Source of the DNA: a virus
DNA length: 40,913 nt
IMG/VR virus record: IMGVR_UViG_3300047552_000206
Span: 1 to 40,913 of that record
Reading direction: 5' to 3' (one strand)
This document shows positions 1 through 40,913 of the stretch, one piece after another (positions within the stretch are counted from its first letter, which is position 1; each line of letters begins with the position of its first letter). A model generated the notes under the pieces. The model did no database searches, had not been told where the DNA came from, and worked only from the letters and a program-made list of their open reading frames with translations. Both the position numbers and the translations under genes were made by a program.

Positions 1-38
1 CTGATAGCAATATTAGCTTCATCTCCTTCTAGATGACC

Positions 39-64
39 GACACGGTGTGTGAGAGCACCGTGTC
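39..64 (+). other. Stem-loop upstream of primase gene
   Basis: A perfect 9-bp inverted repeat (GACACGGTG at 39-47, CACCGTGTC at 56-64) with an 8-nt loop. No T-run follows, so it is not a standard intrinsic terminator. It lies about 55 nt before the primase start. It may be an RNA structure in the leader or a processing site. The preceding 38 bases have a short open frame ending at TGA 34-36 that could be the tail of an upstream gene, but this cannot be decided here. Confidence 0.45.
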
Positions 65-120
65 ACCCTCTCTCACAGGGCCAAGTTATCGCGAAGCAAC
101 AACTAGAAAGGACAATTCAA

Positions 121-1134
121 ATGACAGGTCGACCATATACGCTTTCAATCTATGAAAGTGTTACCAAAGCATATGTTGCTGATGAGCAACAGTTTTCATT
201 ACAAGAACTTGGCAAAATATTGACCGAGTATACCCACTTAGACAAAAAAGAAGACGGGCTCCTATTCAATCTGGCCCAATTCAAAACAGAAGGCGCAGAA
301 TTAGCTAGGCGCTACCACTATGTCGGTCGTGAGCGCCAAGATACGTATGACGAGATTCCAAACACTGTTCGTCGGTGCAAGCAGAATTTAATCAGTATCG
401 GAGGGATAGTGCTTGACGTTGATGACCAGTACTCTATTGAAGATATTGTGAAACTGTTAGATGGCGTTCATATGATCATCTATACTACATTCAGACACAC
501 TTGGGAACACAATAAGTTCCGCGTAGTGATTCCATTCTCGCAGCCATTACTAGCCGCAGATATCGCCTGTCGTGAGCGCTCTATGATTGAGACATTCCCT
601 GGTGTTGACCACGCTTCATTCTCTGTATCACAGTCATTCTACTTCCATAGTAGCAATAACGAGGCAGAAGCATTTAGTTGTGTGATTGAAGGCGAATTGA
701 TTAACCCATATGACTTTGAAGTTGAAGAGATTACGGAGTGGGTACCAGCAGAAGTAACTGGCACAGGCGAGATCACTGATTCGTATAAGCGAATGATTGT
801 TGAAGCCCTACTAACGTGTAGTGACGTTCACTATGATTCGCAGAGTGGCAGCCGTAATGGCGGTGTTCTTACTCTAGTAGCTATCTGCCGCTCAGTTGGG
901 CTCGCTTTTGAAGAGTTTGATGCTATCTGCTGCGCTATCTGTGCTGGCAATAGCCAACTCGTACATAGAGAAGTGCGACGAGGCGCTTGGACTGGCTGGA
1001 AGGGTGATAAGATTACCAGAGATAAACGAAACCAGTTCATCAAATCAAATGGTGGCAGGGTTCCAGAACGAGTAGAAAGAAGTGATTGGAAAAAGACGCA
1101 AGATGACTTAATAAAAAAATATACACGTAATTAA
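121..1134 (+). CDS. AEP/PrimPol-type DNA primase
   Basis: A 337-residue protein likely to make primers for phage DNA replication. It has the layout of archaeo-eukaryotic primases: a hydrophobic strand ending in the acidic pair of motif I (VLDVDD, residues 97-102), a TTFRH segment (122-126) in the place of the histidine motif II, the strand FRVVIPFSQPL (133-143) common in phage PrimPol proteins, and a further acidic motif around GVDH (161-164). The start at 121 is chosen because AGAAAGGA sits just upstream; a GTG at 49 lies in a hairpin and is unlikely. The next gene is an SF3-like helicase, so the two probably form a split primase-helicase system. The family assignment rests on motif pattern only; the exact AEP subfamily is uncertain. 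Confidence 0.6.
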   Translation: MTGRPYTLSIYESVTKAYVADEQQFSLQELGKILTEYTHLDKKEDGLLFNLAQFKTEGAELARRYHYVGRERQDTYDEIPNTVRRCKQNLISIGGIVLDVDDQYSIEDIVKLLDGVHMIIYTTFRHTWEHNKFRVVIPFSQPLLAADIACRERSMIETFPGVDHASFSVSQSFYFHSSNNEAEAFSCVIEGELINPYDFEVEEITEWVPAEVTGTGEITDSYKRMIVEALLTCSDVHYDSQSGSRNGGVLTLVAICRSVGLAFEEFDAICCAICAGNSQLVHREVRRGAWTGWKGDKITRDKRNQFIKSNGGRVPERVERSDWKKTQDDLIKKYTRN

Positions 1135-1162
1135 GGGACAGAAGCTAATAAGAGCATTTTAG

Positions 1163-1175
1163 TTCGCTTAGCGAA
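1163..1175 (+). other. Small hairpin between primase and helicase genes
   Basis: TTCGC-TTA-GCGAA forms a 5-bp stem with a 3-nt loop in the 66-nt gap between the two replication genes. It is too weak and lacks the T-run of a terminator. It could influence mRNA stability or translation of the helicase gene. The helicase ribosome-binding site (AAGGAG) follows 16 nt later. Confidence 0.25.
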
Positions 1176-1200
1176 ATTAGTAACAAAATAAGGAGACGAA

Positions 1201-3087
1201 ATGTCTAAAAATGTGTTTGAAAAAGAAGAAGTGTTGGTAGACCCAACAGCAGAATTAGAAGCAGCGAAGTTAGAGATAACCCAGCAAATTTCAGCAGCCA
1301 AATTGCTGTTAAAGCAGGAGCAAAAGAAGTTAAGAGGCATCGAGAAGCTAGATATCGAAGTCATTACCGATAAGAATACTCGTATTGCCCAGCAAACTGA
1401 GAATATTCTCAAACTAAATGATGCTATTGCTGAATTGGAGTTTGATTTAAAGAGCTACAATCGTTCACGCGAAGATGAGAATGAAGAGCACATTCAGGCT
1501 GCTCTATTCAAGGTGGCTGAGTGGCTAAAGAAAGATTCGAGCGCGGCGTTTGTTATTGAGCGCGGCGAATACGTGTATGTTGACAATTACTCTATCACCC
1601 CACAGAAGCCAAACGTTCTGTTCCGTAATATTGAGCCTAACAAATTCATTCAAGAATTAGCAGTTGGTCTTGGTATCAAAATATGGCACCTACCTGCTCC
1701 TAGAGTTATCGACTTGTTTAACTCGGTGGGCAGAACTTATCATATGAGCCGATATTCTATCGATTCCAGACTGTGGAACAGCAGTAAAGTGTATCTACCA
1801 ATCAAGCATATGGAACCATATTTCATTAACAGAGATGAGGTAGAAGGCGAATACAGTGAATATTTCGATTGGCTCATGTACTCTCTTAGTGGTGGTAAAC
1901 TAGAGAATCAAGAGCATATCGAGCGCTGGATTGTTCATAAGGTGATTAATTACAGTAAAGCAGTTACTACTCCTGATATTGTTATTGTAGGTCACGTAGG
2001 TGGTAATGGTAAGGGTATCTTACAAGCTATCGTCAGATTGATGTTTCCAGCATCATTAAGTGGTAAAGCAACTACCAAGACACTGAAATCTCAATTCACT
2101 GCTATCTTGGTCGGTAAATTAATCGTGTTCTTTGATGACCAAGATTCTAAAGAAATCTCGCTTGATGTAGTCAAGCAGATGGCTGGCGCTGAGACTATGG
2201 TGTTCGAAGAGAAGGGTAAAGACCAATACGAAGCTGAGAAGACACATAGCAGTGCTTGGTTCGCTCAGGAGCTACCATTCAGATTAACACCTGGTGGCAA
2301 AGAAGGTGGTGTTGACCGAAGATTCTCTATTATGAGAACAAATATCACGTTCTTAGAGAGCATTCGTAAACACTATAAAACAGATAAGCCAGTTACAGTA
2401 GAAGAAAGCAAAGATGTAGCTGAGAATATCGTTAAAGAATTCTTAATCAACCGAGTTGAAGTAGCTAAGTGGTTCAAACACCTACAAGCAAAATACCCAG
2501 AAATTGATGAAAGCTACACGCTCAAAGCTCTACACGGTGAAGACTACCAGTACTTCTTAGACCAGCAGAACTTGGGCATTGATAAAGTATGGGATAAGTT
2601 AGTAGTTCCAGTCCTTAAAGAAGGCGGAGCTGTGCCATTATTTGTTATTAAAGAGCTTGTTCGTCATCTTGAGACTAACCATAGCGATAAGAAGATTGCT
2701 AATATGTTGCGCACGGTCATTGACCAAAGCAATATGTCAGTGGTCGTAGACAGACAATATATGACTATCACACCTAGTATTGTTAACAAGACCAAGCAGT
2801 TTACAGTAGTTCGTCCGAAGAGCTTAGAAGACTGGACGAATCGTGACTTCGACTGGTCATTAGTCAGTCGCACTCCATACAATAGTGCCCGTCTGACTGG
2901 CACACCGCTTATTCAAGAAGATGACTTCTGTTTCGGCGCTCCGATCGACGATGTTGCTATTCCAGTTGGCATCGCCTTCTGGGAAGATGATGACCATTCT
3001 GATCCAGTTGTTCCAGATTATAGGGAGCAAGACAGACCACCAACTGCCAATGATGTTATGAAACGACTGAATTCTACGCTGAAGTAA
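1201..3087 (+). CDS. SF3-like replicative helicase (NrS-1 polymerase/DUF5906-like)
   Basis: A 628-residue ATPase expected to unwind DNA at the phage replication fork. A P-loop is visible at residues 264-272 (GHVGGNGKG), a Walker B-like strand at 307-315 (LIVFFDDQD), and an arginine-finger-like DRRF at 372-375. These features and their spacing fit the superfamily-3 helicase domain of phage primase-helicases such as that of phage NrS-1 (DUF5906). Residues 14-85 are charged and heptad-like, probably a coiled coil. The start has a strong AAGGAG site. The primase domain normally fused N-terminally in this family is instead supplied by the gene just upstream. The gene ends at a strong terminator, and the candidate origin lies immediately downstream. 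Confidence 0.75.
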   Translation: MSKNVFEKEEVLVDPTAELEAAKLEITQQISAAKLLLKQEQKKLRGIEKLDIEVITDKNTRIAQQTENILKLNDAIAELEFDLKSYNRSREDENEEHIQAALFKVAEWLKKDSSAAFVIERGEYVYVDNYSITPQKPNVLFRNIEPNKFIQELAVGLGIKIWHLPAPRVIDLFNSVGRTYHMSRYSIDSRLWNSSKVYLPIKHMEPYFINRDEVEGEYSEYFDWLMYSLSGGKLENQEHIERWIVHKVINYSKAVTTPDIVIVGHVGGNGKGILQAIVRLMFPASLSGKATTKTLKSQFTAILVGKLIVFFDDQDSKEISLDVVKQMAGAETMVFEEKGKDQYEAEKTHSSAWFAQELPFRLTPGGKEGGVDRRFSIMRTNITFLESIRKHYKTDKPVTVEESKDVAENIVKEFLINRVEVAKWFKHLQAKYPEIDESYTLKALHGEDYQYFLDQQNLGIDKVWDKLVVPVLKEGGAVPLFVIKELVRHLETNHSDKKIANMLRTVIDQSNMSVVVDRQYMTITPSIVNKTKQFTVVRPKSLEDWTNRDFDWSLVSRTPYNSARLTGTPLIQEDDFCFGAPIDDVAIPVGIAFWEDDDHSDPVVPDYREQDRPPTANDVMKRLNSTLK

Positions 3088-3089
3088 AG

Positions 3090-3112
3090 AAAAGGGGCTC
3101 TGAGCCCCTTTT
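3090..3112 (+). terminator. Intrinsic terminator after helicase gene
   Basis: AAAAGGGGC-TCTGA-GCCCCTTTT is a perfect GC-rich hairpin followed by T-residues, starting three bases after the helicase stop codon. Because it is preceded by A-residues, it could stop transcription from either direction. It separates the replication operon from the repeat-rich non-coding block. Confidence 0.9.
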
Positions 3113-3175
3113 CTACGTCTAGCAAGCACGTTGTATGTGCTCGTGAACACCGTCTGTTTTTCGACGTGCTTGTTC

Positions 3176-3211
3176 AAAAAGTGCTCTGGCGCTATCAAAA
3201 CCGCAATATTT
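3176..3211 (+). repeat. 36-bp origin-region box, copy 1
   Basis: This 36-bp segment, starting AAAAAGTGCTCTGG, recurs at 3355-3390 with two substitutions. Both copies have an ACGTGCTTG iteron shortly before and a CAAGCACGT iteron shortly after, so the whole flanked unit appears duplicated. Its role is unknown. Confidence 0.7.
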
Positions 3212-3254
3212 CACTCAAACAAGCACGTAAGCACGTACAATCATGTTTATTGCT

Positions 3255-3298
3255 AGAAAAAGAGACAAAAATAAAAAAAATAAAAAAAAATATTTTAG
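3255..3298. other. A/T-rich tract, candidate DNA-unwinding element
   Basis: A tract of almost pure A and T (runs of eight and nine A on the + strand) lies between the two groups of iterons. In iteron-type origins such a tract is where the duplex first melts. The assignment is by position and composition only. Confidence 0.45.
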
Positions 3299-3354
3299 CT
3301 GGTCCAGATTTGAGAAAACAACGTGCTTACGTGCTTACGTGCTTGTTTAGACAT

Positions 3355-3390
3355 AAAAAGTGCTCTGGAGCTATCAAAAACGCAATATTT
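3355..3390 (+). repeat. 36-bp origin-region box, copy 2
   Basis: Second copy of the box at 3176-3211, differing at two positions (GGAG for GGCG and AAACG for AACCG). It is flanked by iterons at 3337-3345 and 3394-3402. Confidence 0.7.
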
Positions 3391-3481
3391 GAACAAGCAC
3401 GTTGAAAAACGAACGTGCTTGTACGTGCTTGTTACGTGCTTGTTACGCGCTTGTAGTTACATTCAACTGATCTGTTTAAGC

Positions 3482-3488
3482 ATAAATA
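3482..3488 (+). promoter_or_regulatory. ATAAATA motif (T4-late-like), possible ncRNA promoter
   Basis: ATAAATA just downstream of the iterons. If used like a T4 late promoter (TATAAATA), transcription would start near 3494 and run into the hairpin series at 3586-3676 with no gene of its own before 3787. It is one of ten such motifs found in the gaps of this window. Confidence 0.3.
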
Positions 3489-3493
3489 TCTCT

Positions 3494-3676
3494 GTACTCC
3501 TATGGTACACTGTCCAGTCAGACTTTAAACGACAGCAGATACCAACCCTTCGCGCTAAATTAGCTGTAGAATGGTTTATTCTCGCTTGACCAAGCTCTTA
3601 AATGGTCAATCTACTAGTGATTAAAGCCCACTAGTAGTGCTGATAACAACTTAGTTGTTGGCATTTTTTAATTTTT
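3494..3676 (+). ncRNA. Candidate structured non-coding RNA
   Basis: A roughly 180-nt region with no credible gene has three successive perfect inverted repeats: TTGACCA/TGGTCAA (3586-3592/3603-3609), CTACTAGTG/CACTAGTAG (3611-3619/3629-3637) and AACAAC/GTTGTT (3645-3650/3654-3659), the last followed by T-runs like a terminator. A promoter-like ATAAATA lies just upstream. This may be a small RNA, or these may be DNA structures belonging to the adjacent origin. The 5' end is a guess from the motif; no known RNA family is recognised. Confidence 0.3.
3645..3676 (+). terminator. Probable terminator hairpin
   Basis: AACAAC-TTA-GTTGTT followed by GGCATTTTTTAATTTTT. The stem is short and A/T-rich but the T-run is good. 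Confidence 0.5.
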
Positions 3677-3703
3677 CTATTATATGATATGTGATGGTAT
3701 CTT

Positions 3704-3735
3704 AGACCTGTAGTGTAAAAGACTACGGGTCTTTT
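3704..3735 (+). terminator. Intrinsic terminator upstream of the small-gene operon
   Basis: AGACCTGTAGT (3704-3714) pairs with ACTACGGGTCT (3722-3732), allowing one T-G pair, around a 7-nt loop, followed by TTTT. It would insulate the small-gene operon from transcription through the origin region. Confidence 0.65.
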
Positions 3736-3745
3736 GCTTGCACTA

Positions 3746-3773
3746 TTGACAAATAAACATTACGTGTTATCAT
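3746..3773 (+). promoter_or_regulatory. Sigma-70-like promoter for the small-gene operon
   Basis: TTGACA at 3746-3751 and TATCAT at 3768-3773, separated by 16 bp, form a good host-type promoter directly after a terminator. Its start site would be near 3780, leaving almost no leader before the ATG at 3787. An ATAAATA motif overlaps the same place (3776-3782). Confidence 0.55.
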
Positions 3774-3775
3774 TG

Positions 3776-3782
3776 ATAAATA
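3776..3782 (+). promoter_or_regulatory. ATAAATA motif 4 nt before gene start
   Basis: GATAAATAC ends 4 nt before the ATG at 3787. If it acts as a T4-type late promoter, the transcript would begin at or next to the start codon and be leaderless. No Shine-Dalgarno site is present. Confidence 0.35.
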
Positions 3783-3786
3783 CTCT

Positions 3787-4158
3787 ATGACTATACAATC
3801 AAACAAATCATTTAAAGCAGCTAAACCCACCAAGTTGAAGCTAGATATCGCTACCTTATATAAGTTCGCGTTATCTAAGATGAAGACAACTGCCGAGAAG
3901 TTTAAGGCAGATACTCAGCGTAAGATTAGCTTATCAAGTGCCAAGTACATCAGGACCGACAGAATTTTTTTCAGTAAAATCTGTCCGATCACCAATCAAC
4001 CATACTACCGTGACGAACTCATCTATGAGACTGCCAACTACTTTATTCGTACCACTGTACACGGCAAGATTATCGATATTGAGACGAAGCCACGCTCGGT
4101 GTTTAAGCCGCAGGTAGTAGTTAAAGTGCGCCGCACATTTAATAGGAACACAAAATGA
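3787..4158 (+). CDS. Hypothetical basic protein
   Basis: A 123-residue, lysine/arginine-rich protein of unknown function that opens a run of small genes. The centre holds ICPITNQPYY (about residues 65-74), with a single cysteine and no recognisable domain. High positive charge suggests nucleic-acid binding, but this is only inferred. The ATG at 3787 lacks a Shine-Dalgarno site and lies within a few bases of the predicted transcription start, so it may be translated from a leaderless mRNA; a later ATG at 3880 is possible but also lacks a ribosome-binding site. It overlaps the next gene by ATGA. Confidence 0.65.
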   Translation: MTIQSNKSFKAAKPTKLKLDIATLYKFALSKMKTTAEKFKADTQRKISLSSAKYIRTDRIFFSKICPITNQPYYRDELIYETANYFIRTTVHGKIIDIETKPRSVFKPQVVVKVRRTFNRNTK

Positions 4159-4535
4159 GCACCGAACATTTCAGAGACAAACGCGGTTCAACCAGATGGT
4201 ACAGATACACTGATACTGGTATCGAGCGCAAGGTAGTATTTGCTGGCGAGCCATTACCAGACCATACTTGGACACAGGGTATCGCGCCAACTATTACAGA
4301 TGAGCGCAGACAGTCATCTAGCGCTAGATTCCGTGGTGTGCCAAAGACAGACACTCAAAAATCTAAGATGAGAGCAGCCAAGCTAGGCGTTGCTAAGACT
4401 GCCCAACATAAATCAAATATGCGCGCATCACAACTAGCACACTCCGCGGAAGTTAAAGCTATTATGGAGGAGACACCGCTAACATACAGAGAAGCACAGC
4501 TCGAACTTAAACGCAGAAAGGCTCTACTTAAATGA
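4155..4535 (+). CDS. NUMOD3-like DNA-binding protein
   Basis: A 126-residue basic protein. Its second half carries two successive short helices with the spacing of NUMOD3 modules (about residues 55-95, including KSKMRAAKLG and HKSNMRASQ), which are DNA-contacting motifs in phage homing endonucleases. The first half (WYRYTDTGIERKVV and then a tryptophan and proline-containing segment) resembles the short region often preceding these motifs in phage proteins. No GIY-YIG or HNH catalytic motif is visible, so this is either a stand-alone DNA-binding protein or the remnant of a nuclease. It starts at the ATGA overlap with the upstream gene and ends in an ATGA overlap with the next. Confidence 0.6.
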   Translation: MSTEHFRDKRGSTRWYRYTDTGIERKVVFAGEPLPDHTWTQGIAPTITDERRQSSSARFRGVPKTDTQKSKMRAAKLGVAKTAQHKSNMRASQLAHSAEVKAIMEETPLTYREAQLELKRRKALLK

Positions 4536-4822
4536 CTATCGAACAACAATACGGACTCAGAGTTACCAAGTCGAATGAATTTCGCAAGACTATGGTCCAA
4601 CAACCAGCTAGTTTTTGGCAATCAGTTGGCACAGAAGAGTATTTACAGCCTACTATTACTAGAGAAGTAATGCTAGAAGTATCAGTTGGCGAACGAGATT
4701 ACGCAAAGATGACTGCCGACTTCAAAGAACTCCAGTTAATGCGCGACTTTATGCGCTGCCACCCAACTGCTTACAAGGACTTCAAGAACTTTGAGTTAGT
4801 TGATATGTTACGTAACGCTTAA
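4532..4822 (+). CDS. Hypothetical protein
   Basis: A 96-residue protein of unknown function, translationally coupled to its upstream neighbour through an ATGA overlap. It has a tryptophan-containing N-terminal third and a charged, probably helical C-terminal half (from about residue 50), with no signal peptide, membrane segment or recognised motif. It lies in the block of small genes between the origin and the lysis genes. Confidence 0.65.
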   Translation: MTIEQQYGLRVTKSNEFRKTMVQQPASFWQSVGTEEYLQPTITREVMLEVSVGERDYAKMTADFKELQLMRDFMRCHPTAYKDFKNFELVDMLRNA

Positions 4823-4828
4823 TAAATA
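4822..4828 (+). promoter_or_regulatory. ATAAATA motif 4 nt before gene start
   Basis: The motif overlaps the stop codon of the preceding gene and ends 4 nt before the ATG at 4833, the same spacing as at 3776. It may be a promoter for a leaderless transcript. Confidence 0.3.
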
Positions 4829-4832
4829 GATT

Positions 4833-4994
4833 ATGAGCGATCAACCAGTATCACCGGCGTCACCACGAGCGCAAGAGTTAGTAGACTGGATAAAAACCCA
4901 AGATCAACTAACAGCAGAAGCTCTCCGTAAACAGATGAGAGATATCAACGAACACTATGATCGACTATATTCAGAACCGAAAGATAAACAATGA
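4833..4994 (+). CDS. Small hypothetical protein
   Basis: A 53-residue acidic/polar protein. After a proline- and serine-rich start (MSDQPVSPASP) it is predicted to be mostly helical (LVDWIKTQDQLTAEALRKQM). Its stop codon is in an ATGA overlap with the next gene, which supports it being real. There is no clear Shine-Dalgarno site; the start is the first ATG, 4 nt after an ATAAATA motif. Function unknown. Confidence 0.55.
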   Translation: MSDQPVSPASPRAQELVDWIKTQDQLTAEALRKQMRDINEHYDRLYSEPKDKQ

Positions 4995-5182
4995 CACAAA
5001 GATATAAAATAGTAAAAGCAGAAGATGGAATATTGTGGATCAGTTTACAACCACTATTCCTAGACTTAGAAGAGGCCAGAGATAACGCACCAACCCAAGA
5101 CGCTAAAGACAGAATTCAAACTGCCCTAGAACTAATCTCATCACTAATCATTGAGGGTGAAGCTGGAGAGGCTAGCGAATGA
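4991..5182 (+). CDS. Small hypothetical protein
   Basis: A 63-residue acidic protein of unknown function. It reads as a short strand pair (TQRYKIVKAEDGILWISL) followed by one or two acidic helices. It is joined by ATGA overlaps to the genes on both sides (4991 and 5179), indicating tight translational coupling. Confidence 0.6.
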   Translation: MTQRYKIVKAEDGILWISLQPLFLDLEEARDNAPTQDAKDRIQTALELISSLIIEGEAGEASE

Positions 5183-5541
5183 GAACCATAGTCACCAGAG
5201 GCGATACTCAACAGATCAAAACATTTGACCGTATGGTTATGGAGCTGTGCCCGTATCTCACACCAATTGAAATTGACAAGGTTGTTGGTTTCATGGATCG
5301 AATTCAGGGTTCGCAATACGATATCAACCCTACTGAAACAGATAGTGCCACTCAGCTAAAACTAATCTTGGGTGGTGACAGATATGCCGCAGTCAAACAG
5401 CAGTGGACACTAGACAATCAGCACATACTAGCTGGTGTACCAGAAGCTGGCACTAAATATCTACATGTAGCAACTGGGCAATTATACGACGGATTGGACG
5501 AAACTGATAACCCCGATGACTATAAAGTAGTTAAAGTTTAA
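5179..5541 (+). CDS. Hypothetical protein
   Basis: A 120-residue protein of unknown function, starting at an ATGA overlap. The first 50 residues look helical; residues 60-120 contain aromatic and glycine turns (YLHVATGQLYDGL). No membrane segment, signal or catalytic motif is seen. It precedes an HK97 gp10-like gene, but a structural role is not shown. Confidence 0.6.
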   Translation: MRTIVTRGDTQQIKTFDRMVMELCPYLTPIEIDKVVGFMDRIQGSQYDINPTETDSATQLKLILGGDRYAAVKQQWTLDNQHILAGVPEAGTKYLHVATGQLYDGLDETDNPDDYKVVKV

Positions 5542-5544
5542 TCA

Positions 5545-5856
5545 ATGTTAAGAATTACAGTAACTAAAGACCGTGGTCGTGCGACAATGGCTACTGTTCG
5601 TTCCCTTGCACGTGGTTTACTCCGCGTTTTGGTGCGTAATACACCAGTTGATACAGGAGAGTTAAGTGCCGGTTGGTATATTGATTATGTTGGCGCTAGT
5701 GGCTTTGCAATTCAAGACGATGTGTACTACGGTTACTGGGTCAACAATGGTAACACGCGCGGATTACGCCCACGCCGATTTGTGGAGAGAAGTGTGCGCC
5801 AATACAACTCGCAGCTACGTGGATACACAGTTGAAATAGAGGCAGTTGAAGAATGA
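5545..5856 (+). CDS. HK97 gp10-like head-tail/tail completion protein (first copy)
   Basis: A 103-residue protein with the family pattern of HK97 gp10-like tail components: an N-terminal helix, the hallmark NTPVDTG turn (residues 32-38) followed by a glycine/tryptophan strand, then YYGYWVNNGN and a C-terminal RPRRFVERSV helix. Members close or join the head-tail interface. It is unusual that it lies upstream of the terminase genes, because a second gp10-like protein is encoded in the normal place before the tape measure. The Shine-Dalgarno site is weak; an internal ATG at 5587 is a possible alternative start. Confidence 0.6.
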   Translation: MLRITVTKDRGRATMATVRSLARGLLRVLVRNTPVDTGELSAGWYIDYVGASGFAIQDDVYYGYWVNNGNTRGLRPRRFVERSVRQYNSQLRGYTVEIEAVEE

Positions 5857-6116
5857 AACAAAAGATTACTATTGGTGAGTTGGCTTATATGCTCAAGGAC
5901 TCGATTGACGATATGAAACGTCACGACGACTTAGCCCTACTTGAAATGGTAGATGAGTACTTTATATGCGCTGGTCACCTGCTCGAAATATACGGTGCAG
6001 AACCCACAGAACAGTTAGTTAATATGATAGTAATCGAGTACCTTCAGATTGAAAGTCGCGCGTATGAAAAGCGGATTACTGCTACATTCAAAACAAGTAG
6101 AAAGAAAAAGAAATGA
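5853..6116 (+). CDS. Hypothetical protein
   Basis: An 87-residue mostly helical protein with an acidic middle and a strongly basic C-terminus (TSRKKKK). It is linked by ATGA overlaps both to the gp10-like gene before it and to the holin-like gene after it. It has no recognised domain, and a DNA- or membrane-contact role for the basic tail is speculation. Confidence 0.6.
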   Translation: MKQKITIGELAYMLKDSIDDMKRHDDLALLEMVDEYFICAGHLLEIYGAEPTEQLVNMIVIEYLQIESRAYEKRITATFKTSRKKKK

Positions 6117-6589
6117 TATTACCACAAAAGAGTGATGAGATTAAACCAGTTGCTAAATGTGACGAAACATGGGCTAAGTTGGCAGCAGACAAGTCTATTA
6201 CAGAGATCCCAAGTGGTAGCGCATTTGGAAGTGCACCAGCAGTTGCCAGAGTAACTACCCAAGCAGAAGTACAAGCTGACTTAATTAAGAGCAGTGGCGG
6301 CGCTATGCATGAAGGATCAACTAATCTGATCGAGAATACAAACACTGATTGGATCAACAATAAGTGGAGACCTGCCATGGGCTGGGCATATATGGTAATG
6401 TGTATCTGTGACTTTACCCTATTCCCTATCTTATGGAGTTTGTTACAGACACTAAGTCACGGAGCAATCCAAACTCAATGGCAACCACTAACAATTCAGG
6501 GCGGTGGCTTATTCCATATCGCATTCGGCGCGTGTATTGGTGTAGCGGCTTATGGAAGAACAAAAGAAAAGATTGCGGAGAAAGCGTAA
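6113..6589 (+). CDS. Putative holin
   Basis: A 158-residue inner-membrane protein. About 80 polar residues are followed by WRPAMGWAYMVMCICDFTLF (first membrane segment, extended to about residue 112) and a second segment GGLFHIAFGACIGVAAYGRT near the end, then a charged tail. This arrangement, including the WRP entry motif and YGR-TKEK exit, fits phage holins of the 3-TM/GTA-type family. Its position just before a spanin pair supports the call. It would permeabilise the inner membrane at lysis. The long hydrophilic N-terminal part is larger than in minimal holins. Confidence 0.6.
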   Translation: MILPQKSDEIKPVAKCDETWAKLAADKSITEIPSGSAFGSAPAVARVTTQAEVQADLIKSSGGAMHEGSTNLIENTNTDWINNKWRPAMGWAYMVMCICDFTLFPILWSLLQTLSHGAIQTQWQPLTIQGGGLFHIAFGACIGVAAYGRTKEKIAEKA

Positions 6590-7143
6590 TGGCATTATTA
6601 GATCAGATATTAAATATGGTTACTCGCAAAGAGAAAACTGAAGAAGCACCAACAGAGAGCCGTTCAGTCCGTGAAGCAAAGATTAAAGATCGCGCCGGCA
6701 TGGTAATCTCCATATTCGCGTTATTACTAGCAGTCAATAGCTGGTACGGCGGTAAGTTAAGTTCAACTATCTTAAACAACACACTAGGCGCATCAAATAA
6801 ATGGGCGCACTACCAAGGTAAAGCAAGTCGTGGTGTTGATTACGAAATCGCATCAAAGATGACTGTGGACCCTAAATTGAAAGCTGAGTTTATTGCTGAA
6901 GCTCATCGTATGGAAGCTGATAAGCTCCAAATCGCAGTTGAAGCCCGCGCTATGGAAGCAGCTCGTGAAGAAGCAAAGAAGAGTAGTCCGTGGGTTGGTT
7001 ACGCATCAACAGCTTATCAACTAGCAATCGTAGTGCTATCAGCCAGTATCCTAGCAGTTAGTATGACAATGTTCTGGGCAAGTTTTGGTGTAGCTGGCAT
7101 TGGCATTCTCTTATCGCTTAACGGACTATTCCTATTCGTATGA
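6589..7143 (+). CDS. DUF4337-like membrane protein
   Basis: A 184-residue protein with a membrane segment near residues 39-55 (VISIFALLLAVNSWYGG), the conserved-looking SNKWAHYQGKASR stretch (about 69-81), a long charged helix, and a C-terminal hydrophobic hairpin of two membrane segments. This order matches the DUF4337 family (hydrophobic segment, WAYYQAKS-type motif, helix, two membrane segments). Function is unknown; such proteins occur in bacteria and phages. The start at 6589 (TAATG overlap with the holin stop) has a GGAG site; a longer open frame upstream is just an extension through the holin gene. It sits within the lysis cassette, so a lysis-related role is possible. Confidence 0.6.
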   Translation: MALLDQILNMVTRKEKTEEAPTESRSVREAKIKDRAGMVISIFALLLAVNSWYGGKLSSTILNNTLGASNKWAHYQGKASRGVDYEIASKMTVDPKLKAEFIAEAHRMEADKLQIAVEARAMEAAREEAKKSSPWVGYASTAYQLAIVVLSASILAVSMTMFWASFGVAGIGILLSLNGLFLFV

Positions 7144-7529
7144 AAACAGCCCTAGCAACCGTTATAGTAGGTATAGTAATCGGCTATATGTATGAGCACC
7201 GTAACTTTGTCGCGTACAAAGATGAAGTCGAAGCTATTGCTCAAAAACAAGCTGCGGTAGTGGCCGATATTAAAGTTAAAAGTGCAGCCTTAAATGAAAG
7301 AATCACCGATGAATACAAGACTAATCTCAACAGCATTCGTAGTGCTTATGCTCACAGCGTGTACAACAATGGTACCAGTTCAGTGCCCGCAATTCCCACT
7401 ACCACCGCAGGAACTGATGAAGGCACCACCGACGACCTCGTTGCTAGATGTGCTGAAACAACCCTCCAAACAATAACTCTACAACAGTGGTTACAAGAAC
7501 AAATAGGAATTCACAATGACAGAAAATAA
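7140..7529 (+). CDS. i-spanin (Rz-like)
   Basis: A 129-residue protein with an N-terminal membrane anchor (TALATVIVGIVIGYMY) and a periplasmic charged helix, the layout of inner-membrane spanins. The C-terminal CAETTLQTITLQQWLQEQ is close to the typical end of Rz proteins. With the outer-membrane partner encoded inside it in another frame, it would span the periplasm and fuse the two membranes in the last step of lysis. The gene starts at an ATGA overlap with the membrane-protein gene and overlaps the terminase small-subunit gene by 14 nt. Confidence 0.8.
   Translation: MKTALATVIVGIVIGYMYEHRNFVAYKDEVEAIAQKQAAVVADIKVKSAALNERITDEYKTNLNSIRSAYAHSVYNNGTSSVPAIPTTTAGTDEGTTDDLVARCAETTLQTITLQQWLQEQIGIHNDRK
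7309..7476 (+). CDS. o-spanin lipoprotein (Rz1-like), nested in Rz
   Basis: A 55-residue protein read in the +1 frame wholly inside the i-spanin gene. It has a short signal peptide with a lipobox (LMLTAC, cysteine 18) and a proline-rich mature part (QFPLPPQEL), exactly what is known for Rz1 proteins. It would be lipidated and anchored in the outer membrane, binding the i-spanin C-terminus. The ATG at 7309 has a GAAAGA ribosome-binding site; an in-frame ATG at 7294 would add five residues. Its presence indicates a Gram-negative host. Confidence 0.85.
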   Translation: MNTRLISTAFVVLMLTACTTMVPVQCPQFPLPPQELMKAPPTTSLLDVLKQPSKQ

Positions 7530-7866
7530 AGACCCAAAGAATAGTTCAAGACCTGGGCGTAAAGGCGGCGCAAGAAAAGGCGCTGGTAGACCAAAAGGCT
7601 CAAAGACTAGAGTAACGACCGAATCAATCTTATCTAGAATTGAAGAAGTAACTGGTAAAGATTACGTCACTATTATCGCAGAACAACTCAATATTGCTAT
7701 TAATACTGGTGATGTTAGATTAGTTAAAGATTACCTAGATATGGTAGGTAAAAAGGTTATTGCTGATAAGAGCGAAACTGATATTACTAGTGGCGGTGAA
7801 AAACTACAAACAGCGTTTAACTTTGCTCCTGCTGTACTACCTGAATGGGAAGATAGTAACGAATGA
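7516..7866 (+). CDS. Terminase small subunit
   Basis: A 116-residue protein expected to recognise phage DNA for packaging. It starts with a very basic, glycine-rich stretch (GRKGGARKGAGRPKGSK, about residues 14-30) seen in many small terminases and DNA-binding phage proteins, then a helical domain ending with acidic residues. An AGGA site precedes the ATG, which lies inside the end of the spanin gene. Its stop codon forms an ATGA overlap with the intervening nuclease gene, and the large subunit follows. The call combines sequence pattern and location; no direct functional motif is decisive. Confidence 0.7.
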   Translation: MTENKDPKNSSRPGRKGGARKGAGRPKGSKTRVTTESILSRIEEVTGKDYVTIIAEQLNIAINTGDVRLVKDYLDMVGKKVIADKSETDITSGGEKLQTAFNFAPAVLPEWEDSNE

Positions 7867-8360
7867 TAGATTATAAGAAAAAATTTAGAGAACATAAGTC
7901 AAATGCCAAGAAAAGAAACATTCCTTTTCTATTCACGTTTGAAACATGGATGAAAGTGTGGGAAGAGTCTGGTAAACTTCACTTAAGAGGACATGGGAAA
8001 GACAAATATTGTATGGCTAGGCATAACGATGTGGGTCCATATTCGCCAGAAAACGTATCTATTCAGACAAATCTAAAAAATAACACAGACGGTGGAATTA
8101 GAAGAGATTATGATTTATGGTATAAAGAAGTACTCAAGTCAAGAAAGAATGAAGATTGGATTCGCTCGATATCAGGAGAGGGTAATGGTTTCTTCAAGGG
8201 AGCCGTAATCGGCACGAATAAAATTACTGGAGAAACCATCACATTGATTGGCAAGACAGCTATTGACAATGCTGGATTTTATCACCAACACGTTTATAAG
8301 TGTGTCAATGGTAAACTTAAATCACATGGAGGTTACACTTGGGTACGCCAACCAATCTGA
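7863..8360 (+). CDS. Putative HNH-like homing endonuclease
   Basis: A 165-residue protein wedged between the two terminase genes, overlapping both. Residues 4-75 match a pattern common in phage HNH-type free-standing nucleases: a basic helix, FTFETWMKVWEESGKL, then CMARHNDVGPYSPENVSI ending at an asparagine (NLKNN). The last 50 residues (GTNKITGETITLIGKTA through GGYTWV) resemble NUMOD-type DNA-binding modules. It is therefore probably a selfish endonuclease that cuts near the terminase genes. No classical zinc-binding cysteine pairs are visible, so the nuclease call is by pattern only. The terminase large-subunit start and its GGAGG site are inside its last codons. Confidence 0.6.
   Translation: MIDYKKKFREHKSNAKKRNIPFLFTFETWMKVWEESGKLHLRGHGKDKYCMARHNDVGPYSPENVSIQTNLKNNTDGGIRRDYDLWYKEVLKSRKNEDWIRSISGEGNGFFKGAVIGTNKITGETITLIGKTAIDNAGFYHQHVYKCVNGKLKSHGGYTWVRQPI
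8328..8341 (+). promoter_or_regulatory. Ribosome-binding site and TTG start of terminase large subunit
   Basis: GGAGG at 8328-8332, six bases, then TTG at 8339. The site is embedded in the glycine codons of the nuclease gene. No ATG or GTG occurs before the Walker A motif, so this rare start codon decides the large-subunit N-terminus. Confidence 0.7.
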
Positions 8361-9775
8361 ATTTATATGGCAAACAGTATGAGATTCTACAAGATTGGCT
8401 AACTACCGATAAGAACTGTGTAGACATCATTCACGCTGGTGCTGGCAAGTCATTCTTAGCATCTATTGCGTTACCAATCTTTTGTAGTGATGTCCGATTT
8501 CACAAGAACCGTGATGTGGTATACCTAGCTCCTACCTTCTCAATGGCTAAGACGATTATGTGGAACCCACTCAAAGAATCGTGTAAGCAATATTTCAATC
8601 TGCCTGAATCAGCATTCAACGTATCTGAGCTAACAATCAAATTCCCTGATGGTAACTATCTCAGAATGAAGTCAGCGGAGCAGGGCCTTAACCTACGCGG
8701 TATGAACATTTCATTAGCAGTGTTAGATGAGGCATCCCTATTCTCAGCCGAAGCTATTCAAGAAATATCGAACAGATTGCGTCCCTTGCCGGGCCAACCT
8801 GATAGTGAAGGTCGTATGATTGTTATCTCTACACCACACGGCACTGGCCCACTGTATAAGCTGTTCAATGATGCTCAACTAGACCCATCTAAGTGGATTG
8901 TCAGACACTACAACTATCTCCAGATGAAGAGCGGTAACAAGAAGTTCATTGAGAAACAACGACGATTACTATCACCACTTAAATTCGCACAGGACTATCT
9001 TTGCGTTTGGGATACTGTAGAGGATCAATTCTTCTACGCTTGGAACAAACAATATATTGGTGAAGTTAAAGACCGTGGTGGTGATCTATATGTAGGTATG
9101 GACTTCAACAAACGTGTTATGAACGCTGTCGTCGCCCAAGTAAAGAATGCTGGTAAGCCTGATGGAACTATTGAAGTTATTAAAGCATACTCAATCAAGA
9201 ACTGCGGCACAGAACAGATGGCTCAAGCTATCAGAGCAGACTTTAACAAACGAAATATCTTAGCCGTAATCGATATGAGTGGTAGCCAAGTCAATAGAGA
9301 CACTACGTCGGCATTCGGCGTTACTGATAGAACCCTATTAGAGAAGTATGGTTTCACTATTGTTAATACTAAGAAGGGTAACCCGCTTATTAGTGACACT
9401 GACAACAGCAGTAACGCATTCATTGCTCGTGGTGGTCTAACTGTGCCTGAAACAGAAACACCATTACTAGAAGCATTAGCAAGCTATCACTATGAAGATG
9501 CCGCTCGTAAGAAGCTGGTAAAGTCAATGGAATCAGATTACGCACACATCGACGGTTTAGGCGATGCTGCCAGATATTTGATTCATCACCTATTCCCAAT
9601 CACACACTCCAAAGGTAATCACATCGGTCACGTTGTTGCTGACCCTGGTAAGAGTGGGCGACCTGGTGACCAATACCGTAAAGAATCACCACTATACCCA
9701 GGTGGTCCATCGTGGGAAGAGATTATCGCTGGTAATACTGGCGGTGGCAAGATCAACGCAGTATCTTGGTATTGA
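8339..9775 (+). CDS. Terminase large subunit
   Basis: A 478-residue DNA-packaging motor. The ATPase half shows Walker A HAGAGKS (residues 32-38), Walker B AVLDEA (127-132) and the coupling motif IVISTPHG (161-168). The nuclease half shows the RNase H-like acidic residues in YVGMDF (D255), VIDMSG (D312) and HIDGLGDA (D405/D409). Length is typical. Translation starts at TTG with a GGAGG site inside the upstream nuclease gene. It docks on the portal encoded next, cuts concatemeric DNA and pumps it into the prohead. Confidence 0.93.
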   Translation: MGTPTNLNLYGKQYEILQDWLTTDKNCVDIIHAGAGKSFLASIALPIFCSDVRFHKNRDVVYLAPTFSMAKTIMWNPLKESCKQYFNLPESAFNVSELTIKFPDGNYLRMKSAEQGLNLRGMNISLAVLDEASLFSAEAIQEISNRLRPLPGQPDSEGRMIVISTPHGTGPLYKLFNDAQLDPSKWIVRHYNYLQMKSGNKKFIEKQRRLLSPLKFAQDYLCVWDTVEDQFFYAWNKQYIGEVKDRGGDLYVGMDFNKRVMNAVVAQVKNAGKPDGTIEVIKAYSIKNCGTEQMAQAIRADFNKRNILAVIDMSGSQVNRDTTSAFGVTDRTLLEKYGFTIVNTKKGNPLISDTDNSSNAFIARGGLTVPETETPLLEALASYHYEDAARKKLVKSMESDYAHIDGLGDAARYLIHHLFPITHSKGNHIGHVVADPGKSGRPGDQYRKESPLYPGGPSWEEIIAGNTGGGKINAVSWY

Positions 9776-9780
9776 AAACG

Positions 9781-9787
9781 ATAAATA
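9781..9787 (+). promoter_or_regulatory. ATAAATA motif before portal gene
   Basis: GATAAATAT starts 5 nt after the terminase stop. A T4-type start site would be near 9793, two bases before the AAAGGA site of the portal gene, giving a very short leader. Confidence 0.4.
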
Positions 9788-9805
9788 TTTAACAAAGGAA
9801 TACCG

Positions 9806-11395
9806 ATGAAGGTTCAGACCCTATTACACAAAAATGGCTTATATAAAGCTACCGAAATGACTATGAATGGTTATCAGCTCGCTTATCTAGCTAATGATTC
9901 GTTCAAGCGCCAATCACGTCTCAAGCGTCCATCCGAAGATGAAAACATCTATAACGATATCGTTAAGCATACAACTGCTATGCCAGTATGCCGCTATGTG
10001 GTAGATACTGTTAATGACGTAGTATTTGAACCTGGTATCAAGCGCCAACTACAATTTGCTAACCCCATTGATGGTAGAGTAATGAACCCAGAGTCACAAG
10101 ACTGGAGTGAGTTATTCCAGTTAGATGCCGACTTAACTAATACTTCACTAAGCGGAGTAATGGAGAATCTAAGTGATCTGACATCAATCTTTGGTCACGC
10201 TTGGTGCTTTGTTGATATGCCAGAAGCACAACCTGGTTATGAAACAATGATTAGACCGTATGTAGTGCCAGTATCACCACTTAATGTATGGGATTACGAG
10301 CTCAAGAACGTTCGTGGTGTAATGATGCCTGAATACATCAAAGTGTTAGAGCGTGAAACACCTGATTGCTATTACTTCAAGTGCTACTTCTTAGGCACAA
10401 AATCAACACCATCTTACTGGGAATGTTACGAAGTAGAAAAGGATGAGAACCACGAGAATGATGTTATGCCACACGCTACTGGTACATTCCCACTCGGTAT
10501 GAGCATCCCAGCATTCTTAGCATTCACTAAGCGTGACCCGCGTAGATTCGACTTAGGCATCTCTGATATTGATATCGCTACCGATGTTCAGCGTGAAGTG
10601 TACAAACTTGAAACCGAAGCGTATGCGTCAATTCAATTCGCACGTAGTATCTTGCGTGTGGACCCGTCTATTGAGAAAGTACCTGCGTTCGCTGGCGGTG
10701 TTATTCAAGGTCCAGAAGGCTCAGTAGAAAGTATTTCTATTGACCAGCAAGATGTAATCACCATCATTGAAAAGCAGCAAGACCTGCTTAATCAATTCCA
10801 AGCACTATCTGGATTCGGTGGCTTATCTACATCTAGTAAGCAAGTTCAAAGTGGTGTTGCTATCATTCAAGAGCGCAAACAACTACACCGTATGGCAAAA
10901 GCTAAGTCTCGACTAATGGAGATTGCCGAAGAACAAATCTGGACATTCGCTAGTAGGTTTATGGGTGTTCGATGGGCTGGTGAGATTATCTATGGCACAG
11001 ATTACGAGCAAGGTGATACTGGTTATAGAATCGCTCTAATGGAGAAAGCAAAAGCATTAGCAGGCGATAACCCTATCATTCAAGGTATGATTGTCAAACA
11101 ATTAGTAGAGTTACTAGCACCACCAACAGAAGTTGGAGACTATGTAGAAGCAGCTATCACAAGTAGCAACCCAGAAACTACTAAGTTCATTGAAGAAGAA
11201 GCTGGTGAAATCTATACACGTGACATTGGTGATCAAGTGCCAGAAGATGAACCGGGTGAAATTGGCGGTGATAGCAAACGAGATATGGAAGAAGATGCTA
11301 CTGAGAACAGTGGTCTAATCAACTATACAGGTCAGAGTTATACAACTGAAGGCGCTATTGCCGTGGGTTTAGGTTATCTATCTACAGGACGATAA
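9806..11395 (+). CDS. Portal protein
   Basis: A 529-residue protein placed between terminase and capsid genes, of the usual portal length. It has the mixed alpha/beta N-terminal part, a long charged helix (around residues 350-380, KQLHRMAKAKSRLMEIAEEQ) expected for the stem/crown region, and an acidic, glycine-rich C-terminal tail. It would form the dodecameric ring at one capsid vertex through which DNA enters. Assignment rests on position, size and overall pattern. AAAGGA precedes the ATG. The endolysin gene begins at the base right after its stop codon. Confidence 0.8.
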   Translation: MKVQTLLHKNGLYKATEMTMNGYQLAYLANDSFKRQSRLKRPSEDENIYNDIVKHTTAMPVCRYVVDTVNDVVFEPGIKRQLQFANPIDGRVMNPESQDWSELFQLDADLTNTSLSGVMENLSDLTSIFGHAWCFVDMPEAQPGYETMIRPYVVPVSPLNVWDYELKNVRGVMMPEYIKVLERETPDCYYFKCYFLGTKSTPSYWECYEVEKDENHENDVMPHATGTFPLGMSIPAFLAFTKRDPRRFDLGISDIDIATDVQREVYKLETEAYASIQFARSILRVDPSIEKVPAFAGGVIQGPEGSVESISIDQQDVITIIEKQQDLLNQFQALSGFGGLSTSSKQVQSGVAIIQERKQLHRMAKAKSRLMEIAEEQIWTFASRFMGVRWAGEIIYGTDYEQGDTGYRIALMEKAKALAGDNPIIQGMIVKQLVELLAPPTEVGDYVEAAITSSNPETTKFIEEEAGEIYTRDIGDQVPEDEPGEIGGDSKRDMEEDATENSGLINYTGQSYTTEGAIAVGLGYLSTGR

Positions 11396-12013
11396 ATGAA
11401 AGTTACAATTGAAATACTCCAGAAGCTTTGCCCTAAGACGAAGAAGACAGTTCTACAAGAATACGTGGAACCGTTGAATCAAGTAGCCGAATACTACGAA
11501 CTCAATACACCAGAACGCTTAGCTGGCTTCCTAGCGCAAGTAGCGCACGAAAGTGGTGGTTTTACAGCAACTAAGGAAAACTTAAACTATTCTGCTAAGG
11601 GTTTAGCAACCACGTTTAAGAAATACTTCCCAACAGAAGAAGCTGCTAAGCCATATGAGCGCCAACCTATTAAGATTGCTAATCGAGTATATGGTGGTCG
11701 TATGGGTAATGGTGATGAGGCAAGTGGTGATGGTAGCAAATACTGCGGCAGGGGCCTGATTCAGCTAACTGGTAAGAACAACTATACTAGATTCGCTGCT
11801 GACTTAGGCATATCAGTTGATGAATGTGTGTCATATATGGAATCACCAGCGGGCGCAGTTAGCTCAGCGGCGTGGTTCTGGGATCAGAATAACCTTAATG
11901 ACTGCTGTGATGCTAATGACTTCGTTAAGCTGACTAAAAAAATTAATGGCGGTACGATTGGCATTGAAGATCGCCTCCATCACTATCACCTAGCACTAGA
12001 TTTATTGAAGTAA
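11396..12013 (+). CDS. Endolysin, GH19 chitinase/lysozyme family
   Basis: A 205-residue peptidoglycan hydrolase. The family signature is clear: FLAQVAHESGGF with the catalytic glutamate E52, ENLNYS (61-66), IANRVYGGRMGNG (about 94-106) and YCGRGLIQLTGKNNY (116-130). Phage enzymes of this family cleave the peptidoglycan glycan strand. No signal peptide is visible, so release would depend on the holin. The gene abuts the portal gene with no spacer, using an AGGA site at its end. Its location between portal and scaffold, about 4 kb from the holin and spanin genes, is unusual. Confidence 0.9.
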   Translation: MKVTIEILQKLCPKTKKTVLQEYVEPLNQVAEYYELNTPERLAGFLAQVAHESGGFTATKENLNYSAKGLATTFKKYFPTEEAAKPYERQPIKIANRVYGGRMGNGDEASGDGSKYCGRGLIQLTGKNNYTRFAADLGISVDECVSYMESPAGAVSSAAWFWDQNNLNDCCDANDFVKLTKKINGGTIGIEDRLHHYHLALDLLK

Positions 12014-12024
12014 TAGCAATACTA

Positions 12025-12031
12025 ATAAATA
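12025..12031 (+). promoter_or_regulatory. ATAAATA motif before scaffold gene
   Basis: Motif 11 nt after the endolysin stop and about 90 nt before the scaffold gene; a start near 12037 would place the following hairpin at the very 5' end of the scaffold mRNA. Confidence 0.4.
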
Positions 12032-12039
12032 TATATTGA

Positions 12040-12092
12040 GAGTTTGTAGATATCAGTAGATTGGCTATTGATACTACCTATTCTCTAAACTC
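12040..12092 (+). other. Long stem-loop in scaffold leader
   Basis: GTAGATATCA (12046-12055) pairs with TGATACTAC (12069-12077) with one bulged A, and the flanking GAGTTT/AAACTC (12040-12045/12087-12092) can extend it across an internal loop. With no T-run it is not a terminator; it could protect the mRNA 5' end or modulate translation. Confidence 0.4.
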
Positions 12093-12120
12093 GTTAGCAA
12101 CGTAAAGCTAGAAAAGTAAA

Positions 12121-12921
12121 ATGTCAGATTATATCGACAACGGCGAAGGCCAAGTAGACAGTGGTGCTACTCAACAAACCACACAAGGTCAGCAAAATGA
12201 CCAACAAGCAGTCAACCCAGCTGCTATTCGTAAGTCAACACAGCAATCAATGCTTAAAGCAGCTTCAAACGCAGCTGGTATGGAATTCCAAAGTATGGAA
12301 GACCTTATCTCAACCGTAGCAAGATTGTCACAAGCTCAGAGCGCTCAACCAGCACAACAAGCCCAACCTCAAGGCGAAACTGCTGCTGAGAAACAAAAGC
12401 GCATCACTGCTACAGACTTACAAGATCAACTACAAGCTATGCAGGCTAAGTTTGAGCAAACACAACAACTAGCGCGTGAGCGTGAATTAGATATCTCTAT
12501 TCGCAATGCTATGGGCGATAAGTTCGATGCGGCTTTCTCTGATTATACAATGAATGAAATCAAGAAATCACTTAAAGAACAAGACGGTGAATGGTTAGTT
12601 GTTAACAACAAGAATCAACAACGCTACACTGAGAGTGGCACACCAATGACAGTTCAGAACTTAATTGATGAACTAGGTCGTGCTAATCCTAAGCTACTCC
12701 GAGCTGCTCCACAACCTCAAGGCGGCAGCGGATTGCGTCCACAAGGCAATATGTTCGATGGTGTCCCAGGTGATGGCGAATTCGTGCCAGATTATACTAG
12801 AGATCCAGCAGCATTCGAGCAATGGGCAAGTCGCAAAGGCTTATCAAAGAACAATGGCTTGAAGGGTGTAGGAGTAGCTGTTCAAAACAGTTCGCCTGGT
12901 CGTTTATTTGGCACAAACTAA
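12121..12921 (+). CDS. Capsid scaffolding protein
   Basis: A 266-residue hydrophilic protein located directly before the major capsid gene. It is rich in glutamine and alanine, with a low-complexity start (residues 10-35), a predicted coiled coil around 130-165 (LQDQLQAMQAKFEQTQQLAR) and a disordered glycine/proline-rich tail. This composition is typical of scaffolds, which template prohead assembly and are then lost or degraded. No protease domain is visible in it or nearby. The ribosome-binding site is weak (GAAAAG). Confidence 0.75.
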   Translation: MSDYIDNGEGQVDSGATQQTTQGQQNDQQAVNPAAIRKSTQQSMLKAASNAAGMEFQSMEDLISTVARLSQAQSAQPAQQAQPQGETAAEKQKRITATDLQDQLQAMQAKFEQTQQLARERELDISIRNAMGDKFDAAFSDYTMNEIKKSLKEQDGEWLVVNNKNQQRYTESGTPMTVQNLIDELGRANPKLLRAAPQPQGGSGLRPQGNMFDGVPGDGEFVPDYTRDPAAFEQWASRKGLSKNNGLKGVGVAVQNSSPGRLFGTN

Positions 12922-12936
12922 ATAGTCCATTGATTG

Positions 12937-12960
12937 TAGAAGATTATTCGTAGTCTTCTA
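12937..12960 (+). other. Hairpin after scaffold gene
   Basis: TAGAAGA (12937-12943) pairs with TCTTCTA (12954-12960). It ends two bases before the next ATAAATA motif, so it may close the scaffold transcript. No T-run is present. Confidence 0.35.
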
Positions 12961-12962
12961 TG

Positions 12963-12969
12963 ATAAATA
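12963..12969 (+). promoter_or_regulatory. ATAAATA motif before major capsid gene
   Basis: GATAAATAG in the 203-nt gap before the capsid gene. A transcript starting near 12975 would carry a leader of about 150 nt with several potential hairpins. In T4 the major capsid gene also has a strong late promoter of this type; the parallel is an inference. Confidence 0.45.
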
Positions 12970-13057
12970 GATTACAGATAGTTCAATCTATTACTTCGGT
13001 AGTTCCGTTACAGCTAAACATTCAGTGACACTGTAAAGTCAAAACAACTTATTTTTG

Positions 13058-13111
13058 CTCAATTTATTGAGTTCTTTTGAGATGACTTTATGTTCGTCTC
13101 AGCCATTTTTT
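13058..13111 (+). other. Structured capsid leader with terminator-like hairpins
   Basis: Two hairpins lie close together: CTCAA-TTTA-TTGAG followed by TTCTTTT (13058-13078), and TGAGATG/CGTCTCA (13078-13084/13095-13101) followed by GCCATTTTTT. Both look like weak intrinsic terminators, yet they precede the most highly expressed gene. They may stop read-through from the scaffold, attenuate, or shield the mRNA. A short palindrome CAGTGACACTG lies upstream at 13023-13033. Confidence 0.4.
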
Positions 13112-13124
13112 AAGGAAATTTATC

Positions 13125-14114
13125 ATGGCTTATGTATTATCCGGGTCCAACGGCGAAAGTAACGGCTTTGAGCGCGCTATCGCTGGCTTCGCACTTCGCG
13201 CAGTTCACGCATCTACAGGTTTAGTTGACGCTACTCGCGTTGCTACCATCTCTCAGGGTCAGACTTATGTCATCCCTAAGTTTTCTCCACTTTCATATGC
13301 CGATTATGACCCAAGTGCTACCACTGGTTCAGTTCAAGGCGATGCGGATGAGCAAACTCCAGCAATCGAGCAAAGCACCATCACTGCTACACCAGCAGTT
13401 GCTGCTACAGCATTCGATTCATTCTTGGCTCAAACTACAGCTTTCGATCTAGCTTCTAGTATCGGTGCTGAACTCGGTGAGTCTTTCTCTGAGAAAGTTG
13501 ACCAACGTGTTGCTGCTGCCTTCTTGGGCTTCAAAGCAACTCCAGGTAACACAAACTATGCTACATCAGCAGACGGTTATGCTCGTCCATCAGCACTAGG
13601 TGCTATCGAACTCCGCGCAAGTGGCGCTACTGGTGGCACTGCTACTACTGGTTTCACTGCTACTACTGTTAGTGAAGCAATTCGTAACATCCGTTCAGTA
13701 TGGCAAAACGCCGGTCTAAGTGGCACTCCAGTTGTTGTTCTAGACACTCAAGTATCTCAGCAACGTCTATTAGGCGAATTGACTGGTGGTGCTGTTAACA
13801 ACAACATCAGTAATTTGGGTAACGAATTGCTACAAAACGGTAACATCCAGAACTTGTATGGCTGCCGCGTAATGTTCACTCGTTTCTTGCCTACAGCTAG
13901 CCGTGCTATCGCTGGTGGTTCTGCTGAGACAGTTCGCGTTGGCGCTGCTTTCGGTGACAACAGTGTTTACACAGTTATCAAATCCGGTCTAGAGATCAAG
14001 ATGGGTGAGAAGCCTGGTGGTCTACAAACTTGGGTAACAGGTCTAGGCTTCTTCGGTAGTGGCGTAGCTGACGGTCGTCGCGGTATGGCGGTTAATATCG
14101 AAATCACAGCCTAA
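13125..14114 (+). CDS. Major capsid protein
   Basis: A 329-residue protein, the main shell subunit, probably HK97-fold by position and length. It follows the scaffold, has a good AAGGAA ribosome-binding site and its own long leader. The sequence is alanine-, glycine- and threonine-rich, with a helix around residues 110-130 (IGAELGESFSEKVDQRVAAA) that could be the spine helix and a C-terminal strand region. The C-terminal glycine/arginine segment GVADGRRGMAVNIE is typical of coat-protein ends. There is no long delta domain, consistent with the separate scaffold gene. Confidence 0.85.
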   Translation: MAYVLSGSNGESNGFERAIAGFALRAVHASTGLVDATRVATISQGQTYVIPKFSPLSYADYDPSATTGSVQGDADEQTPAIEQSTITATPAVAATAFDSFLAQTTAFDLASSIGAELGESFSEKVDQRVAAAFLGFKATPGNTNYATSADGYARPSALGAIELRASGATGGTATTGFTATTVSEAIRNIRSVWQNAGLSGTPVVVLDTQVSQQRLLGELTGGAVNNNISNLGNELLQNGNIQNLYGCRVMFTRFLPTASRAIAGGSAETVRVGAAFGDNSVYTVIKSGLEIKMGEKPGGLQTWVTGLGFFGSGVADGRRGMAVNIEITA

Positions 14115-14123
14115 GAATCGATA

Positions 14124-14149
14124 AGAGGAGAGTAGCAATATTCTCCTCG
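14124..14149 (+). other. Hairpin after major capsid gene
   Basis: GAGGAGA and TCTCCTC form a 7-bp or longer GC-containing stem with a loop of about nine bases, 10 nt after the capsid stop. No T-run follows. It may stabilise the capsid mRNA 3' end or cause partial termination. Confidence 0.45.
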
Positions 14150-14184
14150 TCGTATGACCTATATTCAAGAAAGAAAGAAAATAA

Positions 14185-14703
14185 ATGAGCTTAACTTACC
14201 AACGTATCTCTAATGCCACAATTGATGACATTATCTTCTATGATCCCGCTGCGGAACGTAGAGCTGATTCGTTGAGCGTAGATTGGGACGATTATTTTCA
14301 GATCGCTAGTGGAGAACTTCTTCAAATGATGGAGTTCGGCTGGTGGCCTAAGTATGTTCAGCAAACATTTGGTGCTTGGTATTTCAAGAACACAGCAGAG
14401 GGAAAGATGGTCACAGCTTTTGATCCCTCTAAGTTACTGAAAGACAGTCAAATCTTAAAACGATTAGACACATTCAAAGCAGTAGAAGAGTTCTATCGTA
14501 GTTTAGTTAGTGATGTCAGTAACCTTAATGAGGTTGATGAACGTAACTACAAACACGCACGTGAGCGATTCGCTGATGAATGGGACAAAGCAATCAACCT
14601 ATCAAACTTCTATGACCTTAATAGCGATGGTATCATCTCTAAGCTGGAAGAGAATATGAAAGCTGATCAGAACTACTTTAACTCTGGTCGTAGATACTTC
14701 TAA
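14185..14703 (+). CDS. Head-tail connector protein with EF-hand-like loop
   Basis: A 172-residue mostly helical protein in the place normally held by the head-tail adaptor (after the capsid gene). Residues 144-155 (DLNSDGIISKLE) match a canonical 12-residue calcium-binding EF-hand loop at every key position: D1, N3, D5, G6, I8, S9, E12, and are flanked by predicted helices. This suggests calcium-dependent folding or assembly of the neck. The adaptor call is from position and helicity only. A purine-rich region (GAAAGAAAGAAAA) precedes the ATG, and its stop overlaps the next start (TAATG). Confidence 0.6.
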   Translation: MSLTYQRISNATIDDIIFYDPAAERRADSLSVDWDDYFQIASGELLQMMEFGWWPKYVQQTFGAWYFKNTAEGKMVTAFDPSKLLKDSQILKRLDTFKAVEEFYRSLVSDVSNLNEVDERNYKHARERFADEWDKAINLSNFYDLNSDGIISKLEENMKADQNYFNSGRRYF

Positions 14704-15101
14704 TGGCACGTCCTCTAATCACATCTAGTCAAATCACTACTTACCTTAAGGGTAAAGTTAGTGGTGTTGAAGTCTTTGATGAATTCCCTACTGATATGAA
14801 GAATGTCAGACACGGCGTTTACATCAATGACCCATCAACTAGTGAGCGTGTTCCATATAGATTAGGCACTCAAGATGGTAGTCACATTTACACTTGTGTA
14901 GATGCTATGAGAATCTTTGTAGTTACCTTCCAAGGTGACAAAAAGCGTGATGCTGTTATCGATGCCATTACCGGTATGGTAGCAGACAACGAACTCTTAG
15001 ACGGCTATCACGAGCGTGACTTCACTATGACACAAGACTATCTAAATAGAGCAGAATATAGAACATACGACTTCGAATTAAAGCGGATCGAATTTCAGTA
15101 A
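14703..15101 (+). CDS. Tail terminator / tail completion protein candidate
   Basis: A 132-residue alpha/beta protein between the connector and the tail-tube genes, the usual slot for the tail terminator (lambda gpU-like), which caps the tube and joins it to the neck. Predicted layout: an N-terminal helix (SSQITTYLKGKV), strands around 45-75, a helix AVIDAITGMV, and a C-terminal strand DFELKRIEFQ. There is no decisive motif, so the call is by synteny and size. It begins at a TAATG overlap with the preceding stop. Confidence 0.5.
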   Translation: MARPLITSSQITTYLKGKVSGVEVFDEFPTDMKNVRHGVYINDPSTSERVPYRLGTQDGSHIYTCVDAMRIFVVTFQGDKKRDAVIDAITGMVADNELLDGYHERDFTMTQDYLNRAEYRTYDFELKRIEFQ

Positions 15102-15119
15102 TTACATAAAGGAAAAATC

Positions 15120-15626
15120 ATGGCAAGAATTACTACCAACACCACAACCACACAACCAGTTATCGTCATCAAAGTTGGTGAACGCAATGCTGATACCCCA
15201 ACACCAATCTCTGCTGATAGCACTGGTTTGACTATCCCGTTCATTCAGGATTTGACCATCACTAATAGCACTGGTGTTTACAGCTACACTACATTCACTG
15301 ATATTGATACGCGAAAGTTATCAACACCAGCTGACAACGAAATCTCTACTAACATCGTAATTGATGACGCAGTATATTTCGGTGATAGTGCCGCGACAGC
15401 TGGTACCGCTGCTAAGATCGGTCTTGCTACATTGTCAACAGACAAGTATCCAGTCGTATTCACAATCTTCTGGACTGGCAACACTGCTTCTACAACAGAC
15501 CGTATCACAGTTGGTCAGGGTTTCATTAGCTCCTTAGCTCCTACTACATCACCAGATGCTCCAGTATGGGTTACACCATTGACTATCGCAGTTGATGGCG
15601 CGATGACAACTACTGTTACCGGTTAA
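15120..15626 (+). CDS. Major tail tube protein
   Basis: A 168-residue, threonine-rich, beta-strand protein with a strong AAGGAAAA ribosome-binding site, placed between the neck genes and the tail chaperone, and followed by a strong terminator as expected for an abundant product. It would stack in hexameric rings around the tape measure. The composition (many T, S, V, few charged residues) and size fit tail tube proteins; no family-specific motif is evident. Confidence 0.75.
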   Translation: MARITTNTTTTQPVIVIKVGERNADTPTPISADSTGLTIPFIQDLTITNSTGVYSYTTFTDIDTRKLSTPADNEISTNIVIDDAVYFGDSAATAGTAAKIGLATLSTDKYPVVFTIFWTGNTASTTDRITVGQGFISSLAPTTSPDAPVWVTPLTIAVDGAMTTTVTG

Positions 15627-15649
15627 TCAGTCACCGTGAAAGCGTGATT

Positions 15650-15680
15650 AGGGGATTACTCAAAAGGTAGTCCCCTTTTT
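15650..15680 (+). terminator. Intrinsic terminator after tail tube gene
   Basis: GGGGATTAC (15651-15659) pairs with GTAGTCCCC (15667-15675), including one T-G pair, and ends in TTTTT. It would reduce expression of downstream tail genes relative to the abundant tube protein. Confidence 0.85.
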
Positions 15681-15689
15681 AATAAATGA

Positions 15690-15696
15690 ATAAATA
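15690..15696 (+). promoter_or_regulatory. ATAAATA motif at start of small tail gene
   Basis: ATAAATA immediately after the terminator and one base before the ATG at 15698. A T4-type start site (about 15702) would fall inside the gene, so either it serves the genes further downstream or the motif has another role here. Confidence 0.3.
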
Positions 15697-15697
15697 T

Positions 15698-15898
15698 ATG
15701 AGCGAATCAAAGAAACAATGGCTAACTGATGAAGATGATATCTTATCATCATTAGTAGCTGATGAGGCAAAAGCCAAAGCGATTTTAGTTGATATGGAGA
15801 ATTCTCTCCGTCAACTCAAAGCAAAGTCCAGCTTCAGACTGGCACTACTTAACTCACTTAGAGAGAGTAGAAACAAATCACAGAAAGAAAACAAATGA
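15698..15898 (+). CDS. Small hypothetical tail-region protein
   Basis: A 66-residue charged, helical protein, probably a coiled coil (EAKAKAILVDMENSLRQLKA). An in-frame ATG at 15686 would add four residues (MNKY); 15698 is preferred only because it begins like other genes here (ATGAGC). Neither has a Shine-Dalgarno site. It overlaps the tail chaperone gene by ATGA. Function unknown; it might assist tail assembly. Confidence 0.55.
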   Translation: MSESKKQWLTDEDDILSSLVADEAKAKAILVDMENSLRQLKAKSSFRLALLNSLRESRNKSQKENK

Positions 15899-16191
15899 AA
15901 TTATCAACATTGGCATCTAAGCCACAATTAATCGAAGTAACCCTAGACGACGAATCAACAGTCGCAGAATACGGGGAAGCAATCACATTCCACACTTGGG
16001 ATCGTCAGCCACTAGAAGTTTTTATGAAATTGGCTCAACAAACAGAAGCATCCCAAGCAAACGCAATCGAAATCGTCAAAGACCTTATTCTTGACGAATC
16101 TGGCAATAAATTACTCACAACAGATTCTATGTTACCAACAAAAGTGCTGATGAGAGCAATATATAAAGTAACTGGCCTGTTGGGAAACTAA
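15895..16191 (+). CDS. Tail assembly chaperone (gpG-like)
   Basis: A 98-residue protein in the position of lambda gpG, two genes before the tape measure. Residues 1-40 look like strands (PQLIEVTLDDESTVAEYGE), the rest helical. The last codons are TTG GGA AAC TAA, containing the slippery heptamer G GGA AAC in the correct phase right before the stop. A -1 shift there continues without a stop into the downstream frame to 16430, giving a gpG-T-type fusion of about 178 residues. Such proteins coat the tape measure during tail assembly and are absent from the virion. Confidence 0.75.
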   Translation: MKLSTLASKPQLIEVTLDDESTVAEYGEAITFHTWDRQPLEVFMKLAQQTEASQANAIEIVKDLILDESGNKLLTTDSMLPTKVLMRAIYKVTGLLGN

Positions 16192-16196
16192 CAGGC
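16175..16196 (+). other. Programmed -1 frameshift site (GGGAAAC) in a hairpin
   Basis: GGGAAAC at 16182-16188 is read G GGA AAC in the chaperone frame and is directly followed by TAA. GCCTGTT (16175-16181) and AACAGGC (16190-16196) form a perfect 7-bp stem with the heptamer in the loop. After a -1 slip, translation continues with CTA ACA GGC through to the next open frame. The same arrangement with GGGAAAG is established in lambda G/GT. Confidence 0.8.
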
Positions 16197-16430
16197 GGCT
16201 CCATTCAAGAAGGTAGTAGAGAACTTGCTATGATTATGACACTAGACAATATTGCTCATCGTTATGGTAAATTACCTAGTGAAGTTCTAGCAACAGCTAA
16301 CACACTAGACCTTTATGTAATGGACGCTGCCTACAGTTATAGAGACTATCAGCAACGCAAAGCAGATGGTAAGCCGCAAGACTTTACTACTGGTGAGCTA
16401 CTTGATATTATGAAACGCGCAAAACAATAA
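16188..16430 (+). CDS. Tail assembly chaperone C-terminal extension (T domain)
   Basis: Eighty codons in the -1 frame relative to the chaperone gene, open from the slip site. An internal ATG at 16230 would give a 66-residue protein but has no ribosome-binding site, so expression by frameshift is more likely. The sequence (YGKLPSEVLATANTLDLYVM, then SYRDYQQRKADG) is similar in style to the short T-domain proteins before many siphovirus tape measures, which recruit tube subunits to the tape measure-chaperone complex. Confidence 0.7.
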   Translation, partial: LTGGSIQEGSRELAMIMTLDNIAHRYGKLPSEVLATANTLDLYVMDAAYSYRDYQQRKADGKPQDFTTGELLDIMKRAKQ

Positions 16431-16434
16431 GAAT

Positions 16435-16743
16435 ATGCTTAAATTTACCCTACAACCCGTTAGAAAAGACATCGCCCTTCAATCAAAGAAGGTTGAGAAT
16501 GAATTAAAGAAGTTGCCACAAAAAGCAACAGAATTCTTTAAATATGGCGCTCCTACTCCTATTAAGAGTGGTAACGCTCGTCGCAATACTGGGTTAATAA
16601 AGGACAGCATTGTGGCTAACTACCCGTATGCTGGTAGATTAGATGAAGGCTATTCTAAACAAGCGCCAGATGGTATGAGTCAACCAACGCTGGAGTATAT
16701 TCAGCGCACAGTAGCAAGAATTATGAAGGGCGGTAGAGCGTAA
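16435..16743 (+). CDS. HK97 gp10-like minor tail/neck protein (second copy)
   Basis: A 102-residue protein with features of the gp10-like family: N-terminal basic helix, a TPIKSGNARRNT turn corresponding to the family TPVDTG-x-L/A-R region, YPYAGRLDEG, and a C-terminal helix ending in basic residues. It lies between the tail chaperone and the tape measure. Its relation to the other gp10-like protein (5545-5856) is only at the level of family pattern. The start has a weak TAAGAA site; the stop overlaps the tape-measure start (TAATG). Confidence 0.6.
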   Translation: MLKFTLQPVRKDIALQSKKVENELKKLPQKATEFFKYGAPTPIKSGNARRNTGLIKDSIVANYPYAGRLDEGYSKQAPDGMSQPTLEYIQRTVARIMKGGRA

Positions 16744-18956
16744 TGGCAACAACAACCGATGTCTACAAATTAGTAGTAGAAACAGACGAAGCACTAACTA
16801 ATATTGCTAACTTAGGCAAGATGGTTAGTGCTGCCTTCACTGGTATGGTAGGTGTAGTAGCAGCATTCGCTGATGAGATTACAGATACCGCAGCATCATT
16901 TAATGCTACGACAGCAGAAGTCATTGCCCTAAGCGGCGCATTGAGCGCTGTTGGTGGTAAAGGTGATAACGCAGTCAAAATCTTTAAGGGCATTAATGAT
17001 AGCATTAGTGAACTCAATGACGGTAACCTAAAGACACTAAAGAACTTTGAAGAACTCGGCATCAAGATTAGTGATCTAGGCTCAATGAGCGAGAGCGCTA
17101 TTCGTGAACAGGTAATTACCAACTTAGGCGAGATGGAGAGTGTTACTGAGCGCAATACTCTAGCATTCAAGATGTTTGGTAAAGCTGCTACTGGTGTTGA
17201 CTTCTCTAAATTAGCACAAGAAATTAAAGCAAATGCTGCGGAATCAGAGAAATATGCTGCGGCTATTGATGATGCTGGCGCTGCTTATGATAGTATGGCA
17301 AAGATACTGAAGCAAGTTAAGATGGCATTTGCTGAGGCGTTCGGTCCAATCTTTAAGATATTAGGCGAAGCAAAAGTAAGCACCGATGCTATTACCACAT
17401 CATTCAAAGTATTAGCAGTCGCTGTAGCAGCTACCGTTGGTTATATGGCAGTTATGAGAACTGCTCTTATGACTATTACTGTTGCTCAAGTAGCATTTAA
17501 CACAGCGGTATCACTGAACCCATGGGTCAGAGTAGGCGCACTTGTAGTTGCTGCCATCACTGCTGGTGCCGCTGCTCTCGGTCTAATGAAAGATGACCAA
17601 GTAGCGGTCAATACTGAAACAGAGAAGCAAGGCGTAGTCACTGCTGGTAATGCCGTTAAGACTGCTGAATTAAATGCTAAACTAAAGCAACAGCGTGATG
17701 AAGTAATGAAGATTGGCTTAGAATACAAGCGCAATACTCAAGCCCTTGAAGAATCATTTAATTTAGTGATTCAGGCTAGAAATCAAAGCCAACTTAATGC
17801 TCAAATTACTCAGGCTCAATATGAGATTGAGAAGAAGTTGCTAGCAGATATCGCAGCTGCCAAACAAGATTTCAATAGTAAAGATTCTGATTATCAGGAG
17901 AAGAATAAACAGGCTCACTTAGCGACTATTTACGCTATGACAAAAGAAGCTGCTGCTCAGAAAGATATTACTGAAGGTAGAATGAGAACTGCCGACTTGA
18001 ATCAATCGCAGATTAGAAGCGCGCTCGAAGCCGCTAACATACAGGTTGAATCTGCTAAAAACCTCAAAAAGATGAATGATCAAATGATTCAACTAACAAT
18101 GAATACAGATCAAAGAGCAGATGCCGAAGTTCGTAGTAAACAATTCTTAGATGAGATCAGCAAGGTCCAGACAGAAATCAACAATAGTAATAGATTGTCA
18201 ATTGACCAGAAAAAAGAATATTTGAAATGGCTAGGCAATATTAATTCTTTTGAAGGACTTAACAAGATTGAGCAAGAATTACAATTGAAGACCGGTGTTA
18301 ATATTGTTGCTATTATTAATCAGCAGCGAGTGGCAGCGAAGGCATTATACGATCAGCAGCAAAAATTAACAGAACAAACTAATGCCTTCAAAACAGGCTG
18401 GGAACAAGCATTCAACAGCTACTATGAAAACGCTACTCGTGCCTCTACTATGGCAGGACAGGCATTCAGCTCTATCACTCGTGGTATGGAAAGCGCTATC
18501 GACCGTTTCGTAGAGACAGGTAAATTCTCAATGAGCGACTTTGCTACATCAGTTATCAAAGACCTAATTAAGATTGAGATGAAAGCACAAGCAATGCAGT
18601 TATGGAATATGATGCGCGGTGGAGCAGGCGGTGGCGGAAGTTTGTTCAGTGGTCTAGCAGGCTTATTAGGATTCGCAGAAGGCGGCACACCACCAGTTGG
18701 GCGCCCATCTATTGTTGGTGAGAATGGTCCAGAACTATTCGTGCCTAAGTCATCGGGCACTATCATCCCTAACAATCAGCTAGGTGGTGGCGGTGCTGCC
18801 AACACTGGCGCTACTGGTCAGGTTGTAAATAACAATACCTATGTAACAAACAACATCAATGCCCTTGATGCTAAGTCTGTTGCTCAACTACTACAAGCAA
18901 ACAAGCGCCAAATCTTTGGTATTGTTGAGTCTGCTCGTAGAGAATTACCTATCTAA
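16743..18956 (+). CDS. Tail tape measure protein
   Basis: A 737-residue protein that sets tail length and is ejected with DNA. It has a hydrophobic N-terminal region, a cluster of membrane-like segments at about residues 220-285 (including VLAVAVAATVGYMAVM and VGALVVAAITAGAAALGL), long alpha-helical stretches through about 590, and a C-terminal glycine-rich segment with FAEGG, RPSIVGENGPELFVP and GTIIPN, a signature common at tape-measure C-termini. At about 0.15 nm per residue the tail would be near 110 nm. The gene follows the chaperone pair as expected. Confidence 0.92.
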   Translation: MATTTDVYKLVVETDEALTNIANLGKMVSAAFTGMVGVVAAFADEITDTAASFNATTAEVIALSGALSAVGGKGDNAVKIFKGINDSISELNDGNLKTLKNFEELGIKISDLGSMSESAIREQVITNLGEMESVTERNTLAFKMFGKAATGVDFSKLAQEIKANAAESEKYAAAIDDAGAAYDSMAKILKQVKMAFAEAFGPIFKILGEAKVSTDAITTSFKVLAVAVAATVGYMAVMRTALMTITVAQVAFNTAVSLNPWVRVGALVVAAITAGAAALGLMKDDQVAVNTETEKQGVVTAGNAVKTAELNAKLKQQRDEVMKIGLEYKRNTQALEESFNLVIQARNQSQLNAQITQAQYEIEKKLLADIAAAKQDFNSKDSDYQEKNKQAHLATIYAMTKEAAAQKDITEGRMRTADLNQSQIRSALEAANIQVESAKNLKKMNDQMIQLTMNTDQRADAEVRSKQFLDEISKVQTEINNSNRLSIDQKKEYLKWLGNINSFEGLNKIEQELQLKTGVNIVAIINQQRVAAKALYDQQQKLTEQTNAFKTGWEQAFNSYYENATRASTMAGQAFSSITRGMESAIDRFVETGKFSMSDFATSVIKDLIKIEMKAQAMQLWNMMRGGAGGGGSLFSGLAGLLGFAEGGTPPVGRPSIVGENGPELFVPKSSGTIIPNNQLGGGGAANTGATGQVVNNNTYVTNNINALDAKSVAQLLQANKRQIFGIVESARRELPI

Positions 18957-18962
18957 TATATT

Positions 18963-19658
18963 ATGTCGCTACAACAAATCATCAACAAATGTAATGAACT
19001 CCACTTCGACCGTCGTCGTGTGATTGGTATTCAAACTACTCGCAACGAAACAATCAAAACAGCAGAGACTCCAACGCTAAACACTTGGAAGTTCAAAGTC
19101 ACATCTAGTAACGGCTTACCATATAGTTTGAATCGTGATCTCTTAGAAGCACTCGACTATATGGACCGTAGAACTGCTGAGACTATTACATTCTCTAACA
19201 ACAGTAAGATGAGCTGGATGTTCGCGTATCAAGGCGCTATGACACAAGACGATATCAATATGATGTATGTCAGTAGCTTTATCGGCAATGAACTAGTGCT
19301 TAGTGGTCTAACTACAACTGGCCCTGCCAGTGCAGCAAACGCTGTCCTATTCAAGCCTGGTGATATCATTCAGTTAACTGATAAACCATATCCATTTACT
19401 GTAGTTGAAACAGTGCTACGTGGTTCAAACTCAACAGTTACAGTCAAGACTCATCGTCCAAATATCATTGGTGATGCCGCTATAAATAAATCTGTCATTG
19501 TTGGTAATGCCGTATCATTCCGTGTTCTTTGTGTCAATATGCCAACTTATAAACTGGTACCAGGCGCACAGATAACTACTGGTGGTGTTCTAACTAACAA
19601 TGCCCGAATCGAGTTTAGTGATTCATTTCAACTGATTGAATACACTGACTTACTTTAA
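18963..19658 (+). CDS. Distal tail protein candidate
   Basis: A 231-residue protein following the tape measure, in the slot of lambda gpM-type or Dit-type proteins that begin the tail tip. It is rich in beta strands, with a helical N-terminus and a C-terminal half of alternating strands (VETVLRGSNSTVTVKT). No diagnostic motif is recognised; assignment is by synteny. The start lacks a good Shine-Dalgarno site, and the gap to the tape measure is only 6 nt, so coupling is likely. It contains an internal TATAAATA (19481-19488) that is probably coincidental. Confidence 0.5.
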   Translation: MSLQQIINKCNELHFDRRRVIGIQTTRNETIKTAETPTLNTWKFKVTSSNGLPYSLNRDLLEALDYMDRRTAETITFSNNSKMSWMFAYQGAMTQDDINMMYVSSFIGNELVLSGLTTTGPASAANAVLFKPGDIIQLTDKPYPFTVVETVLRGSNSTVTVKTHRPNIIGDAAINKSVIVGNAVSFRVLCVNMPTYKLVPGAQITTGGVLTNNARIEFSDSFQLIEYTDLL

Positions 19659-19677
19659 CAAATTAAACTAATAACAA

Positions 19678-20310
19678 ATGACCGCATATCCTATCCCAGA
19701 AGTTGTCAATCAGCATATCAAAACTGCTGAGTTCGTAGAGTGGACAACCTATGTCTACAATACAGCAGCAAGTTCGTATACTCCAGTTACCTATTACTTC
19801 TCTTCAACATACAAGGATGAGACAGTAAAGATTAATACATCTACTGGTCAACCAGATTCTGCTGGCACATCAATCACATTCGAGTATATGGGTGGATTAC
19901 TTCAAGTAGGCACACAACAGCGTGATATTAAAGCAAGCGGCTTTGATACTTCTATTATGTTGATGGGCATTGATCCTAATGAGATTCACCGTGTTGTTTC
20001 TCGTAATACTAAAGGCAGTAGAATTCGCATTTGGCGTGGCTTCTACGATGATAACTATGTTCTCACTAATATGTATCTCCGATTCACTGGTATTGTTACT
20101 AGTTACAACACTAGCGAAGATTTTCAAGTTCTTGACAACACTACTAACTTAGTCATCAATTGTAGTCCTACTAAGTATGTGCTAGAGAACTTGTATAGTG
20201 GTCGCAAGACAAATAGTCAAAGCTGGAAACAGTTTTCGCCCGGTGATACAAGTATGGACAATGTAGTAGCGCTAGCAGGCGTTACTTTCAATTTCGGGAA
20301 GAAGGCGTAA
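19678..20310 (+). CDS. Tail tip protein, gpL/DUF2163-like
   Basis: A 210-residue protein before the J-like gene. The pattern RIRIWRGFYDDN...LRFTGIVTSYN (about residues 116-143) and the ending GRKTNSQSWKQFSPGDTSMD...FNFGKK (about 180-209) resemble lambda gpL-like/DUF2163 tail-tip proteins, where an R-T-N/Q...F-PGD segment precedes a C-terminal glycine-lysine. Such proteins bridge the distal tail ring and the central fibre. No iron-sulphur cysteine cluster as in gpL is evident. The ribosome-binding site is weak. Confidence 0.5.
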   Translation: MTAYPIPEVVNQHIKTAEFVEWTTYVYNTAASSYTPVTYYFSSTYKDETVKINTSTGQPDSAGTSITFEYMGGLLQVGTQQRDIKASGFDTSIMLMGIDPNEIHRVVSRNTKGSRIRIWRGFYDDNYVLTNMYLRFTGIVTSYNTSEDFQVLDNTTNLVINCSPTKYVLENLYSGRKTNSQSWKQFSPGDTSMDNVVALAGVTFNFGKKA

Positions 20311-20311
20311 T

Positions 20312-23300
20312 ATGGGTTGGTTCAGCAGTTTAGTAAGTTCAGTTGTAGGCACAGTCAAAGCGATTGTTAAGAACCCAGTTACGGCGATTGCGGCAGTTGG
20401 TTTAGCAATCTATGCTCCAGCTCTTGGCGCTCGTATGCTAGGTAGTATGGTTGTTAGTAATCTCCTAGCACCAAAGCCCAAAGACCCTAGTGGCGGCGGT
20501 AGTGGTGGCAGTGATGGTAGTTCTACTGCTCAACAGGGCAATCCACAAAACTTATCACCTAATCCAGCTAATAAACTGCCAATGGTCTACGGCAAAGCGT
20601 TCATCTCACCAACAATCATTGATGCTAAGATTAGTAGTGATAACCAAACAATGTGGTATGTATTAGCACTTTGTGAAGCACCAGATGCTGGTGAAAGTGT
20701 GATTTCTTTTGGTGATATCTACTACGGCGAGAAGAAAGTAACTTACACTAGTGGCACTGGTCGTGTAACAGCACTAACTAGTAACCCAGGCACATCAAGC
20801 GAACAAGTAGATACTAAGATTGCCGACAATATGTGGATGTATTTCTTCAATGGTAGTGGCATACCGATCAACGGCACAACTGACACAGCATATACTGTAT
20901 TAGGTGACTCTAACATCGCAGCTGGCGCTCGTTGGGTAAGTGGTTCGCAGACTATGAGCAACACCATCTTTATGGTAGTTAAACTTGTTTATAGCAGTGA
21001 AGACGCAGTTACTGGTCTAGAGAACTTAGTAGTTGAGATTAACAACAATCAAAACGGCATTACTGATGGTTACAAGCCAGGTAGTGCTATGATGGACTAC
21101 TTGTTGAATGGCAGATATGGTGCTAATCTATCGTATGACCAAATCAATGCTAGCTCATTCACAGACTTAGATACATACGCTGACGAAGTAATCACTTATA
21201 CACCAGTTGGTGGTGGTGGCGCAAATCAACCACGATATAGATTAAACGGTGTAGTTGATACATCTCAAAGTATTATGACTAACTTGATGTCTATGGCAGA
21301 TAGTTGTGATTCATACATTCAGTTCAACGAAGCAACTGGTAAGTGGAGTGTAGTTGCTAACAAGAGTTTCCTACAAGCACCTAATGCTGTTGCTAATAAC
21401 ACGTTGTTGTTCGGTCTAGATAACAGCAACATCATTGGTGGTATCAATATCTCTCCACTAGACTTGAATTCTACGCCTAATGCGGTTGAATCTTCATTCT
21501 ACAACGCTAAGATGCGTGGTAAGCAAGACTATGCTTATGCTGAGACACCCGATAGATTAAAGAACTTCTATGAGCCACCAAATAAGCTACAGATTCGTTA
21601 TCAGTTCGTTAATGACAGTGTTCGTGCTCAGTATTTGAGTAACCGCAAGCTAGAGCAATGCCGTGCTGACTATATCGTTGATTTAACTACTGATTATTCT
21701 GCTATTGGCGTAAACGCAGGTGATGTAGTCAACTTAACTTATGAGCCACACGGCGGTAGTATCCCTAGTATCATTACTGGTATCACTGGTGATGGTAGTA
21801 AAGTAACAGTTACATACAACTCTACTCTAGTTAATCCATATACAGTTGGTCAGTCAATCACGATTGAAGGCAGTAATATCAGCAGTCACAACGGCGCTCA
21901 CATCATTACTGATATCGGACTTGGTTCATTCAAATATAGCGGCAGTGAAATCGCAGTGCCAACATTAACAAACGCTAAAGTGTATAGCGGTCTATCTTGG
22001 ACTGGTAAGCCATTCCGCGTTGTTCAAATTCAAGAGCAGCGTGATGATAGTGGCGTATTGATGTGTAAACTCCAGTTAAGCGAGTATAGCGAACAAGTAT
22101 ACGATAACTGGACTATCGAAGATTACGCGGTGCCTGACAACAACTATATGATTGACCCAGGTATTCTTGGTAAGCCAGCTGTGCCTACAATTGATCCGTT
22201 ATTCATCAAACCAGCTGACAATGTGCCTACATTCCAAGTTAAAGCAACTACACCAGCAACTGGTGTTACTATGGCTATGGAGTTCTGGTATGGTCCAACT
22301 GACGCTGTTACAGATAACAACTTCAAGCTATGGGACACTCAATATAACAGTTCGAAGCCACAGTATGGCGTATCACAAGAAGAAGTTATTACAGTTAGTG
22401 GCTTAGAAACAGGCACTTGGTATTGGCGTGTTCGCGCTATTGGCGCTACTCGTAAGTCTGAGTTCAGCGATAGTGTTTTGATTTCATGGGCACCAAGTGG
22501 CTCATTCACTGGTGATACTGGTGCTAAGACTGAACCGCCAGATATGGTTGTTGTTCCGCTCTTAACAGGTCAAGCTTGGCCCGACAATACTCGTGGTATT
22601 ATGCCAAGTGGTGGTGTATATGTAAGTCCAGTAGCTAACCCTGGTAGTATTCGCATCAGTTTCAGCGCTTCCGTATATGCTGATGACGCGGCTCTTACAG
22701 GCAATAACAGAATTAGTATCTATAACTGTATCGAAGTATGGAAATCAGTGTCAAGTAAAGTATGGGATAAGAAAATCTTCTCTATCAAGCACAATTACAG
22801 TTCATCTGCTACTGCCGCTACAGATAGAATTCACGCTATTGGTCTTAATACTGATCTGGTATCAACAGATGGCGGTATGACATGGTCACAACACGCAACA
22901 CCGACATCAAAGACTATTGCTGATGGTATTTCGTTGTCGTATACATATGGAGCTGGTGAAGGTCACGCTACATACGCAGTTGGACCATGGCAATTACGCG
23001 ATGGTGTTACAGTAACACCAGGAACAAGTGACCCTAACTTCTTTGCTGGAGCTGGTAATAGAAATTATACTGGTAGCGTAGTAATGCCAATCACTTATAA
23101 CACTAACTTAGTTGGTGATACCAGTGGAAGAGTTATTGGATCGTTCAATGGCATCGCAATTGCTGGTGGAGCTACATCGACATCAGTTGGTTACAAAAAG
23201 ACGGCTATAGCTGTTGGTGACAACGGCCTGATATACTTCTATTACAACGGTAGCGATAGTGTGCCAGTTCAGATTCCTAGTTCAACATACTGGAAACTAG

Positions 23301-24193
23301 AATCAAGTGGTGTGTTAAAGAACTTGTATGATGTTTACAGTAATAAATTAGGCACTGGCAATCAATACACTACTCTAGTTGTTGGCGGTAATGGCACTAT
23401 CTTGAAATCAGTTCGCGCTCATACTTACGGCTCTCAAACTAACCCTACATACAACGGTTACCCTATGGGTTCATGGTCTAGTGCGACAACTACCGATTTA
23501 GATGGTAACCCACTAGCTAATCACCTATATGCTGTTGGTGGTGATAACGGCACTAATGGTAATAGTGATGTATGGATTGCTGTTGGCGAGAAAGGCACAT
23601 TGCTGAGAAGTGCTGACAACGGTGATAGCTGGACTATGCTTGAAGTTACCGGCACTGATGGTAATACTATTACATCCGCTCTACGTGGTGTTAAATATGG
23701 AAATGGCAAGTGGGTAGCAGTTGGCGACAGCGGCACAATCATTACAAGCAGTGATGCTGGCTTAACATGGTCACAAGTTAACGTTGATTATTTGACTACT
23801 AACAATTACTATGACCGTAATTTCTATTCAGTTGACTGGGTTGGTGTAAGTAGTTGCTTTGTTATTGGTGGCGATAACATCATTCTTCGCAGCAGTGATT
23901 CTACTATTGATTTCACAATGAAATACAGCGGTAACCCAGCAGAAACTTACACGATGAAACGCCTATGGTATCGTGGCAGTTTAGCTAACTTGTCTACTGT
24001 AGGAACACCAGCATCAGTAGAAGGACAATTACTTAACGGACAAACAGTCGCATCAACAATCATTGATACTGACTACAAGAAAGGTGATGAGTTGAGTTAT
24101 TATCTAGTAATTGGTAATATTAAATCATCTACTAGTCCGTATGTAATCAAGTGCGGCGGCGCAGTCATCACCGCAACTGAGTACAAGAAATAA
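20312..24193 (+). CDS. Tail tip/central fibre protein (J-like) with beta-propeller
   Basis: A 1293-residue protein. The hydrophobic N-terminus (residues 1-50) followed by a glycine/serine linker, and the tail-hub region to about 600, resemble lambda J-like tip proteins. A fibronectin-III-like domain spans about 630-728 (ending GTWYWRVRAIG). Residues about 823-1206 contain sialidase-type Asp-box repeats (STDGGMTW, SADNGDSW, SSDAGLTW) alternating with GNGKWVAVGDSG-type strands, so probably a beta-propeller. An approximately 85-residue C-terminal domain follows. The protein should contact the host receptor and open the tail. An AGAAGG site overlaps the end of the upstream gene. Confidence 0.75.
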   Translation: MGWFSSLVSSVVGTVKAIVKNPVTAIAAVGLAIYAPALGARMLGSMVVSNLLAPKPKDPSGGGSGGSDGSSTAQQGNPQNLSPNPANKLPMVYGKAFISPTIIDAKISSDNQTMWYVLALCEAPDAGESVISFGDIYYGEKKVTYTSGTGRVTALTSNPGTSSEQVDTKIADNMWMYFFNGSGIPINGTTDTAYTVLGDSNIAAGARWVSGSQTMSNTIFMVVKLVYSSEDAVTGLENLVVEINNNQNGITDGYKPGSAMMDYLLNGRYGANLSYDQINASSFTDLDTYADEVITYTPVGGGGANQPRYRLNGVVDTSQSIMTNLMSMADSCDSYIQFNEATGKWSVVANKSFLQAPNAVANNTLLFGLDNSNIIGGINISPLDLNSTPNAVESSFYNAKMRGKQDYAYAETPDRLKNFYEPPNKLQIRYQFVNDSVRAQYLSNRKLEQCRADYIVDLTTDYSAIGVNAGDVVNLTYEPHGGSIPSIITGITGDGSKVTVTYNSTLVNPYTVGQSITIEGSNISSHNGAHIITDIGLGSFKYSGSEIAVPTLTNAKVYSGLSWTGKPFRVVQIQEQRDDSGVLMCKLQLSEYSEQVYDNWTIEDYAVPDNNYMIDPGILGKPAVPTIDPLFIKPADNVPTFQVKATTPATGVTMAMEFWYGPTDAVTDNNFKLWDTQYNSSKPQYGVSQEEVITVSGLETGTWYWRVRAIGATRKSEFSDSVLISWAPSGSFTGDTGAKTEPPDMVVVPLLTGQAWPDNTRGIMPSGGVYVSPVANPGSIRISFSASVYADDAALTGNNRISIYNCIEVWKSVSSKVWDKKIFSIKHNYSSSATAATDRIHAIGLNTDLVSTDGGMTWSQHATPTSKTIADGISLSYTYGAGEGHATYAVGPWQLRDGVTVTPGTSDPNFFAGAGNRNYTGSVVMPITYNTNLVGDTSGRVIGSFNGIAIAGGATSTSVGYKKTAIAVGDNGLIYFYYNGSDSVPVQIPSSTYWKLESSGVLKNLYDVYSNKLGTGNQYTTLVVGGNGTILKSVRAHTYGSQTNPTYNGYPMGSWSSATTTDLDGNPLANHLYAVGGDNGTNGNSDVWIAVGEKGTLLRSADNGDSWTMLEVTGTDGNTITSALRGVKYGNGKWVAVGDSGTIITSSDAGLTWSQVNVDYLTTNNYYDRNFYSVDWVGVSSCFVIGGDNIILRSSDSTIDFTMKYSGNPAETYTMKRLWYRGSLANLSTVGTPASVEGQLLNGQTVASTIIDTDYKKGDELSYYLVIGNIKSSTSPYVIKCGGAVITATEYKK

Positions 24194-24195
24194 AG

Positions 24196-24202
24196 ATAAA
24201 TA
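24196..24202 (+). promoter_or_regulatory. ATAAATA motif before first baseplate/fibre module
   Basis: GATAAATAT, three bases after the J-like stop. The predicted start near 24208 leaves only the AAGGA site and ATG (24221), the same compact layout as before the portal gene. Confidence 0.4.
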
Positions 24203-24220
24203 TTTACTATAAGGAACAAT

Positions 24221-24700
24221 ATGTCGTTAAAATTAAGCGATTTCGGTAAGTGGTTACAGGGTGGAGACAAGATTGATTTCTTAGAAACCCGCATCGGTGA
24301 GCAATATGTAATCCCATTTACAATCAAAGACAACTCAACTCCACCAGTTGCTATTAACCTAACCGGTTGGACATTCGATGTTACATCCGAGATTATGAGC
24401 GCTAACTTTACCTATGATGGTAGTGGAGAATTAAGCTCAGTTAGTGATTTCACTAAACAAGTATCGGCTAGAACAGTCGCTGGTTTAGAAGTAGTTAACA
24501 TCGTAGAGAGTGGCGGCACTGGTATTCTTAAAGTGCCAGCCGGGGCTACACCAACACCATCTACCCTAGTTACTCCTGATGCTAACAATACCCTTATTAA
24601 TGTTATCACAATCACAGCAACATATCCATCGTCAGTAACAGGTTTCGACAACGTTCGTAAACTAATGATGGGTCTAATCATTCGCTACGGCAATAAGTAA
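24221..24700 (+). CDS. BppU N-terminal-like baseplate/fibre adaptor (first copy)
   Basis: A 159-residue beta-rich protein. The early pattern YVIPFTIKDN...VAINLTGWTFDVT (about residues 28-53) is like the Ig-like N-terminal domain of upper-baseplate proteins (BppU type), which attach receptor-binding proteins to the tail. A paralogue of similar layout (DITVANDDGTPYDLTGWI) is encoded at 36289-36783, and both genes directly precede a long fibre gene. It is likely to dock the fibre encoded at 24714. It has an AAGGA site. Confidence 0.55.
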   Translation: MSLKLSDFGKWLQGGDKIDFLETRIGEQYVIPFTIKDNSTPPVAINLTGWTFDVTSEIMSANFTYDGSGELSSVSDFTKQVSARTVAGLEVVNIVESGGTGILKVPAGATPTPSTLVTPDANNTLINVITITATYPSSVTGFDNVRKLMMGLIIRYGNK

Positions 24701-24713
24701 AGGAACAAAATAA

Positions 24714-26216
24714 ATGAGCACATTCAATCTTGATATGACCACAGATCAAATCACCGCAGAGTTCTATATCGAGGGAACTACTGGCGGTGCTGCTGTTGGT
24801 AACATCGCTGTTCTTAACTTAGATGGTAACGTAGGCAATGTCTTGCGTGGTGATGGCACTTGGGGAACTGGTGGCAGTGGCGGCGGCACAGCTAACGTAG
24901 CTGGTAGCAATGGTCAATTACAATACAATAACAGTGGCAATTTAGGTGCTGTTACTGGTGTAACAACTGATGGCGCTAATTTAACATTCGGTACGGTTGC
25001 TGCTATTAAAGTAGGTGGTGGTAGTAATGGTCAAGTGCTCCAAAGTGATGGTAGTGGTAACCTACACTTTGCTACTATTCCTGGTTATGTAAATATCCCA
25101 CGCTTTCAGCTAACTGCTCCTAACGTAACTGCTAACAACGTTTCATTTACTGATCCGTTATTTGCGTATTATAGTGGCGATGCTACTAAGATGTCTATCT
25201 TTACTATGGGCGTTCTTGATGATAAGGACGACTGGAAGTTAGTTGGTAATACTCTAACACGAACAGTATGGACACCCGCTGATTCACAATTTGATATCTT
25301 ACCGCAGACTATTGCTATTGCTAGTAACGAGTTAGCTGGTAACGTCACTCTACAAGAAGTTACTGCTGGTAATATTACGGCAACTTCATTCACTGGTGAT
25401 GGCGCTAATTTAACTGGACTACCTGGTGGTTCATTCATTAGTAATAACACAACTAGTATTCAAACATACAATCGCGGTAACGTAGAAGTTATCATTGATG
25501 ATGTTACCCTGATTACGGTTGATAGTGTGGGTATGGAAGTAAACGGTCCTATTATACCAGCTAGTAATATCGCGTATGACTTGGGTAATCCAGAGCGTAG
25601 ATGGCGTGATCTTTACTTGAGTAACAACTCTATTGTTCTTGGTGATACTACGTTGAGTGTTGGTGGTGCTAGTGGCACACTGGCAGTAGACGGCGTAGAA
25701 ATGTTGACTGCGCCTGATGGTGTGTTGACTGTTGATGTAGTTGAAGCTAATGCCGTTAGTGGCAATGGTTACGGTATGTTTGGTATTGTGGCTGCTAATG
25801 TGGTTGGTAATATCGCTGTGGCAACTTTTGCTGAGAGCAGTAATGTGGCGGCAGTTGCTAATCTTGTTGAGTATAGTAATATTGCTAACATCGGTAATAT
25901 CAGCTCGGTTGATCTTGATGGTAACGTTGCTAACGTGTTGTTGGGCGATGGTAGTTGGGGTGTGGCTGCTAGTGGCAATATTAGTGCGATCAATTTGAAT
26001 GGTAATTCGGCTACTTGGTTACGTGGTAATGGCACTTGGGCAAATATTAGTGTGCCTGCTGGTAATATTGGCGCTGTTAATTTATCTGGCAACGGCAGTC
26101 AAGTGCTAGCGGGTAACGGTGCTTGGGTAACACCAACATCTGGCGGCGGCAATTTAGACTTTGGCACATTTACTCAATCAGCTGGATTTACACTTGATAT
26201 GGGCACTATTGTTTAA
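24714..26216 (+). CDS. Tail fibre protein
   Basis: A 500-residue low-complexity, glycine/asparagine-rich fibre. It contains repeated units of the type GN-V-A-x-L-x-L-D-G-N-V...VLRGDGTW (about residue 43), SNGQVLQSDGSGNLHFAT (104-121), WLRGNGTW and VLAGNGAW near the end, and the module YDLGNPERRWRDLYLSNN (about 288-305), which recurs in the fibre at 36797. Such repeats form trimeric beta-rich shafts. The end LDMGTIV resembles the LDMGTY end of the 927-residue fibre, suggesting a shared C-terminal element. AAAGGAA precedes the ATG. Confidence 0.75.
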   Translation: MSTFNLDMTTDQITAEFYIEGTTGGAAVGNIAVLNLDGNVGNVLRGDGTWGTGGSGGGTANVAGSNGQLQYNNSGNLGAVTGVTTDGANLTFGTVAAIKVGGGSNGQVLQSDGSGNLHFATIPGYVNIPRFQLTAPNVTANNVSFTDPLFAYYSGDATKMSIFTMGVLDDKDDWKLVGNTLTRTVWTPADSQFDILPQTIAIASNELAGNVTLQEVTAGNITATSFTGDGANLTGLPGGSFISNNTTSIQTYNRGNVEVIIDDVTLITVDSVGMEVNGPIIPASNIAYDLGNPERRWRDLYLSNNSIVLGDTTLSVGGASGTLAVDGVEMLTAPDGVLTVDVVEANAVSGNGYGMFGIVAANVVGNIAVATFAESSNVAAVANLVEYSNIANIGNISSVDLDGNVANVLLGDGSWGVAASGNISAINLNGNSATWLRGNGTWANISVPAGNIGAVNLSGNGSQVLAGNGAWVTPTSGGGNLDFGTFTQSAGFTLDMGTIV

Positions 26217-26227
26217 GGGTTAAATAT

Positions 26228-26368
26228 ATGGCACTTCAATTTAGACGAGGCACAGAAGCCGAAAGATTAACAGTAGTATTTGCTGAAGGCGAATTAATTT
26301 ATATCACTGATACAAAAAAGATTTATATTGGTGATGGCGTTACCGTTGGTGGTATCTTGGTAGAATAA
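26228..26368 (+). CDS. 46-residue stand-alone fibre N-terminal domain
   Basis: A small protein consisting only of the attachment domain that starts the next gene: MALQFRRGTEAERLTVVFAEG here versus MSLQLRRGLEADRTTIVPAAG there, followed in both by GEL-Y-TDTKK-YIGDG. This Mtd/T4-like-cyanophage-type N-terminal domain normally fixes a fibre to the virion. As a free protein it could cap or trimerise fibres, or be the remnant of a lost fibre gene. It has no clear Shine-Dalgarno site; TTAAATAT precedes the ATG. Conservation of frame and codons suggests it is translated. Confidence 0.6.
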   Translation: MALQFRRGTEAERLTVVFAEGELIYITDTKKIYIGDGVTVGGILVE

Positions 26369-26377
26369 GGAAAATAA

Positions 26378-28405
26378 ATGAGTTTACAATTACGCAGAGG
26401 CTTAGAAGCCGACAGAACAACAATCGTGCCAGCAGCTGGTGAATTACTTTATGTAACTGATACTAAGAAACTATATGTTGGTGATGGCGCTACTAGTGGT
26501 GGCACTGCTGTTAGTGTTGGTGGTAGTGGTGGTGGCGGCCAGAACTATGCTCCATGGTCACGTAATACAGAATGGCTAACCTTACCAACCTTAACGGATA
26601 CCGACCAGAGATTTGCTGGCTTACACGCGGTAGAAGAAGATGGCAACTGGGTAGCACTAACAGCTACTACTAGTGTTGGACAATACCGCGTAGATTGGGG
26701 CGATGGTACCGTTGATTTAGTTGACAGCGGCGTTCAAGCGCAGCATATCTATGATTTCACTAATACTGCTCTGAATGGTAGTTTAACTACTAGTGGATAT
26801 AAACAAGCTATTGTTAGTGTTACTCCAGTTAGTGGTAACTTCTTGACATTTAGTTTAGGTGTAAGACATTCTGCTGGTCCGGCTACCTTATATAGTAGTG
26901 GCTGGTTAGATATTGCCTATGCGGGACAGAATACCACTTCGTTTACTACAGTTGGTCAAATTCAGGCGCGTAGATTAGAGCAATCAACTATCTTAAAGAA
27001 CGATGTTACTAACTGGACATCCTGCTATCAAAATTGTTACAAACTATCAAATATCGTTAGTCATTATACAGATAGTGGAACTAACTTCGACCAGATGTTC
27101 TACAACTGCTCGTCCCTACAAACTATTCCGTTATTAAATACTGGATTGGGAACTAACTTCACCCAGATGTTCTACAACTGCTCGTCCCTACAAACTATTC
27201 CGTTATTAAATACTGGATTGGGAACTATCTTCGCCCAGATGTTCTACGACTGCTCGTCCCTACAAACTATCCCCCTATTGAATACCGCAGCAGGAACTAA
27301 CTTCACCCAGATGTTCTCCTTCTGCTCGTCCCTACAAACTATTCCGTTATTAAATACTGGATTGGGAACTAACTTCGACCAGATGTTCTACAACTGCTCG
27401 TCCCTACAAACTATCCCCCTATTGAATACCGCAGCAGGAACTATCTTCGCCCAGATGTTCTACAACTGCTCGTCCCTACAAACTATCCCCCTATTGAATA
27501 CCGCAGCAGGAACTAACTTCGGCTCGATGTTCTCCTACTGCTCGTCCCTACAAACTATCCCCCTATTGAATACCGCAGCAGGAACTAACTTCACCCAGAT
27601 GTTCTACAACTGCTCGTCCCTACAAACTATTCCGTTATTAAATACTGGATTGGGAACTAACTTCACCCAGATGTTCTCCTTCTGCTCGTCCCTACAAACT
27701 ATTCCCCTATTGAATACCGCAGCAGGAACTATCTTCGCCCAGATGTTCTACAACTGCTCGTCCCTAAAGAAAATCTCTGCGCAATCGTTTAGATATTCAT
27801 TCGACGTGTCACCAGCATTATTAACATTAACGCAGTTAAACTCCGTCTATACTAACCTACCAGATATTGGTACCGCCGTAACATTCCAAGACACTGGTGA
27901 TACTATTACGCTGGCTAATCACGGTCTAGTAAACGGTAAGATTATTAAGTTCTCAGTTATCACAACAACTACTGGTATCGCAGTCAATACTAACTACTAT
28001 GTGGTTAACTCTACCGCTAATACATTCCAAGTTTCTACTACTAGTGGCGGCACAGCACTAGCATTAACAACTGATGGCACAGGATATATTGCTGGTAAAC
28101 TAGTTACTCTACAAGATACGGGTGATACTGTTACGCTTGCTAATCACGGTTATACCGCTAAGCAACCTATCACGTTCTCTGTTGTTAATACTACAACGGG
28201 TATCACAGCAGCTACTCAGTATTATGTGATTAACCCAACTACAAATACTTTCCAAGTTTCTACTACTAGTGGCGGCACAGCACTAGCATTAACTACAAAC
28301 GGCACAGCTATCGCATACGGTTCAACAACAATCACTGCCTCTACGTTTAGCAAGACTGGCTCAACACCAACAATCGCTCAAAACAAGGGCTGGATCGTTC
28401 TATAA
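26378..28405 (+). CDS. Tail fibre with mosaic 24-residue DUF285/BspA-like repeats
   Basis: A 675-residue adhesin. Domains in order: virion-attachment domain (1-45, TDTKKLYVGDG); glycine linker; PKD-like domain with DWGDG (about 104-108); ten 24-residue repeats of the form NF-x-QMFYNCSSLQTIPLLNT (residues 236-475), the DUF285/BspA leucine-rich pattern; two tandem 75-residue domains (501-647) with DTGDT-TLANHG and YYV-N-T-NTFQVSTTSGG; a short end. The repeats are nearly identical in DNA and mix a few variants in different combinations. It probably binds a host surface receptor. A good AAGGAAA site precedes the ATG. Confidence 0.75.
   Translation: MSLQLRRGLEADRTTIVPAAGELLYVTDTKKLYVGDGATSGGTAVSVGGSGGGGQNYAPWSRNTEWLTLPTLTDTDQRFAGLHAVEEDGNWVALTATTSVGQYRVDWGDGTVDLVDSGVQAQHIYDFTNTALNGSLTTSGYKQAIVSVTPVSGNFLTFSLGVRHSAGPATLYSSGWLDIAYAGQNTTSFTTVGQIQARRLEQSTILKNDVTNWTSCYQNCYKLSNIVSHYTDSGTNFDQMFYNCSSLQTIPLLNTGLGTNFTQMFYNCSSLQTIPLLNTGLGTIFAQMFYDCSSLQTIPLLNTAAGTNFTQMFSFCSSLQTIPLLNTGLGTNFDQMFYNCSSLQTIPLLNTAAGTIFAQMFYNCSSLQTIPLLNTAAGTNFGSMFSYCSSLQTIPLLNTAAGTNFTQMFYNCSSLQTIPLLNTGLGTNFTQMFSFCSSLQTIPLLNTAAGTIFAQMFYNCSSLKKISAQSFRYSFDVSPALLTLTQLNSVYTNLPDIGTAVTFQDTGDTITLANHGLVNGKIIKFSVITTTTGIAVNTNYYVVNSTANTFQVSTTSGGTALALTTDGTGYIAGKLVTLQDTGDTVTLANHGYTAKQPITFSVVNTTTGITAATQYYVINPTTNTFQVSTTSGGTALALTTNGTAIAYGSTTITASTFSKTGSTPTIAQNKGWIVL
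27083..27802 (+). repeat. Ten tandem 72-bp coding repeats
   Basis: Units start every 72 bp from 27083 to 27731, encoding 24 residues each. Variant positions: NFD, NFT, IFA or NFG at the start; YN, YD, SF or SY after MF; and GL or AA before the last G-T. The GL and AA halves also use different synonymous codons for I-P-L-L-N-T (ATT CCG TTA TTA versus ATC CCC CTA TTG). Unit nine begins ATT CCC CTA TTG, a hybrid of the two. The tenth unit diverges after CSSL. Confidence 0.95.
28025..28293 (+). repeat. 44-bp identical segments of tandem fibre domains
   Basis: The stretch at 28025-28068 is repeated exactly at 28250-28293, 225 bp (75 codons) later, within the two tandem C-terminal domains of the fibre. 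The perfect identity points to recent duplication or gene conversion. Confidence 0.9.
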
Positions 28406-28414
28406 GGAAAATAA

Positions 28415-29992
28415 ATGTCAATTCAACTAATCAACGGCCTATTTCACACCGTAGCTAACACCAACGCAGATGAAACAGTAGTAACAGGCTTACACACTGC
28501 TAATCTTACAATCACTGGTAACTTAACTGTTCCTGATGGTAAGTTATATCTAGCAGGCGGCTCAAACGGTCAAGTGCTAACAACTTATGGCAACGGCACT
28601 ACACACTGGACAACACCAACTGGTGGTTCATCTGGTGTTACTAACGTAGCAACTGGTGGTAGCGGATTAGGCTTCTCATTAAGTGGTGGTCCAATTACAT
28701 CTACTGGTACCATTACCCTTGCTACACCTAATGCCGCAAGTTTGCGTAGTAGCCTATCTATTGGTAACGTTGCTAATATTAACTTCAATAGTTCCACTAC
28801 TCAGTTCTTGCGTGGTGATGGCACTTGGGTTGCTCCTAGTGGCAGCGGTGGTAGTGGCAGCGGCACAGTAACATCAGTTGGTGGTACCGGCTCAGTATTA
28901 GGATTCTCATTAAGTGGCACAGTAACAACAACTGGTAACCTTACCCTAGCTGGCCCATCAGCCGCAGTGATGAGAGACAACATCGGTCTAGGCAATATCG
29001 CTACAATCAATGCTACTGGTTCAACAACTAACTTCTTACGAGCAGATGGCACTTGGCAAACAATCACCGGCAGTGGTTCTAATGCTCCTAACTTAAACGG
29101 ATCGACTACTCAGTTCTTACGTGGTGATGGCACTTGGGCAACACCAGGTGGCGGTGGCACAGTTACTTCTGTAGGCGCTAATGGCAGTGGTCTAGGATTC
29201 TCCCTATCAACACCTGTTGGTGGTATCACTGATACTGGTAATATTACTCTTAACACACCGACAACTACCGCCCTAAAGACCAGTTTGGGTCTAGGTAATA
29301 TTGTCGCTACAAACTTCAACGGCAATGGTCAAACTGCGTTAGCTGGTAATGGCGGTTGGGTAACTATCAGTAGCGGTAGTTCTAGTAACGTTCCTAACTT
29401 GAGTGGTAATACTGCTCAGTTCTTACGTGGTGATGGTTGGGCTGCGTTACCAGTAGGTAATATTGCTACACTAAACTTAAATGGTAACGCTAGTCAAATA
29501 TTGTATGGTAATGGTGCGTTTGCTGCTGTGCCTGCTCCTAGTTTAAGTGGTGATGGTAATAACATCTCAGTAGTTGGCACAACTGTATCGCTGAACTCAT
29601 TCAAGTTTGCTAAAGAAGTTGTTGGTTTGATTACCTTACCTTCTACTTCAACTGTTAACATTGACCTACTAACAAACAGTATTGTTTATAACTCAGCAAA
29701 TGCTACTACTGGTTTCTCTATCAACTTACGTGGTAGTTCGACTGCTACTATGGCCAGTATGATGAATGCTGGTGAATCAATTACCGCAACTGCTATGATC
29801 ACTAATGGGCCTACGCCACAAACAATCACTAGTATGACTATCGATGGTGTAACTCAAACAGTTAAGATGTTAGGTGGCAGTGATTTAGCTGGTAGCGCTA
29901 ACAGTATTGTATCATATTCATTTACTGTAATGATGACAGTGAAGTCGCCAGTAAAGTATACCGTAATCGGTAGTAAAGCTATCTATAAATAA
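28415..29992 (+). CDS. Tail fibre protein
   Basis: A 525-residue fibre. The shaft is made of repeated blocks of about 75-105 residues, each with GLGNI-x-x-x-N-x-N-G, then a QFLRGDGTW or FLRADGTW turn (about residues 130, 205, 232, 336), and GLGFSLS strands. The early SNGQVLTTYGNGTTHWTT module recurs in the other fibres. The C-terminal 150 residues are different (strands around SIVYNSANATTGFSINLRG) and are the likely receptor-binding or trimerising tip. It has an AAGGAAA site. The perfect TATAAATA motif overlaps its final codons. Confidence 0.75.
   Translation: MSIQLINGLFHTVANTNADETVVTGLHTANLTITGNLTVPDGKLYLAGGSNGQVLTTYGNGTTHWTTPTGGSSGVTNVATGGSGLGFSLSGGPITSTGTITLATPNAASLRSSLSIGNVANINFNSSTTQFLRGDGTWVAPSGSGGSGSGTVTSVGGTGSVLGFSLSGTVTTTGNLTLAGPSAAVMRDNIGLGNIATINATGSTTNFLRADGTWQTITGSGSNAPNLNGSTTQFLRGDGTWATPGGGGTVTSVGANGSGLGFSLSTPVGGITDTGNITLNTPTTTALKTSLGLGNIVATNFNGNGQTALAGNGGWVTISSGSSSNVPNLSGNTAQFLRGDGWAALPVGNIATLNLNGNASQILYGNGAFAAVPAPSLSGDGNNISVVGTTVSLNSFKFAKEVVGLITLPSTSTVNIDLLTNSIVYNSANATTGFSINLRGSSTATMASMMNAGESITATAMITNGPTPQTITSMTIDGVTQTVKMLGGSDLAGSANSIVSYSFTVMMTVKSPVKYTVIGSKAIYK
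29984..29991 (+). promoter_or_regulatory. TATAAATA (perfect T4 late-promoter consensus)
   Basis: The exact T4 late consensus overlaps the end of the fibre gene, 57 nt before the next start at 30049. A transcript from about 29997 would begin with the hairpin GGTAAC/GTTACC (29999-30004/30017-30022). Confidence 0.45.
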
Positions 29993-30048
29993 AGAGATGG
30001 TAACTGGCAGTTGTTGGTTACCTAATCAATCAACGAAAGAAATAAGTA

Positions 30049-32823
30049 ATGCCAGTAATCAATACGCAGGGTAGTTTAAGCAGCACAGATGAGTTCGGAC
30101 CAGGTAGTGTTCCATATATTGTAAATTTAGTCGGCGCTAAGAAGATCGTTCCTAGTTATGATGGCACCAGATTTTTGGCTCTAACTACTAATGGCGCATC
30201 TGTTTATGTTTGTCAAGCCGGTGGTGGAGAATACAGTATAGAATATACGATACCACTTCCAACTGATTATTCAGATACCATGGATGGAGATTTGAATGGA
30301 GCTGGGGATAAACTTCTTATTTCTTTCTCTGCCGCTGGTGGAGCAGTAGCAACAAACAATGGTAGAGTATGCGCGTATACTCGTATTTCTGATTTACCAG
30401 TGACATTTACAGATACTGGAGACCTAGTAACATTAACAAATCACGGGTTAAAGTCAGGTAAACAAATCACATTTAAATCAATCACAACCACAACTGGTAT
30501 CACTAAAGATACTATATATTATGTCATTAACCCAACAGCAACAACATTTCAGGTGGCAGCTACACTTGGAGGAGCAGCTATTGCTCTTACAACTAATGGA
30601 TCTGGCGTATTAAAGGGTTATTGGAATCTAATTACGACAGTTAATGAATCTAGCACCACTACTGGTTATAAATTTGGTCAGTCAGTATCCGTGAGCGACG
30701 GTAATGGTTCAGTGATTGGGCAATATAGTTCAGGTGACACTACGCCAGGCAAATACGATGGCTATCTATACTACTATGGCAATATCTTTTCTACATCTGC
30801 TACTGTAGCATCAACCCGAACTCAGTTAATCAGATACACCGCATCAGATGCTAGTAATCCAACGTGGCCACGTAATCCACTTATTACTAATGATGGTAAC
30901 TATGTTAAAGTTCATCAGCGTGACGCATTATCAAACTCAATGATAGTAGCGGATACATTTAGCGTAACTACCGGTAAACAAGTAACTATACCAACTACAG
31001 TAATTTATCACTCTATGAGTGTTAAGCCGGATTCATTGGACTGGTCTAAGAATAAATTAGGCAGACTATTCTCATCTAAGATTCTAAGTGGCGATAGTAA
31101 TGTATCGTTCGAGATGACTATTGATATGGATGTATTAAATATCTCGTGGGGTTTATTAAAAGTAGTAGTAGAAACTCCATGGTCACCAACAAATAGAACA
31201 CCATATATCATTGAAGTTACAACTGATATAACAAACGATAGCTTATCAATTAGCCTATCATCTAAATCATCTGGTACAGTTTCTGTTGATTGGGGTGATA
31301 GTTCTGCTGTAGCAACTATTACTACTACAAACAATGCGGCATCTATTGCCACTCATACATATGTAGCGACAGGTTCTTATCAAATAAAGATTAAATCTTC
31401 TACTGGTTATATTAAAGCATTTATACCAACAAGTGGCTATGATGATACTAGATTACGTAGAGTTATACAATGGGGCAATCAACGTTTCTATGATATGCGA
31501 TCTATGTTTAGACGCAGTATAGAACTAACATCATTTGGAGCCGATATACCAGATACCAGTGAATGTACCGATATGACATCTATGTTCTATGGAGCAATAA
31601 AATTTAATCAATCATTAAATGACTGGGATGTAGGTAAAGTAAAATATTTTGATAGTATGTTTGCCCAGACGCAGCTATTTAACCAGCCATTAAGTCAATG
31701 GTCTACAGATAGTGCTCTAACAATGAATACTATGTTTGATAATTCTCAAGTATTTAATCAAGATTTAAGTAACTGGTGTGTGAAGAATATTACAACTCTT
31801 CCAGCTAATTTTACTAGTCCTGCCCAAACTCTACCATTGCCAGTTTGGGGCACTTGTCCTTATCCTAGATCATCAACTACTATTGTGGCTATCACAAAGG
31901 ATTATTCATTTACTTCTGGTACCACTGTTAATATTGCCCCTGTTACATCAACATCTCTGTTATATTCACACGCACTTGTTCCAACATCAGGCACATCAAC
32001 ATCAGTATCATTTGAAACTGAAAGAGCAGCTACGGTCAGTATTGTTCACGCAACAGGCGGCCAATCACCATACGTATATAGTATATCTCCAACATTGCCG
32101 CCATATTTAAGTTTAAATACTAGCACTGGCAATATCACTACACCATCAAATAATACTACATCTATGCCAGTTACAAAATACTATATCACTTCTAAAGATA
32201 TCTATAATAATACAGTTACCACTGATATAGACATTAATGTAACTATTAGACCATTATATGTTGATTTCGAATCAGTTACATTATTCTACTTAAATAAAGG
32301 CGTAGCAGCAGATCCTCTACATTTAACCGACGCATATTATGGACAAAAGCCATATACGTATTCAATTTCCCCAGCGCCAACTTCTGGATTGACTTATTTG
32401 AATGGAATATTATCTGGAACTCCTACTGCTACTGGCATAACTGAATATACTGTGTCTGTTACTGATTCAGTTCCAGTAAAGTCAGCTGAAAAGAAATATA
32501 CAGTTCACGTATATGATGGTAATATGACTAAGTATACACAAGTTAACGGGAGCGTAAATACTGGTGGGACCGGTATAGTTAGTTTTACTATTAAATCATC
32601 ATCAGCAAATGAATATTTTAAAATTTTATGGGGTTCTAATTGGGGTGGCACATATCAAACTGTTTATTTCGAAACAGCTAATACAAGCAGAACATTCTCC
32701 ATAACTTTATCAACTACTAATAGCCCTAACGGAGCAACTGTTTCTGGACTTGGATATTCCTATACTATTAGAGTATATGGCTTAACGAAACCAACAGTAA
32801 CATCAACCTTTTCAGTAATTTAA
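30049..32823 (+). CDS. Large adhesin with DUF285, PKD and Ig-like domains
   Basis: A 924-residue protein. Order: N-terminal region of unknown fold (1-115); a DTGDLVTLTNHG/YYVINPTATTFQV domain (about 117-187) like the tandem domains at 27878-28318; a linker region; a PKD-like domain with DWGDSS (about 413-418) ending in THTYVATGSYQI; a classical DUF285/BspA-like leucine-rich region (about 482-604: MTSMFYGAIKFNQSLNDWDV, FNQPLSQW, MFDNSQVFNQDLSNWCV); then two He_PIG-like Ig domains (about 650-823, with YSISPTLPPYLSL and ILSGTPT) and a C-terminal strand region. It ends 4 nt before a second large gene that begins inside an Ig domain, so the two may once have been one gene. GAAAGAAA precedes the ATG. 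Confidence 0.65.
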   Translation: MPVINTQGSLSSTDEFGPGSVPYIVNLVGAKKIVPSYDGTRFLALTTNGASVYVCQAGGGEYSIEYTIPLPTDYSDTMDGDLNGAGDKLLISFSAAGGAVATNNGRVCAYTRISDLPVTFTDTGDLVTLTNHGLKSGKQITFKSITTTTGITKDTIYYVINPTATTFQVAATLGGAAIALTTNGSGVLKGYWNLITTVNESSTTTGYKFGQSVSVSDGNGSVIGQYSSGDTTPGKYDGYLYYYGNIFSTSATVASTRTQLIRYTASDASNPTWPRNPLITNDGNYVKVHQRDALSNSMIVADTFSVTTGKQVTIPTTVIYHSMSVKPDSLDWSKNKLGRLFSSKILSGDSNVSFEMTIDMDVLNISWGLLKVVVETPWSPTNRTPYIIEVTTDITNDSLSISLSSKSSGTVSVDWGDSSAVATITTTNNAASIATHTYVATGSYQIKIKSSTGYIKAFIPTSGYDDTRLRRVIQWGNQRFYDMRSMFRRSIELTSFGADIPDTSECTDMTSMFYGAIKFNQSLNDWDVGKVKYFDSMFAQTQLFNQPLSQWSTDSALTMNTMFDNSQVFNQDLSNWCVKNITTLPANFTSPAQTLPLPVWGTCPYPRSSTTIVAITKDYSFTSGTTVNIAPVTSTSLLYSHALVPTSGTSTSVSFETERAATVSIVHATGGQSPYVYSISPTLPPYLSLNTSTGNITTPSNNTTSMPVTKYYITSKDIYNNTVTTDIDINVTIRPLYVDFESVTLFYLNKGVAADPLHLTDAYYGQKPYTYSISPAPTSGLTYLNGILSGTPTATGITEYTVSVTDSVPVKSAEKKYTVHVYDGNMTKYTQVNGSVNTGGTGIVSFTIKSSSANEYFKILWGSNWGGTYQTVYFETANTSRTFSITLSTTNSPNGATVSGLGYSYTIRVYGLTKPTVTSTFSVI

Positions 32824-32827
32824 TATT

Positions 32828-35800
32828 ATGAACCCAATTTATACAATTTCGCCAGATTTACCACCAGGTCTTACATTCAATAGTTCTAATGGCACTATTT
32901 CCGGAACACCATCAGCTGTTCAATTAGCAAAGAATTATGCTATAACTGTTTCGTATACCAATGGTACATTAACTGAAACTGCTACAGATAATATTTCAAT
33001 AGCTATTGATAGAATTGAGTTGACCTTAGCTGCTAAAGAGCCTATTGTTACCATAGTAAAAAACACAGCTATGACTGCTAGATCATTCGTTGAAGTTAAT
33101 GGTGGATATCCACCATTAACTTATAGTGTTACTCCTAATCTACCTACTGGCATCACAATGAATGCTGCGACAGCAATAGTAAGTGGAACTCCAACATCTG
33201 CTAATTATCCTAGTGATTATACAATAATAGTAAGAGACTCATTATTAACAATTAGCTCGACGACAATTAATTTGACTGTAACACCTATTCCTATAACAGT
33301 TATTGTTAACAAACCATCATATAAATTTCTGTATGGTGAGATTCTTGCTACGTCTTATCCTATAACTGCTACTGGAGGTGAAGGCACATTGACATATTCA
33401 ATATCGCCAGCTCTACCTAATGGAATATTATTAAATTCCAATACTGGTAGTATATCTGGTACTGCTCTAGACTCATCAATTGCTACTAATTATACAATAC
33501 TAGTTACTGACGGTGTAGGAACACAAATTTCTGCTCAGTTCAGTATAGAAGTTTACATTGAGACATTGGTATTAAATACCGCTTCTAGTAATTTATATTA
33601 CACAAAGGGGGAATTGATTTCATCGACTAATATTTCTAAAGCCTCTGGTGGAGTTATTCCATACAAATATTCACTTTCTCCAGTAATAAGTGGAGTTACA
33701 TTCGATACAGCTACTGGTAATATTAGTGGCACTCCTACTACAATCAATACATCCCTAAGCACTACGGTTAATAGTAATATTATTAATAATAGTGTGTTCG
33801 GTATCGGTGGTGGATATACATCTGTTGTATATGGTAATGGAGTTTGGGTAGCTAAAGGTTGGGATGGAGTAAGTAGTTTTATTAGTTATTCTAAAGATTT
33901 TTCAAAAACGTGGACCAGAGTTGATTTAATTAGCGGTGTCGGTAAGTTAATGTATGGAGCTGGTAAGTTTACACTTGGTGATTCACAATATTCATATGAT
34001 GGGGTAACATGGTATAACTCAGTAAATGGGGCATCTATAACTGGTCCAACGGCATATGGCAATGGCATTTTTGTTGTAATATCAAGTGCTTCTGGTGATT
34101 CTTCTGCTAGTATTTCTAAAGATGGTATAACTTGGGTGGGCACATCATTACCAACTACTGATGGATATCATAGTTGGTCATCTGTTGTATGGGGTAAAGA
34201 TAAATTTGTTGCTATTTCCGATGGCGACATTGGCGATGGAGGCACAACAACATATGCTATCTCAAAAGATGGCATTTCTTGGGAAAAGAAAACACTACCA
34301 TTACAATCTAGATGGTCATCTATTACATATGGTAATGGGGTGTTCGTGATTGTATCAAAAAGAAAAACTACAGTTGGTGTATCATCTACGTGTTATTCTT
34401 CTGATGGTATAACTTGGAATATTGGCTCCGGTATACGCACTACCGTAAATTGGTCGTCAATCTCGTATGGAGAAGGCACATTTATTGCTACTGATTATGG
34501 ATTTGGTGGTGATAATTATTTAGCTCGTAGTTCTAATGGTAGCAACTGGTCTATCGAATACACAAATGCCCATAAATGGTGGTCTGAGATTGCTTATGGT
34601 GGTGGAGTATTTGTAATTGTTTCTGAAGTTGGGGTATTACAAAAATTACCAGTTAATAAAATAACAACTATAGAGTCTACAACAAAAACATATTCTATAA
34701 CTGTAATAGATGATAAAAAAACTAGCGTAACTAATAATAAAATTATAGTAATTAGAGAACCAGTAACAGTAGTTACTATGACTCCAAATATAACTCTATA
34801 TTCATCAGTGAAAACTGATAATTTATTTGTAGTGTCAGCTTCCGGCGGCACTAATAGATTTAAATCATATACTATAAGTCCTTCGTTGCCAACAGGTTTA
34901 ACATTTAATCAAACTACATCTATTATTTCTGGCACACCTACGGTGAATATGAGTAAAAAAACATATACTATTACTGCTACTGATACAGAAGGTAGAGTTG
35001 GCTCAGTAGATATCAATATAACCATAACAGATGTGCCATTGAGTATTAGTATGCTAAATGGTGGTATTTTTAATATTACAAAGAAAACTAATACATATAT
35101 TTTACCAGCATTAGTCTCTGGAGGGAAATCACCATATACATATAGCTCATCATCATTAGTGCCTTCATTAACTATGAGCAGTATTAATGGTTCGATTTCT
35201 GGAATTACAAATACAGCAACTAATCAAACTTGGGATTATTCTAGTTATATGCCAGAATCAGCAACTACTATAGTCACTAGTGGTAACAATATATTAGTTT
35301 CAGTTTCTGAAAATGGTAGGTCTGTATATTCATCAGATGGCAAAACGTGGACTAGAGGCGGGCAATTACCACAAGGCGGCGGTTATAGTTGTATTGCCTT
35401 TGGCAATAATATATTTGTGGCAATTAATCGTAGCGGCACGTGCGCTTATTCTTCAAATGGCATATCTTGGACACAGGCAACAACTGGCATAAACGAGAGT
35501 TTTTCAATTTCATATGGAGATGGAGTATTTGTTGCTGTTAATGAGAACAATTATAGTGCTAGATCTACTGATGGCATAAATTGGTCATTATCTACTATGC
35601 CAACTAGTGATACTTGGAGAGTGGCCTATGGAAATGGGTTATTTGTTGCTGTTGGACATTCTACTCAATATACGGCTGGGTCTAATAATGTTGCTATTTC
35701 TAATGATATGGGTTTAACTTGGACAGCAAGAAAGATTCCTGAAGTTGCCCAATGGAGAAGTATTGCATACGGTAATGGTGTTTTTGTATGTGTTGCAGGT

Positions 35801-36175
35801 AGTGACACAGGTAGTTTTACTAAAAAATCTGCTGTTTCAAAAGATGGTGATATTTGGACAATATATAATAATTTACCAACTATTTCACCTTGGGAATCAG
35901 TGTCGTTTATTAATGGAATGTTTATTGCTATTGGGGCCGGGGTACGAACAGCAGAACGCGGAACAGCTTACTCAATGGATGGACAAATTTGGAAAGATTT
36001 AAAAGCATCACCGTGGTCTCTTTGGTATGGGGTGACTGGCACAAAAGATTATTTGGTACTTGTTGCGTATAGTGGAACTATTGGATTAATACCAAATATT
36101 TCAACATATACAGTTACAGCAACTGATTCTAGTGGCTCATCAGTATCTGGTAATTTTGCTATTATAGTGACATAA
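32828..36175 (+). CDS. Large adhesin: Ig-like domains with two nested beta-propellers
   Basis: A 1115-residue protein with about six He_PIG-like Ig domains marked by the pair YTISPDLPPGLTF...GTISGTP. The fourth (about 241-640) and sixth (about 738-1115) are each interrupted at the same loop, after N/S-ISG, by a beta-propeller of repeated YGNGVFV-V...S-DGITW blades (about 323-600 and 802-1085); the Ig fold then resumes with TYTVTATD-type strands. The protein starts directly in the middle of an Ig domain and lacks a ribosome-binding site, so it may be the displaced second half of the upstream gene, translated by reinitiation. Its DNA is visibly more A/T-rich than neighbouring fibres, suggesting recent acquisition. 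Likely a receptor-binding or glycan-binding tail appendage. Confidence 0.65.
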   Translation: MNPIYTISPDLPPGLTFNSSNGTISGTPSAVQLAKNYAITVSYTNGTLTETATDNISIAIDRIELTLAAKEPIVTIVKNTAMTARSFVEVNGGYPPLTYSVTPNLPTGITMNAATAIVSGTPTSANYPSDYTIIVRDSLLTISSTTINLTVTPIPITVIVNKPSYKFLYGEILATSYPITATGGEGTLTYSISPALPNGILLNSNTGSISGTALDSSIATNYTILVTDGVGTQISAQFSIEVYIETLVLNTASSNLYYTKGELISSTNISKASGGVIPYKYSLSPVISGVTFDTATGNISGTPTTINTSLSTTVNSNIINNSVFGIGGGYTSVVYGNGVWVAKGWDGVSSFISYSKDFSKTWTRVDLISGVGKLMYGAGKFTLGDSQYSYDGVTWYNSVNGASITGPTAYGNGIFVVISSASGDSSASISKDGITWVGTSLPTTDGYHSWSSVVWGKDKFVAISDGDIGDGGTTTYAISKDGISWEKKTLPLQSRWSSITYGNGVFVIVSKRKTTVGVSSTCYSSDGITWNIGSGIRTTVNWSSISYGEGTFIATDYGFGGDNYLARSSNGSNWSIEYTNAHKWWSEIAYGGGVFVIVSEVGVLQKLPVNKITTIESTTKTYSITVIDDKKTSVTNNKIIVIREPVTVVTMTPNITLYSSVKTDNLFVVSASGGTNRFKSYTISPSLPTGLTFNQTTSIISGTPTVNMSKKTYTITATDTEGRVGSVDINITITDVPLSISMLNGGIFNITKKTNTYILPALVSGGKSPYTYSSSSLVPSLTMSSINGSISGITNTATNQTWDYSSYMPESATTIVTSGNNILVSVSENGRSVYSSDGKTWTRGGQLPQGGGYSCIAFGNNIFVAINRSGTCAYSSNGISWTQATTGINESFSISYGDGVFVAVNENNYSARSTDGINWSLSTMPTSDTWRVAYGNGLFVAVGHSTQYTAGSNNVAISNDMGLTWTARKIPEVAQWRSIAYGNGVFVCVAGSDTGSFTKKSAVSKDGDIWTIYNNLPTISPWESVSFINGMFIAIGAGVRTAERGTAYSMDGQIWKDLKASPWSLWYGVTGTKDYLVLVAYSGTIGLIPNISTYTVTATDSSGSSVSGNFAIIVT

Positions 36176-36189
36176 TCTAACACCAACAG

Positions 36190-36196
36190 ATAAATA
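36190..36196 (+). promoter_or_regulatory. ATAAATA motif before second baseplate/fibre module
   Basis: GATAAATAT in the 113-nt gap after the large adhesin, about 90 nt before the ATG at 36289. The equivalent module at 24221 also has this motif upstream. Confidence 0.4.
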
Positions 36197-36288
36197 TACA
36201 GACACCTAACGAGCGCACTTGTGGTATCGAATCAATGATTACAACATCACCGAATCTACACTTGCGCCTATATTAAAGAAAGCGCAAA

Positions 36289-36783
36289 ATGGCTAGATTC
36301 ACGAAAAATTCGATATCACAAGTAGGCGGATTCCAAGACCAAGTTCTCGCAGAAGAACTACTATATGGTCAAGACACATATTGGGACATCACAGTCGCTA
36401 ATGACGATGGCACTCCATACGACCTAACCGGCTGGATCACATCAGCTAGATTACTTAAACGAGAAGTAACCGCAATTGAAGACACTCGTCAAGGTCTAGA
36501 TATTCAAGGACTTACTACTATCCCAACAGAAGTTGAGATTGATATGGACAGTAACGTCATCATTTATAACCCAACCCAAGGCAAGATTAGATTTGTTATC
36601 GACAAACAATTCTTCCAAGAAGCCAAATCAATTGTAGACTCAACTACACCACCAGTTTATACTGGCTATATCGGTATGTTGTTGCCAGCAATTGGCACTC
36701 CTGGTGATATCGATTACATTCCTGCGTTACAGAAGAAAGTGCTAATGCTGTTTATTCTGCGCGGCGACGGCGTAACCCTATAA
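36289..36783 (+). CDS. BppU N-terminal-like baseplate/fibre adaptor (second copy)
   Basis: A 164-residue beta-rich protein with YWDITVANDDGTPYDLTGWI (about residues 31-50), the same early pattern as the protein at 24221-24700, then strands and the end VLMLFILRGDGV. It lies directly before the 927-residue fibre gene, as its paralogue lies before the 500-residue fibre. It probably attaches that fibre to the tail. A GAAAG site precedes the ATG. Confidence 0.55.
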   Translation: MARFTKNSISQVGGFQDQVLAEELLYGQDTYWDITVANDDGTPYDLTGWITSARLLKREVTAIEDTRQGLDIQGLTTIPTEVEIDMDSNVIIYNPTQGKIRFVIDKQFFQEAKSIVDSTTPPVYTGYIGMLLPAIGTPGDIDYIPALQKKVLMLFILRGDGVTL

Positions 36784-36796
36784 GAAAGAAAACAAA

Positions 36797-39580
36797 ATGG
36801 CACAAATAGAAGTTCAACCAGGTAGTAATATTACCGTAACAGTAAACAAGGGCCCACTTAGTGGTGGCTTACCAGCGGGTTCAGTTGGCGCTCTACAATT
36901 CAACAAGGACGGTCAAAGATTTGGCACAGTTCTGCCAGCTACTTACGATGAAGCTAATACTCAGCTAACACTAGGCTCAGTTGGCACTGTGGTGCTTGCT
37001 GGTGGTAATCAGGGTGAAGTCATTACTAACGTTGGTGATGGCGTAATGTCTTGGCGCGCACTTGATGGTATCTCTAACAACTTAACATCAGTTAATACCG
37101 AAATCGACAATGTATCAATCTCAGTAGGTAATGAACCTGGTGTTGCCGTATTCACTGAGTCAGATTTCACATTCCGTGGTAATATCCTACCAGATGCTAA
37201 CATTACCTATGACTTAGGCTCACCAACACAACGCTGGCGTGACCTTTACTTGAGCAACTCTACTATCGACTTGAATGGTGTTCGCATCTCTAGTGATGGC
37301 ACTGATCTAGTAGCAGCTGGTGGTCTAATCGTTCAAGGTCAGATGTTTGCTCGTGAGTTTTATGGTAACATCTCTGGTGACTTCTTGTCTGGTGATGGCT
37401 CACAAATCTATAACATTGATGGCAGTCAAATTACTGGTGCTGTGTCGGTATCTATTGATTCTGGTACCGCTGATACTGTTCGTGGAGCAGATCAACCTAA
37501 CATCACATCCGTTGGTAACTTAACATCCTTAACAGTAGAAGGGCCAGTCGATCTTGGCGCTACTGGCAATATCACTTTAACTGGTGGTTCAAATGGACAG
37601 TTCTTACAAAGCAACGGCAGTGGTGGTGTTCAATTCGCTACTGTATCAGTTGCTAGTATTGTTAATGCTACCGTCACAACAACCAAGATTGAAGCAAAGC
37701 AGCATAGTGCTAACATCACAGTTGATGGCGGCGCTGTTGCTGAATTCGGTAACTCAATCATCTCCTTGCGCCGTAATACAAACTTAGCTGGTAACCTTGT
37801 TGTCTCCGCTAATGTTACAGCTAACGTAGTCACCGCTAATAGTATTACAACTACCGCATTCTCTGCTAATGGCGCAATCAATCTACACGATATCGCTAAC
37901 GTCAAACTAGAAGGTGGTGATGCGGGTCAATCAATCGTAACTAATGGCTTAGGCACAATTGCGTGGAGTGACTTAGTTAAACTAAAGAATGGCAGCTCTA
38001 ATGTAGTCGTGGTAGAGAACGACTGGATTCACGTGGGCGTTGCTGGTAGCCCTGATGTTCTTATTGTTAAAGAAACTGGATTGAAGGTATCACCAGACGG
38101 CGATTCTGATCTAGGTAATATTGCTCGTGCTAACTACTTCTATGGTAATACAATTGCTGCTACTAACTTTGACTTAGGTAATGTAGAAGATGTTACTCTT
38201 AATGGTGGTAACTTAAATGAAGTGTTGAGAACAGATGGTGCGGGTAACCTATCATTCCACTTCATTGATGAAACCCTTATTCGTGATAGCGGCACTGGTG
38301 CTAGTAATGTCCAAACTACTGCTAATTCAGTAGTGATTAATGCTAACGGCATCTCCGATATCGTTACTGTATATAAAGACGGTAGTGAAGGTCGCGTAGA
38401 CATCGTTGGTAATACTCACGTTGGCGGTACCTTGTTTATGAACACTGGTAACGTTAACGGTTCTATTGATGTTCTAGGCGATGCTACTATTGGTGGTAAT
38501 CTAACTGTTAGTGGTAATATCACCTACTTAGAAAGCACAACCTTAAATGTTGGCGATAAGAATATTACTCTTGCTGCTAATGCTGCAACTGCTGCCGAAG
38601 CAAATGGCGGTGGTATTACCCTCAGTGGCGCTAATGCCTACATGAACTGGGATTTGCCAAGCAATACTTGGACATTCTCACATAGTTTAACCGCTAACTT
38701 AATCGGTTCGGCTAGTAATGCTAACTACAGTAACTTTGCTGGCACCGCATATGCCCTAGATGCTGATCTTGCTAATGTCAGTATTAGTGGTGGCAATAGT
38801 GCTCAAGTCTTATCAACTGACGGCAACGGTGTTCTAGCTTGGACAACAATGAGTGCTGTAACTGGTGGTAATGCTATCAGTGGTAACAGTAGTAGTGTAA
38901 GTGTATTTGATGATGGCAATGTTGGTATTCAAATTAACGGTACCGCTAATGTTACCTTATTCAGCGATATCGGCATCACAACAACAGGCTTGACTGCTGA
39001 TGCTATCATTAGTGGTGAAGCAAATATCACTGGTGATGTAACTGCTGTTAATTTCTATGGTGTTCACCGTGGCGCTCAACAAATTCTAGTAGTTAATAAG
39101 TCTGGTGGGGCATTAGCTGTTGGTGATGTAGTCTACATCTCTGGTAGTCAGGGAATGAGAATGGCTGTTGGTAAAGCAAGTAATACTACTGAGGCTCTAA
39201 GCGCTACTACAATCGGTGTTATCGCTGTTGGTGGTGATAACAATGCTGAATGCTATGCTACTATCAGCGGTGTATTAGTAGGGGTTGATACTGCCGGACT
39301 AACAGAGGGCTCACCAATCTATCTTGGCTCAAGTGCTGGCACTTGGACTACAACACAACCAGTATCACCTGCTCATCTTGTAGCTCTTGGCTTTGTTCAA
39401 AGGGCACATCAGACACAGGGCGAGTTCTACATCTCTATCAATAACTTCCAGGAGTTAGCGGAGTGTAGTGATGTCTTGTTACCATCAAATATTGCTAACA
39501 TAAGTAATAGAGCAATCCTTAGTTTTGATTCAGCCAATAGCGTCTGGGTCGATGGCACCCTAGATATGGGCACCTACTAA
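36797..39580 (+). CDS. Long tail fibre protein
   Basis: A 927-residue fibre. It begins with IEVQPGSNITVTVNKGP and GALQFNKDGQRFG, contains YDLGSPTQRWRDLYLSNS (about 137-154), repeated GGSNGQFLQSNGSGGVQFAT-type modules, a GDATIGGNLTVSGNITY segment (about 570-586) and many N-G-V-T strands. Residues from about 770 (GALAVGDVVYISGSQG, GVIAVGG, GVLVGVDTAGLTEGSPIYLG) form a compact domain often found near the end of cyanophage-type fibres, followed by a LDMGTY terminus. GAAAGAAA precedes the ATG. Probably a trimeric fibre with a C-terminal tip. Confidence 0.8.
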   Translation: MAQIEVQPGSNITVTVNKGPLSGGLPAGSVGALQFNKDGQRFGTVLPATYDEANTQLTLGSVGTVVLAGGNQGEVITNVGDGVMSWRALDGISNNLTSVNTEIDNVSISVGNEPGVAVFTESDFTFRGNILPDANITYDLGSPTQRWRDLYLSNSTIDLNGVRISSDGTDLVAAGGLIVQGQMFAREFYGNISGDFLSGDGSQIYNIDGSQITGAVSVSIDSGTADTVRGADQPNITSVGNLTSLTVEGPVDLGATGNITLTGGSNGQFLQSNGSGGVQFATVSVASIVNATVTTTKIEAKQHSANITVDGGAVAEFGNSIISLRRNTNLAGNLVVSANVTANVVTANSITTTAFSANGAINLHDIANVKLEGGDAGQSIVTNGLGTIAWSDLVKLKNGSSNVVVVENDWIHVGVAGSPDVLIVKETGLKVSPDGDSDLGNIARANYFYGNTIAATNFDLGNVEDVTLNGGNLNEVLRTDGAGNLSFHFIDETLIRDSGTGASNVQTTANSVVINANGISDIVTVYKDGSEGRVDIVGNTHVGGTLFMNTGNVNGSIDVLGDATIGGNLTVSGNITYLESTTLNVGDKNITLAANAATAAEANGGGITLSGANAYMNWDLPSNTWTFSHSLTANLIGSASNANYSNFAGTAYALDADLANVSISGGNSAQVLSTDGNGVLAWTTMSAVTGGNAISGNSSSVSVFDDGNVGIQINGTANVTLFSDIGITTTGLTADAIISGEANITGDVTAVNFYGVHRGAQQILVVNKSGGALAVGDVVYISGSQGMRMAVGKASNTTEALSATTIGVIAVGGDNNAECYATISGVLVGVDTAGLTEGSPIYLGSSAGTWTTTQPVSPAHLVALGFVQRAHQTQGEFYISINNFQELAECSDVLLPSNIANISNRAILSFDSANSVWVDGTLDMGTY

Positions 39581-39606
39581 AATTTATATAAAGAAAGAAC
39601 CGACAT

Positions 39607-40913
39607 ATGTCACAAAAATTACCTTATCAGCACAAGCGCAGTTCAGTTGCTAATCGCGCTCCTGTTGCCGCAGACCTACAAGTGGGCGAAACGGCAATCA
39701 ACTTTGTAGATAAGAAAATCTTTACAAAAGATGCCTCTAACAATATCGTTACACTTAGCGAGCCAGGTATCATCTACAACCGTGAAGTTCACGTTGCCAC
39801 AGAAGAGGGCAATGATACCACTGGTAACGGTAGTTATCAACTGCCGTTTAAAACAATCACACACGCCCTATCAACTATGGCAAGTGGCGAGCGTCTAATC
39901 ATTCACACTGGCAGTTATAGCGAGAACGTAACAGTTACTAATCTCAACTTAGACATCATTGGTATTAGTGGCGGTGGTGGTAGTGTTAATCTCTCGGGTG
40001 CTTGGACATACAACGTAGCAAGTGGTAGTTGCCGTATTGAAGGCGTAAATCACAGTGGCACTGTTGCCCTAACTAACGCTGGTGGTTATTACTTCCGTAA
40101 GTCCTTAATGACTGGTGGTGTTACTAAATCAGGCAGTGGTTATGTAGAACTACGTGATGTAGATGCTCAATCTGCTACTGGTCAGTTTTCAGTAACTGGT
40201 GCTGGTATCGTAGCGTGTCAGGGCGGTAAGCAAAGTGGTATCGTTATCAACAACGCTAACGCTTTCGTCAACATTAGTAACGGCGAGAACTGCTTACTAA
40301 CAACCGTAACTAGTGGCACATTCATTGCTCTTAACAGTTATCTATTCGCTACAACTGCTACTGGTAATGCCGTCACAGCAGCCGCTGCTGGTGTTTGCTA
40401 CTTCCAGAATAGTCGTATCTTAGGTTCTACACAACTACCTGGTCGTGTTGCTATTTCGGGTTTCTCGTCATTCTTAGACACTACCTATGACAAGGCAAAC
40501 TCAACAACTGGCACTAACCTATCAACTACCAGTTATAGCGATATCATCAACGTGATTAGTGCGGTTGCTGGCACTGCTACTATTGGTGGCAACTTAACCC
40601 TTGGTAATGTTACACCTAACTCGGCTATCAAGTTATACTCTACTGCTAACAGAACTATCACCATCTATCCAGGTAATACGGTTAGTGCTAACTATTCACT
40701 TGTCCTACCTAATGCTGTTGCTTCATCAAACGGTCAAGTGCTAACCTCTAATACAGATGGCACCTTATCATGGGCAACTGCTGCTAGTAGTTACGGCAAC
40801 AGCAACGTAGAACTTTATCTAACAGATTACCTACCTAACTATGCTGGTGAGTTAAGTGGTGTTGGCACTAACATCTCTAACATTCAGGGTAGTTCCATTG
40901 TTGGTAATGTTGA
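39607..40913 (+). CDS. Tail fibre with probable beta-helix (partial, runs off the end)
   Basis: An open frame of 435 codons continuing past the window, start with an AAAGAAAGAA site. Residues 13-50 (VANRAPVAADLQVGETAINF, then KKIFTKDASNN) are a T4-like fibre attachment module of the same class as that at 26378. Residues about 70-120 (GNGSYQLPFKTITHALSTM, RLIIHTGSYSENVTV) match the start of pectate-lyase-like right-handed beta-helices, where YQLPFKTI-x-x-AL marks the first coil. Turns rich in G, N and S continue to about 290. SNGQVLTSNTDGTLSWAT then repeats the module of the other fibres. Confidence 0.7.
   Translation, partial: MSQKLPYQHKRSSVANRAPVAADLQVGETAINFVDKKIFTKDASNNIVTLSEPGIIYNREVHVATEEGNDTTGNGSYQLPFKTITHALSTMASGERLIIHTGSYSENVTVTNLNLDIIGISGGGGSVNLSGAWTYNVASGSCRIEGVNHSGTVALTNAGGYYFRKSLMTGGVTKSGSGYVELRDVDAQSATGQFSVTGAGIVACQGGKQSGIVINNANAFVNISNGENCLLTTVTSGTFIALNSYLFATTATGNAVTAAAAGVCYFQNSRILGSTQLPGRVAISGFSSFLDTTYDKANSTTGTNLSTTSYSDIINVISAVAGTATIGGNLTLGNVTPNSAIKLYSTANRTITIYPGNTVSANYSLVLPNAVASSNGQVLTSNTDGTLSWATAASSYGNSNVELYLTDYLPNYAGELSGVGTNISNIQGSSIVGNV

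Follow-up and report, generated by a model that had tools for sequence, protein, structure and literature searches.

The phage DNA analysed here carries a dense cluster of short repeats immediately after a helicase gene, which raises the question of what this cluster does and which protein reads it. The window, that is, the whole stretch of 40,913 nucleotides in the IMG/VR virus record IMGVR_UViG_3300047552_000206, contains its own genes for terminase, portal, major head, tape measure and tail proteins. This makes it a tailed phage rather than a satellite, which would need a helper phage for its virion proteins. Its primase or primase-polymerase gene (49-1134, + strand, 361 aa) is assigned to the archaeo-eukaryotic type by profile matches (PHROG primase and polymerase/primase families, best E-value 2.2e-13) and a DxD-containing motif visible in the sequence, because the AlphaFold model is too poor to be used (mean pLDDT 40.6). 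A separate gene (1201-3087, + strand) encodes an SF3 helicase of 628 aa of the D5/P4/SaPI type (DUF5906, E-value 1.3e-10). It scores 36.8 bits against TIGR01613, the P4-family primase C-terminal profile, where the cut-off is 108.7, and is at most a distant relative of that domain. Shortly 3′ of the repeats lies a gene for a basic protein of 123 aa (3787-4158), for which profile searches gave no family match. A DNA search with the initial 8 kb of the window as query found no match among GenBank phages, an alignment of the helicase to bacterial genomes found no relative, and Rfam returned only sub-threshold, chance-like matches over 2900-4200. A separate 27.9-kb contig, IMGVR_UViG_3300042988_000146, is identical to the window throughout the 11 kb compared and begins at the same base; this common start could be either an assembly break common to both or a physical genome end.

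The array (3123-3453) exists far above chance. It comprises eight exact copies of CAAGCACGT (3123+, 3164-, 3220+, 3337-, 3394+, 3413-, 3423- and 3434-) and four with one mismatch (3228+, 3321-, 3329- and 3445-), and the rest of the 41 kb holds only five scattered one-mismatch matches. For the 350 bp that follow the helicase stop codon, none of 500 dinucleotide shuffles contained an 8-mer as frequent in both orientations. A first-pass annotation had described about twelve copies in both orientations within 333 bp, four of them 10-11 bp apart and three overlapping at 8-bp spacing, with an A/T tract between groups. All of this is borne out: the iterons at 3413, 3423, 3434 and 3445 are spaced by 10-11 bp, those at 3321, 3329 and 3337 by 8 bp with a one-base overlap, and the tract is a pure A/T run of 31 bp (3267-3297).

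Three further features had escaped that annotation. A terminator-like inverted repeat (3088-3114, + strand) separates the helicase gene from the array, the first iteron of which begins about 35-36 nt beyond the stop codon. Secondly, the left core arm with its two forward iterons (3217-3237) forms an exact 21-nt inverted repeat with 3328-3348, which is part of the right core arm with three reverse iterons (3321-3348); the two halves are 90 nt apart, enclose the A/T run and make the inner iteron groups symmetrical around it. Thirdly, a 36-bp direct repeat that is unrelated in sequence to the iteron occurs at 3176-3211 and 3355-3390 (both + strand, 94% identical). The cumulative GC skew, proposed earlier as a check, shows no clear turning point at the array, and it is weak evidence either way because nearly all large ORFs of the window lie on one strand. 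Elsewhere, strong local GC skew is seen at 27257-27689, inside an ORF with a tail fibre family match (26378-28405), where the 8-mer TCCCTACA occurs seven times within ~430 bp.

Relatives were collected by searching with the helicase and the terminase; a helicase-based search for further relatives, for which the short peptide patterns were restrictive, yielded few loci. In L006, L007, L025, L055, L087, L092, L093, L094, L038, L078, L101 and L103, the gap after the SF3 helicase gene has the order iteron, A/T tract, inverted iteron, and the array lies directly 3′ of that gene except in L025, where one small ORF intervenes. The words differ completely between groups: ATATCACA in L006, GGTAACAC in L007, AGTCTCTC in L025, TGTGAACGA in L055, L087, L092, L093 and L094, AATAACTGCGTAA in L078, AGCAGAGTA in L038, AATTGAGTA in L101 and AAGAAGTGCGTA in L103. 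In L072, the best 8-mer is no better than in shuffles and there is a single weak inverted pair, AAGTGAGAA. An arm-finding script detected exact inverted arms around the A/T tract, 64-96 bp apart, in nine phages, and the arms of Streptococcus satellite phage Javan304, the PICI control, are 87 bp apart, compared with 90 in the window. For L087, L092, L078, L072 and L101, the layout was judged by eye, the script having found no arms or another pair. As far as these sequences indicate, the 9-mer changes between relatives while the architecture after the SF3 helicase gene is conserved. The first-pass annotation would have counted missing conservation of the 9-mer array in relatives against its proposal, which would have misled, since the word changes and the architecture stays.

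Some of these relatives also share a non-iteron element. In L072 (6906-7010), L101 (2143-2260), L103 (2946-3070) and L078 (6176-6290), the stretch from the left iterons to the A/T tract contains a sequence like CGAGGTCAGTCGC, which is common to this helicase clade despite differing iteron words.

The most informative comparisons are those in which the word changes between otherwise close phages. The DNA of L055 and L078 matches at 91% identity as far as the beginning of the helicase gene, and again at 83-85% from L055:3111 onwards, where the last iteron ends. The interval between those points shows no match at the DNA level; it encodes helicases of 28% identity and carries different words, whereas the terminase is 97% identical and flanking genes stay at 70-98%. 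In the same manner, L092 and L072 are 94% identical up to L092:2976, and from 4847 their identity is 76%, rising to 83-90%; similarity returns 6 bp past the last iteron, and a single 93-bp patch matches in between. Judged by these alignments, helicase and array have been swapped as one cassette in both pairs. This bears on the possibility that the array is no origin at all but a regulatory or segregation site such as an operator cluster, a centromere-like site or a packaging site, roles that are also served by clustered short repeats. Such a role is improbable, given that the array is co-inherited with a replicative helicase and not with the terminase, and that symmetrical arms around an A/T run agree with experimentally tested PICI origins such as pri-rep-ori of EcCICFT073 (PMC6092414). 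Architecture, position and comparison with relatives all back the earlier proposal of a candidate origin, and the array very probably is the replication origin of this tailed phage.

Which protein reads the array can be addressed through the helicase itself. The first-pass annotation had considered the initiator not obvious, but an SF3 helicase gene ends 35 bp upstream and the word follows the helicase. The AlphaFold model of the helicase shows helices at 459-473, 480-490 and 496-509 followed by strands at 514-524 and 531-539, an order typical of a winged helix; the predicted domain corresponds to codons 459-540 (2575-2820, + strand) and is the proposed iteron reader, with helix 496-509 (2686-2727) as its third, recognition helix. 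The protein was modelled unbound and confidence is moderate (about 65-80 in the winged helix), and, with a mean pLDDT of only 66.6, the structural details are tentative. Among known folds, the model agrees best with the helicase region of NrS-1 (Foldseek E-value 6.6e-11; VIA-align Z 18.4, rmsd 7.6 over 350 residues, within 98-540). The SaPI5 primase-helicase 7om0 also matches (Z 13.7, rmsd 8.4 over 382 residues, within 81-576), as do PriRep1 with dsDNA (7pds) and, further down, viral D5-type helicases and AsfvPrimPol. On this moderate-confidence model, the protein has an SF3/D5 initiator fold with a C-terminal DNA-binding domain. When the helicases of the window, L006 and L007 are compared, conservation is lowest in a 30-residue stretch starting at about 490-502 (none of 2000 column shuffles was as low), and this stretch covers the predicted recognition helix.

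The winged helix differs from the rest of the protein in how it follows the word. In comparisons inside helicase clades, phage pairs whose words differ share 66-89% identity in the SF3 core but only 35-49% in the winged helix, compared with 84-97% and 70-93%, respectively, in same-word pairs. The winged-helix identities of the two kinds of pair do not overlap, and the Mann-Whitney p value of 0.0003 is indicative only because the pairs are non-independent and the same-word pairs all come from one clade, so that the comparison amounts to few independent events.

The primase behaves differently. In an origin resembling that of NrS-1, the iterons would be words in the template from which the primase-polymerase (49-1134) begins synthesis, with the helicase merely unwinding. 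The primase-polymerase of NrS-1 recognises an 8-nt word (PMC8775771), and its helicase region is the top fold match noted above. However, primases that are 92% identical (L055 and L078) or 87% identical (L072 and L092) accompany different words. Conversely, L055 shares its word with L092 and L094, although the primases are only 54-55% identical (54% for L092); its helicase is 81% identical to that of L092 and 76% to that of L094. Because near-identical primases accompany different words, the primase is a poor candidate for the reader, and an origin of this kind is very unlikely here. Hardly credible is a reading of the array by another phage protein or a host protein: the 123-aa product is small, basic, encoded just 3′ of the array and of no known family, but it is a poor candidate because its counterpart in L013, similar by eye, keeps the gene order without an SF3 helicase or array. 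The flanking genes remain similar across the L055/L078 word change, and a host reader would leave different words in otherwise near-identical phages unaccounted for. In L013 (1-6000), the downstream genes are similar, and its replication module must differ because neither the helicase nor the array is present at this place.

Collectively, these comparisons indicate that the word travels together with the helicase, including its C-terminal winged helix, and independently of the primase, and the tail domain of the helicase is most likely the reader. Of the three candidate binders named in the first-pass annotation, the primase, the helicase and the 123-aa protein, only the helicase thus retains its standing. 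We put the probability at roughly four in five that 3123-3453 is the origin and the helicase its initiator, with the C-terminal winged helix binding the AAGCACGT iterons and the arms and A/T run serving in melting. From the array, its symmetry, the layout in relatives, the coupling of word and winged helix and the cassette exchange, all read from sequence, we infer binding, melting, direction and replication start as follows. The winged helix would bind the iterons and, since the inner groups are mirror images around 3267-3297, helicase rings would assemble at both arms (3217-3237 and 3321-3348). By analogy with SaPI Rep, PICI origins and P4 alpha, the helicase would melt the A/T run, load itself and form rings that move apart, after which the separate primase would prime the exposed strands. 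The iterons outside the core (3123, 3164 and 3394-3453) may add affinity or regulate. A more speculative and rather unlikely extension is that origin words are under diversifying selection, the winged helix and iterons changing together faster than the helicase core and helicase-origin cassettes being swapped, perhaps against satellites or decoy origins or for replication incompatibility of co-infecting phages.

The duplicated spacer appears to follow another path. The sequence AAAAAGTGCTCTGG(A/C)GCTATCAAAA occurs between iterons twice in the window and once in L025, where a stretch of the array is identical to 27 nt of the second window copy. Across all viral contigs, the pattern GTGCTCTGG[AC]GCTATCAAA was found only in the window phage and in IMGVR_UViG_3300047558_000148. 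The spacer goes with something other than the helicase, because it is common to the window and L025 despite helicases that are 23% identical and words that differ. The primases of these two phages are 68% identical; L006 lacks the spacer, and its primase shares about 60% identity with each of them. As a lead only, it possibly travels with the primase as a priming site.

Two small elements in the neighbourhood can be recorded separately. Upstream of the small basic gene, a hairpin with the identical loop ATTAAAGCC is found in the window (3611-3637), L010 (2688-2720) and L013 (5616-5648), and it stays when helicase and array change. Its stem is CTACTAGTG/CACTAGTAG in the window and CCCTCTAG/CTAGGGGG in L010 and L013; that the loop is preserved while the stem varies points to a functional RNA or a terminator. 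The sequence GATAAATAC, resembling a late-type promoter box, lies in intergenic gaps of the window (3775-3783), L006 (8588-8596 and 8821-8829) and L010 (2429-2437).

The natural exchanges of initiator and origin provide unusually clear natural evidence for their joint change. Together with pairs of changed and unchanged word at similar core identity, they form a data set on how a replication winged helix reads DNA, which can also be used to ask whether avoidance of satellites or rivals leads phages to diversify their origins.

Several known systems resemble the window in part. The alpha protein of phage P4 contacts the repeats of its origin through a C-terminal winged helix (PMC4234260). Its helicase is SF3-type with this domain, as is predicted for the window helicase, but alpha also contains a Toprim primase of the bacterial kind, whereas the window encodes its archaeo-eukaryotic primase in a gene of its own. 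Phage P4 also has a second site, crr. NrS-1 has one fused primase-polymerase-helicase, whereas the window has two genes, and here the word is uncoupled from the primase. The origins of Streptococcus thermophilus phages are possibly similar to that of the window, and the open-licence literature on them provided no usable source. SCCmec Cch2 is likewise a D5-type helicase with downstream repeats that are bound by its isolated C-terminal domain (PMC7581432); it differs in residing in a chromosomal cassette and in having three 5-nt iterons and the CCPol-MP primase-polymerase. The pRN1 and BIP-1 type shares the archaeo-eukaryotic primase, the SF3 helicase, the winged helix and an origin located 3′ (PMC4234260), but its recognition element is a long stem-loop, shown for pRN1 and proposed for BIP-1, instead of an iteron array.

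The closest likeness is to the origins of PICIs, both SaPIs and those of Gram-negative hosts. An A/T-rich region with one iteron set on each side, located immediately after the initiator gene, characterises these origins (PMC6092414), and SaPI Rep uses its C-terminal domain to recognise iterons that lie just 3′ of its own gene (PMC7581432). The window shares the order of primase gene, SF3-type initiator helicase gene and an origin immediately 3′, with its two iteron sets (3217-3237 and 3321-3348) around 3267-3297. It differs in having iterons outside this core and a duplicated non-iteron spacer of 36 bp. According to PMC6092414 in 2018, no other known bacterial replicon had the PICI origin layout. 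The layout of the window origin is thus of the known PICI type and, as judged from the open-licence literature, to which later or subscription reports may add, it is placed here in tailed phages that supply their own virion proteins, with a likely initiator named: PICI and SaPI origins reside in satellites, whereas the module described here resides in phages with terminase, portal, capsid and tail genes.

Follow-up and report, generated by a model that had tools for sequence, protein, structure and literature searches.

The ATAAATA heptamers found in the window (the whole stretch of viral DNA analysed here, 40,913 nt) are probably late-type promoters that are read by the host core RNA polymerase together with a gp55-type sigma factor and that head units of virion genes. 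Late transcription in T4, the classic example of a split sigma tied to replication, has been described for T4-related myoviruses (PMC2988020); no description of gp55-type late promoters in siphoviruses was found among the titles and abstract openings of open-licence PMC articles. The presence of such promoters in siphovirus-like phages, accompanied by the sigma in one relative (G001), would mean that the sigma-promoter pair is separable from both the clamp coupling and the T4 virion.

The phage had been called siphovirus-like in the first-pass annotation, a description borne out by its gene content, of which the following genes are the principal landmarks.

49..1134, + strand, primase-like gene (PHROG match, E 2.2e-13)
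8339..9775, + strand, terminase large subunit (PHROG match, E 1e-39)
16743..18956, + strand, tape measure protein (PHROG match, E 1.9e-13)

A distal tail protein is indicated at 18963-19658 by a weak PHROG match (E 0.0016), and no PHROG match to a sheath, baseplate or other contractile-tail protein was obtained. The designation follows from the tape measure and distal tail matches and the lack of any contractile-tail match. One scan of the GTDB genomes by terminase alignment returned no relative, and no near isolate was found among phage records.

The window contains 11 copies of ATAAATA on the + strand and none on the - strand. The total is not raised (11 versus 13.4 in dinucleotide shuffles, both strands); location and strand, not number, are unusual. 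When the small ORFs 4833-4994 and 26228-26368 are counted as genes, the window has 27 gaps summing to 1,676 nt; 8 sites lie entirely within gaps, and 10 of the 11 within gaps extended by 10 nt on either side. All 11 positions reported in the first-pass annotation were exact, as was its remark that a single + strand copy (19482) lies inside a gene. The enrichment in gaps that it described also holds, with an expectation ('fewer than one') that was slightly low because the gaps are A-rich (36% A): Markov models of the gaps predict about 1.2 copies, and at least 10 were reached in 0/1,000 simulations with either model order. Some other 7-mer reached at least 10 copies in 14/300 (order 1) and 12/300 (order 2) simulated gap sets; the window by itself is therefore not decisive, and the relatives decide. 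A backwards-word control is uninformative for ATAAATA, whose reversal is the identical word; reversed TATAAATA is a distinct word and gave 6 matches in the control count. Besides 29985, the only perfect TATAAATA is at 19481, within a gene.

The sites of the window and two neighbouring elements are listed below.

3482..3488, + strand, ATAAATA in the middle of a 699-nt gap, nearest gene start more than 300 nt downstream
3746..3773, + strand, sigma70-like promoter TTGACA-N16-TATCAT, the -10 preceded by TG (consensus 11/12), candidate early promoter
3776..3782, + strand, GATAAATA, putative late-type promoter with 3787-4158 starting at offset 11
4822..4828, + strand, ATAAATA across the stop codon that ends 4532-4822, with 4833-4994 starting at offset 11
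9781..9787, + strand, GATAAATA, offset 25 before the portal gene, with the Shine-Dalgarno-like sequence AAGGAA
12025..12031, + strand, ATAAATA upstream of 12121-12921 (scaffold by position)
12963..12969, + strand, GATAAATA, 162 nt 5' of the major capsid gene
15650..15676, + strand, terminator-like hairpin, 13 nt before the motif at 15690
15690..15696, + strand, ATAAATA overlapping the start region of 15698-15898, kept in G001, G003 and G009
19482..19488, + strand, TATAAATA within the distal-tail-like gene 18963-19658, promoter role doubtful
24196..24202, + strand, GATAAATA, offset 25 before 24221-24700, found in 8/9 relatives
29985..29991, + strand, TATAAATA across the stop of 28415-29992, with 30049-32823 beginning 64 nt further on
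36190..36196, + strand, GATAAATA, offset 99 before 36289-36783, found in 12/12 relatives

The start codon of 3787-4158 lies at offset 11 from 3776, and a leaderless mRNA is therefore predicted; in G001 the orthologue of this gene is preceded by a site as well (9049, offset 12), as is the orthologue of 4833-4994 in G009 (6708, offset 11). The gene 12121-12921 is designated scaffold because it is located between portal and capsid. The top window site by the group PWM is 12963, which has a counterpart in G001, G003 and G009, and the cassette of hairpin and motif at 15650/15690 recurs in the same three contigs with a spacing of 12-14 nt. Initiation at offset 12 from 15690 would fall inside ORF 15698-15898, so that any promoter role would be for 15895 onward. 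G003 has a site (30716) at the end of its orthologue of 28415-29992.

The motif is conserved at orthologous junctions of relatives, which were retrieved with the terminase large subunit (8339..9775) as query. It is kept upstream of the portal gene in 67/77 cases, the scaffold gene in 50/55 and the fibre-region gene in 12/12, and upstream of the terminase gene in 0/78; altogether, 742 upstream regions of orthologues contain it in the sense orientation in 172 cases and antisense in 4. The junction counts are not independent, since the loci include overlapping parts of the same contig and the contigs include near-identical ones; 92 of the 172 sites are non-redundant, and flank identity between these is near chance (0.30-0.33). 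The window itself, L001-L003, L083-L090 and L106-L109 were left out of the junction counts, and G001 was restored as one joined contig. Spacing is conserved as well, at 48-51 nt before the scaffold gene and 150-209 nt before the capsid gene. Capsid-junction sites are scarce in the wide group (3/46 relatives).

Among the relatives' aligned sites, information is limited to the core and the adjoining bases: no -35 element is conserved (highest column in that area, 0.29 bits), and A/T is favoured at offsets 8-12 downstream of the motif. On these sequence grounds the motif reads as a T4-type late promoter, a reading that is well supported. The first-pass annotation is supported as to the type of promoter and not supported in equating the sites with TATAAATA. 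The dialect is (G/A)ATAAATA: T is found at -13 in 5/50 sites of the window's clade (the window, G001, G003 and G009), 28/92 non-redundant junction sites and 18/28 sites of the T4 late region, and G at -13 in 26/50 sites of the window's clade, most richly in G001 (10/13). The dialect of the wide group (G005, G006, G007, G008 and G010 in the tallies of bases and offsets) has G at -14 (22/41 sites), then CATTA.

The T4 late promoter has TA at -13/-12 (PMC2988020, in excerpt), which by plain counting places +1 at 12 nt from the initial A of the heptamer. In the closest clade, 11/55 sites have a start codon at this predicted +1, which suggests leaderless mRNAs and amounts to predictions at single-nucleotide resolution. 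The start-codon offsets peak at 11-12, with none at 10, 14 or 15 and a second mode at 22-28; two control 7-mers gave peaks of 9 at different offsets. This tally applies a 60-aa limit and omits window site 4822 (53 aa). Leaderless offsets were seen in 0/45 sites of the five wide-group contigs named above, and other wide-group contigs have eight sites at offsets 11-12. Terminator-like hairpins occur within 70 nt upstream of 15/222 sites, as compared with 2-6 of 199-283 when five control 7-mers are used, a modest excess since the internal control, hairpins downstream of the motif, already gives 8/222.

Like the motif, its strand, its positions and its conservation, a sigma homologue in G001 was computed directly. 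The gene at L088:1208-2095 of this contig specifies a late sigma of the gp55 type, with matches to two PHROG late sigma families (E 6.8e-63 and 2.9e-26); it lies beyond the part of G001 that is homologous to the window, about 1.3 kb 5' of L088:3407-4441, the homologue of the primase-like gene. The protein matches T4 gp55 of PDB 7d7c by sequence (E 1.6e-5), with homology across sigma region 2 of the gp55 family; T4 gp55 also ranks first in a fold comparison made with a weak predicted model. Alignment by eye indicates that it ends before the T4-type C-terminal clamp-binding segment. Its nearest relatives belong to the jumbo phages PA5oct, 121Q and Atu_ph07 (PHROG 12791, 32-41% identity), with which it shares a form of about 280-295 aa. 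A relative of the G001 sigma is also encoded by L107-L109, which were left out of the group counts because it is their only match to window or G001 proteins.

The first-pass annotation had placed a gp55-type factor outside the window. Such a factor was found in G001 and in no other group record searched (1/56, phrog_234), and two closed relatives of 30.6 and 32.9 kb are without it; the group as a whole thus does not share a gp55 of its own. The window is itself a fragment, ending 48 nt upstream of the primase-like gene whose G001 homologue neighbours the sigma gene; that the window's own phage encodes a gp55-type sigma is plausible. The replication-coupled activators that had also been invoked found no support, relatives of gp33 and of the sliding clamp gp45 each being detected in 0/35 records, mostly fragments. 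Nine conserved small families were considered as divergent gp55 and rejected (hmmsearch E >2, scattered noise; hhalign probability at most 1.1%). A 574-aa G008 protein, suspected by eye of bearing a polymerase-like motif, was likewise rejected as a single-subunit RNA polymerase that might be the reader: family and structure-sequence searches were empty, and its model (pLDDT 37) is too poor to use. Among the contigs examined it is common only to G008 and G007 and therefore offers no explanation for the whole group.

In the proposed mechanism, (G/A)ATAAATA at about -13 to -6 would be the recognition site of the host core RNA polymerase in complex with a small sigma of the gp55 type, no upstream element being required. 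The AT-rich DNA behind the motif would melt and transcription would start about 5 nt past it. Each gap site would head a unit of virion genes (portal, scaffold, capsid, tail or fibres), some units being preceded by a terminator directly upstream of the motif. Where the start codon coincides with the predicted +1, leaderless mRNAs would be produced, and other sites would give a short leader followed by a Shine-Dalgarno-like sequence. In G001 the sigma gene lies beside the replication genes. We infer in this scheme that the sigma reads the motif, where transcripts start, that they are late and that the window's phage encodes the sigma. Points against it are the finding of gp55 in one group contig and its lack in the two closed relatives, the failure to find gp33 and gp45, the scarcity of capsid sites in the wide group, the modest hairpin excess, the start-codon peaks of two control 7-mers, the absence of a portal-junction site in G001, the distance of 3482 from genes, the overlap of 15690 with an ORF and the intragenic position of 19482.

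The group resembles T4 (Straboviridae) in the ATAAATA core, the absence of a clear -35, the AT-rich downstream DNA, the virion genes that follow and the gp55-type sigma of G001. It differs in having no T at -13, in the siphovirus-like virion genes, in the failure to find gp33 and gp45, and in a G001 sigma without the C-terminal clamp motif present in T4; start codons at +1 are many here, whereas the T4 late region has one at offset 12 in 1/28 sites and at offset 11 in 0/28. The late promoter of the cyanomyovirus S-PM2 is NATAAATA, with a free base at -13 as in the present group; unlike the latter, cyanomyoviruses belong to the T4-like phages and possess homologues of g33 and g45 (PMC2984593). 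PA5oct has the same long sigma type as G001 and, in the part of its genome considered, GATAAATA at 8/10 gap sites, but its start codons lie at least 26 nt from the motif at 10 gap sites and none is leaderless. The jumbo phages PA5oct, 121Q and Atu_ph07 also differ in genome size (287-490 kb).

It is unlikely that these promoters are read by a host alternative sigma or by a phage protein of a family other than gp55, with the G001 sigma as a lineage-specific acquisition. This reading would account for the missing gp55 in the two closed genomes and in all other group records searched, and the dialects, with G at -14 in the wide group and at -13 in the window's clade, differ as if separate factors were at work; the G-13 richness of the G001 sites (10/13) was counted in its favour as well. 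The core and the missing -35 element nevertheless match T4-type promoters, the nine small families unlike gp55 argue against an unrelated reader, and no sigma-like protein was recognised among 30 proteins (10 of G008, 10 of G039 and 10 from three other contigs), many small proteins being without a family. We regard it as improbable that gp55-less small phages borrow the late sigma of a co-infecting T4-like or jumbo phage, their late genes being helper-dependent. The closed gp55-less genomes of 32.9 and 30.6 kb do have 8 and 9 distinct T4-type sense sites, and large phages often encode a homologue of gp55 (617 records). Against this, full virion gene sets are present in the closed genomes, to our knowledge unlike known satellites; G039 and G005 have primase- and helicase-like genes of their own, and T4 gp55 is fully active only together with the clamp and gp33 (PMC2988020). 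Promoters in abundance yet no sigma in two closed genomes make the identity of the reader a testable puzzle. A related proposal to which we give little credence is that small siphovirus-like phages without a late sigma express virion genes only with a sigma from another phage or a gp55-type host factor, and that G001-like members gained independence by capture of a jumbo-type gp55, their promoters later shifting to GATAAATA with leaderless starts.

That ATAAATA is an element of translation initiation or mRNA processing is very improbable: certain sites do lie 4-5 nt before a start codon, but most stand much further upstream with a conserved spacing, and a distinct Shine-Dalgarno-like sequence is often present. 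Chance has scarcely any probability. The A-rich gaps, the single-strand gene layout and the unraised window total would suit it, but the 0/1,000 simulations and the conserved orthologous junctions of the relatives refute it, and chance or composition was rejected as the source of the motif. Late-type promoters remain the preferred reading.

Some observations concern individual sites. The candidate early promoter (3746..3773) sits directly 5' of the late motif 3776; its consensus match is not evidence of function, sigma70 promoters are not over-represented in the window (counts below shuffles), and searches for RNA elements and tRNAs found none. The gap homologous to the 3482 region holds extra sites in relatives (8588 and 8822 in G001, 4809 in G003), and G001 and G003 each have a site elsewhere within the orthologue of the distal-tail-like gene. 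In G001, a gene on the minus strand has two sites on that strand ahead of its start, at distances of 12 and 85 nt, which speaks for the promoter reading.

The 40,913-base IMG/VR record is likely a fragment of a phage genome with siphovirus-like gene content (terminase, portal, capsid, tape measure protein, fibres and endolysin; the distal tail match is weak) and primase-like genes at its left end. No close isolate was found in the phage collection searched. Relatives were gathered by a terminase search (175 found, 80 kept, mostly at about 60% identity).

ATAAATA occurs 11 times in the window, on the + strand only. All 11 positions reported in the first-pass annotation proved exact, and 10 of them lie inside the 27 gaps (1,676 nt) extended by 10 nt on each side, where Markov models predict about 1.2; 0 of 1,000 simulations, whichever the order, gave at least 10. 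The window-wide total is ordinary (13.4 in shuffles, both strands counted). Because another 7-mer reaches at least 10 in some simulated gap sets (14 of 300 at order 1, 12 of 300 at order 2), the window alone is vulnerable to word choice, and the decisive test of the motif lies in the relatives. Nearly every window site has counterparts in the closest contigs, G001, G003 and G009.

Counterparts of window ATAAATA sites (position of the first A, + strand) in the closest contigs
3776, 12025, 12963, 15690, 24196: in all three
9781: in two of three, G001 being without
4822: exact counterpart in G009
36190: in G001 and G003; the G009 contig ends before
29985: in G003 only
19482, within a coding region: relatives' counterparts only elsewhere in the same gene

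Over 79 relative loci, ATAAATA was counted 191 times sense in gaps, 73 times sense in coding sequence (as called), 16 times antisense in gaps and 11 times antisense in coding sequence. Each orthologue was then taken with 160 nt upstream, giving 742 regions, of which 172 carry the word in sense and 4 in antisense; some loci counted at junctions are pieces of a single contig or near-identical. The motif is present at the portal (67/77) and scaffold (50/55) junctions and upstream of genes 36289 (12/12), 24221 (8/9) and 15895 (15/26). It is absent from the 160 nt upstream of the terminase (0/78), gene 5179 (0/55) and gene 14185 (0/37), and rare at the capsid junction (1/46, or 3/46 with a longer stretch). 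Motif-anchored flanks of non-redundant sites at the same junction are only 0.30-0.33 identical; the word is therefore kept while its surroundings change. Six later loci, found via the scaffold protein and used in no definition, also carry it near the scaffold, capsid or 15698 gene, some being near-copies of one another or of G003.

The consensus of 92 non-redundant junction sites is G at -14 (58/92), any base at -13, ATAAATA, then CAWTA, with no clear -35 signal (upstream columns there at most 0.29 bits). Two promoter dialects are split by clade: the 50 sites of the window, G001, G003 and G009 show G 26, A 17 and T 5 at -13, whereas in five wide-group contigs -13 shows no such bias and 22 of 41 sites carry G at -14 (Fisher P values for G: 0.0009 at -13 and 0.005 at -14). 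T occupies -13 in 18 of 28 sites of the T4 late region and in only 5 of 50 in the window's clade, so that the T4 octamer proposed initially was not borne out. The group motif is closer to NATAAATA, the late motif of cyanomyovirus S-PM2 (PMC2984593).

According to PMC2988020 the T4 late motif starts at -13, which places +1 at 12 nt past the first A of ATAAATA. In a set of 223 non-redundant sites, the ATG or GTG start codon of an ORF of at least 60 aa lies at offset 12 in 11 and at offset 11 in 5, with none at 10, 14 or 15; a second mode, fitted by Shine-Dalgarno-like words, occupies offsets 22-28. At offset 12, eleven control 7-mers give 0-4; two of these controls peak at 9 elsewhere. Offsets 11 or 12 account for 11 of 55 sites (both strands) in the window's clade, including 3776 (gene 3787) and 4822 (gene 4833), and for 0 of 45 in five wide-group contigs, yet eight such sites occur in other wide-group contigs. 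The T4 late region has one start codon at offset 12 and none at 11. These offsets hint independently at initiation where a T4-type promoter would place +1.

For 15 of 222 ATAAATA sites a terminator-like hairpin ends in the 70 nt upstream, whereas five control words give 2-6 of 199-283; the excess is only modest, since the same measure downstream gives 8 of 222. A cassette of terminator, 12 to 14 nt and motif precedes gene 15698 in the window, G001, G003 and G009. A sigma70-like promoter (11/12 bases) lies directly 5' of site 3776, and judged by sequence the pair may form an early/late tandem.

The PHROG of T4 gp55, the late sigma, gave one match in 35 group records, at 1742-2083 of G001, whose primase is the closest to that of the window (74%). 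The ORF (L088:1208-2095, 295 aa) matches "sigma factor for late transcription" (E 6.8e-63), T4-type late sigma (2.9e-26) and T4 gp55 in PDB 7d7c (1.6e-5), and retains the residues that do not vary among 12 gp55 proteins. Its structure model is weak (pLDDT 55), the best match still being gp55 of 7d7c (E 0.029), and its closest named relatives are in jumbo phages. In a 49-kb stretch of PA5oct, G stands at -13 in 8 of 10 gap sites, much as in G001 (10/13). In G001 the homologue of the gene that opens the window follows the sigma gene at about 1.3 kb, and the sigma gene is surrounded by ATAAATA sites, two of them on the minus strand, 12 and 85 nt before a minus-strand gene.

It is well supported that the ATAAATA sites are late-type promoters; the joint claim that they are such promoters and that, in the window's clade, a gp55-type sigma reads them is rather probable. 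The first-pass annotation had placed such a factor elsewhere in this phage: a relative does encode one, but phrog_234 finds gp55 in just 1 of 56 group records, 22 more records (one searched before) lacking it by either family. The window phage's own encoding of the sigma is perhaps evenly balanced or slightly favoured, as the contig ends just short of its place. Two relatives are closed by end repeats, G008 (about 30.6 kb; a repeat of 131 nt whose 3 mismatches are at the extreme end) and G039 (about 32.9 kb; an exact repeat of 123 nt). They carry 9 sense and 1 antisense, and 8 sense and 0 antisense, distinct sites respectively; neither yielded gp55 in a family search or when six frames were scanned with a local gp55 profile, nor a sigma among 20 of their proteins searched. 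The replication-coupled activators also proposed found no support: the families of the co-activator gp33 and the clamp gp45 were each found in none of 35 group records, and the G001 sigma ends before the C-terminal segment with which T4 gp55 binds the clamp. The system behaves like T4 late promoters yet fails several defining tests, and is therefore not classed as a member of that system.

Site 3482 has a late-type motif followed by no gene for 300 nt and by terminator-like hairpins, relatives having extra sites in the same gap; it is a possible source of a short RNA. In the 699-nt gap at 3088-3786 the words ACGTGCTTG / CAAGCACGT recur, and a stretch of about 35 nt is present as two near-copies; the gap may be origin-like. 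Replication genes left of the terminase are exchanged among group contigs, with differing primases or helicases in the window together with G001, in G003, in G005 and in G039; G007 and G008 carry an orphan protein there. An endolysin-like gene (window 11396-12013) lies between portal and scaffold, likewise in G001 and G009; G008 and G003 have other genes or none. A transcription-family match at E 0.51 among the closed-genome proteins belongs to a ferritin-like protein, present in both (L030:4384-4818, Pfam Ferritin E 2e-13; L129:18011-18445; phrog_3636 in both). Two contigs encode a protein of 541-574 aa that matches no family (L030:5652-7376, L046:3472-5097), the largest non-virion gene of G008. 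A third, more distant circle (L132-L134, L136, L139, L140, L144) has terminases at 25-30% identity and shares the primase, and some of its contigs carry ATAAATA near the terminase gene end.

Follow-up and report, generated by a model that had tools for sequence, protein, structure and literature searches.

A Probable Tail Fiber Gene With a Leucine-Rich Repeat Array

The window, that is, the whole stretch of DNA analyzed here, is a 40,913-base contig of an uncultured virus of bacteria (IMG/VR record IMGVR_UViG_3300047552_000206) and represents an incomplete genome. Its gene order is of the siphovirus type, with terminase, portal, and major head protein genes and then a lambda-type tape measure gene (16743). 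A tip protein that resembles protein J of Methylophilaceae phage P19250A is followed by a row of large fiber-type genes, one of which carries a tandem array of leucine-rich repeats (LRRs, table 1). The product of this gene matches the Pfam families DUF285 (2.1e-30), LRR_5 (1.7e-21), and Mtd_N (2.2e-12), and its C-terminal part is covered by the PHROG tail fiber family phrog_9370. The Mtd_N domain, the phrog_9370 match, and the position of the gene downstream of the tape measure and tip protein place the protein among the probable tail fibers, and its Mtd_N-type domain is the probable point of attachment to the tail. The segment that precedes the LRRs in the window is PKD-like, the PKD family scoring above the Pfam cut-off only in Synechococcus phage S-CBWM1.

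Table 1. The array-bearing fiber gene and its parts, in window coordinates
Feature	Position	Strand	Basis or remark
Tail-fiber-type gene, 675 aa, carries the array	26378..28405	+	ORF; Pfam; PHROG
Mtd_N-type N-terminal domain	26387..26494	+	PF18454, residues 4-39
PKD-like WGDGT segment before the LRR array	26675..26758	+	WGDGTVD motif aligned with S-CBWM1, L014, and L075
Degenerate 24-aa LRR unit 0 (NWTSCYQNCYKLSNIVSHYTDSGT)	27011..27082	+	In register with the array
Full LRR units of 72 bp, nine in number, variable blocks recombined (codons 1/3/4, 7/8, 15-22)	27083..27730	+	
Half unit 10 (IFAQMFYNCSSL), where the repeat ends	27731..27766	+	
C-terminal LRR cap (KKISAQSFRYSFDVSPALLTLTQLNSVYTNL...)	27767..27880	+	Low confidence in both structure models
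Tail fiber module of ~225 bp, two copies (FQDTGDTITLANHG...TTSGGTALALTT)	27887..28307	+	TRF; phrog_4711/phrog_9370

Several neighboring genes share parts with this fiber gene or with the tip protein. A separate 46-aa ORF immediately 5' of the fiber gene (26228-26368) consists almost entirely of an Mtd_N domain (PF18454, 1.8e-11) and is possibly the leftover of a lost fiber or an independent docking peptide. Another fiber-type gene (30049-32823) contains DUF285 of the ordinary "FNQ" kind without near-identical DNA repeats, together with one copy of the module that is present twice in the array-bearing gene. A gene of 1,115 aa (32828-36175) encodes five He_PIG Ig-like stretches, and the blocks that interrupt these stretches are similar to "YGNGVFVA" repeats present in the tip protein (20312-24193). 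At the other end of the gene order, an ORF preceding the terminase gene (7863-8360) displays a weak I-HmuI NUMOD-like match, under the cut-off, and is a possible homing endonuclease.

Composition of the Array and Its Variable Sites

TRF delimits the array at 27077-27766 with a period of 72 bp, 9.6 copies, and a score of 981, in frame with the gene. An earlier note on this DNA, made from the sequence alone, had counted ten 72-bp units (27083-27802). The near-identical, in-register units stand, but nine of them are full and the last is a half unit, positions 27767-27802 being part of the cap and not of the repeat. The order of the units was re-derived and is exactly the one listed previously: NFD-YN-GL, NFT-YN-GL, IFA-YD-AA, NFT-SF-GL, NFD-YN-AA, IFA-YN-AA, NFG-SY-AA, NFT-YN-GL, NFT-SF-AA, and IFA-YN. 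A comparison with shuffled sequences gave 10 matches in the window and none in the shuffles, which excludes a chance origin of the array, and no additional copy of the unit was found elsewhere in the window.

A total of 17 sites vary among the units, eight in the front half and nine in the back half. All eight front-half sites are located at codon positions 1-2 and change the amino acid (eight changing, none silent), an excess that is suggestive only as a sign of positive selection. The nine back-half sites fall into a GL and an AA haplotype, each marked by synonymous changes that are linked, in agreement with the earlier description of GL and AA halves that differ in their synonymous codons. 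Unit 9, which had been described as a codon-level hybrid, indeed combines the front of unit 4 with an AA-type back, and its breakpoint is located between unit positions 45 and 48.

Repeat Family and Predicted Fold

The assignment of the array to the DUF285/BspA-like LRRs, also proposed in the earlier note, is upheld by Pfam scores far above the cut-offs (DUF285, PF03382, 105.3 vs. 25 bits; LRR_5, PF13306, 76.9 vs. 27.7 bits). Furthermore, the NCBIfam PARCEL repeat TIGR02167 matches 10 stretches in tandem (87.7 bits, cut-off 30 bits).

A structure model based on the single sequence is a solenoid without a significant fold match. An AlphaFold model built from six homologous arrays reached a pLDDT of about 83-96 across most of the array, and a Foldseek search with this alignment-based model identified 4gt6 as the best solved LRR structure (E = 8.9e-6), with further matches to 4h09, to TpLRR of T. 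pallidum, and to BspA-family proteins of phages. Apart from the short TpLRR (0.59, normalized by target length), the overall TM-scores are low; a difference in solenoid curvature and disorder at the ends of the model may account for the low values. Thus, the array is predicted to fold as an LRR solenoid. Conserved hydrophobic residues alternate with variable ones, a pattern that suggests an outward orientation of unit positions 1, 3, 4, 7, and 8.

Recombination Between Units of the Window Array

The four-gamete test was failed by 45 of the 136 pairs of variable sites (minimum number of recombination intervals, Rm = 2), and a single crossover between two other units exactly reproduces seven of the nine full units. 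Tree-like descent was simulated with 24 mutations and 400 runs per setting (800 runs in total), one of the settings restricting mutation to the 17 observed sites. None of the 800 simulations reached 45 incompatible pairs or seven hybrids, and the maximum was 22 pairs. Because of the four-gamete, hybrid-unit, and simulation results, past recombination between units is well supported as the history of the window array, whose combinations of variants are incompatible with tree-like descent. The proposal that the variants are combined rather than inherited together is thereby borne out, and a check of the aligned units for breakpoints, as had been suggested, likewise supports the view that the combinations arose by recombination between units. 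This history does not by itself imply a continuing process, although the array of the window may still be changing.

A single contig (IMGVR_UViG_3300042988_000146) is 100% identical to the window over the 6,562 bases compared, including the array, and contains equally many units in the same order. The two contigs have parallel coordinates, apparently from the same first base, and because of this common start the second may not be an independent assembly. It is shorter than the window and stops at position 27939. This end lies inside copy one of the 225-bp direct repeat (27887-28307), where its assembly may have broken. Searches of the viral contigs by fiber protein, tip protein, and DNA pattern identified no close relatives other than this identical contig and one with a 57% identical tip protein, which ends short of the fiber region, and no cellular or prophage relative was confirmed in a pattern scan of 84,980 genomes. 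No variant of the window's own array was found, its sole close relative being identical.

The order of the units could, in principle, have been produced by repeats that were collapsed or misjoined during assembly. All contigs compared in this study are metagenome assemblies, and the possible dependence of the contig with the identical array, which begins at the same base, leaves room for such an artifact. It is nevertheless very improbable, as exact internal repeats reach at most 83 bp in the window array and 32-56 bp in the arrays of the group L054-L059 (described below), under ordinary read length, and as a 12-unit plan is common to two contigs of that group, L056 and L059, that come from different metagenomes. 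At 83 bp, the longest exact repeat of the window array is short enough for the array to be resolved by 150-bp reads.

Homologous Arrays in Other Phages

A profile scan for related arrays identified 41 loci. A unit plan of 24 or 25 aa is common to the loci L014, L015 (identical in L016 and L052), and L075 and to phage S-CBWM1, and the hypervariable residues occupy the same unit positions in the window and in these four arrays. The variability per position in the window correlates with that in the independent 24-aa arrays of L014, L015, and L075 (rho = 0.79, 0.74, and 0.53, respectively). The units of these three arrays are rich in synonymous variation and look older than those of the window.

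Two pairs of contigs displayed conserved arrays: L075 and L076, which originate from different metagenomes and are 99.6% identical, have arrays that are identical over 1,200 bp, and L028 and L029 share a conserved array between diverged flanks. Array turnover therefore belongs to some lineages and not to all. Conservation of this kind is what neutral instability of a tandem repeat would allow, with units that duplicate and homogenize without any bearing on receptor choice and an array that serves as a spacer or scaffold of the fiber. Hybrid units, too, arise from unequal crossing-over alone. Neutral instability is nevertheless a less likely explanation of the array, because the variability is concentrated at the same five positions across independent arrays and because all of the front-half variable sites alter the protein, the latter being an excess that is suggestive only.

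Change of Unit Number in a Group of Related Phages

Two metagenomes contributed five contigs (L054, L055, L056, L057, and L059) with arrays of 26-aa DUF285 units in fiber proteins that have a phage head-spike-fiber domain, and an extra pattern scan for members of this group returned the same five and no others. The arrays contain 7 (L054), 12 (L056 and L059), or 17 units (L055 and L057), with end units of the same kinds. In a comparison with L055, the identity of the L054 flanks is 99.56% upstream (5,250 bp) and 97.5% downstream (812 bp), and the downstream flanks of L056 and L059 are 99.3-99.4% identical over 3,204 bp. Unit 4 of L054 consists of the front of unit 3 and the back of unit 14 of L055 with 0 mismatches, as would be expected from an 11-unit deletion via 56 bp of identity. 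No exact repeat in L055 is longer than the one that contains this junction (56 bp, well below read length), where a misjoin by the assembler is also possible. L056 and L059 end in six units that are identical to the final six of L055, and their earlier units differ. The arrays of L057 and L055 (also L017 and L018, respectively) differ only by one conversion-like tract of four substitutions within 10 bp, the L055 version of which is also present in a different unit of that array.

Overall, the differences within the group resemble the traces that unequal crossing-over and gene conversion would leave and, judged from these alignments, unit number and content have been changed by recombination in phages that carry a homologous array. 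The claim that recombination alters the number and order of units thus holds for sister phages with a homologous array (7, 12, and 17 units) and finds no counterpart in the window array, whose only relative is identical.

Two further differences were observed in this group outside the arrays. Compared with L055, both L056 and L059 have a replacement of fiber gene modules upstream of the array. In L056 the replaced segment is bordered on either side by near-identical sequence, which suggests a module exchange beside the array change. Downstream of the array, 13 differences between L017 (3718-3774) and L018 are clustered in 57 bp of contigs that are otherwise 99.6% identical. A search of GenBank for near-identical isolates of the L018 phage returned none.

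Retroelements and Palindromes as Alternative Mechanisms

A diversity-generating retroelement, as in the case of the BPP-1 Mtd protein, could also mutate the variable codons. The N-terminal domain of the array protein is Mtd_N, adenine is among the alleles at all but one of the eight front-half sites that vary, and codons 1, 3, 7, and 8, which are variable, follow an NNC pattern, all of which would fit such a mechanism. However, neither the window nor any of eight relative records yielded a reverse transcriptase, and the window contains no template repeat. One of the variable front-half sites is C/T only, the back-half variation is not adenine-based, and the related arrays lack the NNC/adenine pattern and vary at the same codons by ordinary codon changes. 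Retroelement mutagenesis was rejected on these grounds and is extremely improbable, although a distant retroelement might exist since the window contig is incomplete.

The palindromes that characterize PARCELs were also considered as sites of recombination. The window array contains no inverted repeats, and its palindrome scores, calculated for the consensus and for single units, are not clearly above those of shuffled sequences. This candidate was therefore rejected.

A Probable Recombining LRR Fiber

The probable explanation of the locus is an LRR fiber of the virion of a tailed phage that contacts the receptor and whose units recombine via the identical DNA between their variable blocks. 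Such a fiber would consist of an Mtd_N-type docking domain, the PKD-like segment, a BspA/DUF285 (PARCEL-type) LRR solenoid, and the fiber modules. Each 24-aa unit would form one turn of the solenoid, with a scaffold of conserved residues (F, M/W-F, C, L, I/F, P, L, N, and T), and the residues that vary at unit positions 1, 3, 4, 7, and 8 (and partly 21-22) would probably point outward and contact a ligand on the host surface. The identical stretches between the variable blocks (e.g., ~20 bp, TGCTCGTCCCTACAAACTAT) would provide the homology for crossing-over and gene conversion, and recombination between units would re-pair the variable blocks and alter the number of units while keeping the reading frame. 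The comparisons presented here indicate that the probable binding surface of an LRR fiber can change by recombination; receptor binding, a change of host range, and a selective benefit are inferred.

How phages keep pace with changes in host receptors is a central question, and few dedicated routes are known (retroelements, invertible fiber genes, and adhesin duplications). An LRR fiber that changes by unit recombination would add a route that needs no dedicated enzyme. The group of five contigs with 7, 12, and 17 units represents a natural series in which the proposed route can be tested.

Comparison With Known Repeat and Diversification Systems

The Mtd protein of BPP-1 is a diversified receptor-binding protein that has the N-terminal Mtd_N domain in common with the window protein; the variable part of the latter is an LRR and not a C-type lectin. 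The variable lymphocyte receptors of lampreys are LRR binding proteins that are diversified by combining LRR cassettes in a somatic process of enzyme-directed copying from donor cassettes. The likeness to the window, where recombination would occur inside one viral gene, is an analogy only, and no homology is claimed. That PARCEL/BspA LRR fibers form a general recombination-driven system for receptor diversification in phages, functionally similar to the lamprey receptors, is a tentative extension that we regard as doubtful. In such a system, the identical spacer DNA between modular units would allow the number of units and the pairing of binding residues to change within one phage lineage far faster than by background substitution.

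PARCELs (Palindromic Amphipathic Repeat Coding ELements, TIGR02167/DUF285) were described in cellular microbes as arrays of variable number for which intra-genomic shuffling was proposed (Roske et al. 2010, PMC2996958). Most PARCEL tracts in that study are unique domains, and shuffling there is chiefly the movement of ORFs (PMC2996958). The window array resembles PARCELs in its tandem repeat of ~25 aa with conserved hydrophobic and variable hydrophilic residues, in the variable number of units, and in its occurrence in a surface protein. It differs in that it is located in a phage fiber and consists of 24-aa units that are near-identical in DNA, with recombined blocks and no clear dyad symmetry. 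BspA/PARCEL LRR proteins are already known in phages: surface proteins of the BspA family with the same class of repeat as the window are found in Synechococcus phages S-CBWM1 (gp93) and S-SKS1, Aeromonas phage D3, and Vibrio phage pir03, the last of which contains a PARCEL (PMC7765460), and S-CBWM1 also has PKD together with CSSL units of 25 aa. Recombination at the level of units, whether in LRR fibers of near-identical phages or in these phage examples, was not found described in the open-licence papers searched. A change in the number of a small repeated segment is also known from the tail fiber adhesin gp37 of T4, a different protein, for which duplications of a small domain are reported to expand the host range (Tetart et al. 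1996, as cited in PMC9603124); the host-range effect is reported for T4 only.
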